Assembly (NCBI GenBank): GCA_030431635.1
Contig: JAUIIL010000001.1
Span: 434,001-498,000 of the forward strand
Source: Bacteriovoracia bacterium
GTDB taxonomy: Bacteria; Bdellovibrionota; Bacteriovoracia; Bacteriovoracales; Bacteriovoracaceae
Direction: 5' to 3'
DNA: 64,000 nt
The notes below the pieces were generated by a model. That model did no database searches. It was not told the DNA's origin and was given only the letters and a program-made list of their open reading frames with translations. Position 1 is the stretch's first letter. Each line of letters begins with the position of its first letter. Made by a program: the position numbers and the translations under genes. This document shows, piece by piece, positions 1 through 64,000 of the stretch.

Positions 1-293
1 CTAGGAAAATCTCTTAATAACAAATTTGAAGGAGTTTTTTTACAGGATATCTTTTTCTTTTTTAGAAGATCTTCTTTTAAAATAACTACATAACATTTTG
101 AAAGATATTGAAAAAATTGTAATTTCTCAGATTCATCATTCTCAAGCACTTTTGTCAAAGGTTGGTAGTTTTTTAATTTATGATAACTTAAAGACAGATA
201 TTCTTTAAAATTTTTTGTTTCAGTCGCTAGGTAGTAATCACGAGAGAAACCTGTAATGGAAAACAGAACAAAAATAATTAATGATTTTATCAT
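1..293 (-). CDS. Exported protein of unknown function, 3' part cut by window edge
   Basis: Reading the reverse strand from ATG at 293 gives an open frame of 97 codons that runs off the left edge without a stop. The first 17 residues (MIKSLIIFVLFSITGFS) are a typical signal peptide: Lys at position 3, then a hydrophobic core. The mature part is rich in Lys, Leu and Tyr, with two Cys (near residues 69 and 85) that could pair in the periplasm. An AGGAGAGG ribosome site lies just upstream of the ATG, which decides the start. No family is recognised. It follows the reverse gene at 387-983 with a 93-base gap containing a hairpin, so cotranscription is possible. Function unknown. Confidence 0.7.
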   Translation of the reverse strand, partial: MIKSLIIFVLFSITGFSRDYYLATETKNFKEYLSLSYHKLKNYQPLTKVLENDESEKLQFFQYLSKCYVVILKEDLLKKKKISCKKTPSNLLLRDFP

Positions 294-302
294 CAAAACC
301 TC

Positions 303-331
303 TCCTATCATTAATTTTAGCAATGATAGGA
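303..331 (-). other. Hairpin between two reverse genes, overlapping a ribosome site
   Basis: TCCTATCATT (303-312) and AATGATAGGA (322-331) form a perfect 10-bp stem with a 9-base loop. No U-run follows on the reverse strand, so it is not a classical terminator. The distal arm contains the AGGA of the ribosome site of the gene starting at 293, so the fold could shield initiation or protect the upstream mRNA 3' end. Confidence 0.45.
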
Positions 332-386
332 GATGGCTTTATTTTTTGACAACTTTTATCGGCTAAAAAAAGCTAACATCTTACTG

Positions 387-983
387 TTAGTATTGAGAAA
401 GAACAATGATATCTAAGTGCGATGAAAGCTCATCCGTTGTGGCCATCATAGAACCTAGTCTATGAAACAGTCTTTGATCATCAATAATCACGAGTTCACC
501 AATTGAGATATCTCTTTTTAAGAAAATAGAATGCTCGTTTTTATTAAGATGGATTGATAACTCTCCACCTTTAACATTAAGTTTATCGGCCACAAAGAAA
601 CCAAGAGTTTTGGCCCCTGATTGTCTTAGTTCTGTCGCAAGCATTGGAGTTAATCTTTTCTGTTCAACCACAATTTCACTAAGAGAGTTTTCTTGAGTTA
701 AGTTTGAAATAAAAGCGTTAATAATATAGCGAAAAGCAAAGCTTCTAAGCATGTTCTCATCAATAAGGTTTGCTTTCATTATTTCTTGCATATCATCAGC
801 TTCTGAGATGATTCTATCTTGAGAAAGCCAACCGTTTTCAACTTTATACCTGGCCATTCTCTTTTCCAAGTTTAGTTCATTAAAATAAGGAGCAAGAACT
901 CTGTGAAAACCCAGTTCACTAAAATTAATGACTGTAGGGGTTAGTGTGGAGTCTTGTTCAATGAGGTTTTTTACAACTTGCAT
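387..983 (-). CDS. Hypothetical cytoplasmic protein, 198 aa
   Basis: Complete frame with ATG at 983 preceded by AAGGTAAGAAG, an acceptable ribosome site. There is no signal peptide or membrane segment. The N-terminal half (about residues 20-105) is predicted mostly helical and charged. The C-terminal half (about 125-198) looks beta-rich, with short hydrophobic strands such as LGFFVADKL and ISIGELVIIDD. I do not recognise a family or a catalytic motif. The gene is read away from aroA, and the 267 bases between them hold the forward promoter region. It may be cotranscribed with the exported protein at 293. Whether it has any link to aromatic synthesis is unknown. Confidence 0.65.
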   Translation of the reverse strand: MQVVKNLIEQDSTLTPTVINFSELGFHRVLAPYFNELNLEKRMARYKVENGWLSQDRIISEADDMQEIMKANLIDENMLRSFAFRYIINAFISNLTQENSLSEIVVEQKRLTPMLATELRQSGAKTLGFFVADKLNVKGGELSIHLNKNEHSIFLKRDISIGELVIIDDQRLFHRLGSMMATTDELSSHLDIIVLSQY

Positions 984-1110
984 AACTTCTTACCTTTTGT
1001 TTGTTAGTTATTTCTTTATTAAAAGTCCCAAAAGTTATATCAATGGATTTTGCGCCGCGCCAATAATAAATGAAGCGGAGATATTTTTTATAGATTTCGT
1101 TTTTTCAGCT

Positions 1111-1130
1111 GTGTTTAAAAGTTAGACATT
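1111..1130. promoter_or_regulatory. Candidate operator upstream of aroA (TTAGACATT motif)
   Basis: GTGTTTAAAAGTTAGACATT lies about 120 bases upstream of the aroA start. It closely resembles the perfect dyad GTCTAA-AAA-TTAGAC at 9561-9575 in front of the DAHP synthase gene, including the following ATTT. A shared site before two operons of one pathway suggests a common regulator. This is inference from two copies. A TTGACG hexamer at 1149-1154 could be a -35 box, but spacing to the best -10 (TATACA, 1176-1181) is 21 bases. I see no other gene in 984-1250. Confidence 0.35.
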
Positions 1131-1250
1131 TCTTTTTCCCTCTGAGTTTTGACGTTAATTTAGCTGTTTAGCCTCTATACACTTTTGTAATCTTTGCCAT
1201 TTGGATGAGCTATCTCGGATGGGTTTTTTGAAAAGAGTTATAATAAGGAG

Positions 1251-2528
1251 ATGGATAAAAAATTAAAAAAGAAAGCTAAAATTCTAGGAGAGGTTATCGT
1301 TCCAGGTGATAAGTCTCTCTCTCATAGGGCCCTTATTTTTGGGGCCATTTCTCATGGAGAGTCTCGAATTAGTCAAATTCTAAGAGGGGCCGATGTTATG
1401 AGCACGAAAAGCTGTCTTGAAAGTATGGGAGCTTCTATTATTGATAATGGGGAGGAGATGATTGTTCGTGGGCAAGGAATAAAGGGACTTAAAAGAGCAC
1501 CATCGAAACTTGATTGCGGAAACTCAGGAACGACGATGAGGCTATTAATGGGTCTTTTAAGTGGACTTCCTTTTGACTCGACTTTAATAGGTGATGTTTC
1601 ATTAAGTAAGAGGCCGATGAAAAGAGTCTCAGATCCTCTTTCTCAAATGGGAGCGCATTTCGAGTTAACCAACGAGAAGTTTCCTCCTGTCTTTATTCAT
1701 GGAACTCAGCTTAAGGCGACTCACTATGAACTTCCTTTGGCCTCTGCTCAAGTGAAGTCAGCGATGCTTATCGCGGGTCTTTTGGCCAAGGGAAAGACTA
1801 AATTAACGGGTAAAATTCAAAGTCGTGACCATACAGAAAGACTACTGCCTCACTTTGGAGTTAAGCTTCACCTAAGTGAGAACGAAATTTCTATTGAGGG
1901 AGGGCAGCAGCTTAAAGGTAATGATGTGCTTATTCCTGGAGATATTTCTTCTGCTGCTTTTTTTATGGTGGCCGCTCTTCTTTGCCCAGGTTCGGAAGTG
2001 CATTTTAAAAACCTAAGCCTTAATCCAAGTCGAATGGGGATAGTGAATCTTCTCAAAAGAATTGGGGCCGATATTTCTATTAAAATAACACAAGAAGTTC
2101 CTGAACCTATTGGTGAACTGGTGATTAAATACTCAAAACTTAAAAGCTTTCATATACAAGAGAGCGAGGTAGCTTCACTTATTGATGAAATTCCTGTCCT
2201 GGCCGTTTTGGCCACAGTTTGTGAAGGAGTGAGCCGTGTGAGTGGGGCAGAGGATTTAAGGGCCAAGGAAAGTGATAGGATTGAAGCTGTGGCCCAAAAT
2301 TTAAGAGCGATGGGAGTTAAGGTTGACACTTACGAAGATGGTTTTAGTATTGAAGGAGGGCAAGAGCTTCATGGGGCCGAGATTGAAACCTTTCATGACC
2401 ACCGGATTGCCATGGCCTTTTCAGTTGCTTCTTTAATTGCTGAAGGGGAAACTGTTATTAAAAAGAGCGAGATTGTAGATATCTCTTTTCCAGATTTTTA
2501 TAAGACTTTAGAAAGGATAGCAGAATGA
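1251..2528 (+). CDS. aroA: 3-phosphoshikimate 1-carboxyvinyltransferase (EPSP synthase), class II-like
   Basis: Condenses shikimate-3-phosphate with PEP in the cytosol, step six of the shikimate pathway. At 425 aa it has the full family length. Visible motifs are PGDKSLSHR (18-26), LDCGNSGTTMR (87-97), SLSKRPMKRV, LASAQVKSA, GDISSAAFF, LRAKESDRI and DHRIAMAF, which cover the PEP and S3P sites of both inverse half-domains. The SKRPM and SAQVK segments resemble class II enzymes such as Agrobacterium CP4. The position equivalent to CP4 Ala100 is Gly93, as in glyphosate-sensitive enzymes. ATG is preceded by AAGGAG with ideal spacing. The stop overlaps the aroC start by four bases (ATGA), so the two are translationally coupled. 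First gene of aroA-aroC-aroB-aroQ. Confidence 0.96.
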   Translation: MDKKLKKKAKILGEVIVPGDKSLSHRALIFGAISHGESRISQILRGADVMSTKSCLESMGASIIDNGEEMIVRGQGIKGLKRAPSKLDCGNSGTTMRLLMGLLSGLPFDSTLIGDVSLSKRPMKRVSDPLSQMGAHFELTNEKFPPVFIHGTQLKATHYELPLASAQVKSAMLIAGLLAKGKTKLTGKIQSRDHTERLLPHFGVKLHLSENEISIEGGQQLKGNDVLIPGDISSAAFFMVAALLCPGSEVHFKNLSLNPSRMGIVNLLKRIGADISIKITQEVPEPIGELVIKYSKLKSFHIQESEVASLIDEIPVLAVLATVCEGVSRVSGAEDLRAKESDRIEAVAQNLRAMGVKVDTYEDGFSIEGGQELHGAEIETFHDHRIAMAFSVASLIAEGETVIKKSEIVDISFPDFYKTLERIAE

Positions 2529-3679
2529 GTTTTCGTTTTTTAACAGCTGGTGAGTCTCATGGGAGATCTTTAGTGGGAATTATGGAAGGCCTTCCTTCAG
2601 GGCTTAAAATTTTAGAAAAAGAAATTCATCAAGAGCTTAAAAGACGCAAGCAAGGTTATGGTCGTGGGGCCCGTCAGAAAATTGAAGATGATGCTTTGGA
2701 AATTCTCACGGGAGTTCGTCATGGGGAATCGATGGGATCTCCCATTACTCTTGTGATTTGGAATAAAGATTTTGAAAATTGGGGAGAAATCATGCAGGTA
2801 GCTCCCTTTAAAGGAAAAGTGAAAAGACAAGTGCATGTTCCAAGACCTGGGCACGCTGATTATGTAGGTGGTGTAAAATACAAGCACAAAGACTTACGTA
2901 ATGTTCTTGAAAGAGCCAGTGCCAGAGAAACAGCTATCCGGGTGGCCTTAGGAAGTGTGGCCAAATTCTTTTTAAAAGAGTTGGGTGTTCATATAGCAAG
3001 CCGAGTTGTCTCCATAGGAGATGTGCATGACTCAAGTATCGTGAAAACTCCTATTCATCAATTAAATGAAAAAATGGATAAGTCTCCAGTTCGCTGCTAC
3101 TCAAAAGCAAGTGAGAAGAAAATGATAGAGGCCATTGATATGGCCAGAAAAAATGGAGATTCCTTAGGTGGAGTTTTTGAAGTCATTGTTTCAGGAGCTC
3201 CATTAGGACTTGGAAGTTACGTTCAGTGGGACAGAAGATTAGAAGGACCACTGGCCCAAGCTTTTATGTCACTTAATGCTATTAAAGGGGTTGAGATAGG
3301 AATGGGATTTGATAGTGCCCACCAGTCAGGAAGAAAAGTTCATGATGAGATGGCCCCTTCTCAAAAAAAGGTAAAGTTTAAAAGTAATAAAACAGGTGGA
3401 ATTATTGGAGGGATGAGTAGTGGTGAAGATATTATTATCAGGGCCGCCATGAAGCCCATCGCAACACTGATGAAGCCCTTAAACTCAGTTGATTTAAGAA
3501 GTGGTGAAAGTGTGAAGGCCCATGTGGAGAGATCGGACTACTGTGCAGTTCCGGCGGCCGGCGTGATTGGAGAGAGCTTGGCCGCTTTATGCCTGGCCGA
3601 AGCTGTTCTAGAAAAATTTGGAGGAGACTCCATGAGTGAAATTAAAAAAAGAGTGAAAGATTGGAGAAAGAATTATTAA
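2525..3679 (+). CDS. aroC: Chorismate synthase
   Basis: Removes phosphate from EPSP by anti-1,4-elimination, using reduced FMN, to give chorismate. Length 384 aa is normal. Signatures are the N-terminal LTAGESHGRSLVGIMEGLPSG, the basic RRKQGYGRGARQKIEDD segment, RPGHADYVGGVKY, ERASARETAIR, and the C-terminal RSDYCAVPAAGVIGE. The conserved His at residue 12 (ESHG) and the Arg-rich FMN/EPSP pocket are present. The start ATG sits inside the aroA stop (ATGA). aroB begins eight bases after the stop, so this is the second gene of a tight forward operon. No unusual truncation or composition. Very sure. Confidence 0.96.
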   Translation: MSFRFLTAGESHGRSLVGIMEGLPSGLKILEKEIHQELKRRKQGYGRGARQKIEDDALEILTGVRHGESMGSPITLVIWNKDFENWGEIMQVAPFKGKVKRQVHVPRPGHADYVGGVKYKHKDLRNVLERASARETAIRVALGSVAKFFLKELGVHIASRVVSIGDVHDSSIVKTPIHQLNEKMDKSPVRCYSKASEKKMIEAIDMARKNGDSLGGVFEVIVSGAPLGLGSYVQWDRRLEGPLAQAFMSLNAIKGVEIGMGFDSAHQSGRKVHDEMAPSQKKVKFKSNKTGGIIGGMSSGEDIIIRAAMKPIATLMKPLNSVDLRSGESVKAHVERSDYCAVPAAGVIGESLAALCLAEAVLEKFGGDSMSEIKKRVKDWRKNY

Positions 3680-3686
3680 AACAAAA

Positions 3687-4760
3687 GTGATTCGAGTTAA
3701 ACTTTCTCAAAACCCTTATAAGATTCTTGTTGGAGAGAATATTCTCTACCATTTACCTAAACTCATTGCCCAAAAAAATATTTTCTTAATTGCTGATAGA
3801 AAACTCTCTCAAACATCACAGAAAATAATGACTCTTTTTCAAAAAGAAAATAGAAAAATCTCCAAGCACCTTTTTAAAGTCGATGAGTCGATTAAAAGGA
3901 TAGAGAGTGTTTATCCCCTGTATGAAAAAATGCTAAAAGCAGGACTTGATAGAAATTCTATCGTTTTGGCCTTAGGGGGAGGAGTTATTGGGGATCTTAG
4001 TGGATTTGTGGCCTCAACTTATATGAGAGGAATTCCCTGGGTTGGAATTCCCACAACACTCTTGGCCCAGGTCGATAGCTCTATTGGTGGAAAAACAGGA
4101 ATTAACCATGAGAGAGGAAAAAATTTGATTGGAAGTTTTTGGCAACCCTCTCTGGTTATAAGTGATACTTCTTTACTTAAAACTCTTCCTAAAAGAGATA
4201 TTCACTCAGGTCTGGCCGAAGTGATTAAATATGGACTTCTTTTTGATGAAGTGTTTTTTCGCTTTCTTGAAAAGAATTTTAATGATCTTGTGAAACTGGA
4301 TGAAAAAGTGATTGTTAAGGCCGTTGCCATGAGTTCAAAATTTAAGGCCCAAGTCATTGAGAGGGATGAATTTGAAAAATTTGGATTGAGAGAGCTTTTA
4401 AACCTTGGCCATACTTTTGCTCACGCCTTAGAGAATCAGACTCAATATGGCGTTTTTCGTCATGGAGAAGCTGTCTTGATGGGAATGCAGTTTGCGAGCG
4501 CTTTATCCGTTGTTAAGAGAGTGCTACCTCTACAAAAATTTGAGAGGATTCAACATTTTCTAAGCTCTATTAAAAGACCACCTTTTCCCAAGTCCTTAAC
4601 GATAAAAAGTCTTTACCAAGCAACGAGGTTTGATAAAAAGAAGAGTCAGGGCAAAACCAAATATATTTTACTAAAAGATATTGGGAGTGCTTACTCTCGT
4701 TCAGATATTAGTTATGAGGAATTCAAGCAGGCCGTTGAGTTAAGCGGGGTCAAGAAGTGA
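3687..4760 (+). CDS. aroB: 3-dehydroquinate synthase
   Basis: Converts DAHP to 3-dehydroquinate with NAD and a divalent metal, step two of the shikimate pathway. At 357 aa it is full length. Clear signatures are LALGGGVIGDLSGFVAS (NAD/phosphate loop), GIPTTLLAQVDSSIGGKTGIN, the metal-ligand region ELLNLGHTFAHALE, and HGEAV. The N-terminus matches the family pattern of a strand followed by YKILVGENIL. The start is GTG at 3687, eight bases past aroC, with only a weak A-rich region upstream and no strong Shine-Dalgarno. Coupling to aroC translation is likely. The 3' end overlaps aroQ by four bases (GTGA). Confidence 0.95.
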   Translation: MIRVKLSQNPYKILVGENILYHLPKLIAQKNIFLIADRKLSQTSQKIMTLFQKENRKISKHLFKVDESIKRIESVYPLYEKMLKAGLDRNSIVLALGGGVIGDLSGFVASTYMRGIPWVGIPTTLLAQVDSSIGGKTGINHERGKNLIGSFWQPSLVISDTSLLKTLPKRDIHSGLAEVIKYGLLFDEVFFRFLEKNFNDLVKLDEKVIVKAVAMSSKFKAQVIERDEFEKFGLRELLNLGHTFAHALENQTQYGVFRHGEAVLMGMQFASALSVVKRVLPLQKFERIQHFLSSIKRPPFPKSLTIKSLYQATRFDKKKSQGKTKYILLKDIGSAYSRSDISYEEFKQAVELSGVKK

Positions 4761-5179
4761 GAGTCCTAGTTGTCCATGGCCCTAATTTAAACCTCTTGGG
4801 AACCAGAGAGCCCGAAATTTATGGGAGCTTAACACTTGAGGAGATTAACCAAGAGATCAAAAACAAGGCCCAGGAGCTTCAAATGGAGCTTAAAATATTT
4901 CAATCAAATCATGAAGGGACCATTATTGATTTCATTCATGAAAACAAAGACTGGGCCCAGGGGATGGTTATTAACCCCGCAGCCTATACTCATTACTCGA
5001 TAGCTATTAGAGATGCTATTAGTGCTACTCAGATTAAGACAGTAGAAGTTCATTTAAGTAATATTGAGTCCAGAGAAGATTTTAGAAAAATCAGTGTCAT
5101 AAAAGATGTCTGTCATGCCCAGATATCAGGACATGGACTAAACTCTTACTTACTTGGACTCGAGAAGCTCAAAGAGTAA
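4757..5179 (+). CDS. aroQ: 3-dehydroquinate dehydratase, type II
   Basis: Dehydrates 3-dehydroquinate to 3-dehydroshikimate. Type II enzymes are small dodecamers of about 145 residues; this one has 140. Motifs are HGPNLNLLGTREPEIYG near the N-terminus (with the catalytic lid Arg and Tyr), QSNHEGTIID, INPAAYTHYSIAIRDA with the catalytic His, and VEVHLSNIESREDFRK. The GTG start overlaps the aroB stop. It is the last gene of the forward operon. Shikimate dehydrogenase (aroE) and shikimate kinase (aroK) do not follow and must be elsewhere. The 135 bases downstream contain a short broken frame and then an HTH gene, so transcription probably ends soon after. Confidence 0.95.
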   Translation: MRVLVVHGPNLNLLGTREPEIYGSLTLEEINQEIKNKAQELQMELKIFQSNHEGTIIDFIHENKDWAQGMVINPAAYTHYSIAIRDAISATQIKTVEVHLSNIESREDFRKISVIKDVCHAQISGHGLNSYLLGLEKLKE

Positions 5180-5216
5180 TTTAAATTTCTGACCATACCA
5201 ATTAATCAAGTAAATT

Positions 5217-5291
5217 ATGGAAAAACCAAAGAGACATCATTTTATTACGAAAGCATATTTAAACCGTTTTGGTATAAAAAAAGACTATTAA
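5217..5291 (+). pseudogene. 24-codon stub resembling the N-terminus of a DUF4238-type protein
   Basis: ATG at 5217 opens a 24-residue frame ending at TAA (5289-5291): MEKPKRHHFITKAYLNRFG, then five more residues. The start KRHH-F-K-YL-F resembles, from memory, the N-terminus of DUF4238 proteins, which begin with a His-His plus Pro/Lys-x-YL pattern and are often found in accessory or defence-associated loci. The frame stops before any domain could form. It has a weak ribosome site and lies 23 bases before an HTH gene. It could be a decayed gene or a chance short peptide. The family match is recall-based and not tested. Confidence 0.3.
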
Positions 5292-5314
5292 GCTAATGGT
5301 CGAGGAGATTAGAA

Positions 5315-5659
5315 ATGGCAAACTTAAAGGTAACAGAAAGTAATTTTTCAAAACTGCTCATTGATAGTGTGAAAGAAGCAAAAGATCATGCTCAAGGTCT
5401 TATTACGCTTAATTCTGAAAGTTTAACTTTGCCTGACGAGCCACCTAAGTATAGCAAAACAAAAATAAAAAAAATCCGTAAGCTCTTAAATGTTAGCCAG
5501 GCTGTTTTTGCTAAAATACTAAATGTCTCAGTTCAGACTGTTAGAGCATGGGAGCAAGGAGATAATGTTCCAAAAGGAACAACAACAAGGTTGCTTCAAA
5601 TTATAGAGAAGGACCCTCGCTATTTTTTAGAGACAATTAATGAGAAAGAATCAGCTTGA
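5315..5659 (+). CDS. XRE/HigA-like helix-turn-helix protein (orphan antitoxin-like regulator)
   Basis: A 114-residue protein with ATG preceded by GAGGAGATTAGAA. The C-terminal half (about residues 50-110) is a lambda-repressor-type HTH: KIKKIRKLLNVSQAVFAKIL, then NVSVQTVRAWEQGDNVPKG as turn and recognition helix. The pattern Q-x-x-F-A-x-x-L-N-V-S-x-x-T-V-x-x-W-E-Q-G is the hallmark of HigA/MqsA-like antitoxins of type II toxin-antitoxin pairs. The N-terminal 45 residues are helical and lack the Cys pairs of a YgiT zinc finger. No toxin-sized gene flanks it: upstream is only the 24-codon stub, and downstream is convergent pheA. It may be an orphan antitoxin or a simple repressor. Confidence 0.7.
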   Translation: MANLKVTESNFSKLLIDSVKEAKDHAQGLITLNSESLTLPDEPPKYSKTKIKKIRKLLNVSQAVFAKILNVSVQTVRAWEQGDNVPKGTTTRLLQIIEKDPRYFLETINEKESA

Positions 5660-5749
5660 TGAAATTGGACAGTTCCGGTTAAACCAGAATCCAGGCTCCC
5701 TAGGCCCCCTGACTCCCAGTAAGAAAGAAGCTCAGTATCTAAGTTTCGT

Positions 5750-6577
5750 TCAACTCTTTTTGTAGGTATTAAGAGGATAACTCCCAAGAATTTTAATTGA
5801 TTGTACATCTTGCTCAAGGGCCTTAAGGCAGAGTTTTGTGTAGTCATCATCGACTGACTTTTCAAAATCAACAAAGAAAGTGTATTGAAAAGGGTTGTCA
5901 GCGATTGGACGAGATTCAAGTTTCGTTAAATTAATGTTAAAGGCCGCAAATTTAAGCAGACAACTTAAAAGAGCACCAGGGTGGTGTTTAGTAACAAAGG
6001 CCAGAGAGGTTTTTTCTCGTTTAATATCAGGAAGGCTCTTGTTATTAAGGGAAACAACAACAAAGCGAGTAATATTATTTTGAGTGCTTTGAATATTCTT
6101 AGCGATAATATCGAGTCCATAAACTTTTGCTGCCAGCTCTGAGGCTATGGCCGCTGTGGAGTCACTAGCTTGAGAAAGTTTTTGGGCCGAACCAGCTGTA
6201 TCTGAAGTCGCGATAGATTCTAGCTTATGCTCTCTTAAAAAATTTCGGCATTGTCCTAGGGCAATAGGGTGGCTAATGACTTTTTCAATTTGGGCCAGCT
6301 TGATTCCTGGTTTTGCCAACAGACAGTGATTAATAGGGAGGTAATGCTCTCCAATGATAGTGACATCTTTTTGATAGATGAGATCGTTATTAATGGCCAC
6401 ATTGCCTACGATTGAATTTTCAACCGGAAGAAGAGCATAATCAATATGATTGTTTTCTAGTTCAGTGAAGACATCTTCGCTGTACTCAATACTAATGGGA
6501 GTTGCCTGGCTACCAAAATGATCGATGAGGGCCATTTCACTATAAGCTCCTGGTAGCCCTTGAAAACCTACCTTCAT
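5750..6577 (-). CDS. pheA: Prephenate (or arogenate) dehydratase with ACT domain
   Basis: Decarboxylates and dehydrates prephenate to phenylpyruvate (or arogenate to Phe). At 275 aa it matches monofunctional PheA without a chorismate mutase domain. The periplasmic-binding-like catalytic domain spans about residues 1-180: VGFQGLPGAYSEMA, LLPVENSIVGNV, and the catalytic NNITRFVVV with Thr-Arg-Phe. The ACT regulatory domain follows (about 190-270), with the Phe-binding pattern LESRPIADNPFQYTFFVD, which suggests feedback inhibition by phenylalanine. It overlaps tyrA by four bases (ATGA) as the last gene of the reverse aromatic operon. The mutase activity is supplied by the fusion at 8450-9547. 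About 90 bases separate it from the convergent HTH gene. Confidence 0.94.
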   Translation of the reverse strand: MKVGFQGLPGAYSEMALIDHFGSQATPISIEYSEDVFTELENNHIDYALLPVENSIVGNVAINNDLIYQKDVTIIGEHYLPINHCLLAKPGIKLAQIEKVISHPIALGQCRNFLREHKLESIATSDTAGSAQKLSQASDSTAAIASELAAKVYGLDIIAKNIQSTQNNITRFVVVSLNNKSLPDIKREKTSLAFVTKHHPGALLSCLLKFAAFNINLTKLESRPIADNPFQYTFFVDFEKSVDDDYTKLCLKALEQDVQSIKILGSYPLNTYKKS

Positions 6578-7302
6578 TCTAAAACTCTCTTTTTAATTTT
6601 TCCGAAAGACTCATAAAAGTGACCAATAACTTCTTGGGCAAAAGGGTTGTACTTATTCATATCTTCAAATAATTGCCAAGAATCGTTTTCAACGGTGCAG
6701 AGGATTTTCATGAGTCTTCTATAACCTTTAGTATCAATCTCTAAGTCTTTGGCCCCAAAATCAATTAATGTTCTGCCTATGAAATGAGTGAGAACAAGAG
6801 AGGAGGCGATTTCTTTATCATGAATTTCGGCCGTTGTTTCAATCACTTTTAGTCCAGCTCTCTCAAGGTATGATTTTATTTCTTGGGAGAGTTTCTCATT
6901 AACTCTCACTTTATTAAGTACTATCTTATTTCCAAAAAAAGTTTCACGAGCACTGTCAGGACCAAACATTGGATGAGTGGCCAAAATTTGAACTTCAGGG
7001 TGGAGATATTTTTTCATCACTTCAACAGGATGAGTTTTAATTGAACAAGCATCCATGACTAGAGTGCCAGGCCTGATTTCTGGAGCAATTTCTTTAATGA
7101 GATCTTCAAAATGAGAAATAGGGACAAGAATGAGTAGATAAGGGTTTCGGCAAACCTCTTTTAAAGAAACACTTTTAGCGCCAATACTCTCTATCTGTTT
7201 TTTGCACTCTCTTTTTTCATAAACGCTCAGATCAAAATCCTGGGCCAGTTTTTGGCACAAAAGCTCCCCTAAACGCCCAAAGCCAATGACTCCAAGTCTC
7301 AT
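6574..7302 (-). CDS. tyrA: Prephenate/arogenate dehydrogenase family protein
   Basis: Oxidative decarboxylation on the way to tyrosine. The 242 residues comprise an N-terminal Rossmann fold (LGVIGFGRLGELL, dinucleotide loop), VMDACSIKTHPVEVM, and the substrate motif ATHPMFGPDSA. A short helical dimerisation domain follows (about 150-242). It lacks an ACT or mutase domain. The HPMFGPDS form occurs in plant-type and several bacterial arogenate dehydrogenases as well as prephenate enzymes, so substrate preference cannot be fixed by eye. The context of a prephenate-aminotransferase-like neighbour favours arogenate. It overlaps both neighbours (four bases with pheA, four with the aminotransferase), so the operon is tightly coupled. 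Confidence 0.9.
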   Translation of the reverse strand: MRLGVIGFGRLGELLCQKLAQDFDLSVYEKRECKKQIESIGAKSVSLKEVCRNPYLLILVPISHFEDLIKEIAPEIRPGTLVMDACSIKTHPVEVMKKYLHPEVQILATHPMFGPDSARETFFGNKIVLNKVRVNEKLSQEIKSYLERAGLKVIETTAEIHDKEIASSLVLTHFIGRTLIDFGAKDLEIDTKGYRRLMKILCTVENDSWQLFEDMNKYNPFAQEVIGHFYESFGKIKKRVLE

Positions 7303-8450
7303 AGAACCTTCTTTATTTGCTCATAGGCCTGAATTAATTCTTCTTCACTAGTAGCGAAAGAAAGGCGCATATAATTTTCTTGCCCAAAGGCAATACCAGG
7401 AACAAGAGCAACCTTGGCCTCCTGAAGAAGGTACTGAGCGAGCTCATTGCAGTTTGCTCTTTTGCTATTTAAATGCCTGGAGACATCAAAAAAAAGATAG
7501 AAAGCTCCATCTGGTTTTGGGCAAGTAAAGAGTTCAGAGAACATCTCGTAAGAAAGATCTCGGCGCTTCTCATAGACTTTTATCATATCAGCAACAAAGC
7601 TCTGATCCATTAAGAGGGCCTCAACCGCTCCTTGTTGAGAAAAGGGACTATTGTTTCCTGTTAAATGACTTTGAAGTTTATTAACCGCTTTAATTAAATT
7701 TTTTTCAGCACACATATAACCAATGCGAAATCCAGTCATGCAGTGGCTTTTTGAAAGTGTTTGAACAGTAATAGTATGTCTGAAAGCTTCTTGGCTAAAG
7801 CTCGCTGGGCTTACGTGTTTGGCCTTCCCATAAGTGAGCCTTTCATACGCTTCATCTGAAATAAACCATAGGTTTTTTTGAATGATAAGGTTCATGAGAG
7901 TTCTAAGATCTTCTTCCGGATAAACTGCTCCTGTTGGATTATTAGGAGAGTTAATAATAATGGCCTTGGTTTTATTCGTAATCGCTTGCTCAATTAAATT
8001 CAAATTCATTTGGTGATTATCTGTCTCAACGAAAACAGGTACCCCTCCAGCAAGCTTAATGCTCTCAGGAAAAGTCACCCAGTAGGGCCTTAAAACAATA
8101 ACTTCATCCCCTGGATTAATGATAGTTTGGAAAATATTATAAAGAATTTGCTTGGAGCCATGAGAGATAAGTATATTTTCAACTCCACAGTCAATGGCAT
8201 TTTCTTGATGCAGTTTTTTTGCAATGGCCTCTCTCAAGGAAGTAAGACCAGGAACAAGAGAGTATTTCGTTTGGTTTTCTTCTAGGGCCTTAATTGTTGC
8301 TTGCTTAATATTCTCAGGTGTATGAAAATCCGGCTCACCAACATTAAGCCCTATAATTTTCTCACCACGGGACTTAAGTTCATGAATGACACTGGCCAAT
8401 CCCACTGTTTGAGATTCTTCAATATTAATGACTCTATCAGAGAGCTTCAT
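7299..8450 (-). CDS. Class I aminotransferase, aspartate/prephenate type (subgroup 1-beta)
   Basis: PLP-dependent aminotransferase of 383 residues. Visible signatures are NVGEPDF (36-42), NSPNNPTGAVY (167-177), SDEAYERL (198-205), and LSKSHCMTGFRIGY (232-245), in which K234 is the PLP Schiff-base lysine. The C-terminal MRLSFATSEEEL carries the carboxylate Arg. T15 (ESQTVGLA) and K100 (HGSKQ) align with Thr84 and Lys169 of Arabidopsis prephenate aminotransferase, reported as determinants of prephenate use in this subgroup. Lying between the DAHP synthase/mutase and tyrA-pheA, it probably transaminates prephenate to arogenate, aromatic oxo-acids, or oxaloacetate. The start codon overlaps the upstream stop by one base. 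Confidence 0.88.
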   Translation of the reverse strand: MKLSDRVINIEESQTVGLASVIHELKSRGEKIIGLNVGEPDFHTPENIKQATIKALEENQTKYSLVPGLTSLREAIAKKLHQENAIDCGVENILISHGSKQILYNIFQTIINPGDEVIVLRPYWVTFPESIKLAGGVPVFVETDNHQMNLNLIEQAITNKTKAIIINSPNNPTGAVYPEEDLRTLMNLIIQKNLWFISDEAYERLTYGKAKHVSPASFSQEAFRHTITVQTLSKSHCMTGFRIGYMCAEKNLIKAVNKLQSHLTGNNSPFSQQGAVEALLMDQSFVADMIKVYEKRRDLSYEMFSELFTCPKPDGAFYLFFDVSRHLNSKRANCNELAQYLLQEAKVALVPGIAFGQENYMRLSFATSEEELIQAYEQIKKVL

Positions 8451-9547
8451 TACTTTTTTATCCCATCTTTATGAAGGTTCATCATATCAGTTTGCTTCTT
8501 TAAAGATTCATTATGAATAACACCATAAAGCTCTTTGATATACTCTTCACGCAATTTGGCGTCTTTTCCCCACTGAAGACGCATATTAAACATGGCCTGC
8601 ATTCTCTCCATCTGTAGAGGAGTGACTTGTCCTTTAATTTTTGCTTCTCCAATTCCTTCAACAATTTCCATTCTCATTTGGAGGGCATCAATGATTTCTC
8701 TATCAATTCTATCAATCTTACTTCTTAGTCTATCGAGTTCCGCATCAAAATGTCTGTCGCTAGAAAAAGGAGTTCTATATTGAAGGTTATTTAAAATTTC
8801 ATCTAATCTCTGAGGTGTTACCTGTTGAGCAGCATCACTAAGAGCAATAGAAGGATCGAAGTGAGTTTCTACCATGAGTCCATCAAAATCAACATCCATG
8901 GCCTTTTGGCAAACCTTTTCAACTAAGTCTCGTTTCCCTGCGATATGGCTTGGATCACAAATAATAGGAAGGTTAGGGAAAAGCCTTTTAAGCTCAATTG
9001 GTATTTTCCAGTTAGGCTGATTTCTGTAATGAGTTTGCTCATATGTTGAAAAACCACGGTGAATGGCCACTAGTTTATTGATTCCAGAGTTTGCAAATCT
9101 CTCAAGGGCCCCAATCCAAAGAGCAAGATCTGCATTAATAGGGTTTTTAACCATAACAGGAATTCCAACTCCTCTAAGAGCATCAGCAATCTCTTGTACA
9201 GAAAAAGGGTTTACTGAAGTTCTGGCTCCTATCCAGAGGATATCTACATTATGCTTTAGCGCCAGCTCAACATGTTCAGCGTTGGCCACCTCTACTGTTG
9301 TTAAAAGTCCTGTTTCTTTTTTGACTGTTTCAAGCCAAGCAAGCCCCATGGCCCCAACTCCTTCAAAACTATTAGGCCTGGTTCTTGGTTTCCAAATCCC
9401 TGCCCTAAAAATCCTCACAAGCTCAATCTCTTTTAAGGCTTTGGCGGTGATGAGCATTTGTTCTTCATTTTCAGCACTACAAGGCCCAGCAATGACAAGA
9501 GGGTGAGTGAGGTTAGGAATCCATTTACTTAGGGCAATAGGGTTCAT
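8450..9547 (-). CDS. Bifunctional DAHP synthase (KDO8P-synthase-like) / chorismate mutase
   Basis: The 365-aa fusion joins the entry step of the pathway with the first branch step. Residues 1-260 are a type I-beta DAHP synthase: IAGPCSAENEEQ, FRAGIWKPRTRPNSFEG, LWIGARTSVNPF, MVKNP, AIHRGFS, CDPSHIAGKR and LMVETHFDPS. Residues about 265-345 are an AroQ-class chorismate mutase: LDRLRSKIDRIDREIIDAL, a helix ending RMEIVEGIGEAKIKG, then a C-terminal helix. The same domain order is known from Bacteroidetes enzymes such as those of Prevotella and Porphyromonas, where the mutase end can mediate feedback control by prephenate. It is first in the reverse operon. ATG is preceded by TTGGAGAAAAT, and a perfect dyad lies just upstream. 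Confidence 0.93.
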   Translation of the reverse strand: MNPIALSKWIPNLTHPLVIAGPCSAENEEQMLITAKALKEIELVRIFRAGIWKPRTRPNSFEGVGAMGLAWLETVKKETGLLTTVEVANAEHVELALKHNVDILWIGARTSVNPFSVQEIADALRGVGIPVMVKNPINADLALWIGALERFANSGINKLVAIHRGFSTYEQTHYRNQPNWKIPIELKRLFPNLPIICDPSHIAGKRDLVEKVCQKAMDVDFDGLMVETHFDPSIALSDAAQQVTPQRLDEILNNLQYRTPFSSDRHFDAELDRLRSKIDRIDREIIDALQMRMEIVEGIGEAKIKGQVTPLQMERMQAMFNMRLQWGKDAKLREEYIKELYGVIHNESLKKQTDMMNLHKDGIKK

Positions 9548-9560
9548 ATTTTCTCCAATT

Positions 9561-9575
9561 GTCTAAAAATTAGAC
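9561..9575. promoter_or_regulatory. Perfect dyad GTCTAA-AAA-TTAGAC before the DAHP synthase gene
   Basis: A 15-base perfect inverted repeat ends 14 bases upstream of the reverse start codon, immediately 5' of its ribosome site. It could be a repressor operator or a leader hairpin. The right half plus ATTT (9570-9579) recurs at 1122-1131 upstream of aroA, with the same A-run before it. Confidence 0.5.
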
Positions 9576-9687
9576 ATTTTTAAAGGCCTTTCTTAGCGTA
9601 TTTTTACTTTCAAGGCTCTACTTTGCACACTGGATGCCAAACCATTCTTTAATTAAGTTCACTTAAGAGAAATCCGAAAAAAAGGAT

Positions 9688-11289
9688 ATGAGCGATAATT
9701 TTGATTTAGATAAGCTAAAACGCTTACATAAAGCCATTTTAGATAATGCTGGCTATGCTCATATCACGGCGACAAATTCTGGGGTGATAACAAGTTTTAA
9801 TCATGCTGCAGAAAAGATGTTGGGGTATAAAGCAAGTGAACTCATAGGAAAAGAAACGCCTGCTATTTTTCATGATTTAGATGAAGTGGTACAAAGAGCG
9901 AAAGAATTCTCTCTAATTCTTAGAAGAGAGATTCAACCAGGATTTGAAACTTTTGTTTGTTTAACAGATGCATTACTTCCTAATCAGCATGAATGGACCT
10001 ATATCCATAAAAATGGGAAGCGTTTTCCTGTTCAGTTAAATATTACTGCCTTAAGAAACGATGAGGGAGTTATAGAGGGTTATCTTGGTATTGCTTCAGA
10101 TATTTCAGAAAGAAAAGAAAGAGAAAAAGAGGTTTATGAGAGTCATTTAAAAACACAAATGGCCCTTAAAGCAAAGACTGAATTTTTGGCCAATATGAGC
10201 CATGAAATCCGCTCACCTATGAACGGTGTTCTTGGGATGGTTCAGTTATTAAAAACAACTAAGTTATCTATTGAGCAAAAAGCAATGCTTGAGACGATTG
10301 AAACAAGTGGAAAAAGTTTACTCGTGATTCTTAATGATATACTTGATATTTCTAAAATCGAGTCAGGAAAAATTGACTTAGAAAAAATCCCTTTTGATAT
10401 TAAAAAATGTGCTCAAGAGGCCATTTCTTTATTCTCTTATAACTCCCAAGAGAAAGAAGTTGAGCTTAAAATAAACTTTAGTGGACTCAAACATGATTTT
10501 TATAAAGGTGATATCACTCGAATAAGACAAGTTCTTGTGAACTTACTTTCTAACGCGATTAAGTTTACTCCTCAAGGTGAGGTTGAGTTGATCTTAAGAA
10601 ATGAATCAAAAAATATTATTATTGAAATCAAAGATTCTGGTGTTGGTATAGCCAAAGATAAGCAAAAGAACTTGTTTCAGGCTTTTACTCAAGCCGATAG
10701 TTCGATCACAAGAAAATATGGGGGGACTGGGTTGGGGCTCGCCATCTGTTCTCAACTTGTTCAGTTAATGAATGGATATATTGAGCTTGAAAGTGAAGAA
10801 GGAAAGGGGAGTCTTTTCCGTGTTGTTCTAAAACTAATGGAGGCTTCAAGTGAGGATCTCAAAAATCATGAAGACAAGTTGGTATTAAAAAAAATGAGTG
10901 AGAATTATCCTCATCAGATTTTACTGACTGAGGATAACCCGGTTAACCAAAAAGTATGTTCTATGATTTTATCTAAACTTGGTTATCAGTGTGACATTGC
11001 TAGCAATGGTAAAGAAGCTCTCAAGAAATTAAGAGCAGGGAAGAAATACACTCTTATTTTAATGGATTTGCAGATGCCTGAAATGGATGGATTTAGTGCA
11101 ACGTCTGAAATCCTTAAAAAGTATAAAGATTCAAGCCCTATTATTATTATTGCTTTAACGGCCAATGCCTATGAGGAAGATAGAAAGCGATGTCAGGAAG
11201 TTGGCATGCATGGTTTTCTATCAAAACCAATCAAAATTGAAGAACTTGTAGATGTTTTAAAAAAACATTATAGAGGAAAACTTACTTAG
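9688..11289 (+). CDS. Hybrid sensor histidine kinase, PAS-HisKA-HATPase-REC
   Basis: Cytoplasmic 533-aa sensor with no membrane segments. A PAS domain covers about residues 15-140: ITSFNHAAEKMLGYKASELIG, and the PAC end VIEGYLGIASDISERKE. The HisKA dimerisation domain has H172 in FLANMSHEIRSPMNG. The ATPase domain (about 275-390) shows VLVNLLSNAIKFT (N box), DSGVGIA (G1) and YGGTGLGLAI (G2). A C-terminal receiver (about 408-530) has LTEDNPVNQKV and D460 in LMDLQMPEMDG. It is an intracellular redox- or ligand-sensing phosphorelay kinase that needs a separate HPt; one is at 23393, though pairing is a guess. AAAGGA precedes the ATG. Its end overlaps the convergent gene by eight bases. Confidence 0.93.
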   Translation: MSDNFDLDKLKRLHKAILDNAGYAHITATNSGVITSFNHAAEKMLGYKASELIGKETPAIFHDLDEVVQRAKEFSLILRREIQPGFETFVCLTDALLPNQHEWTYIHKNGKRFPVQLNITALRNDEGVIEGYLGIASDISERKEREKEVYESHLKTQMALKAKTEFLANMSHEIRSPMNGVLGMVQLLKTTKLSIEQKAMLETIETSGKSLLVILNDILDISKIESGKIDLEKIPFDIKKCAQEAISLFSYNSQEKEVELKINFSGLKHDFYKGDITRIRQVLVNLLSNAIKFTPQGEVELILRNESKNIIIEIKDSGVGIAKDKQKNLFQAFTQADSSITRKYGGTGLGLAICSQLVQLMNGYIELESEEGKGSLFRVVLKLMEASSEDLKNHEDKLVLKKMSENYPHQILLTEDNPVNQKVCSMILSKLGYQCDIASNGKEALKKLRAGKKYTLILMDLQMPEMDGFSATSEILKKYKDSSPIIIIALTANAYEEDRKRCQEVGMHGFLSKPIKIEELVDVLKKHYRGKLT

Positions 11290-12379
11290 AAAAAGTGATA
11301 CGGTAAATAACATCAGCGTAATCATCAGAGACAAGCATACCTCCATTACTTTCAAAGATAATATCAACTGGACGGCCATAGGTGGTTTCGTTTCTCATAA
11401 AACCAATAGCAAAGTCCTGTTTACGGAGAGCTTTTTTACCCTCCTCATCAATTCTCACATAAGAGATTTTATAACCTGACTTAGAACTTCGGTTCCATGA
11501 GCCGTGTTCAGCAACAAAAAAACCTTTTTGATAGCGAGTTGGAAATTGCTTTGTTTGTGAAAACTTCAACCCTAAAGGAGCAACATGGGCCCCCATTTTC
11601 ATCATAGGTTTTACAAACTGAAAATTCTTTGGGGTTTTACTCGCAAAGTTAGGATCGGCAATATTGTCGGCATGAATAAAAGGAAAACCAAAATGCTCTC
11701 CTCTTTTTGTGGCCTTATTAAGCTCGCAATCTGGTTTATTATCTCCTAGAAGATCCCGCCCATTATCTGTGAACCATAACTCTTTTGTTTGAGGATGCCA
11801 GGTAAGACCTACGGAGTTTCTTACTCCGTGAGCATAAGGGGTTAAGAGGCCAGTTGAAAGATCGAGGGTATGAATAGAGGAGAACCTCTCATCATCTTTC
11901 AAGCAAACATTACAGGGAGCTCCGATGGGAATATACAGCAGATTATCTGGCCCAAAAGCAATATACTTCCAACCATGGTGCCTGATGGCCGGTAATTTGT
12001 CATAGATAAGTTCTTTATTAATAAGATGTGTTTTTTGTCCAAGCTTTGAGTGCACATCTTTGATACGCCATAATTTATTCACTTCAGCGATATAGAGAGA
12101 ACCTTCTTTGTAGGCCACTCCGTTAGGCATATAAAGATCTCGCGCAAGAACATGTTTTGTTTCAAAAACACCATCTTTATTTTTATCCTCTAAAGCGTAA
12201 ACACTTCCTTCATTTCTTGTGCCAACAAAAAGAACTCCTTTTTCACTGAGGGCCATGGATCTTGCGTTCTTTACATCACTTGCAGCAATTTCAATTTTAA
12301 AACCTTCTGGTAGAGTTATTTTTGAAAGATCAATTTTAGCTGCTAGAGTGAATGAGAAGAGTGTGAGAAAAAAAAGCAT
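11282..12379 (-). CDS. Exported PQQ-dependent sugar/sorbosone-dehydrogenase-like beta-propeller
   Basis: The start is set at 12379 (M-LFFLTLFSFTLAA, a signal peptide) with GAGGCG upstream. An in-frame extension to 12529 would bury the signal sequence inside a protein and is rejected. The mature 350 residues show the propeller pattern of soluble aldose sugar dehydrogenases and L-sorbosone dehydrogenases: LPEGFKIEIAA at the start, ARSMALSEKGVLFVGTR, MPNGVAYKEGSLYIAE, HHGWKYIAFGPDNLLYIPIG, YAHGVRNSVGLTWHP, ELWFTDNGRD, FVAEHGSWNRS, and the end GGMLVSDDYADVIYRI. A His-Gly in HHGWK and the Gly-Asn-Arg-Asp-type strands match the PQQ/calcium site. Cofactor use is family inference. It probably oxidises an aldose or aldehyde in the periplasm. 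It is transcribed divergently from the TM2 gene. Confidence 0.82.
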   Translation of the reverse strand: MLFFLTLFSFTLAAKIDLSKITLPEGFKIEIAASDVKNARSMALSEKGVLFVGTRNEGSVYALEDKNKDGVFETKHVLARDLYMPNGVAYKEGSLYIAEVNKLWRIKDVHSKLGQKTHLINKELIYDKLPAIRHHGWKYIAFGPDNLLYIPIGAPCNVCLKDDERFSSIHTLDLSTGLLTPYAHGVRNSVGLTWHPQTKELWFTDNGRDLLGDNKPDCELNKATKRGEHFGFPFIHADNIADPNFASKTPKNFQFVKPMMKMGAHVAPLGLKFSQTKQFPTRYQKGFFVAEHGSWNRSSKSGYKISYVRIDEEGKKALRKQDFAIGFMRNETTYGRPVDIIFESNGGMLVSDDYADVIYRITFSK

Positions 12380-12430
12380 ACGTCGCCTCGCGCATATAGA
12401 GATTGATAAGATTATTGTATAAGGTCTTTT

Positions 12431-12853
12431 ATGAATGATAAAGCAATAGAGAAAGTCTACTTTCCAAACGATACTCATGGCCTCTTTGTAGGGTATCTTT
12501 TGTGGATTTTTGGTTTTATGGGAGCTCATCGCTTCTACTACGGTAGGCCTATTAGTGGATCTATTTATTTTTTTACCTTTGGGCTAGTAGGCATTGGATG
12601 GTTAATTGATCTTTTCCTTATTCCTGGAATGGATGAGAAGTGTGATTTAAAATATAAAAGTGGGGCCATTAACTATAATATTGCCTGGACCCTTTTAACT
12701 TTTACTGGAGTTTTGGGTTTGCATCGCTTTTATATGGGGAAATATCTCTCTGGAATTCTCTACCTCGTCTCAGGAGGAATTTTTGGCATTGGTTATCTTT
12801 ATGACTACGTCACGCTCAACGAGCAAATAACTGAGATTCAACGGACATGGTAA
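12431..12853 (+). CDS. Double TM2-domain membrane protein
   Basis: A 140-residue inner-membrane protein made of two TM2 modules in tandem. Module one (about residues 18-70) reads FGFMGAHRFYYGRPISGSI and GLVGIGWLIDLFLIPGM. Module two (about 83-130) reads TGVLGLHRFYMGKYLSGIL and GGIFGIGYLYDYV. Each module pairs two hydrophobic helices around the GAHRFY-G motif, giving four helices. Most bacterial TM2 proteins carry one copy with a zinc ribbon or tail; the duplication is uncommon. Function unknown. The start follows AAGGTCTTTT, and the last codons overlap the next gene (ATGGTAA). A divergent promoter is expected in 12380-12430. Confidence 0.88.
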   Translation: MNDKAIEKVYFPNDTHGLFVGYLLWIFGFMGAHRFYYGRPISGSIYFFTFGLVGIGWLIDLFLIPGMDEKCDLKYKSGAINYNIAWTLLTFTGVLGLHRFYMGKYLSGILYLVSGGIFGIGYLYDYVTLNEQITEIQRTW

Positions 12854-13503
12854 GAAAAGTTCTTTTGATTGGAGCGACAGGGCTAACAGGTCAAGAGGTG
12901 CTTAGTCAGCTTCTAAAAAGTGAGAGTATTGATTGTGTCATCGCTCCCTCTAGAAGGGCACTTGAGATAACTCATTCCAAACTCATAAATCCTCTTTTTC
13001 AATCAATCGATGAATTAGATTTAGCTCCTTTTGATGTCGACTTACTTATCAGTTGCTTTGGAACAACAAAAAAAAGAGCAGGGGGTAGTAGGGCCTTTCG
13101 AGAACTAGAGAAAGGATTTATGGAAACTCTCTTAGCTAAAGTACGACAAAAATCAGTTGAGAAGGTTGTTCTTATAAGCTCTATGGGAGCTAATGAGACA
13201 AGTTTGTTTGATTATCTAAGAGTGAAAGCCGAAATAGAGAGTTTCGCCACCGAGTTAAAGTTTCAATCCCTCTATTTATTGAGACCTTCTTTTCTTTTGG
13301 GAAGACGAGGGGGAGAAATGAGAACGGCCGAGAGGGTGATTCAATACTTTTTATCTAAATTCTCGTTTCTCAAAGGGGCTTTCTTAGGTGTTTGGGGTAT
13401 CGAAGTTATTGATTTATCTAGGTTTATTCTCAAGATATGTAGAAATCCCGTACCTGGGATTCATGTTATTGACAATAAAATGCTGCATTTGCTAAGTAGA
13501 TAA
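12847..13503 (+). CDS. Atypical short-chain dehydrogenase, HTATIP2/NAD(P)-binding type
   Basis: 218 residues with a Rossmann fold. VLLIGATGLTGQEVLSQLL (5-23) is the GxxGxxG nucleotide loop of atypical SDRs. Next come SRRALE (second strand with basic residues favouring NADPH), FDVDLLISCFGTTKKRAGGS, and VEKVVLISSMGANETS, where the usual catalytic Tyr-x3-Lys appears as YLRVKAEIE. SLYLLRPSFLLGRRGGEM matches the LRPgxL-x-G-x-R motif of HTATIP2-like proteins. The substrate is unknown; relatives act as NAD(P)H-dependent oxidoreductases or sensors. It overlaps the TM2 gene by seven bases and is followed four bases later by the DUF3616 gene, so the three are probably one operon. Confidence 0.82.
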   Translation: MVRKVLLIGATGLTGQEVLSQLLKSESIDCVIAPSRRALEITHSKLINPLFQSIDELDLAPFDVDLLISCFGTTKKRAGGSRAFRELEKGFMETLLAKVRQKSVEKVVLISSMGANETSLFDYLRVKAEIESFATELKFQSLYLLRPSFLLGRRGGEMRTAERVIQYFLSKFSFLKGAFLGVWGIEVIDLSRFILKICRNPVPGIHVIDNKMLHLLSR

Positions 13504-13507
13504 CACT

Positions 13508-14503
13508 ATGCAGAAAATCACTTTTTTACTTCTTCTCTTATCCGTAAACGCTTTTTCTCAAAGAGCAAAAAAAAGCCAGTTCTTAGAATTAAGAAATGTT
13601 CCATACAATCTCAGGGGAGAATTAAGCGATATTGCTTGCCATAGAAGTGATACTTGCGCTGTCAGTTCTGATGAGGGGAATGAACTTCTATTGGCCAAAT
13701 TGGTTCAAAAGAAAAAACAAACTAAGGCAGCCTTTAGTGTTGAAAGTAAAATTAGGCTTGATTATGAGTATCGTAATTTAGATATTGAGGGAATTGCAGC
13801 TTACGAGAATGGCTACTTTGCAGTTGGCTCTCATTCAAAAACAAAGGATAAAGAAGCGAAAGCTGGAGAAATGCCTGGCTATTATCGCTTTTATCAAGTG
13901 ACTCTTAACGAAGAGAAACCAGAAGAGAGCCAAATTAGGATTGGAACACTCTCTCATATTATTGCAGCGATTCCTGAACTTGCCGAGTATCAAGATAAGT
14001 ACCTTGCCGAGGGTGGTGTCAATATAGAAGGCCTTGCTTATTCTAATGGGATTCTTTATTTTGGTCTAAAAAATCCTCGTCACAATCTTAGCTCTCGAGA
14101 TGATGAGGTATATGTTCTAGAGACATCAGCGGAAGCTCCTTTCGATCAAAACACAACAGAGTTTAAGTTACAGAAAATTAGAGCTTTCAAAGGAACTCAA
14201 ATAACTGAGATGGAGATGTTAGGTGAGAGTATGATAGTTCTCTCTAGAAACTCTTCTGTAAAAAATGGTCAAGAAAGAGAAGTGACTCATATTTACGAGC
14301 TTTCAAAATTTGGTTCATTAAATGACATTGTTTTTCCTTATGACTCGCGACTTGATAGAAATGACAGGCAAAAACAAGCAGAAGGGATGGCCTTATATCC
14401 AGATGAGAATTCAAGCTGTCGTTACAAGGTTATGGTTCTTTATGATGAATCAAAGAGTGTTGTCCCTAAACTTGAGGTGAAGGAAACTTCTCAGTGCTTT
14501 TAG
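13508..14503 (+). CDS. Exported DUF3616 family protein
   Basis: 331 residues with signal peptide MQKITFLLLLLSVNAFS. The body has the DUF3616 pattern: LSDIACHRSDTCAVSSDEGN, LDIEGIAAYENGYFAVGSHS (the DxEGIA and GSHS motifs), GGVNIEGLAYSNGILYFGLKNP (second EGLA plus L-x-GL-x-P), and a final AEGMALYP. These repeats suggest a beta-propeller or phytase-like fold in the periplasm. No enzymatic role is established for the family. Two Cys near residues 43 and 49 and one pair near the C-terminus may form disulfides. It closes the TM2-SDR-DUF3616 run and ends four bases into the convergent gene. Confidence 0.8.
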   Translation: MQKITFLLLLLSVNAFSQRAKKSQFLELRNVPYNLRGELSDIACHRSDTCAVSSDEGNELLLAKLVQKKKQTKAAFSVESKIRLDYEYRNLDIEGIAAYENGYFAVGSHSKTKDKEAKAGEMPGYYRFYQVTLNEEKPEESQIRIGTLSHIIAAIPELAEYQDKYLAEGGVNIEGLAYSNGILYFGLKNPRHNLSSRDDEVYVLETSAEAPFDQNTTEFKLQKIRAFKGTQITEMEMLGESMIVLSRNSSVKNGQEREVTHIYELSKFGSLNDIVFPYDSRLDRNDRQKQAEGMALYPDENSSCRYKVMVLYDESKSVVPKLEVKETSQCF

Positions 14504-15714
14504 TTCTTTAGCTTATTATAGCCTTTAATATATTCTTCATCAGGAAATCTCTCTTTAAGAATGTCAGAAAAACTTCTTTTTCTTTCCTTCTCATCGCCTC
14601 TAGAGTTTAGTTCGTAGTCGGGTTGGACTCCCCATTCCTTAACAAAGTACTTCATTTTCTCTAAATCAGGTCTCTCTTGACACTGTCTCATAAAAAAACC
14701 GAATAAGTTTTTGAAACTAAGATTGGTTTCGCTATATTTTGAGAGAGGACAATTTTTCATAATTTTTTTAACTCGACTCATAGGAGCAGATGTGAGTAGG
14801 TCACACACTGGATAGTAACAAGCTCCTTTTTGAACAAGAGCCTGGTCCCACTTACTTCTTTCAAGGAGTTTAATCATTTTATCATCCCCTGAAGCGTAGA
14901 TGAGCTTCGGGATTATTTCTTGTTCCTCTTTGTTAAAATTGTGCATAAGCACTTTTTTCACCATCTTAACCCAACCTCTATCAATAATACCTAAGTAATC
15001 TTTGGCAGGACAAATAAGGTCTGTGTCTTCTAGAAACTCTTGCTGAGAGTCAGACCTTGCAATTCCAATGAGAGGGGAGATAATTGATGAATCAAGGGTC
15101 TCACTATTCCTATCAATTCCAAATAAGTTGGCGTTAAAGACAAGTTGGTAAAAGAAAGCCCCATACTTTCCTTCATCACACACATCTTTTGTGTAACCTT
15201 GTTCGTTTACTTGTTGCCAAAGAGAAAAGGGTTTTTCTTGTTTGGGAATTTCATTACAGAGGGTATGTCCCTCAACGTCTTCTTTGTCAGAGTGCCTTCC
15301 TTCGTGGATATAAGTGGAGAGCCTTGCGTTCTGATCATTTCTTTTAAAATGACTGGTATAAAAACTAATTGTTTTATTTCCGGCCCTTTCATTAGACGCA
15401 ATCCAGTCTTCCCTTTCAAAATCATCGGGGTAATTTATTTTTTCAATTCTTTGAGAGAGCCACTTTAAATAAGTATCTCCAGAGATATTTCCTTTAAAGA
15501 ATTTGCGGTGAAGTTTAGAACCTCCCCCTTTTTTGGGGATATTAGCAAGGGCTTGTAAATCACTTTTAATTAACTCTCTTTGCTCAGGTGTATATTTCAG
15601 TGAAATTTTAAAGGTAGCTTCTTTATGCGCAGACTTAATAGTAAACTCTTCATAATCTTGAGAGAAGGCCATCGGAATGAAGAGAAAAAAAAGAAGGAAG
15701 TTAATTTTCTTCAT
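14500..15714 (-). CDS. Exported HExxH protein, putative metallopeptidase
   Basis: The start is M-KKINFLLFFLFIPMAFS at 15714, a clear signal peptide. A longer in-frame reading to 15915 only covers the preceding gene in another frame and is rejected. Of 404 residues, the N-terminal domain (about 20-200) has YIHEGRHSD with H137 and H141, a gluzincin-type HExxH. It is followed by DVEGH, whose Glu or His could be the third ligand. Several Cys lie after it. The C-terminal half (about 225-400) is helical and repetitive (VKMVKKVL, DKMIKLLERS, MSRVKKIMKNC), resembling ankyrin-like helix pairs, probably for binding. No exact family is recognised. It overlaps the upstream gene by 14 bases, so they are coupled. 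Confidence 0.65.
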   Translation of the reverse strand: MKKINFLLFFLFIPMAFSQDYEEFTIKSAHKEATFKISLKYTPEQRELIKSDLQALANIPKKGGGSKLHRKFFKGNISGDTYLKWLSQRIEKINYPDDFEREDWIASNERAGNKTISFYTSHFKRNDQNARLSTYIHEGRHSDKEDVEGHTLCNEIPKQEKPFSLWQQVNEQGYTKDVCDEGKYGAFFYQLVFNANLFGIDRNSETLDSSIISPLIGIARSDSQQEFLEDTDLICPAKDYLGIIDRGWVKMVKKVLMHNFNKEEQEIIPKLIYASGDDKMIKLLERSKWDQALVQKGACYYPVCDLLTSAPMSRVKKIMKNCPLSKYSETNLSFKNLFGFFMRQCQERPDLEKMKYFVKEWGVQPDYELNSRGDEKERKRSFSDILKERFPDEEYIKGYNKLKN

Positions 15715-16303
15715 AAAGGTTCTTCTCATCTTGGTGAACCCCGTTACGATCAAAGCCATCTCTATCATAGCCTTGTTTGTCAAAACCGTCTCTATCATAA
15801 CCTTCTTCATCGTATTCATTATAAGAGTTCGCAGCAGGCTCTCTCTGGCTTGATGGAGTTGGAGCATGTTGAGAATTTGGATTTCTTTTGATATTAAAAT
15901 CAACACTAATATCATCTTTTGAACCTAATTTTTTATCTGGTCCGGCACTCGTAATTTTAATATTAGTTACGTCTTGGTTTGGAATCATCGTAAAAGGAAT
16001 TCCCCATATATCTCTTGAGAGATTATGGTTTTTATCACCAGTTAACTCTCTGGCTACAACTGAGTATTGACTATGGAATTTATCTTGAACAAAAGCTTGA
16101 AAGTCACTTGGAGCAACAAGGAGCCCATTACTTTCTTTATAATCATGCACGACCAGCTTAGTAACTTCTGCCACTTCATATTGAGTAAGAGTCACCTTAA
16201 CCATGTCCAGCAGTGGTTTCATTCTTGCTCCTCCACTTGTGATTCCCTTATATAAGGTGATCAGAGGAAGGATTTTAATGGCCAAACGAATTAAACGACC
16301 CAT
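15701..16303 (-). CDS. Membrane-anchored protein with pseudopilin-like segment and DG repeats
   Basis: 200 residues. The N-terminus MGRLIRLAIKILPLITLYKG is a short hydrophobic anchor. Residues about 28-120 are a compact domain containing KSHxxFQAFVQDKF-type helices. The stretch TSAGPDKKLGSKDDISVDF (about 122-140) closely matches the C-terminal calcium-binding loop of type II secretion pseudopilins (AGPDGKxGTxDDI). A Pro/Ser/Asn linker leads to an acidic tail of five-residue repeats (Y/F-D-x-x-G) and a charged end. It begins at the stop of the CNB gene (TAATG) and overlaps the HExxH gene, forming a three-gene reverse operon. The function is not known; the calcium-loop suggestion is by resemblance only. 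Confidence 0.6.
   Translation of the reverse strand: MGRLIRLAIKILPLITLYKGITSGGARMKPLLDMVKVTLTQYEVAEVTKLVVHDYKESNGLLVAPSDFQAFVQDKFHSQYSVVARELTGDKNHNLSRDIWGIPFTMIPNQDVTNIKITSAGPDKKLGSKDDISVDFNIKRNPNSQHAPTPSSQREPAANSYNEYDEEGYDRDGFDKQGYDRDGFDRNGVHQDEKNLYEEN
15740..15814 (-). repeat. Five-residue YD-x-x-G repeats (15-base period) in the DG-repeat protein
   Basis: Residues 164-188 consist of five units: YDEEG, YDRDG, FDKQG, YDRDG, FDRNG. At DNA level the units are near-identical 15-mers, and the two YDRDG-FD blocks form a 30-base direct repeat. This array could expand or contract by slippage. Confidence 0.75.
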
Positions 16304-18354
16304 TAGGCTGCTTCCTCCATTCGGCTACGGCCAATAGATTCTATATACATGGCCAACTCAACGTTATCAGAAAGAATATTCCAAAACTTTTTATCTTCTA
16401 TATAGAGGAATAAACTCTCACTTGTGGTTTTAACACTTGCTGTTCTTGGAACGTTGGCGATAAGGGCCACTTCTCCAAAGAAATCCCCTTGTCCAAGTTC
16501 TGCTATTTTTTCATTGGATTTATAGATATCAACGCTACCACGAATAAGAAGGTAGAATGTTTTGTCGCTTTCACCTTCTTCTACAATATGGTGACCTTCA
16601 GGGAAGAGAACTAAATCTCCCGCTTCAACGAAAAGGTTCATGATTTCAGGAGGAAAATCTCTAAAAAGATTGGCACTTGAGACAAATTGAGAGATTTCAA
16701 TTCGTTTTTTAAGTTTATCCATATCTTCTTGAAACTCTTCTTTATGTAGGAGAATTTCAAAAACACTCTCTGGCATTTCTAAATATATGACTTCTGATTT
16801 TGTTGTGGCATTGGCCGTTCTTTTACAATCTCCAAGAATGGCCATCTCTCCGATAACAGTATTAGGGCCAAGAGCAACGATATGTTTCACGCGGCCAGTT
16901 GATTTATCTCTTACGTTAATGCTGATTTCACCTGAAACAATAAAGAAAACTTCTTTACCTGTATCACCTTGAAGAATCAGGTGAGTTTCTTTAGGAGCTC
17001 TTTTTAAATGAGAGTTCTTCATTAAAAAATTAATAGTTTTTTCACTTAATTGGTTAAAAAGCATATGAGAACTTAGATTTTTTGTAACTTGCTCATGAGA
17101 AATATCTCCTTCTTTTACATGAGAAGATTTTTTCTTCATCTTAGTTAAAGGAACAAATAATGGAGAGAAGATATTTTTCATCACTGTATGAAATAAATCA
17201 ACTGAGAGGTGAGCAAAAAGAGCAACTAGAGTGGCAGCAACGATTCCTGCAGATATTTGAGAGAGACCTTCTCCCACTTGAACCTGAAAAAGAAGGTGCG
17301 TGAGATTATTTGTCAGTAAATCAATACTAAAAAGACTAAAGCCAATGGCCCAAGAGAAGGCCAGTATTGAATAAAGAACAAAGCGCAGCTCATCGGTTAG
17401 TTTGCTTTTTGAATCAGAGAGAATTCCAGTTAGAGAGCAGTTTTTTAAATAAGGAGTAATACTCTTCAGTTGTTCTTCCGCGTAGAAAAAATGAAAGAGT
17501 CTTGTCATTTCACTTTTTCTGTAAGGGTTAAGTTCAATTAGAGTCAGTAGTACAGAGAGAACTTTATAATCGTTTAAGTAAGGACTTTCTGGGAAGAGGA
17601 AGCCGAAAAGAATTCCTCCGAAAAGGAAAGTCGAAGCACTTGCGACACTATAGCTAATAATAGCACTTTTCTTTGGATGCGAATAAATTGAGTTATCGTT
17701 AAGACCTAAGAAAAGGCTATAGAGATTCAATCTTAAATAAGGGCCGTAAAACATTCCCGTTGAGAGACTTAAAAGAAGCGCTTGAATCAAAGTTTTGAAA
17801 CTTAAAGCAATGGAGCTCATAATCACAAGTCTTGGAATCGCATCAGCGTACCCTTCACTAGATTTTAAGAAAGCTTCCCAATGAAAGTTAAAAATAAAAT
17901 TATGAGAAAGAGCAAATGTTGATAGGATAACAATTCCGGCCAGACAGTAATAAAGAGCGCTACTCTTAATAGGAGAGTTTATTTTATTAAGTAATTTAAA
18001 TTCAAGTAATGGTCTAATAAGTATAGAAGCTTTTTGTTCATGAGGACTTTTATCATCTTTAACATTATCAAACTGTCCCTCAACACCATCGATAAGATGA
18101 GCTTCACTAAGAAGTCTAATGGTTGTAATAATGGAGTTAAAACTAACAGCTCCCTCGCTATGATAGAGGCTTGAGCTGATATCTTTTACGGTTTGCTCTC
18201 CATCAAAGAGGTGGAGCAGGGCCAGATTTTCTTTGGGTAAAACAACTTGTCCTTGAGATTTTTTATCCTCAATAACAATATTGCGCTCTCCCTCAAAGAT
18301 ATTTACTTCTTTAAGTTTGGGTCTTAATGATTTGAAATCAAGTTTGTGTTCCAT
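16303..18354 (-). CDS. Membrane protein with two cyclic-nucleotide-binding domains and a degenerate M50-like core
   Basis: 683 residues. Residues about 20-95 form a small winged-helix-like domain (PKENLALLHLFDGEQTVKDI), similar to the PqqD-like domain fused to some M50 transporters. About 130-430 is a six-plus-helix membrane core. ELNPYRKSEM sits where site-2 proteases have their NxxPxxDG motif, but HExxH is absent, so peptidase activity is unlikely. Two CNB domains follow (about 445-560 and 565-680), with phosphate-cassette motifs GEMAILGDCKRTA and GEVALIANVPRTA. Both keep the Arg that binds the cyclic phosphate. It probably senses cAMP or cGMP at the inner membrane. The start lacks a ribosome site and may be leaderless. 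First gene of a three-gene reverse operon. Confidence 0.78.
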   Translation of the reverse strand: MEHKLDFKSLRPKLKEVNIFEGERNIVIEDKKSQGQVVLPKENLALLHLFDGEQTVKDISSSLYHSEGAVSFNSIITTIRLLSEAHLIDGVEGQFDNVKDDKSPHEQKASILIRPLLEFKLLNKINSPIKSSALYYCLAGIVILSTFALSHNFIFNFHWEAFLKSSEGYADAIPRLVIMSSIALSFKTLIQALLLSLSTGMFYGPYLRLNLYSLFLGLNDNSIYSHPKKSAIISYSVASASTFLFGGILFGFLFPESPYLNDYKVLSVLLTLIELNPYRKSEMTRLFHFFYAEEQLKSITPYLKNCSLTGILSDSKSKLTDELRFVLYSILAFSWAIGFSLFSIDLLTNNLTHLLFQVQVGEGLSQISAGIVAATLVALFAHLSVDLFHTVMKNIFSPLFVPLTKMKKKSSHVKEGDISHEQVTKNLSSHMLFNQLSEKTINFLMKNSHLKRAPKETHLILQGDTGKEVFFIVSGEISINVRDKSTGRVKHIVALGPNTVIGEMAILGDCKRTANATTKSEVIYLEMPESVFEILLHKEEFQEDMDKLKKRIEISQFVSSANLFRDFPPEIMNLFVEAGDLVLFPEGHHIVEEGESDKTFYLLIRGSVDIYKSNEKIAELGQGDFFGEVALIANVPRTASVKTTSESLFLYIEDKKFWNILSDNVELAMYIESIGRSRMEEAA

Positions 18355-18363
18355 ACCAAAGTC

Positions 18364-18390
18364 TTATCGGATTCTTGGGAACAAACTTGA
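18364..18390 (-). promoter_or_regulatory. Sigma-28-like promoter for the CNB operon
   Basis: Reverse strand TCAA-N15-TCCGATAA matches the FliA consensus TAAA-N15-GCCGATAA at 3 of 4 and 7 of 8 positions. The -10 ends nine bases before the ATG, implying a leaderless or near-leaderless mRNA, which agrees with the missing ribosome site. Confidence 0.35.
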
Positions 18391-18497
18391 GCATTTTTAT
18401 TGGAATTGAGGCTAATGGCTTGAAATGACAGGAGTAAAACTTCTGAAAATGAATATATGTCTTGCCCCTTTTACTTTATCCATGGGATAAATTAAGA

Positions 18498-19262
18498 ATG
18501 GGAAAATCAGTTATCATTTTATTACTATTAATTTTGAATATGAATTTACAAGTTCTTGCTGGGGCCGACCTGACTTTTGATGTAGTCTCTCGCTCTTACC
18601 CACTTGTCGCAGTTACAAAAACAACCCTTGGGTATGGAATGGTTTTTTGGGGGGATGCGAATCAAAAGCCTTGGTATGGATATTTAAGACCATCTGTTTC
18701 TGTTTCAGCAATCCCTGGGTTTGCAGCGCTTGGTGGGCAATTAGAGTTTTTTCCCGTTTCTATTCTAGGGGTGAGGGCCGGTAAAGAGTATGCTGATCTT
18801 AATGCAAAACACCCTAAGTTTGATTGTGATACTTACAAGTGTGCTCAACGATTTACTAGAGAGTACTACGGGGCGAATCTGACTCTAGGGGCTGGGCCCA
18901 TTTTTATGAACGTTGATGTTCAAAGAGAAGAGCTTCTTCCTCATAGTGTTGATAGAGATTTTATTACTCCTGCCTACGCTCTTCTGATTGAGGCAGAAGG
19001 GGAAAAACTTGATACAACGAGGGCCATTCTTGGGACCCGCTTAGGAGGGAATTGGCTTATGTATGGCTTGAGTCTTATGACAGAAACGACTGAGAGTGAA
19101 AAAAAATCAAGATTAAGTACAATTAATTTCTCCTACCGTCTTACTCCTCAGACAACACTCTCTGTGGGAGCAGGAACATTTAAGTCAGATCTCAAGTCAG
19201 AAGAATTTTCAGCACTAGCGACGTTTAAGTGGAAGATTTCTCCTTCTGTTGGGTTATTCTAG
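18498..19262 (+). CDS. Exported outer-membrane beta-barrel-like protein
   Basis: The ATG at 18498 begins MGKSVIILLLLILNMNLQVLAG, a signal peptide. A TTG 36 bases earlier would add a hydrophilic extension and is not used. The 254-residue product alternates hydrophobic and polar residues (LRPSVSVSAIPGFAALGGQLEFFP, YGANLTLGAGPIFMNVDVQ, LSTINFSYRLTPQTTLSVGAG) and ends in a strand closing with Phe (ISPSVGLF). These are features of outer-membrane barrels of 10-12 strands. A Cys pair (FDCDTYKC) sits in a loop. No named family is recognised. The next gene starts 17 bases later, so the two envelope proteins are probably cotranscribed. Confidence 0.65.
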   Translation: MGKSVIILLLLILNMNLQVLAGADLTFDVVSRSYPLVAVTKTTLGYGMVFWGDANQKPWYGYLRPSVSVSAIPGFAALGGQLEFFPVSILGVRAGKEYADLNAKHPKFDCDTYKCAQRFTREYYGANLTLGAGPIFMNVDVQREELLPHSVDRDFITPAYALLIEAEGEKLDTTRAILGTRLGGNWLMYGLSLMTETTESEKKSRLSTINFSYRLTPQTTLSVGAGTFKSDLKSEEFSALATFKWKISPSVGLF

Positions 19263-19279
19263 TTAAGGGGCAAACAAGA

Positions 19280-19807
19280 ATGCGCCTTTTTCTTTTCCTT
19301 CTTCTCTTTGTATCTGGTACTTACGCTCAAAACATTTTAATGATTGGTGCTGGAGGAGTGACTCCACATATTACACATTCGAAAAAATATTATTGCAATC
19401 AGTGGAATGATACGGGAATTATTTTCAATAGAACATATTATTTGAGGGTAGGGCGTGATGCCCACTCAATCACTTTTATGGAAGGGGAGGATTCCATTTG
19501 CTCATCAATCACAGGACTTTTTTATGGCTATAAATTTTCGAGAAGAGTTTATTTTGATTGGGGATTTGTGGTTGGAGGCTATACATTTAAGCAAGAAAAC
19601 TGGGATGCTAACTCAGATAACACCCCACCAGGATTTGATAAAGTCGATCTCTTCTCAACTGAAATTTTAGGTTTTGAGTTTGTCCCCTTAATTGGAGTTG
19701 AGCTCACTATTCATCTTATTAAAACCAGCAGCTTTTCTTTGGTTGTGAATAATATTCTCACTCCTATTATCACAAACCATTCTCTAGCTGCCGAGTTTCG
19801 TTTTTAG
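19280..19807 (+). CDS. Exported small beta-barrel-like protein
   Basis: Start chosen at 19280, where MRLFLFLLLFVSGTYA is a signal peptide and AAGGGG is well placed upstream. An in-frame start at 19229 would put 17 polar residues before it. The 175-residue product has amphipathic strands, Trp and Tyr girdles (VYFDWGFVVGGYTF), a WNDTGIIFNRTYYLR motif, two Cys (positions about 38 and 71), and ends FR-F as outer-membrane proteins do. The pattern of a short 8-stranded barrel recalls lipid-A-modifying barrels such as PagP, but no catalytic set can be assigned. It overlaps the convergent gene by four bases. Confidence 0.6.
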   Translation: MRLFLFLLLFVSGTYAQNILMIGAGGVTPHITHSKKYYCNQWNDTGIIFNRTYYLRVGRDAHSITFMEGEDSICSSITGLFYGYKFSRRVYFDWGFVVGGYTFKQENWDANSDNTPPGFDKVDLFSTEILGFEFVPLIGVELTIHLIKTSSFSLVVNNILTPIITNHSLAAEFRF

Positions 19808-20238
19808 GCCTTGGCCATAGATTCTTTGATTTTAGATTGATAACTCCAGGCCAGAGCAAAACCACAAATAAAAGCTTGAGTGGCCTCAATAAAAATCCAG
19901 CGAAAAATCAGATCAGTTGGATAAGGAGAGACTGCCCATGTTCCTAAGTTTTTTGGAAGCGAAGAGAGAACAAAAATGGCCAAAGAGTAGCGAAAGGCTT
20001 GATGCCAAGTTTTGTCAGCACTTAATCCTTTGGTAAAAATCCAAACGAAGGCCCAGGCAAAAGCAAAATTTCCAACCCACATTGCCCACATGGTTTGTCC
20101 CATCTGCTCCATTGGTCGCCATAATTCAGCAGTGGCCTCATAAGTAGGCATCATCCAAACACCGTGAAAAAACCAGTCAGTAAGCCAAATAATGGCCCAC
20201 ACCATAAAAACTGAACCCCAGAATCTTTTTTCATTCAT
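19804..20238 (-). CDS. Small four-helix inner-membrane protein
   Basis: 144 residues with four hydrophobic segments (about 8-25, 50-68, 82-100, 112-132), rich in Trp and Phe: VFMVWAIIWLTDWFFHG, MWAMWVGNFAFAWAFVWIF. There is no signal peptide or recognised motif. The length and the W-x-x-D-W-x-x-H-G pattern in helix one resemble small DUF1761-like membrane proteins, but this is not firm. AAGGAG sits eight bases before the ATG. It is preceded 19 bases upstream by another reverse gene encoding a barrel, so the two may be cotranscribed. The stop overlaps the forward gene by four bases. Confidence 0.65.
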   Translation of the reverse strand: MNEKRFWGSVFMVWAIIWLTDWFFHGVWMMPTYEATAELWRPMEQMGQTMWAMWVGNFAFAWAFVWIFTKGLSADKTWHQAFRYSLAIFVLSSLPKNLGTWAVSPYPTDLIFRWIFIEATQAFICGFALAWSYQSKIKESMAKA

Positions 20239-20257
20239 TGTTGTCTCCTTTTTGTTC

Positions 20258-20812
20258 TTATATTTTAAATACTAAACTGATTGAGAAAAGAGTACCATCA
20301 AGATCGAAGGGTGAAATTTTTAGCGTTGGCTTTCTATCTTCCTCGTACTCATCAAATATCCTTCTTATATTTTCGGCATTTAAGGCAAATTTCCAAAAAA
20401 AGTTATAACTCAGTGCAATTTTATAAGTGTCTCCATAATAAGTTCTTTTAACGTCATTATTATTTTTTTTACGCAAATAGCTGGCCATATAGGCATAATA
20501 GACTCTGAATTGGCTCCACTTAAGTCCGAAAAAGAAACCGAGGTCGATCATATCATATTGTCTTTGCGTCGAATCGCTCAAAAAAGTCGCATCATAGGAC
20601 GCATCTCCAAAACTAGTGTCAGTCCCAAAAGTAAAAATATCTCCGGTATAACCAAGCCTGAAACCTTGGGTTTGATTTTCAAAAGTTCCTTTGTGCTCAC
20701 TCTCTTTAAAATCTCCGTGCTCAACTCCCATATAGGGTTCAAAAAGAAAATAGGCCTTACCCAAGAACGGCCATGAAATGAAGAGAAAGAAAAAAAGTTT
20801 AAAACCCATCAT
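20258..20812 (-). CDS. Exported outer-membrane beta-barrel-like protein
   Basis: 184 residues with signal peptide MMGFKLFFFLFISWPFLGKA. The mature part alternates amphipathic strands (FRLGYTGDIFTFGTDTSFGD, IDLGFFFGLKWSQFRVYYAY, YKIALSYNFFWKFALNAEN) and ends with hydrophobic LFSISLVFKI. An 8-strand outer-membrane barrel is the natural reading. There are no Cys and no recognised family. Two adjacent ATG codons open the frame, with a weak AATAAG ahead. It diverges from the AsmA-like gene 107 bases away, suggesting a shared envelope-related promoter region. Confidence 0.6.
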   Translation of the reverse strand: MMGFKLFFFLFISWPFLGKAYFLFEPYMGVEHGDFKESEHKGTFENQTQGFRLGYTGDIFTFGTDTSFGDASYDATFLSDSTQRQYDMIDLGFFFGLKWSQFRVYYAYMASYLRKKNNNDVKRTYYGDTYKIALSYNFFWKFALNAENIRRIFDEYEEDRKPTLKISPFDLDGTLFSISLVFKI

Positions 20813-20918
20813 CTTATTGTAGTTGAGAGTTAGAGATGAACAAGTGAAAGAAGTCCTAAGTATCCGAGTAAGGAGGTCGGTAGTTTAAAGAGCAAAAATT
20901 GAGTAAAATAATGGATTG

Positions 20919-23288
20919 ATGGGATTCAAAAAGAAAATAGTATTTTCATGCATTATTTTTGCTCTATTTTTTAGCGCAGGTTTTGTTTTACCTGAAATTA
21001 TAAGAATGAAAAGACTAGATATTGAGAAAATTGTTTCAAGGGAGTTGAGCTCAAAAATCAAGTTGAGGGATCTTTCAGTTTTTTGGTCATTATCTGGCCC
21101 GGCCTTAAGAGTGAAAAACTTCTCGTTCCTAGATGAAAACCTTCATTTTAAACAGGTTGATATTGGTTTGAATGTTTTTAGGAGTTTATTCAAACAAGAA
21201 TTTGTTCTCTCTTTTTTCTCTTTAAGAGGCTTTGAATACGAAGTTTCTATCGATAAAATGAATCAAAATCAAAATCAGAGCGTTTCTTCTGAAATCTCTT
21301 TAACTTCTCTAGTTGAAAAAATCAGTAAGATGACAACTGATATAAAACTTTCTGACGTTAATATTACTCTTAAAAATGAAGAACAAAGAATAAAAATTTC
21401 TCAAATTAAAACAAAAATCCAACCGGGTTTTAATGAAATTTTATGTAGTTTGTCTTTCTATTTGAATGAGAAAGATTTTTTTAACGGAGAGGTTATTCTT
21501 GTCCCTGATGAACAGGCCCTTACAAGTAAGAGTTATTTTTTTCAAAGCGAAAATTTCCATTTAAAGGGAAGGTTTCGTATTCCTTCTGCGCAATCTGATT
21601 TTCCTCGTTTTGATTTTTATACTCATTTTGAGGATACTTATTTCCATCATTTATTAAAGCAGGCCCATCAATTATTACCTAAAATTGAAATCATTAAAAA
21701 AATTAAAGATATTGTTGAAAAAGGGCATTTAGATAAAGGGCATATAGAAATTGTTAGAGATAATCCTCAAGCTGATTTTAATATCATTGGAGAGTTTAAT
21801 ATTAGTCATCTGAGAATTAAATTCTCAGATGAATGGCCCAGTCTAGATGAGCTAAAAGCAAAGGTAAGTTTAAAAAACGATGAAGCGGTAGCAACCATCT
21901 CTCAAGGCCATACAGGAGGTGTTGGAATAGCTCGGGCCATGGTTATAGGTAAAGATCTTTTTGATCAAGAAGCACGTCTTGATATTCGCTCTCTTTTAGA
22001 TTTTGATGGGAGGCAAGGCTCATTATTTTTGCAAGAAACTCCTTTGTGGGATGATTTATCTTTTATCGGAGGAATGATTAATCTCCAAAATTCTTTTGAA
22101 ATGCAGTTGGCATTAGATATTCCTCTTTTTCACAGCATCGAAACAAAAGTTGTAGGAACTCTATTGTTTAAACCTGAAAGTAAGATAAGTTTTTATGACT
22201 CTAACTACAGTCTAGAGAATTTAAACGGAGGAGTTACTTTTAACGAGAAAGGATTAACGCGTTCAAAAGTAACGGGGCTTATTTTTGAGGATGAATTTCT
22301 TTTCCAAGCTACTGAGACAGATTTTAGTTTTTTCTCTTACCCTCTTGAATTTAAATATAAACTTGGGAGTAAAGTCGATAAAGTGGTTGTTGATAGGGTT
22401 CTTTTACCTGAGTATAAAAGCAAATCCAAAATTAAAAATAAACCAATTAGAAAAAATAAATTTAAGCCTATCGATCTTCATATTAAAAAATTTGACTATG
22501 ACAGACATCACTTTGAAAGAGTTGGGGCCTACCGTGAGCCAACGGAGAAAGGCTTTATATGGAAAAAAATTAATGGTTATAGTAAAGAGATCTCTTTTAA
22601 TAACTGCCAAATAATATGGCAGTCTGATCTTGAATACCAATCAAATACAATATGTAAATTTGAGGTGCATGACTTCGCGAGCTCTCTGGCTAAAATGGGG
22701 GTCACTGAAGCAACTTTAGGTGGAAATGGCTTTATTGATTATGAAGCAAAATGGAGAGGTTCTATTGGTGACTATGATTACTTAACCGTGGAGAGTACAA
22801 GTAAGCTCAATATTGAAGATTTTAAAGTCAAATCAACAAAATCATCGATGCGATCTTTTTTAAATTACCTTACTTTTAATATCTTCTCTTCTGATTCAAA
22901 AGATATTGTTATCGATAAACTAAGTGGAGAAATTAAACAAAAGAATAAGACTTTAAATGTGCAAAATTTCTCTATGGTTCTTCCCTCAATGGATTTGAGT
23001 GTTTCTGGTGAGTATATTATTGAGAAAAAAGAGGTTGATCTTGATGCAACTCTGGCACTTAATTTAACAGGAATTATGAAAACCTATGGTCTCTATAGCG
23101 CAGTTGCTCTAGCCAACCCTGCAATATTTGCTATTGCCTGGATACCTGGGTTGAGAGAGTTTTCTAAAAGAACTATTGGTAAACTTTTTGAGCAGGTCTA
23201 TAATATAAAAGGGCAAGTTGATAATCCTAAAATAGAGGTGAAGAAATTTGCGAATATTCCGATACCTGGATTTGAGAAGAAAGAATAA
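20919..23288 (+). CDS. AsmA/YhdP-like envelope protein
   Basis: 789 residues from the ATG at 20919; a TTG codon directly before it adds only one residue. A single N-terminal membrane anchor (IVFSCIIFALFFSAGFVLPE) is followed by LDIEKIVSRELSSKIKLRDL, the AsmA-type start of a long beta-groove protein. The C-terminal 200 residues carry the AsmA-like-C/DUF3971 pattern: LGGNGFIDYEAKW, LNIEDFKVKSTKSS, IDKLSGEIKQKNKTLNVQ, LDLSVSGEYIIEKKEVDLD, and the end ALANPAIFAIAWIPGL. Members such as YhdP, TamB and YdbH carry phospholipids between membranes. A periplasm-spanning lipid-transport role is inferred. A short hairpin (23291-23308) follows the stop. Confidence 0.8.
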   Translation: MGFKKKIVFSCIIFALFFSAGFVLPEIIRMKRLDIEKIVSRELSSKIKLRDLSVFWSLSGPALRVKNFSFLDENLHFKQVDIGLNVFRSLFKQEFVLSFFSLRGFEYEVSIDKMNQNQNQSVSSEISLTSLVEKISKMTTDIKLSDVNITLKNEEQRIKISQIKTKIQPGFNEILCSLSFYLNEKDFFNGEVILVPDEQALTSKSYFFQSENFHLKGRFRIPSAQSDFPRFDFYTHFEDTYFHHLLKQAHQLLPKIEIIKKIKDIVEKGHLDKGHIEIVRDNPQADFNIIGEFNISHLRIKFSDEWPSLDELKAKVSLKNDEAVATISQGHTGGVGIARAMVIGKDLFDQEARLDIRSLLDFDGRQGSLFLQETPLWDDLSFIGGMINLQNSFEMQLALDIPLFHSIETKVVGTLLFKPESKISFYDSNYSLENLNGGVTFNEKGLTRSKVTGLIFEDEFLFQATETDFSFFSYPLEFKYKLGSKVDKVVVDRVLLPEYKSKSKIKNKPIRKNKFKPIDLHIKKFDYDRHHFERVGAYREPTEKGFIWKKINGYSKEISFNNCQIIWQSDLEYQSNTICKFEVHDFASSLAKMGVTEATLGGNGFIDYEAKWRGSIGDYDYLTVESTSKLNIEDFKVKSTKSSMRSFLNYLTFNIFSSDSKDIVIDKLSGEIKQKNKTLNVQNFSMVLPSMDLSVSGEYIIEKKEVDLDATLALNLTGIMKTYGLYSAVALANPAIFAIAWIPGLREFSKRTIGKLFEQVYNIKGQVDNPKIEVKKFANIPIPGFEKKE

Positions 23289-23290
23289 AT

Positions 23291-23308
23291 TGTAAGGTTT
23301 TTCTTACA
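23291..23308 (+). terminator. Short hairpin after the AsmA-like gene
   Basis: TGTAAG (23291-23296) and CTTACA (23303-23308) form a perfect 6-bp stem around GTTTTT, just after the stop. There is no U-tract, so termination would be weak. A TATAAT -10 box at 23362-23367 then begins the next unit. Confidence 0.3.
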
Positions 23309-23392
23309 GTGATGATGGTAAATTATAATTAACTTAAAATACTTAAATCACAAATTCCTTGTATAATATGAACAAAAAACGAAGGATATTTT

Positions 23393-23743
23393 TTGAAAAC
23401 AAGTATTGATTTAGAGAAGTTAGCAGATCACTTTGATAGAGATAATGAACTCTTTCAAGAATTAGTAAAAACTTTTTGTGATATTTACCAAGAACAAATT
23501 AAAGAACTTAAAAAATTTAAACAAGAAAGTAATTTCAAAGAATTTGAAAGAATTGCTCATTCTATCAAGGGAGGGGTTTCTAACTTTTTTGCTGAAGATG
23601 TTCGAGAACAAGCCTTTGAATTAGAGAAAATGGGTAAAAGCAATCAATTACCAGATAGCGTTGATAGTATGATTGATGGTCTTTCAGGAAGACTTGATGA
23701 ACTGGCCAGTGATCTCAACCAAATTGATCTAAGTAAAATCTAA
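23393..23743 (+). CDS. HPt-domain phosphotransfer protein
   Basis: 116 residues, essentially one four-helix HPt domain. The phosphoacceptor is H56 in FERIAHSIKGGVSNF, the family pattern AH-x-IKG. Flanking helices (LVKTFCDIYQEQIKELKKF; VREQAFELEKMGK) fit an orphan HPt module. The start is TTG at 23393, with GAAGG nine bases ahead and TATAAT at 23362-23367 as the likely -10. It lies 9 bases before a receiver-domain gene, so the two probably act in one phosphorelay: a hybrid kinase donates to its receiver, then to this HPt, then onward. The donor could be the hybrid kinase at 9688, but nothing here proves the pairing. Confidence 0.88.
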   Translation: MKTSIDLEKLADHFDRDNELFQELVKTFCDIYQEQIKELKKFKQESNFKEFERIAHSIKGGVSNFFAEDVREQAFELEKMGKSNQLPDSVDSMIDGLSGRLDELASDLNQIDLSKI

Positions 23744-23752
23744 ATTATTTTT

Positions 23753-24385
23753 ATGAGCGCAAGAATTCTTATTGTTGAAGATGATAAAGTTAACAATCAA
23801 ATGTTAAGCTCTCTCATCCAAAAAATAGGTTTTACACCTGTTAGTATTTTTGATGCTCATCATATTTTAGAAGAAATTCAAAAAAATAATATTGAACTTA
23901 TTCTTCTTGATATTATCATGCCTGAAGTTGATGGATATGAAGCACTTAAGCTCATAAGAGAGAAATATGATTCTTTTGAGCTTCCAGTTATTATGATTTC
24001 AGCTAATAATGATAGCCTTGATATTGTCAAGGCCTTAGAGCTCGGTGCTTCGGATTATATCGTTAAACCAGCAGAGAAGGGTATTTTAAAAGCAAGAATT
24101 GAAACTCAATTAAAACTAAGAGAGTTCCATAAGCTGGCCCTTGATAAGAAAGAAATAGACTCAATTAAAACCATGATAGCAACATATAACCACGAAATTA
24201 ATAATCCTCTTGCAATAGCTGTGGGTTGTTTGAGTGTTTATCGGAAAAAAGAAGATAAGAGCAAACTGGATGAGTTGGAGAGTGCTTTAAAAAGAATCAC
24301 TGAAATAGTCAAAAAAATTCAAAATATTTCAGTTAAAAGAGAAAAAGAGAACTATTCCAAAGATACCAAGACATTTAAACTTTAA
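23753..24385 (+). CDS. Response regulator with C-terminal HisKA-like helices but no kinase domain
   Basis: 210 residues. A receiver spans about 1-122: ILIVEDDKVNNQML, D53 in LILLDIIMPEVDG, VIMISANN, and ASDYIVKPAEKG. After a helix, residues 140-200 carry an H-box-like motif, MIATYNHEINNPLAI, with H147. This matches the DHp domain of REC-HisKA kinases, yet the ATP-binding domain is missing and the gene simply ends. It could be a truncated kinase, a phosphotransfer protein using H147, or a dimerisation device. It sits nine bases after the HPt gene and overlaps the convergent LysR gene by 11 bases. Confidence 0.85.
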   Translation: MSARILIVEDDKVNNQMLSSLIQKIGFTPVSIFDAHHILEEIQKNNIELILLDIIMPEVDGYEALKLIREKYDSFELPVIMISANNDSLDIVKALELGASDYIVKPAEKGILKARIETQLKLREFHKLALDKKEIDSIKTMIATYNHEINNPLAIAVGCLSVYRKKEDKSKLDELESALKRITEIVKKIQNISVKREKENYSKDTKTFKL

Positions 24386-25259
24386 ATGTTTTTAAAAGCT
24401 GATCTGTAATAGGTGTTTTGAGAGTTCTTTTTCTTGATAATAGCCAGTAGTCTTCTTGAATTGATTTTGCCTTACCAATTAAAAAAAGTTTTTCTTCCTT
24501 CACTAGAGAGCGCACAGAAAATTCAGGAAGAAAAATAAGACCTTTTCCATGCTCGCCCATGAGTTTCTTTACGCTTGAATCTTGAACTTCGGCCACAAGG
24601 TTGTAGTGGATTTTATTTTCTTGGAAAAAATGCTCAATATCATAGCGAAGTTTACTGTGCTTGGTAGGTAAAATAACGGGCAAAGAGTTAAGGGATTGAG
24701 GGAAGTTTTCTTGGTAGCGAATATATTTCTTGGCTCCGTAAACATAGACTGAAGACTTTCCGACATTACGACTTAATATATCTATGTTCTGTCCTGTCGC
24801 TGAATCATTTGAAAGAACGATATCAATTTTATGGGAGTTCACTTTTTGAATGAGCTCATCTGGAGTTCCTTCGACTAGAGAAATAAAGCAGTCATTTCCA
24901 AACTTTTGGGCCTGTTCAACCAGACGACAAGCAACAAGTTTAGGCACACTATCAACAACTCCAATTCGGTAATGAGATTTTAATGAGAGGTTTTCTTCAT
25001 TAAAAACTTGGATAAACTCTTCCCCTTTTTTAAAAATCTCGTTGGCATATTCGAGAGCAATTTTACCTGCCTCCGTTAAAACAAGTGAGCGATTTTTTCT
25101 TTCAAAAAGCTGCTGTCCTAAATTCTCTTCAAGTTGCCTCAACTGAGAACTAAGAGCAGGCTGACCAACTAAGAGTTTCTCAGAAGCCTTCGCAATACTA
25201 CCCTCAGTGGCAATGATTCTAAAGTAGAGTAGGTGATGATAATTAAGCCATTTAATCAT
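24375..25259 (-). CDS. LysR-family transcriptional regulator (NhaR-like)
   Basis: 294 residues. The N-terminal winged HTH reads LNYHHLLYFRIIATEGSIAKA and LLVGQPALSSQLRQLEENLG, with LFERKNRSLVLTEAG completing the LysR signature. The opening NYHHLLYF and the linker resemble NhaR more than classical LysR members. Residues about 92-290 are the effector-binding domain. It diverges from a DUF1275/carbonic anhydrase operon across a 207-base region rich in dyads, so autoregulation and activation of that operon are likely. The effector is unknown; bicarbonate, pH or sodium would be reasonable guesses given the neighbours. The ribosome site is weak. Confidence 0.9.
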   Translation of the reverse strand: MIKWLNYHHLLYFRIIATEGSIAKASEKLLVGQPALSSQLRQLEENLGQQLFERKNRSLVLTEAGKIALEYANEIFKKGEEFIQVFNEENLSLKSHYRIGVVDSVPKLVACRLVEQAQKFGNDCFISLVEGTPDELIQKVNSHKIDIVLSNDSATGQNIDILSRNVGKSSVYVYGAKKYIRYQENFPQSLNSLPVILPTKHSKLRYDIEHFFQENKIHYNLVAEVQDSSVKKLMGEHGKGLIFLPEFSVRSLVKEEKLFLIGKAKSIQEDYWLLSRKRTLKTPITDQLLKTFKV

Positions 25260-25278
25260 ATTGTTATCTTAGATTTAT

Positions 25279-25303
25279 TAAATCTATTGTTCTAATAGAT
25301 TTA
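25279..25303. promoter_or_regulatory. LysR-type operator cluster between divergent genes
   Basis: TAAATCTAT (25279-25287) and ATAGATTTA (25295-25303) form a perfect 9-bp dyad with a 7-base spacer, fitting the T-N11-A LysR box. The half-site GATTAAATC recurs near 25308 and 25372, within TTGATTAAATCGAATTAA further toward the forward gene. This suggests several bound dimers. The regulator is probably the adjacent LysR protein. Confidence 0.5.
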
Positions 25304-25466
25304 TTCGATTAAATCAAACATTGATCTTATACGTGTTTTTCGGTATTTAGAATCATAACAGGTATTTAGTTTGATTAAATCGAATTAAATATATGGCATT
25401 ATTGTCTTATCTAGAGTGCAAATGAAGCCTATGATATCATCTGAGTAAAACACAAAGGAGTTTTTG

Positions 25467-26285
25467 GTGTTAAAGCTGGATGGAGATCATTTTTCAAAGA
25501 ATTTTGCTTACAGTATCTGGCTACTCATGGCCTTCCAAGCAGGTTATGTAAACGTTGGGGCCTTTGTTGTTTCAGGAAACTTTGTTTCGCATGTTACTGG
25601 TACCAGTAGTCAAATTGGGATGAATATAGCAACGAGTAATTGGATTCTTTTCTTCGAATTTCTTTTAGTTCTCGTTTGTTTTATCATAGGTGCTGCGTTT
25701 TCAGGACATTATGTCGGTCGGGCGATGCTTGAAAAAAGAGAACCTGACTATGTAAGAGTACTTGCAACAAAATCTCTGGCTTTCGCTGCTGTTTTATACC
25801 TTAGCCATGATTTTCTTTTTCACGATGTCACTCATATTGGGATTCTAAATATTGAGTTCACTCTTCTTTCTCTTCTCTCTTTTTGTTGTGGTGTTCAGAA
25901 TTCAACATGTGCGTTATCAACAGCAGGTTTTCTTAAACCTACGCATATGACAGGACTTTCAACTGACCTTGGAATGAACCTCGCGAAAATGTACGCACTT
26001 CGTAAAAAAAGTCCTACTAAATTTAAAAAAGAGTTTGAAAAAAATATGCTCAGAATTGGTATTCTTGGAAGTTTTATTTTAGGTGGTGTTATATCAATGA
26101 TTATTTTTAGAACTAATGGTTCTTGGGGATTTCTTTTCCCATTTGTTTCATCTCTCTCCTTTACGGCTTTAGCGATTATTGAGAAAATTCAATCGCCTTT
26201 TCATGAAACTCATATTAAGTTTTTCAAAGGAACTGTGATAACAACTTTCTTGGCCACACTCCTTCATGGATTTTCGTTGGTCTAA
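25467..26285 (+). CDS. DUF1275 (YoaK-type) inner-membrane protein
   Basis: 273 residues, six to seven membrane helices. Family marks are AFQAGYVNVGAFVVSGNFVSHVTGTSSQIG near the N-terminus, CCGVQNSTCALSTAGFLKPTHMTGLSTDLG in the middle, and GIGILGSFILGG-type helices later. DUF1275 proteins are widespread and of unknown function; some are tied to stress or transport. The GTG at 25467 is preferred because AAAGGAG ends six bases before it; a TTG three bases earlier is too close. It lies 17 bases upstream of the carbonic anhydrase gene and under a putative LysR operator, so it may take part in bicarbonate or pH handling (inference). Confidence 0.85.
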   Translation: MLKLDGDHFSKNFAYSIWLLMAFQAGYVNVGAFVVSGNFVSHVTGTSSQIGMNIATSNWILFFEFLLVLVCFIIGAAFSGHYVGRAMLEKREPDYVRVLATKSLAFAAVLYLSHDFLFHDVTHIGILNIEFTLLSLLSFCCGVQNSTCALSTAGFLKPTHMTGLSTDLGMNLAKMYALRKKSPTKFKKEFEKNMLRIGILGSFILGGVISMIIFRTNGSWGFLFPFVSSLSFTALAIIEKIQSPFHETHIKFFKGTVITTFLATLLHGFSLV

Positions 26286-26302
26286 ATCTTAACGAGGTAA
26301 AA

Positions 26303-26920
26303 ATGAAGAAACTATTAACTGAGTATCAAAATTTTCTCAACTCAAACTTAAAAACAAATGAGGCTTTCTATTCGAAGCTTAAAGATGGACAATCTCCTGA
26401 TACACTTTTTATTACTTGTTCTGATTCAAGGATATGTCCTAACGAAGTGACTGGGACAAAAGCAGGGGAGCTTTTTGTTATCAGAAACGCTGGAAACACT
26501 GTGCCTACGGAGAAAAATGCTCGTGGAACATCGGAAGGTTTAACTGTTGAGTATGCTGTAACTCAACTAAAAGTAAAACAGATTGTTGTTTGTGGACATG
26601 CTTATTGTGGAGCGATGAACGCTATACTTGGTTTTGATTCTCTTCCTAGTGAATTGACGATGATTAGAGCTGGGTTAGAAGATAAACTTTATTTAAGAGA
26701 TGAACTCAAAAACTACAAAACTCAAACTGCTGAAAGCGAAGTTGATAGATTGATTGAACTCAATGTTATCAAGCAAATGGAGAATCTAAACTCTTACTCG
26801 TTTGTTAAAGATGCAGTTAACAAGAATGAATTGAAGATTTTTGGATGGATATATGATTTTTCTTCCGGAAAGCTCAAGCACAAAGAGTATTCTGATAGTC
26901 ACTTTGAAATTACCCATTAA
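26303..26920 (+). CDS. Beta-class carbonic anhydrase
   Basis: Interconverts CO2 and bicarbonate in the cytosol. The 205 residues include ITCSDSR (C39, D41, R43: zinc Cys plus the Asp-Arg dyad) and CGHAYCGAM (H99 and C102 as the other zinc ligands). The typical GELFVIRNAGN and SEGLTVEYAV segments lie between. The C-terminal IFGWIYDFSSGKL closes the fold as in can/cynT enzymes. It follows the DUF1275 gene by 17 bases with an AACGAGG ribosome site and ends in a strong bidirectional terminator. Bicarbonate supply for carboxylations is the usual role. Confidence 0.94.
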   Translation: MKKLLTEYQNFLNSNLKTNEAFYSKLKDGQSPDTLFITCSDSRICPNEVTGTKAGELFVIRNAGNTVPTEKNARGTSEGLTVEYAVTQLKVKQIVVCGHAYCGAMNAILGFDSLPSELTMIRAGLEDKLYLRDELKNYKTQTAESEVDRLIELNVIKQMENLNSYSFVKDAVNKNELKIFGWIYDFSSGKLKHKEYSDSHFEITH

Positions 26921-26927
26921 TTTGTGC

Positions 26928-26958
26928 AAAAAAAAGGCCCTTTAAAGGGCCTTTTTTT
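26928..26958. terminator. Bidirectional intrinsic terminator
   Basis: A8-GGCCCTTT-AAAGGGCC-T7 is a perfect palindrome with U-tracts on both strands. It terminates the carbonic anhydrase operon going forward and the Dps gene going backward, whose stop codon overlaps its edge. Confidence 0.9.
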
Positions 26959-27424
26959 ATTTAATTAAACTTCTTAACATCCAAGCCGTTTTTTCATGAA
27001 GTTGAATTCTTTGAGTCAGAAGATCTGAAGTCGCTTCATCATTGACTTCTCCAACAACGTGATAAATAGAACGAGCAGTTCTGATAACCGCTTCATGTCC
27101 TTCAACAAGTTCTTTAATCATTTCTTCGGCTTTAGGAACAGAAGTTGATTCTTTGATAGTGGTTAGCTTTTGAAATTCATGATAGCTACCTGGAGCATAT
27201 TCGCCTAGAGATCTGATTCTCTCTGCGATTTCATCAACTGCTGTTGCCAGTTCTGTATAATGTGTTTCAAACATCGTGTGGAGAGTTTGAAACATTGGCC
27301 CAGTAACATTCCAGTGAAAATTATGTGTTTTTAAGTATAGCGTATACGAATCAGCAAGAAGGCGTGAAAGTCCTTTCGAGATCTCAACTCTCGCTTTTTC
27401 TTCAATTCCGATGTTAATTTCCAT
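26957..27424 (-). CDS. dps: Dps-family ferritin-like DNA-protection protein
   Basis: 155 residues, the normal Dps subunit length. The inter-subunit ferroxidase motif is plain: [20 protein letters not shown], then [22 protein letters not shown], giving the His, Asp and Glu ligands. Twelve subunits would form a hollow sphere that oxidises and stores iron with peroxide, and may coat DNA. The Lys-rich N-terminal tail used for DNA binding in E. coli is short here. AAGGAG lies seven bases before the ATG. The 224 bases up to the next forward gene hold the promoter; I see no clear PerR or OxyR box by eye. Confidence 0.92.
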
Positions 27425-27648
27425 AAATACTCCTTAGTTAACAAAACTGTTATTCAACTCTATTTCAAACAGGCCGTGATCTCAAATTGAAATTTCTGAT
27501 GCGCTAATAGTCTATTTTTCCCTGAAAGTGAGAACTGTATTTTCTAACTTATTGAAATGACAGCGGTTGGAAAAACCTCGAGTATGTAAAAAGTATAGTA
27601 AAATCAAATATTTCGCACCGCATGGGGAATATGGGTTATTATCCCTCA

Positions 27649-28440
27649 ATGCGAATTTTCATTCTAACACTAGGTCTCTGCCTTCCTGTACTTTCTCAAG
27701 CTTTTTGTAAGCAGTTTGGTATGGCCAAAAATTTTTTAAGATCTAAAGTAGAGAGTCTCGTTGGAAGCTCAAGAGATAATGACAGAACTTATGCTTTTTT
27801 TTGGCAGTCAACTTTAGTTAAGAATTACGGATTCGCTCCTAGAATTTCTGGTCTAAGAGTGTCGGTGAGAAGTCGTGATCTGGAATATTACTCGGACTTA
27901 AGGCTCTCCCGGATTGATGGAGTGGCCATTACAAATGGATCGAACTTTTTACTGGCCTTAGATAATGGTGAGGTTTTAAATATTTCAAAAGAGCTAAAAG
28001 AGATGAGACAAGTAAATGCCGTTGAAGAGATCTCTGATGGCTATCTTCGTTTTTATATTACTGAAAAGCCTGACTTAAGTCTTAATAATATTACTTCATT
28101 TGATGGTCTTAACCTTGAGGAGTATGAAACAATTAATGTGATTAAGATAGCACTGCCAAAGAAAAATGTGACCTTCAATGATATCAATAAGAACTTTGGC
28201 AATGCTCAGAACTATTGGGGAATTTATGAAGGGCATCGTTCAAAAGAGCTTGTACTTAATAATGTCTCTGAAGACTATGGCGGTAAGCATATCGTTGGTA
28301 AGTATTACGAACAACATGTACTCAATCTAAATCGTGTTGAAGAAGGATACACTTACCATATTCAAGCCTGGAAGAAGCGCGATATTTCCCATATCAAAAT
28401 CCCCGAAGGGATCTATATGCCTTTTCCTTATGAGCGTTAA
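27649..28440 (+). CDS. Exported protein of unknown function, 263 aa
   Basis: Signal peptide MRIFILTLGLCLPVLSQA followed by a mature part starting FCKQFG. In-frame ATGs at 27622 and 27631 are alternatives; none has a convincing ribosome site, and 27649 gives the most typical signal peptide. A TATAGT -10-like box lies at 27594-27599. The mature protein mixes helices with beta strands (SRIDGVAITNGSNFLLALDNG, LNISKELKEMRQVN, YEGHRSKELVLNNVSEDYGG). It has no recognised domain and no further Cys pairs. It converges on the symporter gene with a four-base overlap. Function unknown. Confidence 0.65.
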   Translation: MRIFILTLGLCLPVLSQAFCKQFGMAKNFLRSKVESLVGSSRDNDRTYAFFWQSTLVKNYGFAPRISGLRVSVRSRDLEYYSDLRLSRIDGVAITNGSNFLLALDNGEVLNISKELKEMRQVNAVEEISDGYLRFYITEKPDLSLNNITSFDGLNLEEYETINVIKIALPKKNVTFNDINKNFGNAQNYWGIYEGHRSKELVLNNVSEDYGGKHIVGKYYEQHVLNLNRVEEGYTYHIQAWKKRDISHIKIPEGIYMPFPYER

Positions 28441-29777
28441 AAAACACCAAGCTTATAAAGAATGACAATCAGAACAAACGCTGGGGAAATATACCTGATA
28501 CAGATATTCCAGAGCGGATAGAACTTAGTTAGTTCAGCTTGTGAAAATTCAGCTTGAATGTCCTTTTTGGAGACAAAGAATCCAGCGAATAAAGCAATGA
28601 GCATACCTCCAACAGGCAGAGTCCAGTTGCTCGTGATGTAATCAAGCTTATCCATTAGAGCTAAGTGTGAGAAAAAATCGCTGGCCCCATTTCCAAGAGC
28701 GCAGATAACACCAATAAACCAAACAAGAAGTGAACCAATTAGAGTCCCTTTTTTTCTTGGTATGTTATAAGTTTCATCAATGAAGGAAACAACTGGTTCA
28801 AGTAAAGAGATAGTAGAGCTTAAAGCAGCAAAGGCGACCAAAAGATAGAAGAGGGCCGCAATAATATTTCCTCCAGGAAGGGAGTTAAACTGCACACTTA
28901 AAGTGGTAAAGAGGATAGCAGCGGATTCATTAACTTCCATTTTGGTTCCAAAAATAATGGGATACATCATAAAGCAAGCAAGAACAGCGATAAGAGTGTC
29001 AAGAATGGTGATCCAAATTCCAGCTCTTACAATACTTACATTTGAAGGTAAATAAGAACCGTAGACGATCATACAACCTAGCCCCAAAGATAGGGTAAAG
29101 AAAGCATGCCCAACAGCTTCAAGAACTCCATGTTTTGTGATTGTTGAAAAATCAAAGTGAAACATAAAAGAAAAAGTTTCACTTGCTCCATAGTTGTAGA
29201 AAGAAACTCCGGCGATGAAAAGAACAAGTGCTCCAAGTACAGGGAGAAGAATTTTAACAGCTTTTTCAATTCCTTTTGTTCCTTTTAAAACAATGAAAGC
29301 TGTAAAAATCATAAAAAGAGTATGGTAGAAAACTTGCTTGTAACCGTTTCCTACAAATGAGCCAAAGCGCTCTCCAGAGTTTTCAAAAGTCATGGTTGAG
29401 AAATTTCCAACTAGTGAGTTCCAAAAATAATCAAGAGTCCATCCAGCTACAACACTATAAAAAGAAAGAATGGCCGTTGCACTAAAAATGCACAGAAGAC
29501 CAACTGCTTTCCAAAATTTATTATCTTTTGAAAGTTTTTTAAACGTCCCGTATGAGTTGAGTTTTGCATGACGCCCAAGAACCATTTCAGCGACAATGAT
29601 AGGAAAACCAACGAGAAAAATGGCCAAGAGATAAATCGTGACAAAAGCTCCTCCTCCATTTTCGTAAGCGATGTAGGGAAACTTCCATATATTTCCAAGT
29701 CCTACGGCCGAACCTACACAGGCAATAATAAAACCGAGTGAAGAACTCCATTGGGTTCTTTGAGTTGTGTCTGACAT
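28437..29777 (-). CDS. Sodium:neurotransmitter (NSS) family symporter
   Basis: 446 residues, eleven to twelve membrane helices, typical of bacterial NSS/SNF transporters such as LeuT, Tyt1 and MhsT. TM1 has the diagnostic FIIACVGSAVGLGNIWKFPY, with the unwound Gly region that binds sodium and substrate. NGGGAFVTIYLLAIFLVGFP and AEMVLGRHA follow. TM6 and TM8 regions (SLGLGCMIVYGSY; FAALSSTISLLEP) supply further sodium ligands. It probably imports an amino acid with sodium; the aromatic operons make Tyr or Trp tempting substrates, but nothing here specifies it. AGGAGA precedes the ATG. Marine or sodium-rich habitat is suggested. Confidence 0.92.
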   Translation of the reverse strand: MSDTTQRTQWSSSLGFIIACVGSAVGLGNIWKFPYIAYENGGGAFVTIYLLAIFLVGFPIIVAEMVLGRHAKLNSYGTFKKLSKDNKFWKAVGLLCIFSATAILSFYSVVAGWTLDYFWNSLVGNFSTMTFENSGERFGSFVGNGYKQVFYHTLFMIFTAFIVLKGTKGIEKAVKILLPVLGALVLFIAGVSFYNYGASETFSFMFHFDFSTITKHGVLEAVGHAFFTLSLGLGCMIVYGSYLPSNVSIVRAGIWITILDTLIAVLACFMMYPIIFGTKMEVNESAAILFTTLSVQFNSLPGGNIIAALFYLLVAFAALSSTISLLEPVVSFIDETYNIPRKKGTLIGSLLVWFIGVICALGNGASDFFSHLALMDKLDYITSNWTLPVGGMLIALFAGFFVSKKDIQAEFSQAELTKFYPLWNICIRYISPAFVLIVILYKLGVF

Positions 29778-29855
29778 TTGAATCTCTCCTAAGCGTGGGC
29801 CATAACTAATTTGCTCATTTTATGAATAATCAACTGCTTATGTCCAGTAGTCCCG

Positions 29856-29918
29856 GCCAATTTTATTGGCAATATCTTGGAGTTGTTCTCACCAGGAGTA
29901 GAGAGGCAAATTTTGCCT
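29856..29918. promoter_or_regulatory. Two perfect dyads between the symporter and the anchor-protein operon
   Basis: GCCAAT-TTT-ATTGGC (29856-29870) and AGGCAAA-T-TTTGCCT (29904-29918) are both perfect inverted repeats in the 251-base divergent region. Neither is followed by a U-tract. Both are candidate operators for one or both genes. Confidence 0.4.
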
Positions 29919-29958
29919 AACTCATTAATATAATTAGTTTTTTTGTTTTTAAAAAGCT

Positions 29959-29985
29959 TAACTTATGCTCCGCACCCACCGAAAG
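29959..29985 (+). promoter_or_regulatory. Sigma-28-like promoter before the anchor-protein genes
   Basis: TAAC-N15-ACCGAAAG, 44 bases before the ATG at 30029, resembles FliA sites (TAAA-N15-GCCGATAA; 3 of 4 and 6 of 8 or fewer matches). A comparable site precedes fibre 1 at 33075. Confidence 0.35.
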
Positions 29986-30028
29986 GTAAAATAGAACATA
30001 ATGCGCTTTAGGCGCTTTGGAAGGTGTT

Positions 30029-31546
30029 ATGAGCAAGTTCAGAGAGTTTCTCACTGAAAATCCTGTGGTTGTTGGAACTGGTATTGTTTTACTAGCGATG
30101 AACTTTATGGATTTTGAAGGAAATTTTCAGGCAACAGCTCCTGAGAGTAAAACAGCTGAAGCGAAAAAAGGTACATCAGGAAAAAAATATTTCGATCTTT
30201 TCGATGACGATGAAGAATATGAAACTCCTCCTGGAGATCAAAACGATCCTAATAAGCAAAACCCTAGAAGTGTTGCTTCCAGCGGAGGAGTTGATTCGGC
30301 GCCTGTAGCACCTGATTCAATTCCAACTTCACCAGTTAATACATTTGCTGAAACTTTTAGTTCAGAACCTTCTCTTACCCCAGAGTTAGAAAGTACTTCA
30401 GAAGATGATGGTGGAGCCGTTGATGACTATGATGACCCTAAGATTTTAGACTCTGAAGAAAAACTCGCTAGCAGTGAAGAAGACACTCCTGGTGTTAACT
30501 GTTTACTTACCCCTAACGATCCTCTGTGTTTAAGTGCTACTTCAGGAGGTGGAGGAAGTTCTCCTTCAGCTGCATCTGTTGCGGCCGTTTGTGATCCGAA
30601 TAATCCAGCTTCAGAATGTTATGAAGAACCAGATCTTTGTACTCCTGGAGTTATGGTTAATCCAAGACAAGGAACGTATGTAAAAAATCCAACTGTTAAT
30701 ATTGCTTCTACTCACAGTTGTGTAAACGATATTAAGTACTGTGTGAAAAAGGGGGGAGGTTGTTGTGACCCAATGGGTGGTGGTTCATACACAGCTCCAT
30801 TTCTTGTTTCAGATGAGGACCCAGGTATCCAAGACAATGGGGCTTTCTGTTTATCAGTCGTGGCCACAGGTAATAATGGGGATATTTCTCCATTATATGA
30901 ATATAAATTTGTTGTTGATGACACGACTCCAGATATGGTGGCTTCGTTTTCTTCTTTATTAAGAATCCAATCATCAGAGGGAAGTGAATATGTCCAAATT
31001 GATTCAAGTAACTTTGGTCTTCAAGGTTATACGGCCTATGTCATTAACTCTTTTGATGAATCTCCAACGGGGCTAGGTAAGGGGTGTGATGAGGTTGTTG
31101 CTGATTACCCTCCGATTAATCACTCAGTGAGATCTCCGGCCGGTGTTCTCGTTACTCCTATAGGAAACCTGACACCTGGAGTAGATACTCTTAAGTTTTA
31201 TGAGTTTTTTGAAAACAATATGAAGTTTGAAAAAAATTATCTCACTGCCTTTGTGACTTTTACAGATCCCGTTGGAGATCAGTTACATAATTGTCAGCAA
31301 GCTCCTACTCCTGTGGAAGTTTGGGATTTTACAGCTTTCTCTACAGTGGGAGTTATTTCAGATTCTTCAAACGTAAATTCAAAAGGAGTGAGCGTATTTG
31401 AAGGGGGCTTTAGTGACTTTGGTCACTTTGATGGTGCTTCTTCAACCGTGGGAACAGCTCGCTCGAATGCAGGTGGAATCGCTGATTGTGGGAATGGAGC
31501 AGGAAACTGCTATCTCGAATCAGGATATCTCAATGTGGTGAATTAG
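30029..31546 (+). CDS. Membrane-anchored surface-locus protein, paralogue A
   Basis: 505 residues. The N-terminus MSKFREFLTENPVVVGTGIVLLAMNF is an uncleaved-type anchor. Residues about 30-170 form an acidic, Ser/Pro/Thr-rich disordered linker (DDDEEYETPPGDQNDPNKQN). From about 195 on lies a beta-sandwich resembling chitobiase/HYR-type Ig-like modules: GTYVKNPTVNIAS, a Cys-rich patch CVNDIKYCVKKGGGCCDP, DPGIQDNGAFCLSV, and YEYKFVVDDTTP. The C-terminal domain ends FSDFGHFDGASSTVGTAR and YLNVVN. The following gene shares this architecture and these motifs. ATG is preceded by GGAAGG. No known family; I infer an anchor or assembly partner of the fibres downstream. Confidence 0.7.
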   Translation: MSKFREFLTENPVVVGTGIVLLAMNFMDFEGNFQATAPESKTAEAKKGTSGKKYFDLFDDDEEYETPPGDQNDPNKQNPRSVASSGGVDSAPVAPDSIPTSPVNTFAETFSSEPSLTPELESTSEDDGGAVDDYDDPKILDSEEKLASSEEDTPGVNCLLTPNDPLCLSATSGGGGSSPSAASVAAVCDPNNPASECYEEPDLCTPGVMVNPRQGTYVKNPTVNIASTHSCVNDIKYCVKKGGGCCDPMGGGSYTAPFLVSDEDPGIQDNGAFCLSVVATGNNGDISPLYEYKFVVDDTTPDMVASFSSLLRIQSSEGSEYVQIDSSNFGLQGYTAYVINSFDESPTGLGKGCDEVVADYPPINHSVRSPAGVLVTPIGNLTPGVDTLKFYEFFENNMKFEKNYLTAFVTFTDPVGDQLHNCQQAPTPVEVWDFTAFSTVGVISDSSNVNSKGVSVFEGGFSDFGHFDGASSTVGTARSNAGGIADCGNGAGNCYLESGYLNVVN

Positions 31547-31547
31547 T

Positions 31548-32978
31548 ATGTTGGGAAAGATTGCTTCTCTGGTAAAAGATAATGCAGGAACTCTGGCCCT
31601 CGGTGCAGCTGTGGGACTAGGGATGTTTATGTTTAACGATCACAAGCAAGCAGATCTACAGGCACCAGAGAAAATTTCTAAAAATGAGAGAGAGAAAAGA
31701 AAGTTTAAAGATCTTCAAGATCCTAATGAAGAGTTGATAGAAGACAGTTTAGAAATGGAGGAAGAAGTAGGTCGTGAGCCTGCTTCAGAAAGCCAAAGTG
31801 CTTCCTATAATCCAACTTTAAAAACAGCTGAGAGTTCTTCTCTATCTGGCGGAGAAGTTCCTATTGATACATCATCAACTTACGTTGACTCAACTGGTAG
31901 TAGTGCCGAAGTGAGTTATGCTGAAAGTTCTGAGAGTGATAGTGATTTTTATGATGAAGAAAACGAAAGACCTCCTTTAACTGATGAAGAAGCAGAAGCT
32001 GGTAGTTATTGTATGAAGTATCCCTATGCGGCCCAATGTCGTAAGACTGGAGGAAGTGCTGGTAGTGGTGCTGTGACTGAGTATTTCCCTACTCAAGTTA
32101 TTAATAGTCAATGTGGAAATATTTCTGTTTTACCTGGGACAGGTATTTATGTCGCGAATCCTTATGTCGCCATCACTGGAACGGATGTGAAGCAAATTTT
32201 TTATTGCTTTAATAAAGTAGGAGATACTGAATGTGACCCCGTTGCTCTGAAGCAGCCTTACGCAGGGAACTTTCAAGTCTCTACGACTCCAGGGTTTCAA
32301 GATAATGGAAGTTTTCAACTGCGCTTTTTTGCTGAATGCTACGATGGATCAAAAACTTCAGTCGTGAGTGCCGATTATAAAGTTGATGATGGAAACGTAC
32401 CACTATCTTATTTTCAGACTCCAATAATAAAAAGGCTTCAAACTCAAGAGACACATCAAACTTTAACAACAACTTCAACGGCCTTTGGGACAGATCCATA
32501 CAGCCACTTTACTTATAATCTTGGAAATTACGATCCTTCTGCAGATACTTGTCAGGCATTAGCAGAAAACCTTGGATTTTCTATTGCTGGAAATGGGATG
32601 AGAACGATAGCAAGTGTTCAGGTAACTTCAACCGCGGCCCTCACTCCAACAGACTACGTAACTGTTCCTCTATCCATGTATGAAAATCCTTTGATGAGTT
32701 ATGGAGATAACTTTCTTGTGACTTTCATGCAGTTCACTGACGGAGGAGGGATTTCTAAGTATGGTTGTTTAAGTAATAAAGTTGTCTTAAAAGATTTTAC
32801 TTATATGGGAATCATGACAACAGGTGATTACCAAACGCCATCAGTTAATGGTGTTCATCAATTTCAAGGACAAATTCAAAACTTTGGCCATTTTGGAGGA
32901 GTTTCTCCATCTGGACCAGGTGTTGGTCGACTTGGTAATAGCCAAATAGAAACAGACCTAATCAATATTATTAATTAG
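31548..32978 (+). CDS. Membrane-anchored surface-locus protein, paralogue B
   Basis: 476 residues, starting one base after the previous stop. N-terminal anchor MLGKIASLVKDNAGTLALGA and VGLGMFMFN, then an acidic Ser-rich linker (residues about 35-165). From about 180 on come the shared modules: GTGIYVANPYVAITGTDVK, IFYCFNKVGDTECDPV, TTPGFQDNGSFQLRFFAECY, and SADYKVDDGNVP. The last third ends FQGQIQNFGHFGGVSPSGPG and IETDLINIIN, matching the FGHF and terminal I-N-x-x-N of paralogue A. Sequence identity between the two is modest but the domain order is the same, so this is an old tandem duplication. Function unknown. A dyad-rich leader and fibre 1 follow. Confidence 0.7.
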   Translation: MLGKIASLVKDNAGTLALGAAVGLGMFMFNDHKQADLQAPEKISKNEREKRKFKDLQDPNEELIEDSLEMEEEVGREPASESQSASYNPTLKTAESSSLSGGEVPIDTSSTYVDSTGSSAEVSYAESSESDSDFYDEENERPPLTDEEAEAGSYCMKYPYAAQCRKTGGSAGSGAVTEYFPTQVINSQCGNISVLPGTGIYVANPYVAITGTDVKQIFYCFNKVGDTECDPVALKQPYAGNFQVSTTPGFQDNGSFQLRFFAECYDGSKTSVVSADYKVDDGNVPLSYFQTPIIKRLQTQETHQTLTTTSTAFGTDPYSHFTYNLGNYDPSADTCQALAENLGFSIAGNGMRTIASVQVTSTAALTPTDYVTVPLSMYENPLMSYGDNFLVTFMQFTDGGGISKYGCLSNKVVLKDFTYMGIMTTGDYQTPSVNGVHQFQGQIQNFGHFGGVSPSGPGVGRLGNSQIETDLINIIN

Positions 32979-32986
32979 TTTTTCTT

Positions 32987-33032
32987 AATGACTCATTAAA
33001 TTGGCACTAGTTAAGAGAGTAGTCATTTAATG
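32987..33032 (+). other. Hairpin with two alternative pairings before fibre 1
   Basis: AATGACT (32987-32993) pairs with AGTCATT (33021-33027), while the adjacent CATTAAAT (32994-33001) pairs with ATTTAATG (33025-33032). The right arms overlap, so only one stem can form at a time. It may end the anchor operon or act as a switch. No U-tract follows. Confidence 0.35.
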
Positions 33033-33074
33033 GGCAAAAGTGTGATGTAAAAACAAATGTTTACAGATAGAAGC

Positions 33075-33102
33075 TAACATTCCTTTAGAATAAAACCGAT
33101 AG
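33075..33102 (+). promoter_or_regulatory. Sigma-28-like promoter for fibre 1
   Basis: TAAC-N16-ACCGATAG, 28 bases before the ATG at 33130, resembles the FliA consensus (TAAA-N15-GCCGATAA) in both boxes, with one extra spacer base. Confidence 0.4.
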
Positions 33103-33129
33103 AAGGAAATAGAACAATATCGAGTGTTT

Positions 33130-36100
33130 ATGAAGAAGTTTTTGTTTATACTTTTGTTTTTAGTGACAAGCGTTCATGCTCAATCACCAACAGCTTTTAC
33201 TTATGGTGGGCGTTTGGCAACGGTAACTGGTGCTCCTCAAACAGGGGCTATAACGCTGACATTTGATGTATTTGCTTCTTACGACACAACGACAGCTCTA
33301 TGTACAAAATCAATTCCAACGACTCTAGATAGTAACGGTGTCTTCAATGTGACTGTTGATTTTCTTCCGGCCGAGTGTGGTTCTGTTTCAAATCCCTCTC
33401 CGGCCGCTTTTTCTACAATCCTTTCTGAAATTATCAGTTCTGCTCCAGTTGGAATTCCTCTTATTCGAGTAAGTGACGGAACCACAACATATCCGATGCA
33501 AGCGATGAATGCTTCTCCTATTGCAACTTATGCTGTGACAGCTAATGCTCTTATTGCCGATGGAAGTATTACAGCTAGTAAACTTCAAGGACCAGGGCCT
33601 GGTCCTGGGACATGTCCAGTGGGAGATTTCTTAACGATCCAAGCTTCAGGAGATTTTGCTTGTATTACTCCAGTGGGGCAAGTAGCGAGTGTGACAGATG
33701 GAAATGGGATTGTGAACTCAGGAACGGCCACGGCCCCCATTCTTGATGTTAATGTTGGTGTGGGATTAGGAATAGCAACAGATCAAGTTTATATTTTAAA
33801 TTCAGGTGTTGATACTCTTCAAATCGCTGATGATGCTGTGACAACGGCCAAGATTGGAGACAATCAAGTCACTTTTGCAAAACTTGATAACACTTCTTGT
33901 TCAAACGGTGAAGTTCTTAAAAAAAGTGGTGGACTTTGGGCCTGTGGAGCAGATACAGGTAACGTTTTCTCTGGTGGAACTGATAATATTCTTCCTAAGT
34001 TTTCTTCAAGTGGAGCAACTCTAGTTGATTCTCTTGTGATTGATAATGGGACAGAGGTCACTGTAGGAGGAGATTTCAATTTCACAGGGAGAGTGAAAAA
34101 AAATGGATTAAATTTTATTGATGGAAATAATTCAAATAACTCAGTCATGTTTGGTTTTGGGGCGAGTTTTTCTACAGCGGCCAGAAGAACAACTCTTGTT
34201 GGTGCTAATGCAGGGGACTCAGTGACTGGTGATGATAATACTTTAATCGGGTACAACTCTGGTTCAGGTTTAACTTCTGGAATTGGAAATACTTATGTGG
34301 GTTCTCAATCAGGAAGTGATACAGGGACGGGAAATAATAACGTTGGAGTTGGGATTAGTGCTGGTTCTGCTCTTCAAGCGGGTTCATCCAATACTCTTAT
34401 TGGGGAAACAGCAGGGATTTCTTTGACTGATGGTAATGAGAATACTTTGATTGGTTCTCAGGCAGGAGAGCAATTAACAACTGAAACCAACAATACTTTT
34501 CTTGGAGCTCAAGCAGGGCAATCTAACCAAGGAAGTGGAAACCTTTTTATTGGATACCAAGCGGGACAAAACGTGGCCGCTTCTGCTTTTTCAAACCGTT
34601 TTATTGTTGATAATAAATCTTCTTCTTTTACTCCAGGTTCTTATCCACTTATTAATGGAGACTTTCTTACAGGGCAAGTTCGTGTTCACGAAATTTGTGA
34701 TGAGCAAGGGGCCAACTGTAAAGATATCTCTGGAGGTTGGGGACTTGGTACGATGAATAGTTGGACAATTCAAGGTGATTCAGGATTACCAGGAGCTGTT
34801 TCAGATACAAATACTCTTAATATTGTTGGGGCCAATGGGATCACGACTAACATGCCTAGTGTGGGGAATCCTTTTACTCTCACTATCACTGCTCCCAATA
34901 GATTAACGACGCTTGCTTCAGGGGTGAATGCCGCTCAATCTGGTGCAGCTCAAACGTTAACAGTTACAACTGGTTCTGGTGCAACTTCTCCTGTTCCTAG
35001 GTGGGACTTACCGGCTTCTAATACCCATCAGCTTTTTCTTCCGACAGCGAGTACAGTTGGGACAACGGCAGGGCTTTTAGGAAATTTAGACTATGCTGAC
35101 TTTAGAGCAACATCTGACTTATTTGTTGGAGCACTAAGAACTGATACGAAGTGGTGTTATTATGATGGGATCGCAGGCACAATTATTTGTGATAAAGATT
35201 CTTCAGATATGGTTAACCCTACGGCCAATCAAGTGACAAAAAGTGATGGAACTTTCTTTGTTGATTCTCAAATTACAGATAACGGAACAAATGTTGGGGT
35301 TGGAACCACTACTCCTGGAGTAAAGCTTGATGTTAATGGAGCTGGACGTTTTAATGGAAGTACAACTGTAACTGGTGGGGCCAGCGAATTTATTATTGAA
35401 GATCAGGGTGGAACGGCCAACAGGCGAACAGTGATGGCCGATGTGGCCGGAACTTTTAATGTGAGAAGTGATCTGAATGCAAACGATGATGCGAGTGGTT
35501 TTATGATTTTTGAAACCGCTGGGATCACGATTGGTGGAAATACTGCAACTAATCCAAACTCAAGTGCTATTCTTGATATTCGATCAACTGCTGGAGGGAT
35601 ACTTCCACCAAGGATGACAACGTCGCAAAGAAATGCCATTACTCCGCAAGTAGGACTTATGCTTTATAATACTGATGATAGTAAACTTCAGTATTACAAC
35701 GGAACAGTTTGGACTGATACTGGGATAACAGGAGCAGGTATTTCTCCGGGGACACCTCATCGTATTCAAAAATATAACACTGGTGGGACTGACGTTGAAA
35801 ACTCCGTCATGATTCAAATCGGAGGTAATATCGGTCTTAATGATACAACTCCTAGTGCTGACTTTGATATTGACGACACAGACCCAGGAATTCATCTTCA
35901 AGACACTGACAGTGCAAGTGGATCAAACACCACAACAGCTTCTGTGTCTTTTAGAGACTCGGCTGATATTCAGTATGGGTTTGTAGGGGATACTTCAAGT
36001 GCGAATGATAATATCACACTAGCTGGAACAAATGGAGTTAGACTCCAAACAAACTCAGTTGATAGAATTTATGTTTTGGCAACTGGAGAGACAGGTATTG

Positions 36101-39100
36101 GAGTGGCCACACCTAACAGAGCGCTAGATGTGGCAGGAGATATTGAGTTAGATAATAATGCTACTTACTATCGTTCCAATACTCTCACAAATACAAGCGT
36201 TCGAATGATGGGAATTAATGCTGGTGATGTTGCTTATATGGGGGCAATTGATGCTGGGCCAGTTGGAACAATTCATGATGCTTCATCGACTTCTTTGTTC
36301 TCAGCTTTCTATACTGCTGGCGTTGAGGCCATGCGGATTGATAGCAATGGTTATTTAGGAGTTGGGACAACTGGGCCTACTGGAAATTTGCATGTGAGTG
36401 ATGGAGCTTCAGGTGCGAGTGGAATTGCAGCCGAAGTGATTATTGAAGATAATGACAACGCCATTTTAAACTTTCTTTCTCCTAATACAAATCGAAATGC
36501 TATCTTTTTTGGAGATCCTCAAAATAATAGTGTGGGAAGTATTGTTTATAACCATAATGATAACAATCTGAAAATATCAACATCTGCGAATTTAGCAGCG
36601 ACTTTTGATTCGCTTGGACATTTAGCTGTTGGAACAGGAAATCCACATGCTTCTGCTCGTCTTCATTTGACAGATGCAGATGGTGGTCTGGCGATGCCAC
36701 TCGTGACAACTGTGCAGAGAAACGCGATTAACTCGGGAACTTTTCAAGAAGGGCTTCAAGTTTATAATACCACAGATAAGAAAATGCAGTTTTGGGATGG
36801 TGTTACTTGGCAGAATATGGATGGAGGAACAGGGGTAAACTCAGGGACTGGTAATTATATTATGAAGTATAACGCCGGTGGGACAAACGCGACAGACTCT
36901 ATTCTTTATCAAGATGGTTCAGGAAATATTGGTTTAAGAACAGCAACTCCAGTGGGAGATCTTGAAGTTGTTTCAAGTTCTGGTTATGGGGATGTGATGA
37001 TTAGAGGTGCTGCTGGTAGTGGTGCCAGACTTTATTTAGATGCTGATGCAGGAGTCACAAATAGGGCCGCCATTTATAGGGCCACCGGTGCGACTGGTAA
37101 TATGGTTATAAGTAATACAAGTGGAAGTAATCAGCTTGTACTAGATACAACGGGACAAATAGGAATGGGAACGGCCTCTCCGACAGCAGAGCTTACTCTT
37201 GGACCAAATCCTATTGCTCCTCATACAACATCAGGTACGGCTTTTGTTGTTGGGGATTCGACTCGTGCTTTGATGGAATTACAGAACGCAGCCGTGAGAA
37301 CAGTCTTTCAATCAGTATCCACTCAAGCAGAGATTGGAACTTTAACTAACCATGACTTTGATTTTTATACAAATGGTTCGCATCGAATGGTGATTCAAAA
37401 TAATGGGGATGTTGCTATTGGGATAACAGGGGCAGATACTCGTTTGGATATTTTTGATGCTGGGGTACCAACTCACGCGGCCGATGGTCTTCATGTTGTG
37501 GCCGGTGGATCTGGAGCATCTTATAACACAGTTATTGAGAATGATACTGCTGGCGGAAATGGGCTTAACGTATCTGCTGGTGGAAATGGTTCTCAAACAA
37601 ATACAGCGTTTTCAGTTCAAACAAGCGATAGAACAGAAACAGCGTTTAGAGTTTTTAAAAACGCGACAACTCATCATATAGCAGCTTTTGAAAATTCGCG
37701 TATTGGAGTGGGAGGAATCACAGCTCCTCAGTACCTTTTTCAATTAGGAAATAGCGCCTCTCAATCAGTTTCTCTTGATTATCACAGCTCGACTCATAAT
37801 ACCTCAGCAAATACCGTTGTGGGGTCTGAAGGGGGGATGATTCTTGGAGGACAAGATTCTAATTTAACAATAGCTTTAAGAGAAAACTCTTCTGCTGATA
37901 GTTTTAATATTGTTTCAGGGGACGGGAACTTTAATGCAGATTCAACTTGGGATGAGCATATTCTCTCCATTAATGCTGAAGGGGATATGGCGATGGGGGC
38001 AGCGGCTCCTGTTGATGTTGGTCAAACAGTTTTTAGTATTTTTGCAACAGGAGCAAATGATAGAGGAGCAGCTATTAAACTAGACTCCTCGGGGTATACA
38101 GGAGCTAGTACTAGTAACTATGCTTATCAGCAGTTTTCAACTAAGGCCTACGCTCCAAGTGCAGGTAATGATGGTCTTGAAATAGGAATGGAGAACTCGA
38201 CTGGTCTAGCTTACTTTACTAGAAATCAAGGTGGAGCGACAGGAGCACTAAAAGGATTTGTCATTGATAGTAACGGAGATGTAGGGATTAATAACACTAA
38301 CCCGACAGAACCTCTTCATGTGACAGGGAACGCTTTAATTACAGCGAACTTGAAAGTGAATCAAGTCTGTGATGAAACAGGTGCCAACTGTAAGGATGTT
38401 TCTGCTGGTTGGAGTCCTGTGGCCCAAGGAGCTTCAGGTGCACTTCAATTTAGCGATGGTGCGGGAGCGATTATCGCCGATGATAGTAATCTTGTTTTTG
38501 ATGATACGAATAATAGACTTGGGATTGGGACAAATGCTCCTTCAAGACAAATCCATTTATCAGGAGCAAATGGCGTTGATAACCCAGGTATAAGAATAGA
38601 GAACTACGGTGGTGAAGTCAGAGTTGATGGCTTTAGAGCTGGAGGGACAGAAGGAGCACCTACGGCAGTTGGTGGGGGAGTAAATCTTCTTAAAATTGTT
38701 GGGGGCGGGCATAATGGCTCAAACTTCGATCATGGTGGGGAGATACTTATTACTTCCGATGAAACATGGAACGCAGCCGCTCAAGGGACCCATATCGCTT
38801 TTAAAACGACAACCAATGGAACAACGACTGGTGGTGTTGAAAGAATGAGAATCGATCATAACGGAAATGTGGGGATAGGAGTTACTAATCCTAACGATAA
38901 ACTTGATGTTGATGGTGATATCGATGCGACTGGTTGTGTTCAAGTGGATGATTTAGGGGCCATTGGAGGAACATGTTTATCCGATGAGCGTTTGAAAGAA
39001 GATATTAAGGAACTTGAAAGCTCCCTAGATAAGGTTTTAGCTTTAAATCCAGTTCGCTATATTTGGAGAGCGGATCTTTATGATATCCACCAAAGAGAGG

Positions 39101-39378
39101 GAGCTGAAATTGGGCTTATCGCTCAAGAAGTCGAGAAAGTTTTCCCAGAGATGATCAAGACTGGAGAAGATGGATACAAAAGAGTTCGTTATGATGTTTC
39201 TTTACAGCTAAGGCTTATTGCTGCTTTTAGAGAGTTTTATGGAGAAAATAAAGAGACCGATAGTAAACAAAATCGTGAAATAGCTTCCCTGAAAAAAGAA
39301 GTGAATAACTTAAAAGAGCAGAACCAAGAGCTACAAAAACGTTTAGAAAAAATAGAAGCTATGCTACTTAAAAACTAA
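33130..39378 (+). CDS. Fibre 1: giant exported S74-chaperone mosaic fibre protein
   Basis: 2082 residues. Signal peptide MKKFLFILLFLVTSVHA, then an N-terminal beta domain shared with fibres 2 and 3 (FTYGGRLATVTGAPQTG, GVFNVTVDF, paired Cys). A long shaft follows: two Cys-pair hairpins, a YadA-head-like stretch (34156-34600), two CDE-G-C-D modules, and many GNVGIGT-x-P-x-x-LDV repeats typical of trimeric tail fibres. The C-terminal 132 residues are Peptidase_S74: Ser1951 and Lys1956 in SDERLK, GLIAQEVEKVFPEM, then a coiled coil. By family knowledge this domain folds the trimer and cuts itself off before the Ser. ATG at 33130 is preferred over a GTG six bases upstream. A prey- or surface-binding trimeric fibre is inferred. 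Confidence 0.88.
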   Translation: MKKFLFILLFLVTSVHAQSPTAFTYGGRLATVTGAPQTGAITLTFDVFASYDTTTALCTKSIPTTLDSNGVFNVTVDFLPAECGSVSNPSPAAFSTILSEIISSAPVGIPLIRVSDGTTTYPMQAMNASPIATYAVTANALIADGSITASKLQGPGPGPGTCPVGDFLTIQASGDFACITPVGQVASVTDGNGIVNSGTATAPILDVNVGVGLGIATDQVYILNSGVDTLQIADDAVTTAKIGDNQVTFAKLDNTSCSNGEVLKKSGGLWACGADTGNVFSGGTDNILPKFSSSGATLVDSLVIDNGTEVTVGGDFNFTGRVKKNGLNFIDGNNSNNSVMFGFGASFSTAARRTTLVGANAGDSVTGDDNTLIGYNSGSGLTSGIGNTYVGSQSGSDTGTGNNNVGVGISAGSALQAGSSNTLIGETAGISLTDGNENTLIGSQAGEQLTTETNNTFLGAQAGQSNQGSGNLFIGYQAGQNVAASAFSNRFIVDNKSSSFTPGSYPLINGDFLTGQVRVHEICDEQGANCKDISGGWGLGTMNSWTIQGDSGLPGAVSDTNTLNIVGANGITTNMPSVGNPFTLTITAPNRLTTLASGVNAAQSGAAQTLTVTTGSGATSPVPRWDLPASNTHQLFLPTASTVGTTAGLLGNLDYADFRATSDLFVGALRTDTKWCYYDGIAGTIICDKDSSDMVNPTANQVTKSDGTFFVDSQITDNGTNVGVGTTTPGVKLDVNGAGRFNGSTTVTGGASEFIIEDQGGTANRRTVMADVAGTFNVRSDLNANDDASGFMIFETAGITIGGNTATNPNSSAILDIRSTAGGILPPRMTTSQRNAITPQVGLMLYNTDDSKLQYYNGTVWTDTGITGAGISPGTPHRIQKYNTGGTDVENSVMIQIGGNIGLNDTTPSADFDIDDTDPGIHLQDTDSASGSNTTTASVSFRDSADIQYGFVGDTSSANDNITLAGTNGVRLQTNSVDRIYVLATGETGIGVATPNRALDVAGDIELDNNATYYRSNTLTNTSVRMMGINAGDVAYMGAIDAGPVGTIHDASSTSLFSAFYTAGVEAMRIDSNGYLGVGTTGPTGNLHVSDGASGASGIAAEVIIEDNDNAILNFLSPNTNRNAIFFGDPQNNSVGSIVYNHNDNNLKISTSANLAATFDSLGHLAVGTGNPHASARLHLTDADGGLAMPLVTTVQRNAINSGTFQEGLQVYNTTDKKMQFWDGVTWQNMDGGTGVNSGTGNYIMKYNAGGTNATDSILYQDGSGNIGLRTATPVGDLEVVSSSGYGDVMIRGAAGSGARLYLDADAGVTNRAAIYRATGATGNMVISNTSGSNQLVLDTTGQIGMGTASPTAELTLGPNPIAPHTTSGTAFVVGDSTRALMELQNAAVRTVFQSVSTQAEIGTLTNHDFDFYTNGSHRMVIQNNGDVAIGITGADTRLDIFDAGVPTHAADGLHVVAGGSGASYNTVIENDTAGGNGLNVSAGGNGSQTNTAFSVQTSDRTETAFRVFKNATTHHIAAFENSRIGVGGITAPQYLFQLGNSASQSVSLDYHSSTHNTSANTVVGSEGGMILGGQDSNLTIALRENSSADSFNIVSGDGNFNADSTWDEHILSINAEGDMAMGAAAPVDVGQTVFSIFATGANDRGAAIKLDSSGYTGASTSNYAYQQFSTKAYAPSAGNDGLEIGMENSTGLAYFTRNQGGATGALKGFVIDSNGDVGINNTNPTEPLHVTGNALITANLKVNQVCDETGANCKDVSAGWSPVAQGASGALQFSDGAGAIIADDSNLVFDDTNNRLGIGTNAPSRQIHLSGANGVDNPGIRIENYGGEVRVDGFRAGGTEGAPTAVGGGVNLLKIVGGGHNGSNFDHGGEILITSDETWNAAAQGTHIAFKTTTNGTTTGGVERMRIDHNGNVGIGVTNPNDKLDVDGDIDATGCVQVDDLGAIGGTCLSDERLKEDIKELESSLDKVLALNPVRYIWRADLYDIHQREGAEIGLIAQEVEKVFPEMIKTGEDGYKRVRYDVSLQLRLIAAFREFYGENKETDSKQNREIASLKKEVNNLKEQNQELQKRLEKIEAMLLKN
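34156..34600 (+). repeat. YadA-head-like NT-x-IG-x-x-AG repeats in fibre 1
   Basis: About eight units of 16-19 residues with cores such as DNTLIGYNSG, GNTYVGSQSG, NNNVGVGISAG, SNTLIGETAG, ENTLIGSQAG, NNTFLGAQAG and GNLFIGYQAG. The N-T-x-I/V-G-x-x-A/S-G core matches left-handed parallel beta-roll repeats of trimeric autotransporter heads and some tail fibres. In a trimer it would form a globular head partway along the shaft. Confidence 0.75.
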
Positions 39379-39770
39379 CCAGCTGTAACAACAGTTAAAG
39401 TCTCATCTTTTAATTGACCTTGGAAAACTTTAAAAGTGAATTTAATTCCACTTTCTCCTTCATCATCTAAAGTACTATTAATAATGACGTCACAATTTGT
39501 CGTTTTTTCTTTGTTGTCATAAAAACAATCAAATTTTTTAAGTCTGACTTCGTCATAATACTTTGTATCGAAAAGCTTTGATATTTCTGCTTTGACATAA
39601 AAAGGATCGAGGTAGCTAACATCGTCACCACCAGCTCCTTGAAGTTTTAAGTTCTGGGCCTTAATGATGGTTCTTAGAATGTTGATCCCTCCTGAGTAAT
39701 CGACTTTTGACTGGGCGAAAACTTGGGATGCGGATACAAGTAGGGTAAAGAAGAGAATAAAGTGCTTCAC
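39375..39770 (-). CDS. Small exported protein of unknown function
   Basis: The GTG at 39770 is chosen because GGAGGTCC lies directly upstream and the product begins VKHFILFFTLLVSASQVFA, a signal peptide. An ATG at 39821 would put 17 polar residues before it. The 131-residue product has a Gly-Gly-Asp-Asp segment (QGAGGDDVSYLDP), a Cys pair (FDCFYDNKEKTTNCDV) and a beta-rich end (KFTFKVFQGQLKDETLTV). It lies on the opposite strand inside the fibre locus and overlaps the end of fibre 1 by four bases. No family recognised. Confidence 0.6.
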   Translation of the reverse strand: MKHFILFFTLLVSASQVFAQSKVDYSGGINILRTIIKAQNLKLQGAGGDDVSYLDPFYVKAEISKLFDTKYYDEVRLKKFDCFYDNKEKTTNCDVIINSTLDDEGESGIKFTFKVFQGQLKDETLTVVTAG

Positions 39771-39851
39771 AAGGACCTCCAAAATTTGAGAAATTCTATA
39801 TTTTTGTGGTGGGGACTTCAATTAAGAAGTTTAAAATGGTAAAAAATTCTC

Positions 39852-41078
39852 ATGAAAACTTTAATTTTAGCTCTTCTTTTTCTTGTTAGTGCCAAGGCCA
39901 TTAATCTTCAAAAATTTCACTTCTCCAATTCCCCTGTCTTTGCCACTGTTGAAGACGCTATTTTAGATGATGGTTTTATTACAACAGATTATAAGTATAT
40001 TTTAGTGACCAGTTATAATTATGTAGAGTCTCCTCTTGTTCGTATTGATAATGATAACAGGCTTAATTCAGAAATAGAGTGGATGAATACTCTTAATCTA
40101 GGAGGAGCCTATAAATTAAGTTCTGAGTTTCAAGTGGGAATGAGTACTTTTATCACTAATGAGAAGGCCATCGCAGAGAATGCCAGCGGGTATGAAACAA
40201 AAAATGTCTTAGGTGATACAACAATAGATTTCAAATATAAGTTCTTTGAAAAAAACAGGCTCGCTATAGCTTTTGTTCCTAAACTTTATCTTCCAACAGG
40301 TGATGAAAAATTCTATACATCAAATGATAAAGTAGGTTCTTTTATTGGCTTTGCCTTAGAGAAGGCTTTTTCTCATTTTGAAGTGGCCGTTAATATCGGG
40401 CACAAAGATAACCACGGTGCTCTTTATGATGTTATTGATCATAGAGAGCAGTTTCACTTCTCTATTGGGGCCTTAAAACCAGTAAGTGATAAACTGGATT
40501 TGACAGCAGAGTTTTTTCGCGATTTTCCTTATGATTCTCATAACCAGCAGTCTCCTAGTGAGTTTAACTTGGGCCTTCGTTACTCTCCTTGGACGAACAA
40601 GGCCATTTTTGCTGGAGTGGGCTCGGGATCTTTTAATAACGAAGAGGCCACAGATATGAGAATTTTTGCTGGGATTAAATTTTTTCCTAATCAAAAGAAG
40701 AAGTCTCCTAAAGTGGTTAAAGAAGAGAAGAAGTATGGGATTTTCTACAAACTTTTTAATGTCTATTTTGAAACAAATAATTCTCGCATCCAAGAAACAG
40801 AAAAAGAGAAACTTCACTTTATGATTGATAAATTTAAAGAAGACCCGTATCTCACAAAGATTGTCATTGAAGGGTATTCAAGCAGTATCGGAAATAAAAA
40901 TTATAATATGCGCCTTAGTGATAAAAGAGCTCAGGCCGTGAAAGAGTTTCTGATTGAGAAGGGGATTGCTCCAGAGATTATTGAGGTCGTTGGACACGGA
41001 AGCAGTGAGGCCTCTAAAGAAACACTTGATAGTGGAATGGATAGAAAAGTGATGTTTAGGCTTTATAGAAGTCGCTAA
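39852..41078 (+). CDS. Outer-membrane barrel with C-terminal OmpA peptidoglycan-binding domain
   Basis: 408 residues. Signal peptide MKTLILALLFLVSAKA. Residues about 20-285 are amphipathic strands of the phenol-degradation/MetA-like barrel type (LNLGGAYKLSSEFQVGMSTF, IAFVPKLYLPTGDEKF, FNLGLRYSPWTNKAIFAGVG). A Lys-rich linker leads to an OmpA-like domain (about 300-405): NVYFETNNSRIQETEKEKL, IEGYSSSIGNKNYNMRLSDKRA, and VVGHGSSEAS. The usual Asp and Arg that grip diaminopimelate appear as N-x-x-LSDKRA. It sits between fibres 1 and 2, suggesting it could tether fibre components to the peptidoglycan or outer membrane (inference). Confidence 0.85.
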   Translation: MKTLILALLFLVSAKAINLQKFHFSNSPVFATVEDAILDDGFITTDYKYILVTSYNYVESPLVRIDNDNRLNSEIEWMNTLNLGGAYKLSSEFQVGMSTFITNEKAIAENASGYETKNVLGDTTIDFKYKFFEKNRLAIAFVPKLYLPTGDEKFYTSNDKVGSFIGFALEKAFSHFEVAVNIGHKDNHGALYDVIDHREQFHFSIGALKPVSDKLDLTAEFFRDFPYDSHNQQSPSEFNLGLRYSPWTNKAIFAGVGSGSFNNEEATDMRIFAGIKFFPNQKKKSPKVVKEEKKYGIFYKLFNVYFETNNSRIQETEKEKLHFMIDKFKEDPYLTKIVIEGYSSSIGNKNYNMRLSDKRAQAVKEFLIEKGIAPEIIEVVGHGSSEASKETLDSGMDRKVMFRLYRSR

Positions 41079-41152
41079 CTACCTGTTTTTTCTATGAAAA
41101 ATATACAGCCTTGATTGACTCGAGGCGCATACAGAGGGCATAGTTTCAGCTT

Positions 41153-42583
41153 ATGAAAAATTTGTTTTTATTTTTCTCTTCTCTTCTACTCTTAAACTCT
41201 TGTGGCAAGAATGCTTTCTTAGGTAAGGGGGGCTCGACTGAATCAAGTATTTTCCCTATCGCGACTGGTGTTCTTTCAATAACTACAGATGGGCCGTATG
41301 AGTTTGAAGATTTGATTCCAAATGATAGCAATATAAAAACTTTTACTGTGACAAATAATGGAGATGTAAGTCTTGATGGAGTGACTTTTAGTAGTAATTC
41401 TTCTTTATTTGAAGTTGTGTCGAATAGTTGTGCTGTTGAATTAAAGCCAGGACAGAGTTGTGAGTACACTGTTTCTTTTAACCCAGATAGTGATGGAAAT
41501 TACACTGGAGAAGTCACTTTAAGCGCTGTCGCTGGAAATGAGCAAGTTCAAAAAACGATTCAACTTACTGGAAGTGGAAATCTTTTTGATCAACCAGTTG
41601 GAAATGAGTTCTCTTTAGATTTTTTGAAAAGTGATGAGATTAATTTTTCTCAAGTGGGAATTGGAAGTTTAAAATCGAAGCTTCTTTTCTTAAGCCTGAG
41701 TAATCCCAATCTTGAGTTTGTTAAAATAAGAGCACGTGAAAATACAATGGTGACAGTAGAGCTGCAATCAAGCTCAACTTTTTGTCAAAGTTCAAACTCT
41801 CTTTCCTGCCCACTTAAAATCACTGTTTCTCCGACAAGTGAAGGGGACTTTAGTGAGTATGTTTATATTGAAGTGAAAAACTCTTCAAATGAAGTTATCA
41901 CACTTCCTATTAAAATTGTTTTTACTGGTATTCAATCTTCGGGTTGTACTGAAACATATGAAGAACTCTCTGCTGTGACGAATCCACTTAATTATGATAA
42001 TTATGTGACTCATTTGACTCTACCTTATTTGACGAGTTCAGGGCAAACGGCAGTAACTCTTGAGACTCTTTATAATAATGATTTCAATCAAGTTCTGACT
42101 CAAAATGGGCAAAATGTTTATTACATTAAAAACGCCATGGCCTTCTTCTCTTTTGAAGTCGCTCCTAAAAATGGTGAAGACTTAACTAATACTAGGCTTT
42201 TACTTGATATGTATAAAATGAATGATGCCACTGGAGAGCAAAATAAAACAGAAATCATCTGTCTTTTGGATGTTCTTAAATGTTCGGGGAAAAGATTTTA
42301 TACAGGCCAGTACCAATATCTTGTGAATTCAAACTTTAGTGTTCTTAACGAAGACTTTATCTCAGAAATAGAGAGTTATGACCAAGTTCTTGGGAATGTG
42401 AATTATTTATTTCATGGAAAACTTAATTTTAATTTTTCAGCTTCTTTAGATGAAGATTTAACTGATATTGAAAATCTTATCTCTCAAAATGAAACACTTA
42501 GTTTTACTGTTGCTGATGATACAAAATTGGTGAGAAATCCTTTTCTTATTCTTGAGTATCAGAAAACGATGAGTTGTCAGTAG
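41153..42583 (+). CDS. Lipoprotein with choice-of-anchor-D (ASH-like) Ig domain
   Basis: 476 residues. A lipobox ends LLLLNSC-GKN, so Cys at about position 17 is lipidated. Residues about 45-145 are an ASPM-SPD2-Hydin-like Ig domain of the choice-of-anchor-D type: NIKTFTVTNNGDVSLDGVTF, CAVELKPGQSCEYTVSFNP, and NYTGEVTLSAVAG. A second, more divergent domain follows (about 150-260: SNPNLEFVKIRAREN; EGDFSEYVYIEVKNSS). The C-terminal third is mixed, with several Cys. Such proteins are usually outer-membrane surface lipoproteins. It lies between the OmpA-like barrel and a small exported helical protein, inside the fibre locus. Confidence 0.78.
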   Translation: MKNLFLFFSSLLLLNSCGKNAFLGKGGSTESSIFPIATGVLSITTDGPYEFEDLIPNDSNIKTFTVTNNGDVSLDGVTFSSNSSLFEVVSNSCAVELKPGQSCEYTVSFNPDSDGNYTGEVTLSAVAGNEQVQKTIQLTGSGNLFDQPVGNEFSLDFLKSDEINFSQVGIGSLKSKLLFLSLSNPNLEFVKIRARENTMVTVELQSSSTFCQSSNSLSCPLKITVSPTSEGDFSEYVYIEVKNSSNEVITLPIKIVFTGIQSSGCTETYEELSAVTNPLNYDNYVTHLTLPYLTSSGQTAVTLETLYNNDFNQVLTQNGQNVYYIKNAMAFFSFEVAPKNGEDLTNTRLLLDMYKMNDATGEQNKTEIICLLDVLKCSGKRFYTGQYQYLVNSNFSVLNEDFISEIESYDQVLGNVNYLFHGKLNFNFSASLDEDLTDIENLISQNETLSFTVADDTKLVRNPFLILEYQKTMSCQ

Positions 42584-42593
42584 TGAGCGTTAA

Positions 42594-43559
42594 ATGTTGC
42601 GAGCTTTATTATTCTTTAACATCTTTTTTTGCCTTTTAGGGTATAGCGGTGAAATCGACATTGCTCAAAGAGTAAAAGAATTAAAAAACTTCAATGACTT
42701 TAGAGCGCTTTTTTTTGAAGTTGCTGTTAAAAGTAAAAAAAATGGTTTTGAAACTCTCACCAGGAAAATGAAAAGCAATCCTCATTACTTCAACTGGATG
42801 AATACTATTGCACTACTTGATGATGTTTTTTCTAAGGAAGAAGGAAAAAGAGTTTATCAAGAAGCTATAAGCAGTTTCATTCGTACTGGTCTTGATGAAT
42901 GGGATACTCTTTCCGACCAGCAGCTCGGTGAGTTGATTCTCAATTTTTATGATACTGATTCAGTAGATGAATACTACCTCATTAAAAGATTAAAAAAAAT
43001 CGACTCAATAGAGACGAAGCTCTCTGTGATAAAGAGAATTTTAAATATGGATAGAGTGAGTCCATCCCTTTACGGTATTGTAATAGGGATGGCAGATTCT
43101 TTGATTGAAAAAAAGGAAAAAGAAAAAAGTATAGAGCTTCTTTTCTTGATGTTGAGAAATATTCATAAAATAGAGAATGCACACGCGAGAGGGCACCAGC
43201 GAACAAGTATTCTTCAAAGACTCATGCAGTTTAGTGACGACTTTGAAACCTATCGCTCTATTGTCCTTGAACTAAAAGATGAGCTTATTTTTAATGACTT
43301 TATGATTACTGATATTTTTTCTAACGCTAAAAAATCAAAGCAGCACAAGCAATTAGCTGCTTATATTGGCTTTTATCTGCTCGAACATGAAAGTTTTCCT
43401 GTTATTGATAAGTTGTTAATGAAAGAATTTGTGACTGTTTTCTCTCAAAATGAAAAGAGGATGTCTTTATTTTCAAAAACTTTATCAAATAAGTATCTTT
43501 CTCGCTATGATGATTATCTGATTGAACTTCTCCAATCTTGTGACAGAGATTTTAACTAA
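42594..43559 (+). CDS. Exported helical protein of unknown function
   Basis: 321 residues, starting 11 bases after the lipoprotein stop. Signal peptide MLRALLFFNIFFCLLGYSG. The mature protein is almost entirely helical and charged, with HEAT/TPR-like pairs such as VYQEAISSFIRTGLDEW, KSIELLFLMLRNIHKIENAH, and HKQLAAYIGFYLLEHE. No catalytic motif is visible. It probably forms an operon with the lipoprotein. A superhelical scaffold in the periplasm is a reasonable reading, but no family is recognised. The 268 bases after it contain a possible short peptide and the promoter for fibres 2 to 4. Confidence 0.65.
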   Translation: MLRALLFFNIFFCLLGYSGEIDIAQRVKELKNFNDFRALFFEVAVKSKKNGFETLTRKMKSNPHYFNWMNTIALLDDVFSKEEGKRVYQEAISSFIRTGLDEWDTLSDQQLGELILNFYDTDSVDEYYLIKRLKKIDSIETKLSVIKRILNMDRVSPSLYGIVIGMADSLIEKKEKEKSIELLFLMLRNIHKIENAHARGHQRTSILQRLMQFSDDFETYRSIVLELKDELIFNDFMITDIFSNAKKSKQHKQLAAYIGFYLLEHESFPVIDKLLMKEFVTVFSQNEKRMSLFSKTLSNKYLSRYDDYLIELLQSCDRDFN

Positions 43560-43645
43560 TTACCTACATTTACGACCTTTTACATTAACCAAAGAATTTA
43601 TTCAGGAATCAAGCAACAGGAAATTAGTGGTGCTTGGAGGGGAGA

Positions 43646-43732
43646 ATGACTCTTTTTCTTGCCATAAATAAATTATGTTTTCTTTTCAGCTTCTTGCTTG
43701 AAAATTCCAAGTGCCTGAAATTACCGCACTAA
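43646..43732 (+). CDS. Possible 28-residue leader peptide before the fibre 2-4 operon
   Basis: ATG at 43646 sits six bases after GGAGGGGAG, the strongest Shine-Dalgarno in the area. It opens MTLFLAINKLCFLFSFLLEN followed by eight residues, ending at TAA (43730-43732). The peptide is hydrophobic. No similar product is known to me. It could be a leader peptide, a small membrane protein, or chance. The rest of 43560-43827 holds no other frame; a TTACAT/TATAAA pair near 43780-43802 is too closely spaced to be a confident promoter. Confidence 0.3.
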   Translation: MTLFLAINKLCFLFSFLLENSKCLKLPH

Positions 43733-43827
43733 AGAGGTCGGGGATAGGTCAATAAATTCCGCTGTCTGTGCTCCCAGTGTTACATGATAAAATTTTATAT
43801 AAAGAAATGGCGTAAAATTGGAGCTTT

Positions 43828-46800
43828 ATGGTACGTCGCTGGGGTCAAGTACTCATCATTTTTTATCTGAGTTTTTCAGCAGCTGTTGCTCAAACTGTTT
43901 ATTTTAATTACTCAGGTCGTTTAGTCCAAGATACTGGTATGCCTAAAACTGGGGCAACAGATCTTATCTTTCGTATTTACACAGACAATACTCTTCGTTG
44001 TACTTCGCAAACTTACTCAGGTGTTGCTTTAAATAATGGTGTTTTCAATGTGGCCTTAAGTTTTACTAATGCTGAATGTAGCGGAACTCCACTCGCGACT
44101 TGGATCGGAAATGCTGTTCTTGCTAATGATACAATGGAAATTGAAGCTGTTTCTGATGGAACAACTTATCCTCGCCAGCTTTTAGGAGCAACTCCAATCG
44201 CCATCTATGCTCTTAACCAAGCGATTAGTGATGGTTATATTTCTCAAAATATGCTCCAAGGGACTCCAGCTTGTGCCGCCGGACAGATTTTTGAATTCGA
44301 TGCCGGTGGAAACTTTGTTTGTCGCTCTCCAGGTGGGGGAGGAACAGTTTTAAGTATTACGGCCGGTGCGGGTTTAAAAACAACTCCAGCAGGTGGAATT
44401 ACGACGACAGGTTCTATTGAACTTGACCTGACTTACACTGATGGAATTTATTTTCGTTTAGATGGAAGTAACACTCCGACAGCAGACTTAAATTTAGGCG
44501 GTCACAAAGTGGTTAACATGGCCGATCCAACTGCAGCGACTGATGGAGCAACCAAGCAGTATGTTGATACTCAAATTACGACAGCTCTCTCTACTTACTT
44601 ACCAAGTTTTAATGTTCTTGATGATAGTGCTGATGCCTACACAGTTGCTCCTGCAACAAATAGTATCAACATCATAGGAAGTGCTAATATTGCGACTGAT
44701 ATTGTTGGTAATAACCTAACAATTTCAGCAGTGGGAGTTGGGACAGGTGATATTACGGATGTGAATGCTGGAGTTGGGATTTTAGTCACAAACTCCGCAG
44801 GACCAAACCCACAAGTTGATATTGATGTTGCTGGTTACACCGATCCTCGTTATTTAAATATTACAGGGGACACAATGACTGGTGACTTAGATATGGGAAC
44901 ACATATTATTAAAAATGTTCTCGATCCAGTAGATCTCACTGATGCAGCTAATAAGCAATATGTTGATACCCAAGTGGCCGCAGCTGGAGATATTTATGCT
45001 ATAGACGCGGGAGCGGGTTTAACTGGTACCTCCCTTTTATCAGGAACGGCCAAAGTTGATGTAGGTGCTGGTTACGGGATTATTGTGAATGCTGATGATA
45101 TTGAAGTTGATCAGACTCTTCTTCAAAACAGAGTCGCCGCTTCTTGTGCTCCAGGATCTTCAATTAGAGAAATTGATATTAACGGAAATGTTACTTGTGA
45201 AATTGATGATGATACGAGTTCTGGTGGAGATATTACTGATGTCAACGCTGGTATTGGTGTTATTGTAACAACTCCCGCGGGGCCCATTCCTCAAGTCTCT
45301 CTTGATACAGCTTATACTGATCCTATTTATTTAAATAGAATTGGTGATCAGATGGCCGGTGATCTTGATATGAATTCCAATAGAATTATTAATCTTGCTT
45401 CTCCTCCACTCGCAACAACTGATGCAGTCACTAAGGCCTATGTTGATGCTCAAGTGGCCTCGGCCGGTGATATCGAAGATATTGATGGGGGAGCTGGTTT
45501 AACCTGTTCACCAGGGGCCTGTGATAGTGGAAACGTAACACTTGATATTGGTGCAGGGACAGGGATTATTGTTAACGCCGATGATATCGCATTAGATACA
45601 ACTTACACTGACGCCAGATACTTCAATGTAACTGGAGATACTATGAGTGGAGATATCGATCTTAATGGAAATAAAATCTTAAATCTTCCAGCTCCAACTC
45701 TTGCCAATGATCTGACACCAAAAAGCTATGTGGATAATTTGGCCTCTACTTTAGTTGATAATATTACAGCAGGAGCTGGGATGACAGGTTCTTCTTTAAG
45801 TGGAGGAACGGCGATTTTAGATATTAACGCTGGCCCTGGTCTTCAAGTGAATGCTGATGATATTCAAGTGGCCCCTCAAGGTATTACCAATACAATGATC
45901 ACGGGAATTACAACCGATTGTACCGCTGGACAAATCCTTGAGGCCGATGGAATTGGTGGATTTGTTTGTGCTGCTGATGATGATACGACCTATACTGCTG
46001 ATGGGAGTACAATCTCTTTAGCTGGAAATACTTTTAGTGTTATCCTCTCTTCTGTTATGGATAACTCCGACCCTGCTGGTGGAGATTTATCTGGAACGTA
46101 CCCAAATCCAACCGTTGTAGGAATTCAAGGCAGAGCTGTTGCAACAACAGCACCTTCAACTGGTGAAGTTCTTAAGTGGAATGGGACCCAGTGGGCACCG
46201 GCCGCTGATATTGACACGACTTATTCCGCTGGAGCAGGAGTTTCATTGGCCGGAACTGTTTTCTCAGTTGCTGCTAATGGAGTGACAAGTGCAATGGTAT
46301 TGGATGGTTCTTTAACCTCAGCCGATATTCAAGATGGAAGTTTAAGTGCTGCTGACTTAGCAACTGGCTTTATTGATGAAACGGCCGATATTGATAATTC
46401 TCTTTGTGTGAATGGAGAAGTTTTTAAGAAGGCCGCTGGAGTTTGGGCCTGTAGTGCTGATGATAACTCTACTTATACAGCAGGAGCTGGACTCGATCTT
46501 ACGGGGAACGTTTTTAGTATCCCGGCCAATGGAGTCACCAGTGCCATGATCATAGATAACGTCGTTTCAACAGGAGATATTGCTGATGGCACTATTCAAG
46601 CTGTTGATATGGATGTTGCTTTTATTGATGCGACAACAGATATGGCAAACTCTCTTTGTAATGACGGAGAAGTTCTTAAAAAACTCTCAGGAGTTTGGAC
46701 GTGTTCAAACGATATCCAAACTGTTTATACCGCTTCAACAGGTGTTCAGTTAGTAGGAAGTGATTTTCAAGTGGACCAAACTTGGTCAGATAATCTTTAT

Positions 46801-47253
46801 GTTAATATCTCAGGGGATGTCATGACAGGTTCTCTTGAAGTTCCAACATTATTTAGAACATCAGATAGAAGACTTAAAAAGAATATTACTCCTTATGAAA
46901 ATGCCTTAGATACAGTAATGGCCCTTAATGGAGTTCGTTTTGATTGGAGAGAGTCAGGAAAAGCTGATGTTGGTTTTATCGCTCAAGAAGTTGAGAAAGT
47001 TGAGCCTGTTCTGGTTCGTGATAACTCAAAAGGTTTTAAGTCCGTTAAATATGGAAATATTGTGGCCATTGTAGTTGAGGCCATTAAAGAGCTCTCTGAA
47101 AAAATAGAAGTTCTTTTTCAAGTTAAAGAAGAAGTCAAAGAAAACTCTCGCGCTATCGCTTCTTTAAAAGAAGAAGAAACTCAACTTGAAAATGAATTAA
47201 AAGAATTAGAAAAAAGACTTGAGAAAATAGAGAAGGGCCATAATGAGAAGTAA
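43828..47253 (+). CDS. Fibre 2: exported S74-chaperone fibre protein
   Basis: 1141 residues. Signal peptide MVRRWGQVLIIFYLSFSAAVA, then the shared N-terminal domain (FNYSGRLVQDTGMPKTG, GVFNVALSF, Cys pair). The shaft holds four phage-type repeats ending in D-A-x-x-K-x-YVD (for example DGATKQYVDTQI), five Cys-pair hairpins (CVNGEVFKKAAGVWAC is one), and a GGDLSGTYPNPTV segment known from tail fibres. The C-terminal 130 residues are S74: S1012 and K1017 in SDRRLK, VGFIAQEVEKVEP, then a coiled coil. GGAG precedes the ATG. Its stop overlaps fibre 3 (ATGAGAAGTAA). Predicted trimeric surface fibre, cleaved after folding. Confidence 0.88.
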   Translation: MVRRWGQVLIIFYLSFSAAVAQTVYFNYSGRLVQDTGMPKTGATDLIFRIYTDNTLRCTSQTYSGVALNNGVFNVALSFTNAECSGTPLATWIGNAVLANDTMEIEAVSDGTTYPRQLLGATPIAIYALNQAISDGYISQNMLQGTPACAAGQIFEFDAGGNFVCRSPGGGGTVLSITAGAGLKTTPAGGITTTGSIELDLTYTDGIYFRLDGSNTPTADLNLGGHKVVNMADPTAATDGATKQYVDTQITTALSTYLPSFNVLDDSADAYTVAPATNSINIIGSANIATDIVGNNLTISAVGVGTGDITDVNAGVGILVTNSAGPNPQVDIDVAGYTDPRYLNITGDTMTGDLDMGTHIIKNVLDPVDLTDAANKQYVDTQVAAAGDIYAIDAGAGLTGTSLLSGTAKVDVGAGYGIIVNADDIEVDQTLLQNRVAASCAPGSSIREIDINGNVTCEIDDDTSSGGDITDVNAGIGVIVTTPAGPIPQVSLDTAYTDPIYLNRIGDQMAGDLDMNSNRIINLASPPLATTDAVTKAYVDAQVASAGDIEDIDGGAGLTCSPGACDSGNVTLDIGAGTGIIVNADDIALDTTYTDARYFNVTGDTMSGDIDLNGNKILNLPAPTLANDLTPKSYVDNLASTLVDNITAGAGMTGSSLSGGTAILDINAGPGLQVNADDIQVAPQGITNTMITGITTDCTAGQILEADGIGGFVCAADDDTTYTADGSTISLAGNTFSVILSSVMDNSDPAGGDLSGTYPNPTVVGIQGRAVATTAPSTGEVLKWNGTQWAPAADIDTTYSAGAGVSLAGTVFSVAANGVTSAMVLDGSLTSADIQDGSLSAADLATGFIDETADIDNSLCVNGEVFKKAAGVWACSADDNSTYTAGAGLDLTGNVFSIPANGVTSAMIIDNVVSTGDIADGTIQAVDMDVAFIDATTDMANSLCNDGEVLKKLSGVWTCSNDIQTVYTASTGVQLVGSDFQVDQTWSDNLYVNISGDVMTGSLEVPTLFRTSDRRLKKNITPYENALDTVMALNGVRFDWRESGKADVGFIAQEVEKVEPVLVRDNSKGFKSVKYGNIVAIVVEAIKELSEKIEVLFQVKEEVKENSRAIASLKEEETQLENELKELEKRLEKIEKGHNEK

Positions 47254-50200
47254 AGTGATGTTGCTAACATTCATGATACTTATGGCCTTTAGTCTTAAGG
47301 CCCAAACCCCTTTTAACTACAGTGGGCGTTTGGCCGATTTTGGAACCGGGAAAGCTTTCTCTGGAAGTACAGATCTTATTTTCAAACTCTATATCAATAA
47401 TTCAGTGATGTGTTCAAAAAGCATGACGGGAGTTGAGCTTAATAAAGGACGTTTTTCAGTTCTACTTGATTACTCAAATGTTGATTGTGGTGGTTCTCCT
47501 TTTGCGAATCGTCTACAGAACGCTCTTACTTCGGGGCATAAAATTGAAATGGAAGTTCAAGATGTGACAAATGGGATCACTCATCCTAAAACTCCTATTG
47601 GTGTGAGTGCTGTAGCGATGGTTTCATTAAATAAAAATATCGCTAATGGAGTAATAAGTGCACCAAAGTTTAAAGGTTTCCCAAATTGCGGGGCCAATCA
47701 AACTTTTGAAGTACAAACTGATGGAACTTTTGATTGTATCCCAACCCCTGGTCTTGGAACTGTTACTCAAGTCAGTAAAACAGGACCAGGAATTAATGGG
47801 CCGGCCACGACTTCAACCACTGGTCACTATACTTTGAATAATACGTTAGTCTACGACCCTCTTTATTATAAAAGAGGGGGCCCTTTTAATTACACTGCTG
47901 ATTTTGATATGAATGCTTTCAAAATGACAGGTGTAGGTAATGCCACTAACGCAACTGACATGGTTAATATGCAAGGAGTGGCCACAAGTATAGCGAGTGA
48001 GGGAAGTAACTATCTTAAGGATGTCATTTGGAACGCTGATAGTGGAGTGCATACTCTTAATAATGGGGGAAGCTTTAATATTAAAGGCTCAACAGTGAAC
48101 TCTGTTACTGTTGCCACTGATTATAACCCTCCAGGTTCTAATAATCTTCAACTCACTATCTCTGGTTTTGGATTAGGAGATGTTCAAACTGTGACCGCGG
48201 GAACTGGAGTGATTATCAATGGGACGGCAACTGTTCCAGTTGTTAATTTTGATTCAACTTGGGCCGATGCTCGTTATGTCAACATCAATGGTGTGAATTC
48301 TATCATGACAGGAACTCTTTATCTAGGTGATGGAGTCACAAATAACCTCATTAAAAACTTGCTTCCTCCTATTGATGCGACTGATATCGCTAATAGGGCC
48401 TATACTCTTGGGCAAGTGACGACTTACGCTGGGGATATTACAGAAGTGAAGGCCGGTGGTGGTATGGTTGGAGGGGCCACTTCAGGAACAGCAACGCTAG
48501 ATATTGTTGGAGGGCACGCTATTATTGTTGATGCTTCAACTGTTGCAGTTGACCCTACTATTATTCAAAAAAGAGTTGTAGGGACTTGTGCTGTGAATAC
48601 TTCTATTCGTGAGATTAGAGCTGATGGAACTGTTGTTTGTGAGAGTGATAGTGGTGCTGTCGCTGGCGATATCACAGATGTTGTGGCCGGAGATGGGATA
48701 ACTGTAACAAGTCCATCTGGGCCAATTCCTATTGTGAATGTTGATATTCCTTACTGGGATAGTCGTTATTTGAGAATTGATGGGGCCAATGTGATGGAAG
48801 TCAACGGCTATATTGATATGGATAGTACCCACCGAATTATGAACGTTGATACTCCAACAGGACTTAATGATTTAGCAAACCAGCAGTATGTAGATGATGA
48901 AATTATTAACTCTGCCGGTGATATTACAGGAATGACAGCTGGAGCAGGACTCACAGGAACTGCGATGAGTGGTGATGTTGATTTTGATATTGGAGCAGGA
49001 CCAGGGATTTTTGTAGCGGCCGATTATATCTCTTTAGATATTAGTTATCTCGATCCTTTTTATACTCGTGCGGATAATTTTTTAGTTACTGGTAATATTG
49101 ATATGAATTCGAATCGAATTTTAAATCCTTCTGCTCCAACAATTAGTAGTGATCCGACGACAAAGTCTTATGCCGATGGAGCTATTAATAACACGATTTA
49201 TATCGAAGGAATTACTGCTGGAGCAGGGCTTACTGGAGGAGGAACTGGGGCCAGTTTGAATTTAGATGTAGGAGCAGGAGCTGGGATTACAGTGAATGCT
49301 GATGATATTCAAATCACTCCTCAGGGAATTAATAATACAATGCTATCAGGACTTGCAAGTAACTGTAGTGCAGGGGAGATGTTAGATTTAAATGGAAGTG
49401 GTGATTTTACTTGTGGGAGCGATGCCAATACAACTTATACTGTTGGAGTTGGACTTCAGTTCGTTGGAACTGAAATGCAGCTTGACCCTTCTGTTATTCT
49501 TATTAATGGTGTGAGTTCGGCCGGAGGAGATCTCTCTGGAATTTATCCAGCGCTAACTGTTGTGGGACTTCAAACAAACCCAGTTGCAGCGACAGCTCCG
49601 ACATCAGGGCAGCAACTTGAATGGAATGGGACGGCCTGGGAACCAGCAGCTGACGATGATACAACCTATTCAGGTGATAACTTTACGATGGATATGACGG
49701 CCAATACCTTGAGTATTAAAAACGACTCACTTGATTCAACTCATTTTGGAGACGTTTTAACTGGGGCCGACTTTTTGGACGGAACGATTGTGAAAGAAAA
49801 ATTTACGGGAGTTTTAGTTGACGCTCTCACTGATTTTAATAACTCTCTTTGCGCCGATGGTGAAGTCTTAAAAAGAGCTGCTGCTGGTTGGGAATGTGGC
49901 GCTGATGAGAATCAAACATATGTAGCAGGGGCGGGACTTACTTTAACAGGAACAACTTTTAGTATAGAAAATAATCAAGTCACTTCTGGAATGATTGCTC
50001 AAGGGGCGGTCACGACTGATGAAATTCTTGATGGCACAATAACGGCCACTGACTTTAATGCTGGCTTTATCGATCAAACAACTGATCTTGATAATGGACT
50101 TTGTTCAAACTATCAAATTCTTATTCACCAGTCTGGAACATGGGGATGTTTAACGGATGCATTCTCTCACACTGGTTCAAATGGAATTGATGTCGCAAAT

Positions 50201-50737
50201 TTTGGGCCAGCAGGTGCTCCAACGAGTGGAGTAGTGGAAGTTAACGTTGCGTGGTGGGATAATCGCTACGTCAATGAATCAGGGGATACGATGACTGGTC
50301 CTTTAGAGATTCCTCAACTCTTTAGAACGTCGGATGCGAGAAAAAAGAAAAATATCACTTCTTTTGAAAATTCTTTAGAGACATTAAAGAAACTTAAAGG
50401 AGTGCGTTTTGATTGGAAGAACTCTGGGGAGAGTGACATTGGTTTTATTGCTCAAGAAGTCGAGGAAATCGTTCCCGAAGTCGTGAATACAAACGAGAAA
50501 GGAATGAAGTCTGTGGCCTATACAAATCTTTTGGCCATTACCGTTAATGCACTTCAAGAATTATCAAAAAAAGTTGTCTCTTTATTTGAAATGAAGAAAG
50601 AAAGTGAAGTGAGTGAGCAAGAGATTATCTTTTTAAAAAGAAAAAATGAACTTTTAAGAAAAAAAATAAAACTAGCACGTATGAGAGTTGAGAGATTGGA
50701 AGCTCTGAACTCAAGACAACAAAGAGAATCGTTATGA
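47243..50737 (+). CDS. Fibre 3: exported S74-chaperone fibre protein, tandem paralogue of fibre 2
   Basis: 1164 residues. Signal peptide MRSKVMLLTFMILMAFSLKA, the shared N-terminal domain (FNYSGRLADFGTGKAFSG), then the same module order as fibre 2: four DP-x-x-x-D-x-x-x-x-x-Y repeats, some degenerate (DMVNMQGV), five Cys-pair hairpins, GGDLSGIYPALTV, and alternating AGAGLTG/GAGAGI blocks. The S74 domain has S1030 and K1035 in SDARKK, with Lys replacing Leu before the dyad Lys, and IGFIAQEVEEIVPEV. A basic coiled coil ends the chain (135 residues after the cut). It overlaps fibre 2 by 11 bases and fibre 4 by four, so the three are translated as a coupled set. Confidence 0.88.
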   Translation: MRSKVMLLTFMILMAFSLKAQTPFNYSGRLADFGTGKAFSGSTDLIFKLYINNSVMCSKSMTGVELNKGRFSVLLDYSNVDCGGSPFANRLQNALTSGHKIEMEVQDVTNGITHPKTPIGVSAVAMVSLNKNIANGVISAPKFKGFPNCGANQTFEVQTDGTFDCIPTPGLGTVTQVSKTGPGINGPATTSTTGHYTLNNTLVYDPLYYKRGGPFNYTADFDMNAFKMTGVGNATNATDMVNMQGVATSIASEGSNYLKDVIWNADSGVHTLNNGGSFNIKGSTVNSVTVATDYNPPGSNNLQLTISGFGLGDVQTVTAGTGVIINGTATVPVVNFDSTWADARYVNINGVNSIMTGTLYLGDGVTNNLIKNLLPPIDATDIANRAYTLGQVTTYAGDITEVKAGGGMVGGATSGTATLDIVGGHAIIVDASTVAVDPTIIQKRVVGTCAVNTSIREIRADGTVVCESDSGAVAGDITDVVAGDGITVTSPSGPIPIVNVDIPYWDSRYLRIDGANVMEVNGYIDMDSTHRIMNVDTPTGLNDLANQQYVDDEIINSAGDITGMTAGAGLTGTAMSGDVDFDIGAGPGIFVAADYISLDISYLDPFYTRADNFLVTGNIDMNSNRILNPSAPTISSDPTTKSYADGAINNTIYIEGITAGAGLTGGGTGASLNLDVGAGAGITVNADDIQITPQGINNTMLSGLASNCSAGEMLDLNGSGDFTCGSDANTTYTVGVGLQFVGTEMQLDPSVILINGVSSAGGDLSGIYPALTVVGLQTNPVAATAPTSGQQLEWNGTAWEPAADDDTTYSGDNFTMDMTANTLSIKNDSLDSTHFGDVLTGADFLDGTIVKEKFTGVLVDALTDFNNSLCADGEVLKRAAAGWECGADENQTYVAGAGLTLTGTTFSIENNQVTSGMIAQGAVTTDEILDGTITATDFNAGFIDQTTDLDNGLCSNYQILIHQSGTWGCLTDAFSHTGSNGIDVANFGPAGAPTSGVVEVNVAWWDNRYVNESGDTMTGPLEIPQLFRTSDARKKKNITSFENSLETLKKLKGVRFDWKNSGESDIGFIAQEVEEIVPEVVNTNEKGMKSVAYTNLLAITVNALQELSKKVVSLFEMKKESEVSEQEIIFLKRKNELLRKKIKLARMRVERLEALNSRQQRESL

Positions 50738-53700
50738 GAACATTAGGCTTATTACTACTGCTCATTATTCCTCTGGCCCATGCTCAGGTTGAATTGATTA
50801 ACGTCAACTCAACTATGACTGATGGAAAATGGTGTCGTTACAACTCGGATAGAATCGAGTGTGATGTCGATGCCTTTGGTCCTCCAGGAGCAGCTGGGGC
50901 CTTAACAGCAACAACAGTACCTAAATGGGATGGAACAAGTCTGGTTGATAGTATCATTTGGCAAACGGCCACTGGAGTTGGGATTAATGATGCCACTCCA
51001 ATAAGTGAGCTTCAGGTAACTGGTTCGAGCCAAATTATTACCAGTGATACAACCAGTACGACAGGGGATAACTATCTTCAGTTTACGCGTGCAGACGGTG
51101 TGACTAATATGGGCCAAGTTGGCTTTGGTGTTAGTGCAACTGATGATATGTTTTTAAGAAACTTTCTTAACGCTCATCTGAGGTTTTATACCAATAATAC
51201 TGAGAGAATGAGAATTGAAGATGGTGGAGATGTGGGTATAAACGAGACAAACCCCGTAAGGAATCTTCATATATCTGATACTGGAACAAGTACAACTTTA
51301 GGTCAGTTAGATACGGGGATTAGGTTACAGACGAATTCTGTGACAAGTAATGCTGGAAGTGAGATTTCATTTAGTGGTTATGGTGGAAGTGATGCCCAGA
51401 ATACCTATGCTGCTATTTCTGCTCTTACAACTGGAAACTCCACTGGGGCACAGGGAGATCTTGCATTTTCAACTAAGGCCACACAAGCTGCAACTACACT
51501 AACAAAACAAATGGTAATTAAGAATAATGGAAATGTAGGAATTGGTGTTTTTCCTCCTACGCAAAGACTCGATGTCAACGGGATTGTCAAAGGAAATAAT
51601 CAGGCGTGGTTTACTGAGTACTGTGATGAAACAGGAAATGAGTGTTTCGATTCATCTACGAATTTTACTGATACTTTCGTGAATGTTGCTGGAGATACAA
51701 TGACTGGGACTTTGAATCTTCCTGCCAATGGTCTTGTGGCCGGGACGAATCAACTTGTTCTTAATGGTGGAAATGTAGGGATAGGGACAGCAACTCCTTC
51801 TTCAAAGCTAACAGTTGAGAATGGAGGAGCCGTTGATGTTCGTATTGATAATACGGGAACAGGAAACTCAACTCTTACCATTGATAGACAAACAACAGCA
51901 GGTGAGTCTCTACTTGTTTTTCAAGATTCAGGGACAACTGTTTGGGAAATGGGAGCAACAAGTAACAATGATTTCGTTCTTCAAAAAGATGGAACGGGCC
52001 CATCAATGTTTATGGAATATGCTACAGGTGACACTGGTTTTGGAACCGCTACTCCAGCAGCAAGAGTCCATGCTTTTGAAGCAACTGCAGGGGATTTTCA
52101 AGCTTTAAGAGCGGAAAATAATAACGGATCACTTGTCATTGGAATGGATGCGAGTTCTGGTTATCTAGTTCAAAACGATAATCTTCCTTTTCGTATATAT
52201 ACTGGTGGGACAGAAAGAGTTCGAGTTCAACCTTCTGGTTTCGTAGGGATCAACCAGACTGCACCGTCTGTCAGATTTCAAGTTGATGAAACAACGGCCA
52301 GTACTTCTGTTGCGCAAATTAGAAATACTAATGCTGCGATGGCATCAGGAACAGTTCTAGAAGTCTCTAACAGTTCAGGAAACTCAGCTGGCTACTATTT
52401 ATTAGATGTTTTTAACGCCACTTCAAAAAAGTTTGTGGTTCGAGGTGATGGGAACGTAGGTATCGGAAATAGTGCTCCTGCTGCTCAATTAGATTCAGGT
52501 TTACAAGGAACAACAAGAGGTACTCATTGGCTTAGAGCTGATGCCGCTGCTGGTGGTTATACTGCTTGGTTTTCACCTGATGGTGGTTATTATGATGCTG
52601 AAGCTCATGACACTTATTTACAACTAAGACGTCAGGGAACAACTGGAATGGCCATAGGTTCCACTGGAAACATAGGAATTGGCTACACTGATCCTGCAGA
52701 GAAATTAGAAGTTAATGGAAACATTGAAATTGGTGGGACTGAGGCAGCGGATGATACTAGACTTATTTTTTCTGCCAGTGATCGCTCAAATAGATTTTTA
52801 ATTGAGTCTGATTTTGATGCATCAACTACTAACGATCTCTTAGGATTTAGATCGTCCAATACAGACAATATTTTTGTGATGCAAGGAAACGGAAATATCG
52901 GTATAGGAATGCTGCCTAATGCTCAAAAAGTAACTGTCAATGGAGTCGTTCAATCAAACAACCAAGCTTGGTTCACTGAGTACTGTGATGAAACAGGAAA
53001 TGAGTGTTTTGATTCTTCAGCAAACTTTACTGATACTTTTGTGAACGTAGCAGGTGATACGATGACAGGACAATTAGTTCTTCCTGCCGATGGATTAGTT
53101 GCGGGGACTAATGAACTTGTCATTGCTAGTGGAAATATTGGTGTTATCAATGCCGCTCCGACTTATGATTTTGAGGTCGGTGCTAATGTTCTGAGTGTTG
53201 ATACGACAAATGGGAGCGTTGGAATAGGTGGGATTGCTCCATCGGCTTCTGGTTATGATCTAAGTGTTCAAGGTCCAACTAATATGAAGGGCTATCTCTA
53301 TGTCGAAGATACGACATGGGGTATTGCTGCTGCAGATAATGTTCCTTTTACGATGGGAGCGGGACAAGATTTCTCAATGGGATCTGATGGAACTAGTGCC
53401 TATTGGAGCGTTGGTTCCGCTCTAGGTTCTGCAACAGGAATGACAATGACTGGTTCTGGTTTCGTAGGGATTGGAACGACGACTCCGCAAAATACTCTCC
53501 ATGTAAATGGATCGATGAGATGGGGTGGTGGAAATACGGCTCCTTTCGCGCTCTCTAGTATTGATGGGAACGGGCTTTATATTGAAAATATTGGAACTGG
53601 TGCGGCCAATGAAGATATTCGTATCCAAGCTTCGGTCAATGGAGATACGACTAACTATTCCGCTTTTTATGTCGATCCGACTGATGGATTTTCTTTCATG

Positions 53701-56322
53701 CAAAATGGAACTGGTAATGGAAATGTGGGGATTGGAACATTAACTCCTTCTGTTCATTTTGAAATTAATAAAGCAAACGCAAGGCTTAAACTTACTGATG
53801 GAACAGACAACATTAATTTTGGTCTTTGGGATGGAACGAACGCCAGAATTGAATCAGATAATAGAGATATTCTGATTACTGCCTATAATAATAATGACAT
53901 CATATTGGGACATGCTGGCACAAATCAAATGATTGTTCAAAATGACGGAGATGTTGGTATTGGTATCGCGAACCCCACCCAAAAGCTTCATGTCAACGGA
54001 AATGTGCGCGCCACTGGTGAAGCTCACTTCACTCAATTTTGTGATGAAAATGGACTTAATTGTTTTGATGCATCTACAAACCTCACAAATACTTTTGTGA
54101 ATGTTTCTGGGGATACGATGACAGGAACTCTCAATCTTCCTGCCAACGGTCTTGTGGTAGGAACTACTCAACTTGTTGTTTCAGGTTCTGATGTTGGTAT
54201 AGGGACTGCTTCTCCTACTCATGCTCTTGAAGTTATCTCTAAAGCTACCGGAGGAATTGATGTTGTGGCTTCAGATTCAGAAGAGATTTTAACTTCAAGA
54301 AATGCTTCTGCTTCAAATGCGGACCAGTTTTATTTGAGACATAATAACGGCGGCGTTGAAATGGGGAACTTAAGAGGAAATATTAGTGTATTAAACGGCC
54401 GTTTTGGTATTGGCCAAGCTCCTTCTGATAAACTCCATGTCTATGATGCCTCAGACAGCGCGATTGCTTTAGGAAGAGCGGGTGTTCCTGCTTCACTTGC
54501 AACTTGGGATTATAATACAGGAACTTCAACAATAGGGACTGTTAATGCTGATAACTTTGCTATTAAAACAACAAATACGAATAGATTAACAGTAGCAGCA
54601 GGAGGAAATGTGGGGATTGGAACTGCTTCTCCGGCCTCTTATGCAAGACTAGATGTTAATGGAGGAGATATTGTGGTTAAGGATTCAGGTAATCCTGGGA
54701 TGGTAACTCTTCAACCTTCTTCAACAGGTTCTTGGTGGAATATGGCCAATACTAACGATGGGGGCAAATTTAAAATTCAGCATGGAAATAAATCTGCTGA
54801 TAATGATACCACAGACTGGGCAAATGCTCAGTTCACCATAACCTCTGGTGGAAATATTGGAGTTGGAGCTGATACACCAAGTACCAAACTTCATGTTTCA
54901 GCAAACATGAACGCTTCAACAGCTGTTCTCGTTGAGAATACGAATGCTGGAGCTAGTGCTGTAGCAGCATTACGTTTTGATACTGATGGTGGAACGACTG
55001 TCTTAGGGAGAGTGAGTAACGCCTATACAGGGTTAGCTGGAGCTCAAGATGATTTTGTCATCAATGAAGCTGGTGGCGGGGATACTGTCTTTTTTCATAA
55101 CGGTGTTGAAAGAATGAGAATTGAAAATGGAGGAGACGTTGGTATTGGTGTTACGAACCCTAGTCAAAAACTTCATGTTGCTGGGAACGCGAGAGTCACT
55201 GCTCAAGTTTGGGCGCAGGAGCTTTGTGATGAGAATGGAGCCAACTGCCAGGATATTAGTGCCAATAACGGGGATATTACAAATATCACGGCTGGAGATG
55301 GTCTAAGTGGTGGTGGAGCTGCGGGAGCTGTGACTTTAACAGTGAATGTTGATAACTCAACGATTGAGACAAACACTGATACTTTAAGAGTAAAAGCAAG
55401 TGGAATTACAGCTAACGAAATTGCGACAGGAGCGGTAGCAACAGCTGAAATTCTTAACAATACAATTACTGATGATGATGTCGCGGATAATTCTTTAACT
55501 GCTCTATCTCTAGCTGCTGACTCTGTTGGTTCAAGTGAAATAGCTGCTGGTGCTGTTGATACAAGTGAGTTGGCAACAGATGCTGTAACAGCGGCAAAGA
55601 TTGCAGCTGGAGCAGTGGGAACAAGTGAAGTTGCAGATAACTCTTTAACGGCCAACGATTTGGCCGCGGACTCTGTTACTGCTAGTGAGCTTGCTAATAA
55701 CGCTGTTGATAATGGAGCGATTGCCAACCAAGCTATTACTGATGTGAAGCTTTCTGGGATTGCGTCAAACTGCGGGGCCAACCAAGTCGTGAAAACAAAT
55801 GGTTCAGGATCATTTTCTTGTGCTGCTGATAATAATACAACTTATACTGGTGGAACTGGATTAACTCTTTCTGGGACTACTTTCAACGTGGATGATATCT
55901 ATTTACGAAACAACGCGAACGATACAACCACAGGCTCTTTAACGGCGACTGCTTTTTATTATTCTTCAGATGAGCGATTAAAGCATAATATTCATACTAT
56001 TAACAGCGCAAGCGATTTAATTGAGAGTCTAAGAGGGGTGTTTTTTAACTGGAATAAAGATGGCAGTGCTGACGCTGGATTTATTGCTCAGGAAGTTGAA
56101 GTTGTGGCCCCTTACCTTGTGCATGAATATAAAAATAAAGAAGATGGCGAGACTTACAAAGCTGTTAAATACGGAAACGTTTCGGCCATTTTAGTAGAGG
56201 CCTTCAAAGAGCAAAAACGTGAGATTGCTTTTCAAAAAGAAGAAATCGATTCACTTAAAAGAATGAACGAGATGCTCATAAAAAGGTTAGAGAGACTAGA
56301 GAAGCTTGAGCAAAATCGTTAG
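50734..56322 (+). CDS. Fibre 4: giant exported S74-chaperone mosaic fibre protein
   Basis: 1862 residues. Signal peptide MRTLGLLLLLIIPLAHA. It lacks the N-terminal domain of fibres 1-3; instead it begins KWCRYNSDRIECDVDAFG, which resembles an internal segment of fibre 1 (near 35150). The shaft is dominated by GNVGIGT-x-x-P-x-x-L-x-V repeats, four CDE-G-C-D modules (three within long DNA repeats), a run of A-x-x-S-V/A-V-x-x-S-E-I/L repeats (about 55390-55760), and one Cys-pair hairpin. The S74 domain has S1745 and K1750 in SDERLK and AGFIAQEVEVVAPYL. The released piece is 118 residues. It overlaps fibre 3 by four bases. Confidence 0.88.
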   Translation: MRTLGLLLLLIIPLAHAQVELINVNSTMTDGKWCRYNSDRIECDVDAFGPPGAAGALTATTVPKWDGTSLVDSIIWQTATGVGINDATPISELQVTGSSQIITSDTTSTTGDNYLQFTRADGVTNMGQVGFGVSATDDMFLRNFLNAHLRFYTNNTERMRIEDGGDVGINETNPVRNLHISDTGTSTTLGQLDTGIRLQTNSVTSNAGSEISFSGYGGSDAQNTYAAISALTTGNSTGAQGDLAFSTKATQAATTLTKQMVIKNNGNVGIGVFPPTQRLDVNGIVKGNNQAWFTEYCDETGNECFDSSTNFTDTFVNVAGDTMTGTLNLPANGLVAGTNQLVLNGGNVGIGTATPSSKLTVENGGAVDVRIDNTGTGNSTLTIDRQTTAGESLLVFQDSGTTVWEMGATSNNDFVLQKDGTGPSMFMEYATGDTGFGTATPAARVHAFEATAGDFQALRAENNNGSLVIGMDASSGYLVQNDNLPFRIYTGGTERVRVQPSGFVGINQTAPSVRFQVDETTASTSVAQIRNTNAAMASGTVLEVSNSSGNSAGYYLLDVFNATSKKFVVRGDGNVGIGNSAPAAQLDSGLQGTTRGTHWLRADAAAGGYTAWFSPDGGYYDAEAHDTYLQLRRQGTTGMAIGSTGNIGIGYTDPAEKLEVNGNIEIGGTEAADDTRLIFSASDRSNRFLIESDFDASTTNDLLGFRSSNTDNIFVMQGNGNIGIGMLPNAQKVTVNGVVQSNNQAWFTEYCDETGNECFDSSANFTDTFVNVAGDTMTGQLVLPADGLVAGTNELVIASGNIGVINAAPTYDFEVGANVLSVDTTNGSVGIGGIAPSASGYDLSVQGPTNMKGYLYVEDTTWGIAAADNVPFTMGAGQDFSMGSDGTSAYWSVGSALGSATGMTMTGSGFVGIGTTTPQNTLHVNGSMRWGGGNTAPFALSSIDGNGLYIENIGTGAANEDIRIQASVNGDTTNYSAFYVDPTDGFSFMQNGTGNGNVGIGTLTPSVHFEINKANARLKLTDGTDNINFGLWDGTNARIESDNRDILITAYNNNDIILGHAGTNQMIVQNDGDVGIGIANPTQKLHVNGNVRATGEAHFTQFCDENGLNCFDASTNLTNTFVNVSGDTMTGTLNLPANGLVVGTTQLVVSGSDVGIGTASPTHALEVISKATGGIDVVASDSEEILTSRNASASNADQFYLRHNNGGVEMGNLRGNISVLNGRFGIGQAPSDKLHVYDASDSAIALGRAGVPASLATWDYNTGTSTIGTVNADNFAIKTTNTNRLTVAAGGNVGIGTASPASYARLDVNGGDIVVKDSGNPGMVTLQPSSTGSWWNMANTNDGGKFKIQHGNKSADNDTTDWANAQFTITSGGNIGVGADTPSTKLHVSANMNASTAVLVENTNAGASAVAALRFDTDGGTTVLGRVSNAYTGLAGAQDDFVINEAGGGDTVFFHNGVERMRIENGGDVGIGVTNPSQKLHVAGNARVTAQVWAQELCDENGANCQDISANNGDITNITAGDGLSGGGAAGAVTLTVNVDNSTIETNTDTLRVKASGITANEIATGAVATAEILNNTITDDDVADNSLTALSLAADSVGSSEIAAGAVDTSELATDAVTAAKIAAGAVGTSEVADNSLTANDLAADSVTASELANNAVDNGAIANQAITDVKLSGIASNCGANQVVKTNGSGSFSCAADNNTTYTGGTGLTLSGTTFNVDDIYLRNNANDTTTGSLTATAFYYSSDERLKHNIHTINSASDLIESLRGVFFNWNKDGSADAGFIAQEVEVVAPYLVHEYKNKEDGETYKAVKYGNVSAILVEAFKEQKREIAFQKEEIDSLKRMNEMLIKRLERLEKLEQNR
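51558..54210 (+). repeat. Three long dispersed repeats in fibre 4
   Basis: Units of about 230-240 bases start near 51558, 52924 and 53980. Each encodes L-x-VNG, an F-T-x-x-CDE-x-G-x-x-CFD module, FVNV-x-GDTMTG, LPA-x-GLV-x-GT and a closing G-x-x-G. Stretches such as gtactgtgatgaaacaggaa occur unchanged in copies one and two. They are candidates for recombination that changes shaft length. Confidence 0.75.
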
Positions 56323-56344
56323 TTACTTTCCCTTTTAATTAAGG

Positions 56345-58951
56345 GTGATTAAAATAAAGTTTGGAATGAAGTTAGTACGTTTGTTGGTTATATTTAGTAT
56401 CTTATTGGTGAGAGCTTCTTTTGCTGAGCTCTGTGAAAATGCTGCGCCAGTTGCTCTAACTTATAACAATACTTGTGTGAAGATTTCAGGAACTGGGGCT
56501 GTCACGAATACTCAGGCAGGACAAGGTTGTAAGCTTGATGATGATGTTGTGGCCCAGGTTTATAAATCCACCAACTCCCGTTACTGCGCTAGAGTTTCTG
56601 TTGGAAGTGTGACAGGAACGGGAATTTTAGCTCCCTATAATACAAACGGAGAAATTGACTCTCTCTTTAATAATCCTCCTACTAACGTGACAACGAGTAA
56701 TTGTTATTGCCACTCACCTTACTTGGCCCATGGTGCAGTAGGGTTTACTTCGACAACTTATACAACAAATGCTCCCGTTGGGGCCACTTGTGCAAGTGTT
56801 GATTGTTATTCTCAAAGAACTTGTAATAATGGCTGCTATGGAGCATGGACTCCAGCTCAATGTGCTTTTTCTTCTTGTAATGATGGGTGTGCAGCCGGTT
56901 GTTGTGGAATTTCTGATTCGCCAAATGCGGCCCATGGGGGAACCAGTTCAGTGACAAGATACTCAACAAACCTACCCAATGGAGTTCCTTGTAGTAGTGT
57001 CGATCAGTCACGAACCATTTCCTGTTCAGCTGGAACTTGGAGTTTTAGTTCAGGAAGTTATACTTTTCAAACTTGTAATGATGGTTGTCCAACAAACCAA
57101 GCTTCTGTTAACAGTCAGTCTCCCTCAGGAAGGCATGGCGATACGAGTTCAGTCACTCGTTACTCATCGGCCACGCCAAGTGGAGTTCCTTGTACGAGTG
57201 TTGATCAAAGTAGAGGAATTTCTTGTTCTAACGGAACCTGGTCATACACGAGTGGCTCTTATACTAATACAACTTGTACTGATGGGTGTGCTTCTGGGTC
57301 TGGTGGGATAGCTGGTTCTCCAGCAGGAAGTCACGGCGGGACAAGTTCAGTGACAAGATACGCTTCTTCAGCTCCTGTGGGAACAAGTTGTTCGTCGCAA
57401 TCAAGAAGTATTTTATGCTCTAGTGGTTCTTGGGGATACACCAGTGGTTCTTATACGGCAACAAGTTGTAATAATGGGTGTCCTTCGGGTGGGGCCAACG
57501 TCGGTTCAGGTGCACCTGCGGCTGCTCACGGTGGAACAAGTTCAGTCACTCGATACTCTTCTTCAACCCCTAACGGAGTGCCTTGCACCAGTGTCGATGA
57601 GACAAGAAATATTTCTTGCTCTAATGGAACTTGGTCATACACGAGTGGCTCTTATACCAATGCAACTTGTACTGACGGTTGTGCGGCTGGTTCAGGTGGG
57701 ATAGCCGGATCTCCTACAGGAAGTCACGGCGGGACAAGCTCAGTCACAAGATATGCTTCCTCGGCTCCAGTGGGAACAAGCTGTTCGTCCCAATCAAGAA
57801 GTATTCAATGCTCAAGTGGTTCTTGGGGGTACACCAGTGGTTCCTATACTGCCACAAGTTGTAATAATGGGTGTGCCGCTGGGGCTGGTGTTGCTGGGAC
57901 TCCTAGTGGTTCTCATGGTCAAACAAGTTCAGTCACAAGATATGCTTCATCTGCACCTGTGGGTTCAAGCTGTGTGTCTCAGTCAAGAGGCGTTCAGTGT
58001 AGTAACGGAACTTGGGTTTATACTAGTGGTTCTTATACAGCGACTTCTTGTAGCAGTGGTTGTACTTCACCAAGTGTGGCCCATGGAGGGACAGACTCAA
58101 GAACGCGTTACCTCTCTTCAGCTCCAGTGGGAACAGGCTGTACATCTGAATCACAAAGTAGAACTTGTAGTAACGGAACTTGGGGAAGTTGGTCAGGATC
58201 CTATACAGCAACAAGTTGTAATGCAGGATGTACTTCACCAAGTGTGGCCCATGGAGGAACAGATTCAAGAACCCGCTACCTCGCTTCAGCTCCTGTGGGA
58301 ACAAGCTGTACGTCTGAAGGTCAGTCTCGAACTTGTAGTAATGGTTCTTGGGGAGGATGGTCAGGATCTTATACGGCCACAAGTTGTAATAATGGTTGTC
58401 CAGCCGGTAGTGGGATTTCTGATGCTCCAGCAGGTAGCCATGGACAAACATCAAGTGTGACAAGATATCTAGATGACGACCCTCCAACTTCATGTACTTC
58501 CCAGTCAAGAAGTATTCAATGTTCGAGTGGAACTTGGGGATATACTAGTGGAAGCTATACTTATACTTCTTGTACGGTGACTCCAACATGTAGTGGGGAA
58601 GGACAGATTGCAAGTAGTTCTGGAGATTGTTGTGCAGGAACTCCGAATTATTGCTCTTTTGACTCAGGTGGAGATAAAATAACATGCCCTGGAGGAGAAG
58701 TTTGTTATTGTACAGCTATGGCATGTCCAGGTGGTTTTGCTACTGACGGGGAAATCTGTGAAGTAGGTAAAATAAATGCGACAACGACAACAAGTGTGAC
58801 CTCTTATGGTTGTAATGAATGCGACGTCGATGCTGGAGCAGGACAATTTGGTTGTGATGGAGGAACTTTCTCAGTATGTGGACTTGGATATACAGCTTCT
58901 TGTTCTCAGCAGGGTAATGCTGCATGTTCAGGAAGTTGTTCTGATTACTAA
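56345..58951 (+). CDS. Exported Cys-rich protein with nine tandem repeats
   Basis: 868 residues from GTG at 56345; an ATG at 56366 gives MKLVRLLVIFSILLVRASFA and is equally possible. A short N-terminal Cys domain precedes nine repeats of about 55-67 residues (56876-58570). Their consensus is C-x-D/N-GC, then HGGTSSVTRY, a C, SQSR-x-x-x-C-S-x-G-T/S-W, and SGSYT. Each repeat has four Cys, suggesting two disulfides. The C-terminal 130 residues are a different Cys-rich domain with CCAGTPNYC, CYCTAMACPGG and NECDVDAGAGQFGC. Similar repeats occur in surface proteins of many bacteria. It is 22 bases after fibre 4, so it is likely part of the same surface programme. Confidence 0.78.
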   Translation: MIKIKFGMKLVRLLVIFSILLVRASFAELCENAAPVALTYNNTCVKISGTGAVTNTQAGQGCKLDDDVVAQVYKSTNSRYCARVSVGSVTGTGILAPYNTNGEIDSLFNNPPTNVTTSNCYCHSPYLAHGAVGFTSTTYTTNAPVGATCASVDCYSQRTCNNGCYGAWTPAQCAFSSCNDGCAAGCCGISDSPNAAHGGTSSVTRYSTNLPNGVPCSSVDQSRTISCSAGTWSFSSGSYTFQTCNDGCPTNQASVNSQSPSGRHGDTSSVTRYSSATPSGVPCTSVDQSRGISCSNGTWSYTSGSYTNTTCTDGCASGSGGIAGSPAGSHGGTSSVTRYASSAPVGTSCSSQSRSILCSSGSWGYTSGSYTATSCNNGCPSGGANVGSGAPAAAHGGTSSVTRYSSSTPNGVPCTSVDETRNISCSNGTWSYTSGSYTNATCTDGCAAGSGGIAGSPTGSHGGTSSVTRYASSAPVGTSCSSQSRSIQCSSGSWGYTSGSYTATSCNNGCAAGAGVAGTPSGSHGQTSSVTRYASSAPVGSSCVSQSRGVQCSNGTWVYTSGSYTATSCSSGCTSPSVAHGGTDSRTRYLSSAPVGTGCTSESQSRTCSNGTWGSWSGSYTATSCNAGCTSPSVAHGGTDSRTRYLASAPVGTSCTSEGQSRTCSNGSWGGWSGSYTATSCNNGCPAGSGISDAPAGSHGQTSSVTRYLDDDPPTSCTSQSRSIQCSSGTWGYTSGSYTYTSCTVTPTCSGEGQIASSSGDCCAGTPNYCSFDSGGDKITCPGGEVCYCTAMACPGGFATDGEICEVGKINATTTTSVTSYGCNECDVDAGAGQFGCDGGTFSVCGLGYTASCSQQGNAACSGSCSDY
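56876..58570 (+). repeat. Nine tandem Cys-rich repeats (period about 165-200 bases)
   Basis: Each unit runs from one C-x-x-GC to the next. Units 2+3 and 4+5 form a near-identical two-unit block, so a pair was duplicated as one piece. Units 7 and 8 are also near-identical to each other (TSPSVAHGGTDSRTRYL). This shows recent expansion. Confidence 0.85.
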
Positions 58952-58967
58952 GATCTGACGGGAAAAT

Positions 58968-60593
58968 ATGTTAATACTTTTTATAGTTTTGCTTGCTCAT
59001 CAAGTAGCTTTTGCAGATGAGGATTTCTTTCTTCAAATTTTAAATGAAATGAACAACAATGGAGGTCTACAAAGTCCCTATCGTTGTCATGAACAAAAAT
59101 CAATCGACTCTAAGATAAATGAGAAAGATTTGCTTCAGCAGTGTGCACGGGATCTTTGTGGCAGTCCAAAAGAGGGAGCGAGTGCTCATATCGTTGAATA
59201 CAATTTTCAGCAGTATGCTCAAGTAAGTTCTTTAAAAAAATTTAAAGAAAAATATGAACAGAGAATAAAAGAGAAAGTCAGAGAACGCTTTTTATTGAAT
59301 CAAGAGAGAATTAAGCGCTACCAAAAGCTCAAAGAACAGGGGAAGGGCAGCATCAATTTTTCTCATTGGGATGATAAAGAATATTCAACCATGGCCGGAA
59401 TTATTTTTCTTAATTATCAAGTTTTATCGGAAAGAGAGAAGCTATTAAAAGAGAAGACAGAAAAATTTAAACAAGGACTTAAAAGTTATTTAAAGAGAAA
59501 AGAAGACTATACTCAAAAACAGCTTAACCCTCGCTCTATTCTTAAAGAAGAGGATGCATATTTTTGTACTGAAAAAGAGTGCCAGGAAGTGGTGAAAGAA
59601 TACTACCAGGCCTTTAATTTTGATAAGTATTTTGAAAAATTCTCTGCTGCTAATAATTTAGAGCTCATGACGGAAGAAATTCTCTCTAATTGTCACTCCC
59701 AACTTGCGATGACTTCTTTAAAAAGTGCTGACTTTAAAAAAATAAAAGAAAGAATCCCTCTGACCCTAAAAAAAGTAGAGACTTTTTTAAAAACTTTTTC
59801 ACCTGAGTCAAAAAGTTCAGAGTCTTTTATGAAGTTTATGAAAAACATTGAAATTCTTTATGACTTTGATCGTGCTCGTTCTCATTTTCCCACTGAAGAT
59901 AGCTTTTATCAAAAGATTGATCAAGAGTTAGCTTTTAAAACCACCACAACAAAGAGCCTTGAAAATATTGGAGTATGGGACTTAACAAAAAACTTTCTTT
60001 ATATGTGGATGGGGGAGGAGTTAGCGCTTAACCCTTTAGAGAATTTCTCCTTATGTAGTGTTCATCCTCTTTTATCTAATGATGGTAGAGGAGAAATAAA
60101 TGGGAAATCTATTTTGAATGTTTCACTTTTCTCTGCTCTCAACCCTGAGTATGGAGAAAAGATTTTTGCCCATGAAGTTTTTCATTACCTATCTGAACAA
60201 TCTCTTAAGGGAGAGTTGAGTCTAGAGACATCAGAGAAAATAAAAAAGAAGAAGGAGTGTTTAAAAAAAATATATAGAAAAGGGAACTCTTCCCTTGATA
60301 GCTATCAAAAAGGTAGCACTCTTACTCTTGAAGAGGAGTTTGCTGATCTCATGAGTACGAAAGCACTGAAAGAGAACAAAAAACTAGTGATATGTACTCA
60401 ACTCAGACCAACAAGTGATGGACTCTCTTATACAGATCTTACTCCTAAAAGCTACCGTGGAGGCCATACTCCTGTTATTGTGAGATTACTCCTAGAAGCA
60501 ATCTATCAATCTCGCACTCTTCCTCCCTCATGCCTTGAGGCCCAAAAGTATTTAGAGAATGAATTTGATTTTAAAGCCAATTGTCATATATAA
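58968..60593 (+). CDS. Exported HExxH zinc metallopeptidase-like protein
   Basis: 541 residues. Signal peptide MLILFIVLLAHQVAFA. The N-terminal half (about 60-330) is charged and helical with coiled-coil stretches (KEKYEQRIKEKVRERFL) and scattered Cys. The catalytic region has IFAHEVFHYLSEQ with H402, E403 and H406, and 49 residues later LEEEFADLMSTKAL, whose E456/E457 and D460 fit the third-ligand helix of gluzincins. No exact MEROPS family is recognised. It lies 16 bases after the Cys-rich repeat protein, with GGGA as a modest ribosome site. Because it follows exported fibre components, processing of surface proteins or prey targets is a plausible role (inference). Confidence 0.72.
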   Translation: MLILFIVLLAHQVAFADEDFFLQILNEMNNNGGLQSPYRCHEQKSIDSKINEKDLLQQCARDLCGSPKEGASAHIVEYNFQQYAQVSSLKKFKEKYEQRIKEKVRERFLLNQERIKRYQKLKEQGKGSINFSHWDDKEYSTMAGIIFLNYQVLSEREKLLKEKTEKFKQGLKSYLKRKEDYTQKQLNPRSILKEEDAYFCTEKECQEVVKEYYQAFNFDKYFEKFSAANNLELMTEEILSNCHSQLAMTSLKSADFKKIKERIPLTLKKVETFLKTFSPESKSSESFMKFMKNIEILYDFDRARSHFPTEDSFYQKIDQELAFKTTTTKSLENIGVWDLTKNFLYMWMGEELALNPLENFSLCSVHPLLSNDGRGEINGKSILNVSLFSALNPEYGEKIFAHEVFHYLSEQSLKGELSLETSEKIKKKKECLKKIYRKGNSSLDSYQKGSTLTLEEEFADLMSTKALKENKKLVICTQLRPTSDGLSYTDLTPKSYRGGHTPVIVRLLLEAIYQSRTLPPSCLEAQKYLENEFDFKANCHI

Positions 60594-60705
60594 ATTCAAA
60601 TAGTTAAGCTGATTTTTTTGTAAAAACTACCCGTTATCTTTTAGACATAACGATCTGTTAAGCGAGTTGTTGCGCATGGTGTTTTGTTAGGCCATACTCT
60701 CGCCC

Positions 60706-61509
60706 ATGCAATACGCTAGCTATCATGATTTATTAAGTGAAGAATTTGAAAAAAGACGTCAGATGAATGAGTCTTATTCTTTGAGAGCGTATGCTAGAGA
60801 CCTTGGTCTTGCTGCCCCGAGGCTCTCTCAAATTCTTAACAAGAAGCAAGGGCTTTCTGTGACTTCAGCGGAAGCAGTGGCCAAAAAACTTCGCCTTAAT
60901 CATGAAAAAACTCAGTGGTTTTGTTCTAACGTTGGTTCGCTCCACTCTAGAAGTAGCAAGCAGCGTTTAAGATTTCAAAAGAAGGCCTTGGAGTATAAGT
61001 CGGCTTCAAGAGTTCTCTCTGAAATTCAACTTGAGTATTTTAAAGTCATTTCTGATTGGTATCATTTTGCGATTTTAGAATTAACCTACCTTGATGACTT
61101 TCAAAACGATAACAAGTGGATGGCCGAAATTCTTGGCATTGAAGAAAAAGAAGTTGAGTCAGCGATTAAGCGTTTGAAAAACTTGGAACTTTTAGAAGAG
61201 AGTGAAGGGAAACTCGTTGATAAGTTTAAGTTTTTAGAAACACCCAATGACATTCCTTCCTTATCTCTTAAGAAGTTTCATACACAACTTCTTAAAAAGG
61301 CCAATATCGCTCTTTATGAACAAAATGTAGAAGAAAGAGAAATCTCGAGCAATATTTTTGCTGTTGATAAAAAGAGACTTCCAGAACTTAAAGAGAGATT
61401 ACGTGATTTTAGAAGAGAGTTTGATATGGATGTTTCAAAACACGAAAATAAAAATGCTGTTTATTGTTTAGGAATACAATTTTTTGATATAACGAGGAGA
61501 AATCAATGA
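60706..61509 (+). CDS. TIGR02147-type transcriptional regulator
   Basis: 267 residues. An N-terminal XRE-like HTH (SLRAYARDLGLAAPRLSQIL; SVTSAEAVAKKLRLN) is followed by the DUF4423-type body with ISDWYHFAILELTYLDDF, the most recognisable mark of TIGR02147 proteins. These are numerous in Fibrobacter and Bdellovibrio. Residues about 150-200 look like a winged helix (WMAEILGIEEKEVESAIKRL). The end matches the family (RREFDMDV, VYCLGIQFFDIT). It overlaps the next gene by four bases (ATGA). In other predators such genes pair with exported proteins, so it may control its downstream partner. Confidence 0.88.
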   Translation: MQYASYHDLLSEEFEKRRQMNESYSLRAYARDLGLAAPRLSQILNKKQGLSVTSAEAVAKKLRLNHEKTQWFCSNVGSLHSRSSKQRLRFQKKALEYKSASRVLSEIQLEYFKVISDWYHFAILELTYLDDFQNDNKWMAEILGIEEKEVESAIKRLKNLELLEESEGKLVDKFKFLETPNDIPSLSLKKFHTQLLKKANIALYEQNVEEREISSNIFAVDKKRLPELKERLRDFRREFDMDVSKHENKNAVYCLGIQFFDITRRNQ

Positions 61510-63701
61510 AATTTTTAACTTTAATACTAGCTTTAGTAAGCCTTAATTCTTTCGCGGGTAAAGGGGGAGGAAATGGAGCAGACGCTATTGTTTGTTATGA
61601 CAAGCCTTTATATAAAGAGGTCGTCATTGGAGAGAGCTATTTTAATGAAAAGCTCTCAGATGATGAACTCATTAATCGAGTGAAAATTTTTCTTCAAGAA
61701 AGTGAGGATTACAAACAAGGAAGACTTGTGACTGTCGATGTTCAGTTTCTCTCAAGCCCTTCCCCTCAAAAGAGAGAAGTCAAAGTAAAACAGAAAATTA
61801 TTTACTCGGAAGGAGAAGAACCTAAACTTACTTCGGCCGAGCTTCTAGACCTATGGGTTCCCCGTAATAAAGGTAATAAATATAAACTTGATATTTATGA
61901 ATCAGAGGAGCAGAAACAAAAAATTGAGCAAGAACTCTCTCAAATCGAACAAATGGTTGATGGAAGCGAGAAGCAAAATAAACTCAATGCCCTTGTTGAA
62001 GAGAGAGCAGTCTATGTTCTCCAAAGACTTGCTGATAAAGGAAAAGATTTAACAAGAAGTCAGAGACTTATTAAAAGGCTAACTGATAAGAGTGTTGCTA
62101 ATCCTCTTTACTATGTGAAAAAAGGAAGTGTTCCAAACGCAAAAGACTCTTCTTATAACCTGCGAGATCATCTTGGAGAGAAGTGTTATGAAGCTCCTTT
62201 GGCCTATCAGCAGCCAGCGGAGGAGATTAGCCACGGAGATGCGAAGGTTTTAATTGTCGGTGAAATTTATAACAATCCTATCTTTAGCTTTGAAGATAAG
62301 GTCGGAACTCTCTTGCATGAGTTATATCTTGAGGATGATATTAGTTTTAATGGTTTGAGAATGGCCCATACGAGAAATTCAGATAGGATAAGACCTTTTA
62401 CCTATCTCTCCATGTCTAACTTTGTTAGTGAGAGTAAAGGAAATGAATACTTTCAAGTTTTAAAACCAATGGAGCTTGTTTATTACAATGATATCTATGA
62501 AATCAATGGGGTTGAGCTTATTGTTGCAAACTTCCAGGTGAGTTCTTTCTATTTAAATGAGGATGCGGAGATTGAATCGGAAGCTTACGGAAAAGTTATT
62601 AAGGCGAGTAAAGGAAGTAAGGTCGCACTTGTTAATAATGAACTTGAAGTTGTAACTCTTTCTTCTCCAACTCTTTCTTATTCTTCTGATTTTCATGGTT
62701 TAGAGTATGAAGTCAAAAACGCAATATCTTCTAAAGGAGTCAAAGAACCTGAATACGAGATGAGTTTTCATACAAATAAAGATAAAAGACTTGAAGTTAA
62801 AGTGATGACTGACCAAGGAGAAATGATACTAAAAACCAAGGCGGTTGAGTTTTTTAACGAGAAGAATTATATAACCTTGAGGGCCTATTGTACGAGAAAA
62901 AATCCGACTTCTATTAGTTTTGAGAAAGAGGGAATTGAATACTCATTTAAAACAGAGAGAAAATATCATTTAATAACAGATCTAGAAGTTGGTGGTTCTA
63001 GTTATATTTCTTTTTCTTTTGATAAAGAAACTTTGAAATTAAAAGAAGTTTTCACCAGAGATAATAATTTTTTTTGGAGTTTAAATGGAGTTGAATATGA
63101 AGTCCTTTATTTAACAAATTTAGATTTTAAAAACTCAAAGCTTGATACAATAACTAATACTGGAAAATCGTCTTTAGAATTTAGTATTAAGGATGGAAAT
63201 AGGAAAGTTAATCACAAAATCCTTGAGGGAAGCTCTCTATCAATAAAGCTTCAAGATAGTTTAATAAAAAAAATAACTTCATCAATGGCTGGTTTTAGAG
63301 TGTCATCATGGGAAGAGAGTATTGATAGTGAGGGAAATGAGCAGACGCTTACTTATAATACTTATACTTATTATTACCCATCTTTTAACTGTGATGATCT
63401 GATACTTGCTGAATGCAAAGCTACAGAAGAAAGTGTGTCGCCTGCGCCGGCACCTATTGTCGTCATCAACCAATATATTTATATCCAAGGACAAAATCTC
63501 TTCGCCAGAGAAATTGAGTATTATGAAGATGGAGAGACTCTCAAAAGTGCTATTCTTGATTATAGCGATATTGGAGAAAGTAAGCTCTCTTTTCTCGATA
63601 GCAAAGAAAAGAGTGTGAAAATTAAACTAAAAAAACAAGGCCGTGTTTATATGACATTCAATAAAAACGGCCAATTAGTTTCATTTGCTCCCAAGTCCTA
63701 A
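61506..63701 (+). CDS. Large exported protein of unknown function, paired with the TIGR02147 regulator
   Basis: 731 residues. Signal peptide MKFLTLILALVSLNSFA, then GKGGGNGADAIVCYDKPLYK, a Gly-rich start followed by a Cys that occurs in many exported proteins of predatory delta bacteria. Residues about 40-300 are charged and helical (SEEQKQKIEQELSQIEQM), including the segment VGTLLHELYLED, a partial HE-x-x motif without the second His. From about 330 on the chain is beta-rich with lysine-aspartate turns (YEVKNAISSKGVKEPEY; NFFWSLNGVEYEVLYL). No family recognised. The ATG overlaps the regulator stop, implying coexpression. It ends 21 bases inside the convergent transporter gene. Confidence 0.7.
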   Translation: MKFLTLILALVSLNSFAGKGGGNGADAIVCYDKPLYKEVVIGESYFNEKLSDDELINRVKIFLQESEDYKQGRLVTVDVQFLSSPSPQKREVKVKQKIIYSEGEEPKLTSAELLDLWVPRNKGNKYKLDIYESEEQKQKIEQELSQIEQMVDGSEKQNKLNALVEERAVYVLQRLADKGKDLTRSQRLIKRLTDKSVANPLYYVKKGSVPNAKDSSYNLRDHLGEKCYEAPLAYQQPAEEISHGDAKVLIVGEIYNNPIFSFEDKVGTLLHELYLEDDISFNGLRMAHTRNSDRIRPFTYLSMSNFVSESKGNEYFQVLKPMELVYYNDIYEINGVELIVANFQVSSFYLNEDAEIESEAYGKVIKASKGSKVALVNNELEVVTLSSPTLSYSSDFHGLEYEVKNAISSKGVKEPEYEMSFHTNKDKRLEVKVMTDQGEMILKTKAVEFFNEKNYITLRAYCTRKNPTSISFEKEGIEYSFKTERKYHLITDLEVGGSSYISFSFDKETLKLKEVFTRDNNFFWSLNGVEYEVLYLTNLDFKNSKLDTITNTGKSSLEFSIKDGNRKVNHKILEGSSLSIKLQDSLIKKITSSMAGFRVSSWEESIDSEGNEQTLTYNTYTYYYPSFNCDDLILAECKATEESVSPAPAPIVVINQYIYIQGQNLFAREIEYYEDGETLKSAILDYSDIGESKLSFLDSKEKSVKIKLKKQGRVYMTFNKNGQLVSFAPKS

Positions 63702-64000
63702 ATACTTTTCATAACCAAATGGAAAGTTGGAAGGCATAAAATTTTTCACCCAAGGATGGGTGAGGTAGAAGTCAGTACGGTGAAAACCTATTATCCATGG
63801 ACAATCTTCGCTAATAATTTGCGCTAGTCTTGCGTAGAGTTTTGTTCTCTCAGGAGAGTCTTGCATTAGACGAGCTTTTTCAAAAAGATCGTTAAACTCA
63901 GGATTATTATAGTTAGAGTTATTAGGACCTGGAGAAGCATTAGGCCCATAGAAGAGTTGAAGAAAGTTCTCTGCATCAGGATAGTCCGCGTACCATGACA
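63681..64000 (-). CDS. Peptide/oligopeptide ABC transporter substrate-binding protein, C-terminal part
   Basis: An open reverse frame of 105 codons enters from the right edge and stops at 63681. It reads SWYADYPDAENFLQLFYGPN, then NYNNPEFNDLFEKARLM, YARLAQIISEDCPWIIGFHR, and ends PFGYEKYLGLGSK. This is the C-terminal signature of family 5 solute-binding proteins (OppA/DppA): W-x-x-DYPD-x-x-x-F, N-NNP-x-FD/N, and a closing aromatic strand. The start, signal peptide and partners lie outside the window. The protein would deliver peptides to an importer, apt for a prey-digesting bacterium. It overlaps the forward gene by 21 bases at the 3' ends. Confidence 0.88.
   Translation of the reverse strand, partial: SWYADYPDAENFLQLFYGPNASPGPNNSNYNNPEFNDLFEKARLMQDSPERTKLYARLAQIISEDCPWIIGFHRTDFYLTHPWVKNFMPSNFPFGYEKYLGLGSK

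Follow-up and report, generated by a model that had tools for sequence, protein, structure and literature searches.

Across genomes of the Bacteriovoracaceae, a family of proteins with an Ig-like core, here called the anchor, pairs with the N-terminal base domain of fibres of the mosaic adhesive trimer (MAT) type, and not with the S74 tip. The window, i.e. the whole stretch of 64,000 nucleotides that was analysed (C1:434001-498000 of a 3.32-Mb genome in 19 contigs), holds a chromosomal locus that probably encodes a set of MAT-type adhesive fibres and their dedicated partner, the anchor, which would serve as the fibre tether. Judged by the open-access papers searched, both this protein family and its association with the base are new.

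The fibre cluster and its surroundings

The ten cluster genes named by the initial annotation were all present as open reading frames on the plus strand (Table 1). P0008, P0009, P0010 and P0011 probably form a single operon, because P0008 and P0009 overlap by 11 nt, P0009 and P0010 overlap by 4 nt, and the gap between P0010 and P0011 is 22 nt. The gene descriptions in that annotation were largely borne out: P0001 and P0002 are paralogues (25% identity, E 1e-23), the four giant fibres all possessed a signal peptide and a Peptidase_S74 domain (PF13884, E 4e-12 to 8e-17), P0005 matched a barrel family (PF13557) and an OmpA domain (PF00691), and P0006 had a lipobox and an Ig-like domain. The SDxxxK motif of the four fibres was read by eye as SDERLK, SDRRLK, SDARKK and SDERLK. 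The nine repeats of P0011 (56-67 aa each) were coded by recent tandem duplications of 393 bp and 168 bp.

Table 1. Features of the fibre cluster and of other parts of the window, with positions counted from the first nucleotide of the window.
Feature	Position	Strand	Length (aa)	Description
Aromatic amino acid pathway cluster	1251-9547			aroA-, aroC-, aroB- and aroQ-like genes (read by eye)
Aromatic amino acid pathway cluster	1251-9547	other strand		pheA-, tyrA-, aminotransferase- and DAHP-synthase/chorismate-mutase-like genes (read by eye)
P0001	30017..31546	+	509	Anchor paralogue 1
P0002	31548..32978	+	476	Anchor paralogue 2
P0003	33124..39378	+	2084	MAT-type fibre (assigned on sequence): signal peptide, base domain, repetitive shaft, S74 with SDERLK, coiled coil
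Exported ORF	39375-39821	-		Inside the locus, on the strand opposite to the cluster
P0005	39852..41078	+		Outer-membrane barrel with OmpA peptidoglycan-binding domain; adjacent gene outside the conserved module
P0006	41153..42583	+		Lipoprotein with HYDIN/ASH Ig-like domain; likewise adjacent but outside the conserved module
P0007	42594..43559	+		Helical protein, exported; neighbour, not a conserved part
P0008	43828..47253	+	1141	MAT-type fibre (assigned on sequence): base domain and S74
P0009	47243..50737	+	1164	MAT-type fibre (assigned on sequence): base domain and S74
P0010	50734..56322	+	1862	S74 fibre, exported, without MAT base domain
P0011	56345..58951	+		Cys-rich repeat protein (nine repeats), exported
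P0012	58968-60593			Exported protein with zinc-protease-like motif
DUF4423 (TIGR02147-like) regulator	60706-61509			Adjoins the cluster

By definition, a MAT has its base domain after the signal peptide (Caulton et al. 2024, PMC10769870). This arrangement was found in three of the four fibres (P0003, P0008 and P0009), in which the signal peptide was followed by a beta-rich conserved base of ~130 aa and the first ~170 residues belonged to one sequence family. In a profile-profile comparison, this base matched that of the Bdellovibrionaceae MATs with a probability of 99.3 (E 1e-20), and the tip-proximal part of P0003 matched the solved chains 8oml, 8on4, 8ol4 and 8ond of trimeric Bdellovibrio MATs. 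At a cutoff of E 0.001, nothing in the PDB matched the base domain, and its best match in a viral library had poor coverage. On these sequence grounds, P0003, P0008 and P0009 are classed as MAT-type fibres. P0010 possessed a signal peptide, while the base-profile search returned only a weak partial internal match, and it thus falls outside the definition for want of a base; the initial annotation was correct in referring to MATs, and also in seeing here a chromosomal multi-fibre surface locus that includes anchor-like partners.

Concerning the remaining members of the cluster, single-sequence searches, which distant relatives could escape, found no relatives of P0005, P0006, P0007 and P0011 at ~40 other anchor or fibre loci, and none of the four had a relative next to either of the two further anchor-fibre pairs in the genome under study. 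For lack of recurrence, these four proteins (barrel, lipoprotein, helical and Cys-rich) were rejected as core parts of the module. No outer-membrane exporter for the fibres was identified. The proposal of a complete fibre system with its own anchors thus stood in part: the anchor-like partners are real and their pairing with base-domain fibres recurs across genera, but the accompanying barrel and lipoprotein do not share this synteny, and "complete" is not supported for a set with non-recurrent members, no identified exporter and a fibre (P0010) without a base. Nor is the locus self-contained. The cluster runs beyond the window, with a further anchor-fibre pair at the contig end that starts at C1:499504, 5.8 kb past the last ORF of the window; a gene for a solute-binding protein, on the opposite strand, was also found there. 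The opposite end of the same contig carries a third pair (C1:7955), in which the fibre has no terminal S74.

Several other genes were observed around these loci. The two ends of contig 1 carried a start-less fibre (L006:3-5531) and an end-less fibre (L008:2899-3679) with repeat motifs in common; they may belong to a single gene or to two genes that resemble each other. An S74 fibre was separated from an anchor-fibre pair by a HipA-like kinase gene and a small nucleotidyltransferase-like gene (L006:5634-7808). P0012, which starts 16 nt past P0011, contained the motif HEVFH...E. In several genera, exported proteins of ~1200 aa with 22-26 cysteines were encoded directly 3' of fibre genes (L056:14325-17957, L057:7744-11379, L059:16465-20000 and L093:1573-5148); judged by eye, they were alike among themselves and unlike P0011. 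The DUF4423 regulator was considered as a possible member of the module: its relatives flanked six other anchor-fibre loci (L068, L072, L079, L080, L082 and L084), but the genome under study had 14 copies.

Anatomy of the anchor

Both anchors of the window possessed an N-terminal membrane helix, a disordered linker (154 aa in P0001 and 151 aa in P0002) and a conserved C-terminal tail (...LESGYLNVVN and ...IETDLINIIN, respectively), with a Cys-containing Ig-like core in P0001 and two Ig-like domains in P0002. In the structure model of P0002, the two Ig-like domains formed the confident core (residues 181-420), and neither the linker nor the last 35 residues had a confident structure. Most of the aligned anchors (33 of 36) were of this long form: their N-terminal helix was hydrophobic, and their linker, rich in Ser, Thr, Gly and Pro, measured 112-357 aa. 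The other three, of a short form, possessed a lipobox in place of the membrane helix and 13-20 aa before the core (L076:9223-10239, L086:9503-10483 and L087:247-1224).

The last 14 residues of the anchor were conserved at 1.85 bits, compared to 1.8-1.9 bits for the folded core and 0.83 bits for the linker. This tail, conserved yet with a pLDDT under 50, has the properties expected of a region that becomes ordered upon binding to another protein. The cysteines of the anchor were also conserved, which would imply an oxidising compartment.

The likeness of the anchor to CHB_HEX_C_1 and Ig-like periplasmic or surface domains consisted of weak PF13290 matches in two of the 36 anchors and the two-Ig-like model, whereas its linker-core-tail layout matched no Pfam family and its core gave generic Ig-like fold matches only. 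FimC-like and GhpA-like fold matches (Z 7-7.4) were discarded as lying within the background for Ig-like folds. Among the genomes searched, no whole-protein relative of the anchor was found outside the Bacteriovoracaceae.

Co-occurrence of the anchor with the fibre base

The presence of the anchor and of the base was surveyed with one profile each in 129 Bacteriovoracaceae genomes. The anchor occurred in 29 genomes and the base in 27: twenty-six possessed both, three the anchor only, one the base only, and 99 neither (Fisher 8e-23, a value that overstates the evidence, the genomes being related and not phylogenetically independent); as the base profile used for these counts was drawn mostly from anchor-adjacent fibres, the co-occurrence applies to that base subtype. 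Of the anchor-only genomes, G065 had no more than a decayed fragment, the copy of G144 was truncated by the start of its contig, and G128 had a single shortened copy, alone on a contig of 5.6 kb; the sole base-only genome had a weak match that scored better with the Bdellovibrio-type base profile.

At the gene level, 28 of 41 anchors had a base-domain fibre at a distance of up to 1.5 kb, where uniform placement would give 0.25, in one of two gene orders depending on the genus, either tandem (anchor followed by fibre) or divergent, so that a frozen ancestral order does not explain the adjacency. All four anchor copies of the genome under study were located at its three sites with base-domain fibres. 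The divergence of the anchors was correlated with that of the bases (Spearman 0.72, reached by none of 2000 permutations, the species tree not being corrected for). The S74 domain tracked the anchor only weakly: of the 129 genomes, 84 possessed S74, and 57 of these had no anchor. Moreover, seven fibres next to an anchor ended in tips other than S74. Given its much wider distribution, S74 was ruled out as the determinant of the pairing.

About a dozen anchors stood alone and may act in trans. Four of these, from one genus (L065:9772-11145, L066:10121-11497, L069:9531-10958 and L071:7707-9062), may likewise serve fibres encoded elsewhere; those at L065 and L066 clearly shared one genomic position. 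In the MAG G034, the nearest relative of P0002 (core 51% identical) was found alone at the matching place. When named genomes were scanned with the anchor profile, a single locus was detected. A related locus with its upstream gene order in common with the window belonged to a named Bacteriovoracaceae MAG, which places the organism in this family.

In Bdellovibrionaceae genomes with MAT bases, no anchor was detected above chance with either the full or the core-only profile, and the neighbours of their MAT genes included no partner recurring at most loci. A profile built from Bdellovibrionaceae bases also detected the Bdellovibrio-type base within the Bacteriovoracaceae, in four genomes that had no anchor (G007, G015, G088 and G148). 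The anchor is thus not needed for every MAT, and the pairing concerns one base subtype.

Possible roles of the anchor

We give an even chance to the more specific reading that one MAT base subtype has its dedicated dock at the cell surface in the anchor family. The anchor would then be a shared membrane tether for exchangeable fibres of prey recognition, which would dock on its conserved tail. From the anatomy of the anchor and its co-occurrence, adjacency and pairing with the base, we infer the following course. P0003, P0008 and P0009 would be exported by Sec, and their shafts together with the C-terminal S74 chaperone would bring about trimerisation. The chaperone would then cleave itself off, the conserved base domain staying at the fibre N-terminus. 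The anchors would sit in a membrane by their N-terminal helix, or by a lipid in the short relatives, and the long disordered linker would reach towards the outer surface, where the two Ig-like domains and the flexible conserved tail may dock the fibre base. A single anchor could in this way serve several fibres with differing tips, which would be displayed at the surface and adhere to prey. A long linker at one membrane, a short one at another and a flexible conserved tail would be expected of such an outer-surface tether.

The main rival to the tether is a role in assembly or escort, in which the anchors would be Ig-like chaperones held at the inner membrane, keeping hold of the fibre base in its passage to the outer membrane. 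Such a role would suit the N-terminal membrane helix with a linker of periplasm length, as well as the numbers of genes, one to three anchors being found alongside up to 17 fibres. The second Ig-like domain also aligned to the pilus chaperone FimC (Z 7.0-7.3), but at a level that is common for the fold and not above background, and the loss of the linker in the three lipobox forms fits a placement at another membrane better than an escort at the inner one. We therefore consider this role unlikely, while still a serious candidate.

Linkage without a common function is improbable. The genes would then have been co-inherited, or co-transferred as a genomic island, and the anchor could for instance be an independent adhesin, in line with the existence of stand-alone anchors, the frequency of Ig-like cores in adhesins and the fact that Bdellovibrio fibres manage without an anchor; however, the near-perfect match in presence and absence, the two distinct gene orders and the dependence of the pairing on the base subtype all argue against it. 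A prophage or tailocin remnant, with fibre genes left behind by a phage, is so improbable that it was dismissed, in agreement with the initial annotation: despite S74 and tail-fibre matches in PHROGs, which were confined to the fibres, the cluster and ten flanking proteins yielded neither virion genes (head, portal, terminase, tube or baseplate) nor a set of lysis genes, all fibres possessed signal peptides, the module recurs in many genera, and the genes next outside encode a solute-binding protein and another anchor-fibre pair.

Compared to known systems, the fibres have in common with phage S74 fibres and spikes, such as the K1F endosialidase and the T5 L-shaped fibre, a C-terminal intramolecular chaperone with SDxxxK, but they differ by their signal peptide, the absence of virion genes and a presumed attachment to the cell instead of the virion. 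With the MATs of Bdellovibrio bacteriovorus HD100 (PMC10769870), they share the signal peptide, a homologous N-terminal base, a long repetitive shaft, an S74 or non-S74 tip, several copies per genome and the tip-proximal likeness to solved chains. In contrast, their base is a distinct subtype, absent from P0010, and they are clustered with a dedicated anchor gene, whereas the fibre genes of Bdellovibrionaceae are scattered and have no anchor.

The surface element that holds the MAT base was stated to be unidentified in the paper that defined these fibres (PMC10769870), and the anchor family is a candidate for this part, which would hold predator fibres on the cell. As a family that tracks the fibre base across genomes, it offers a partner that can be named and tested, and it would set a constant dock apart from the variable tips.
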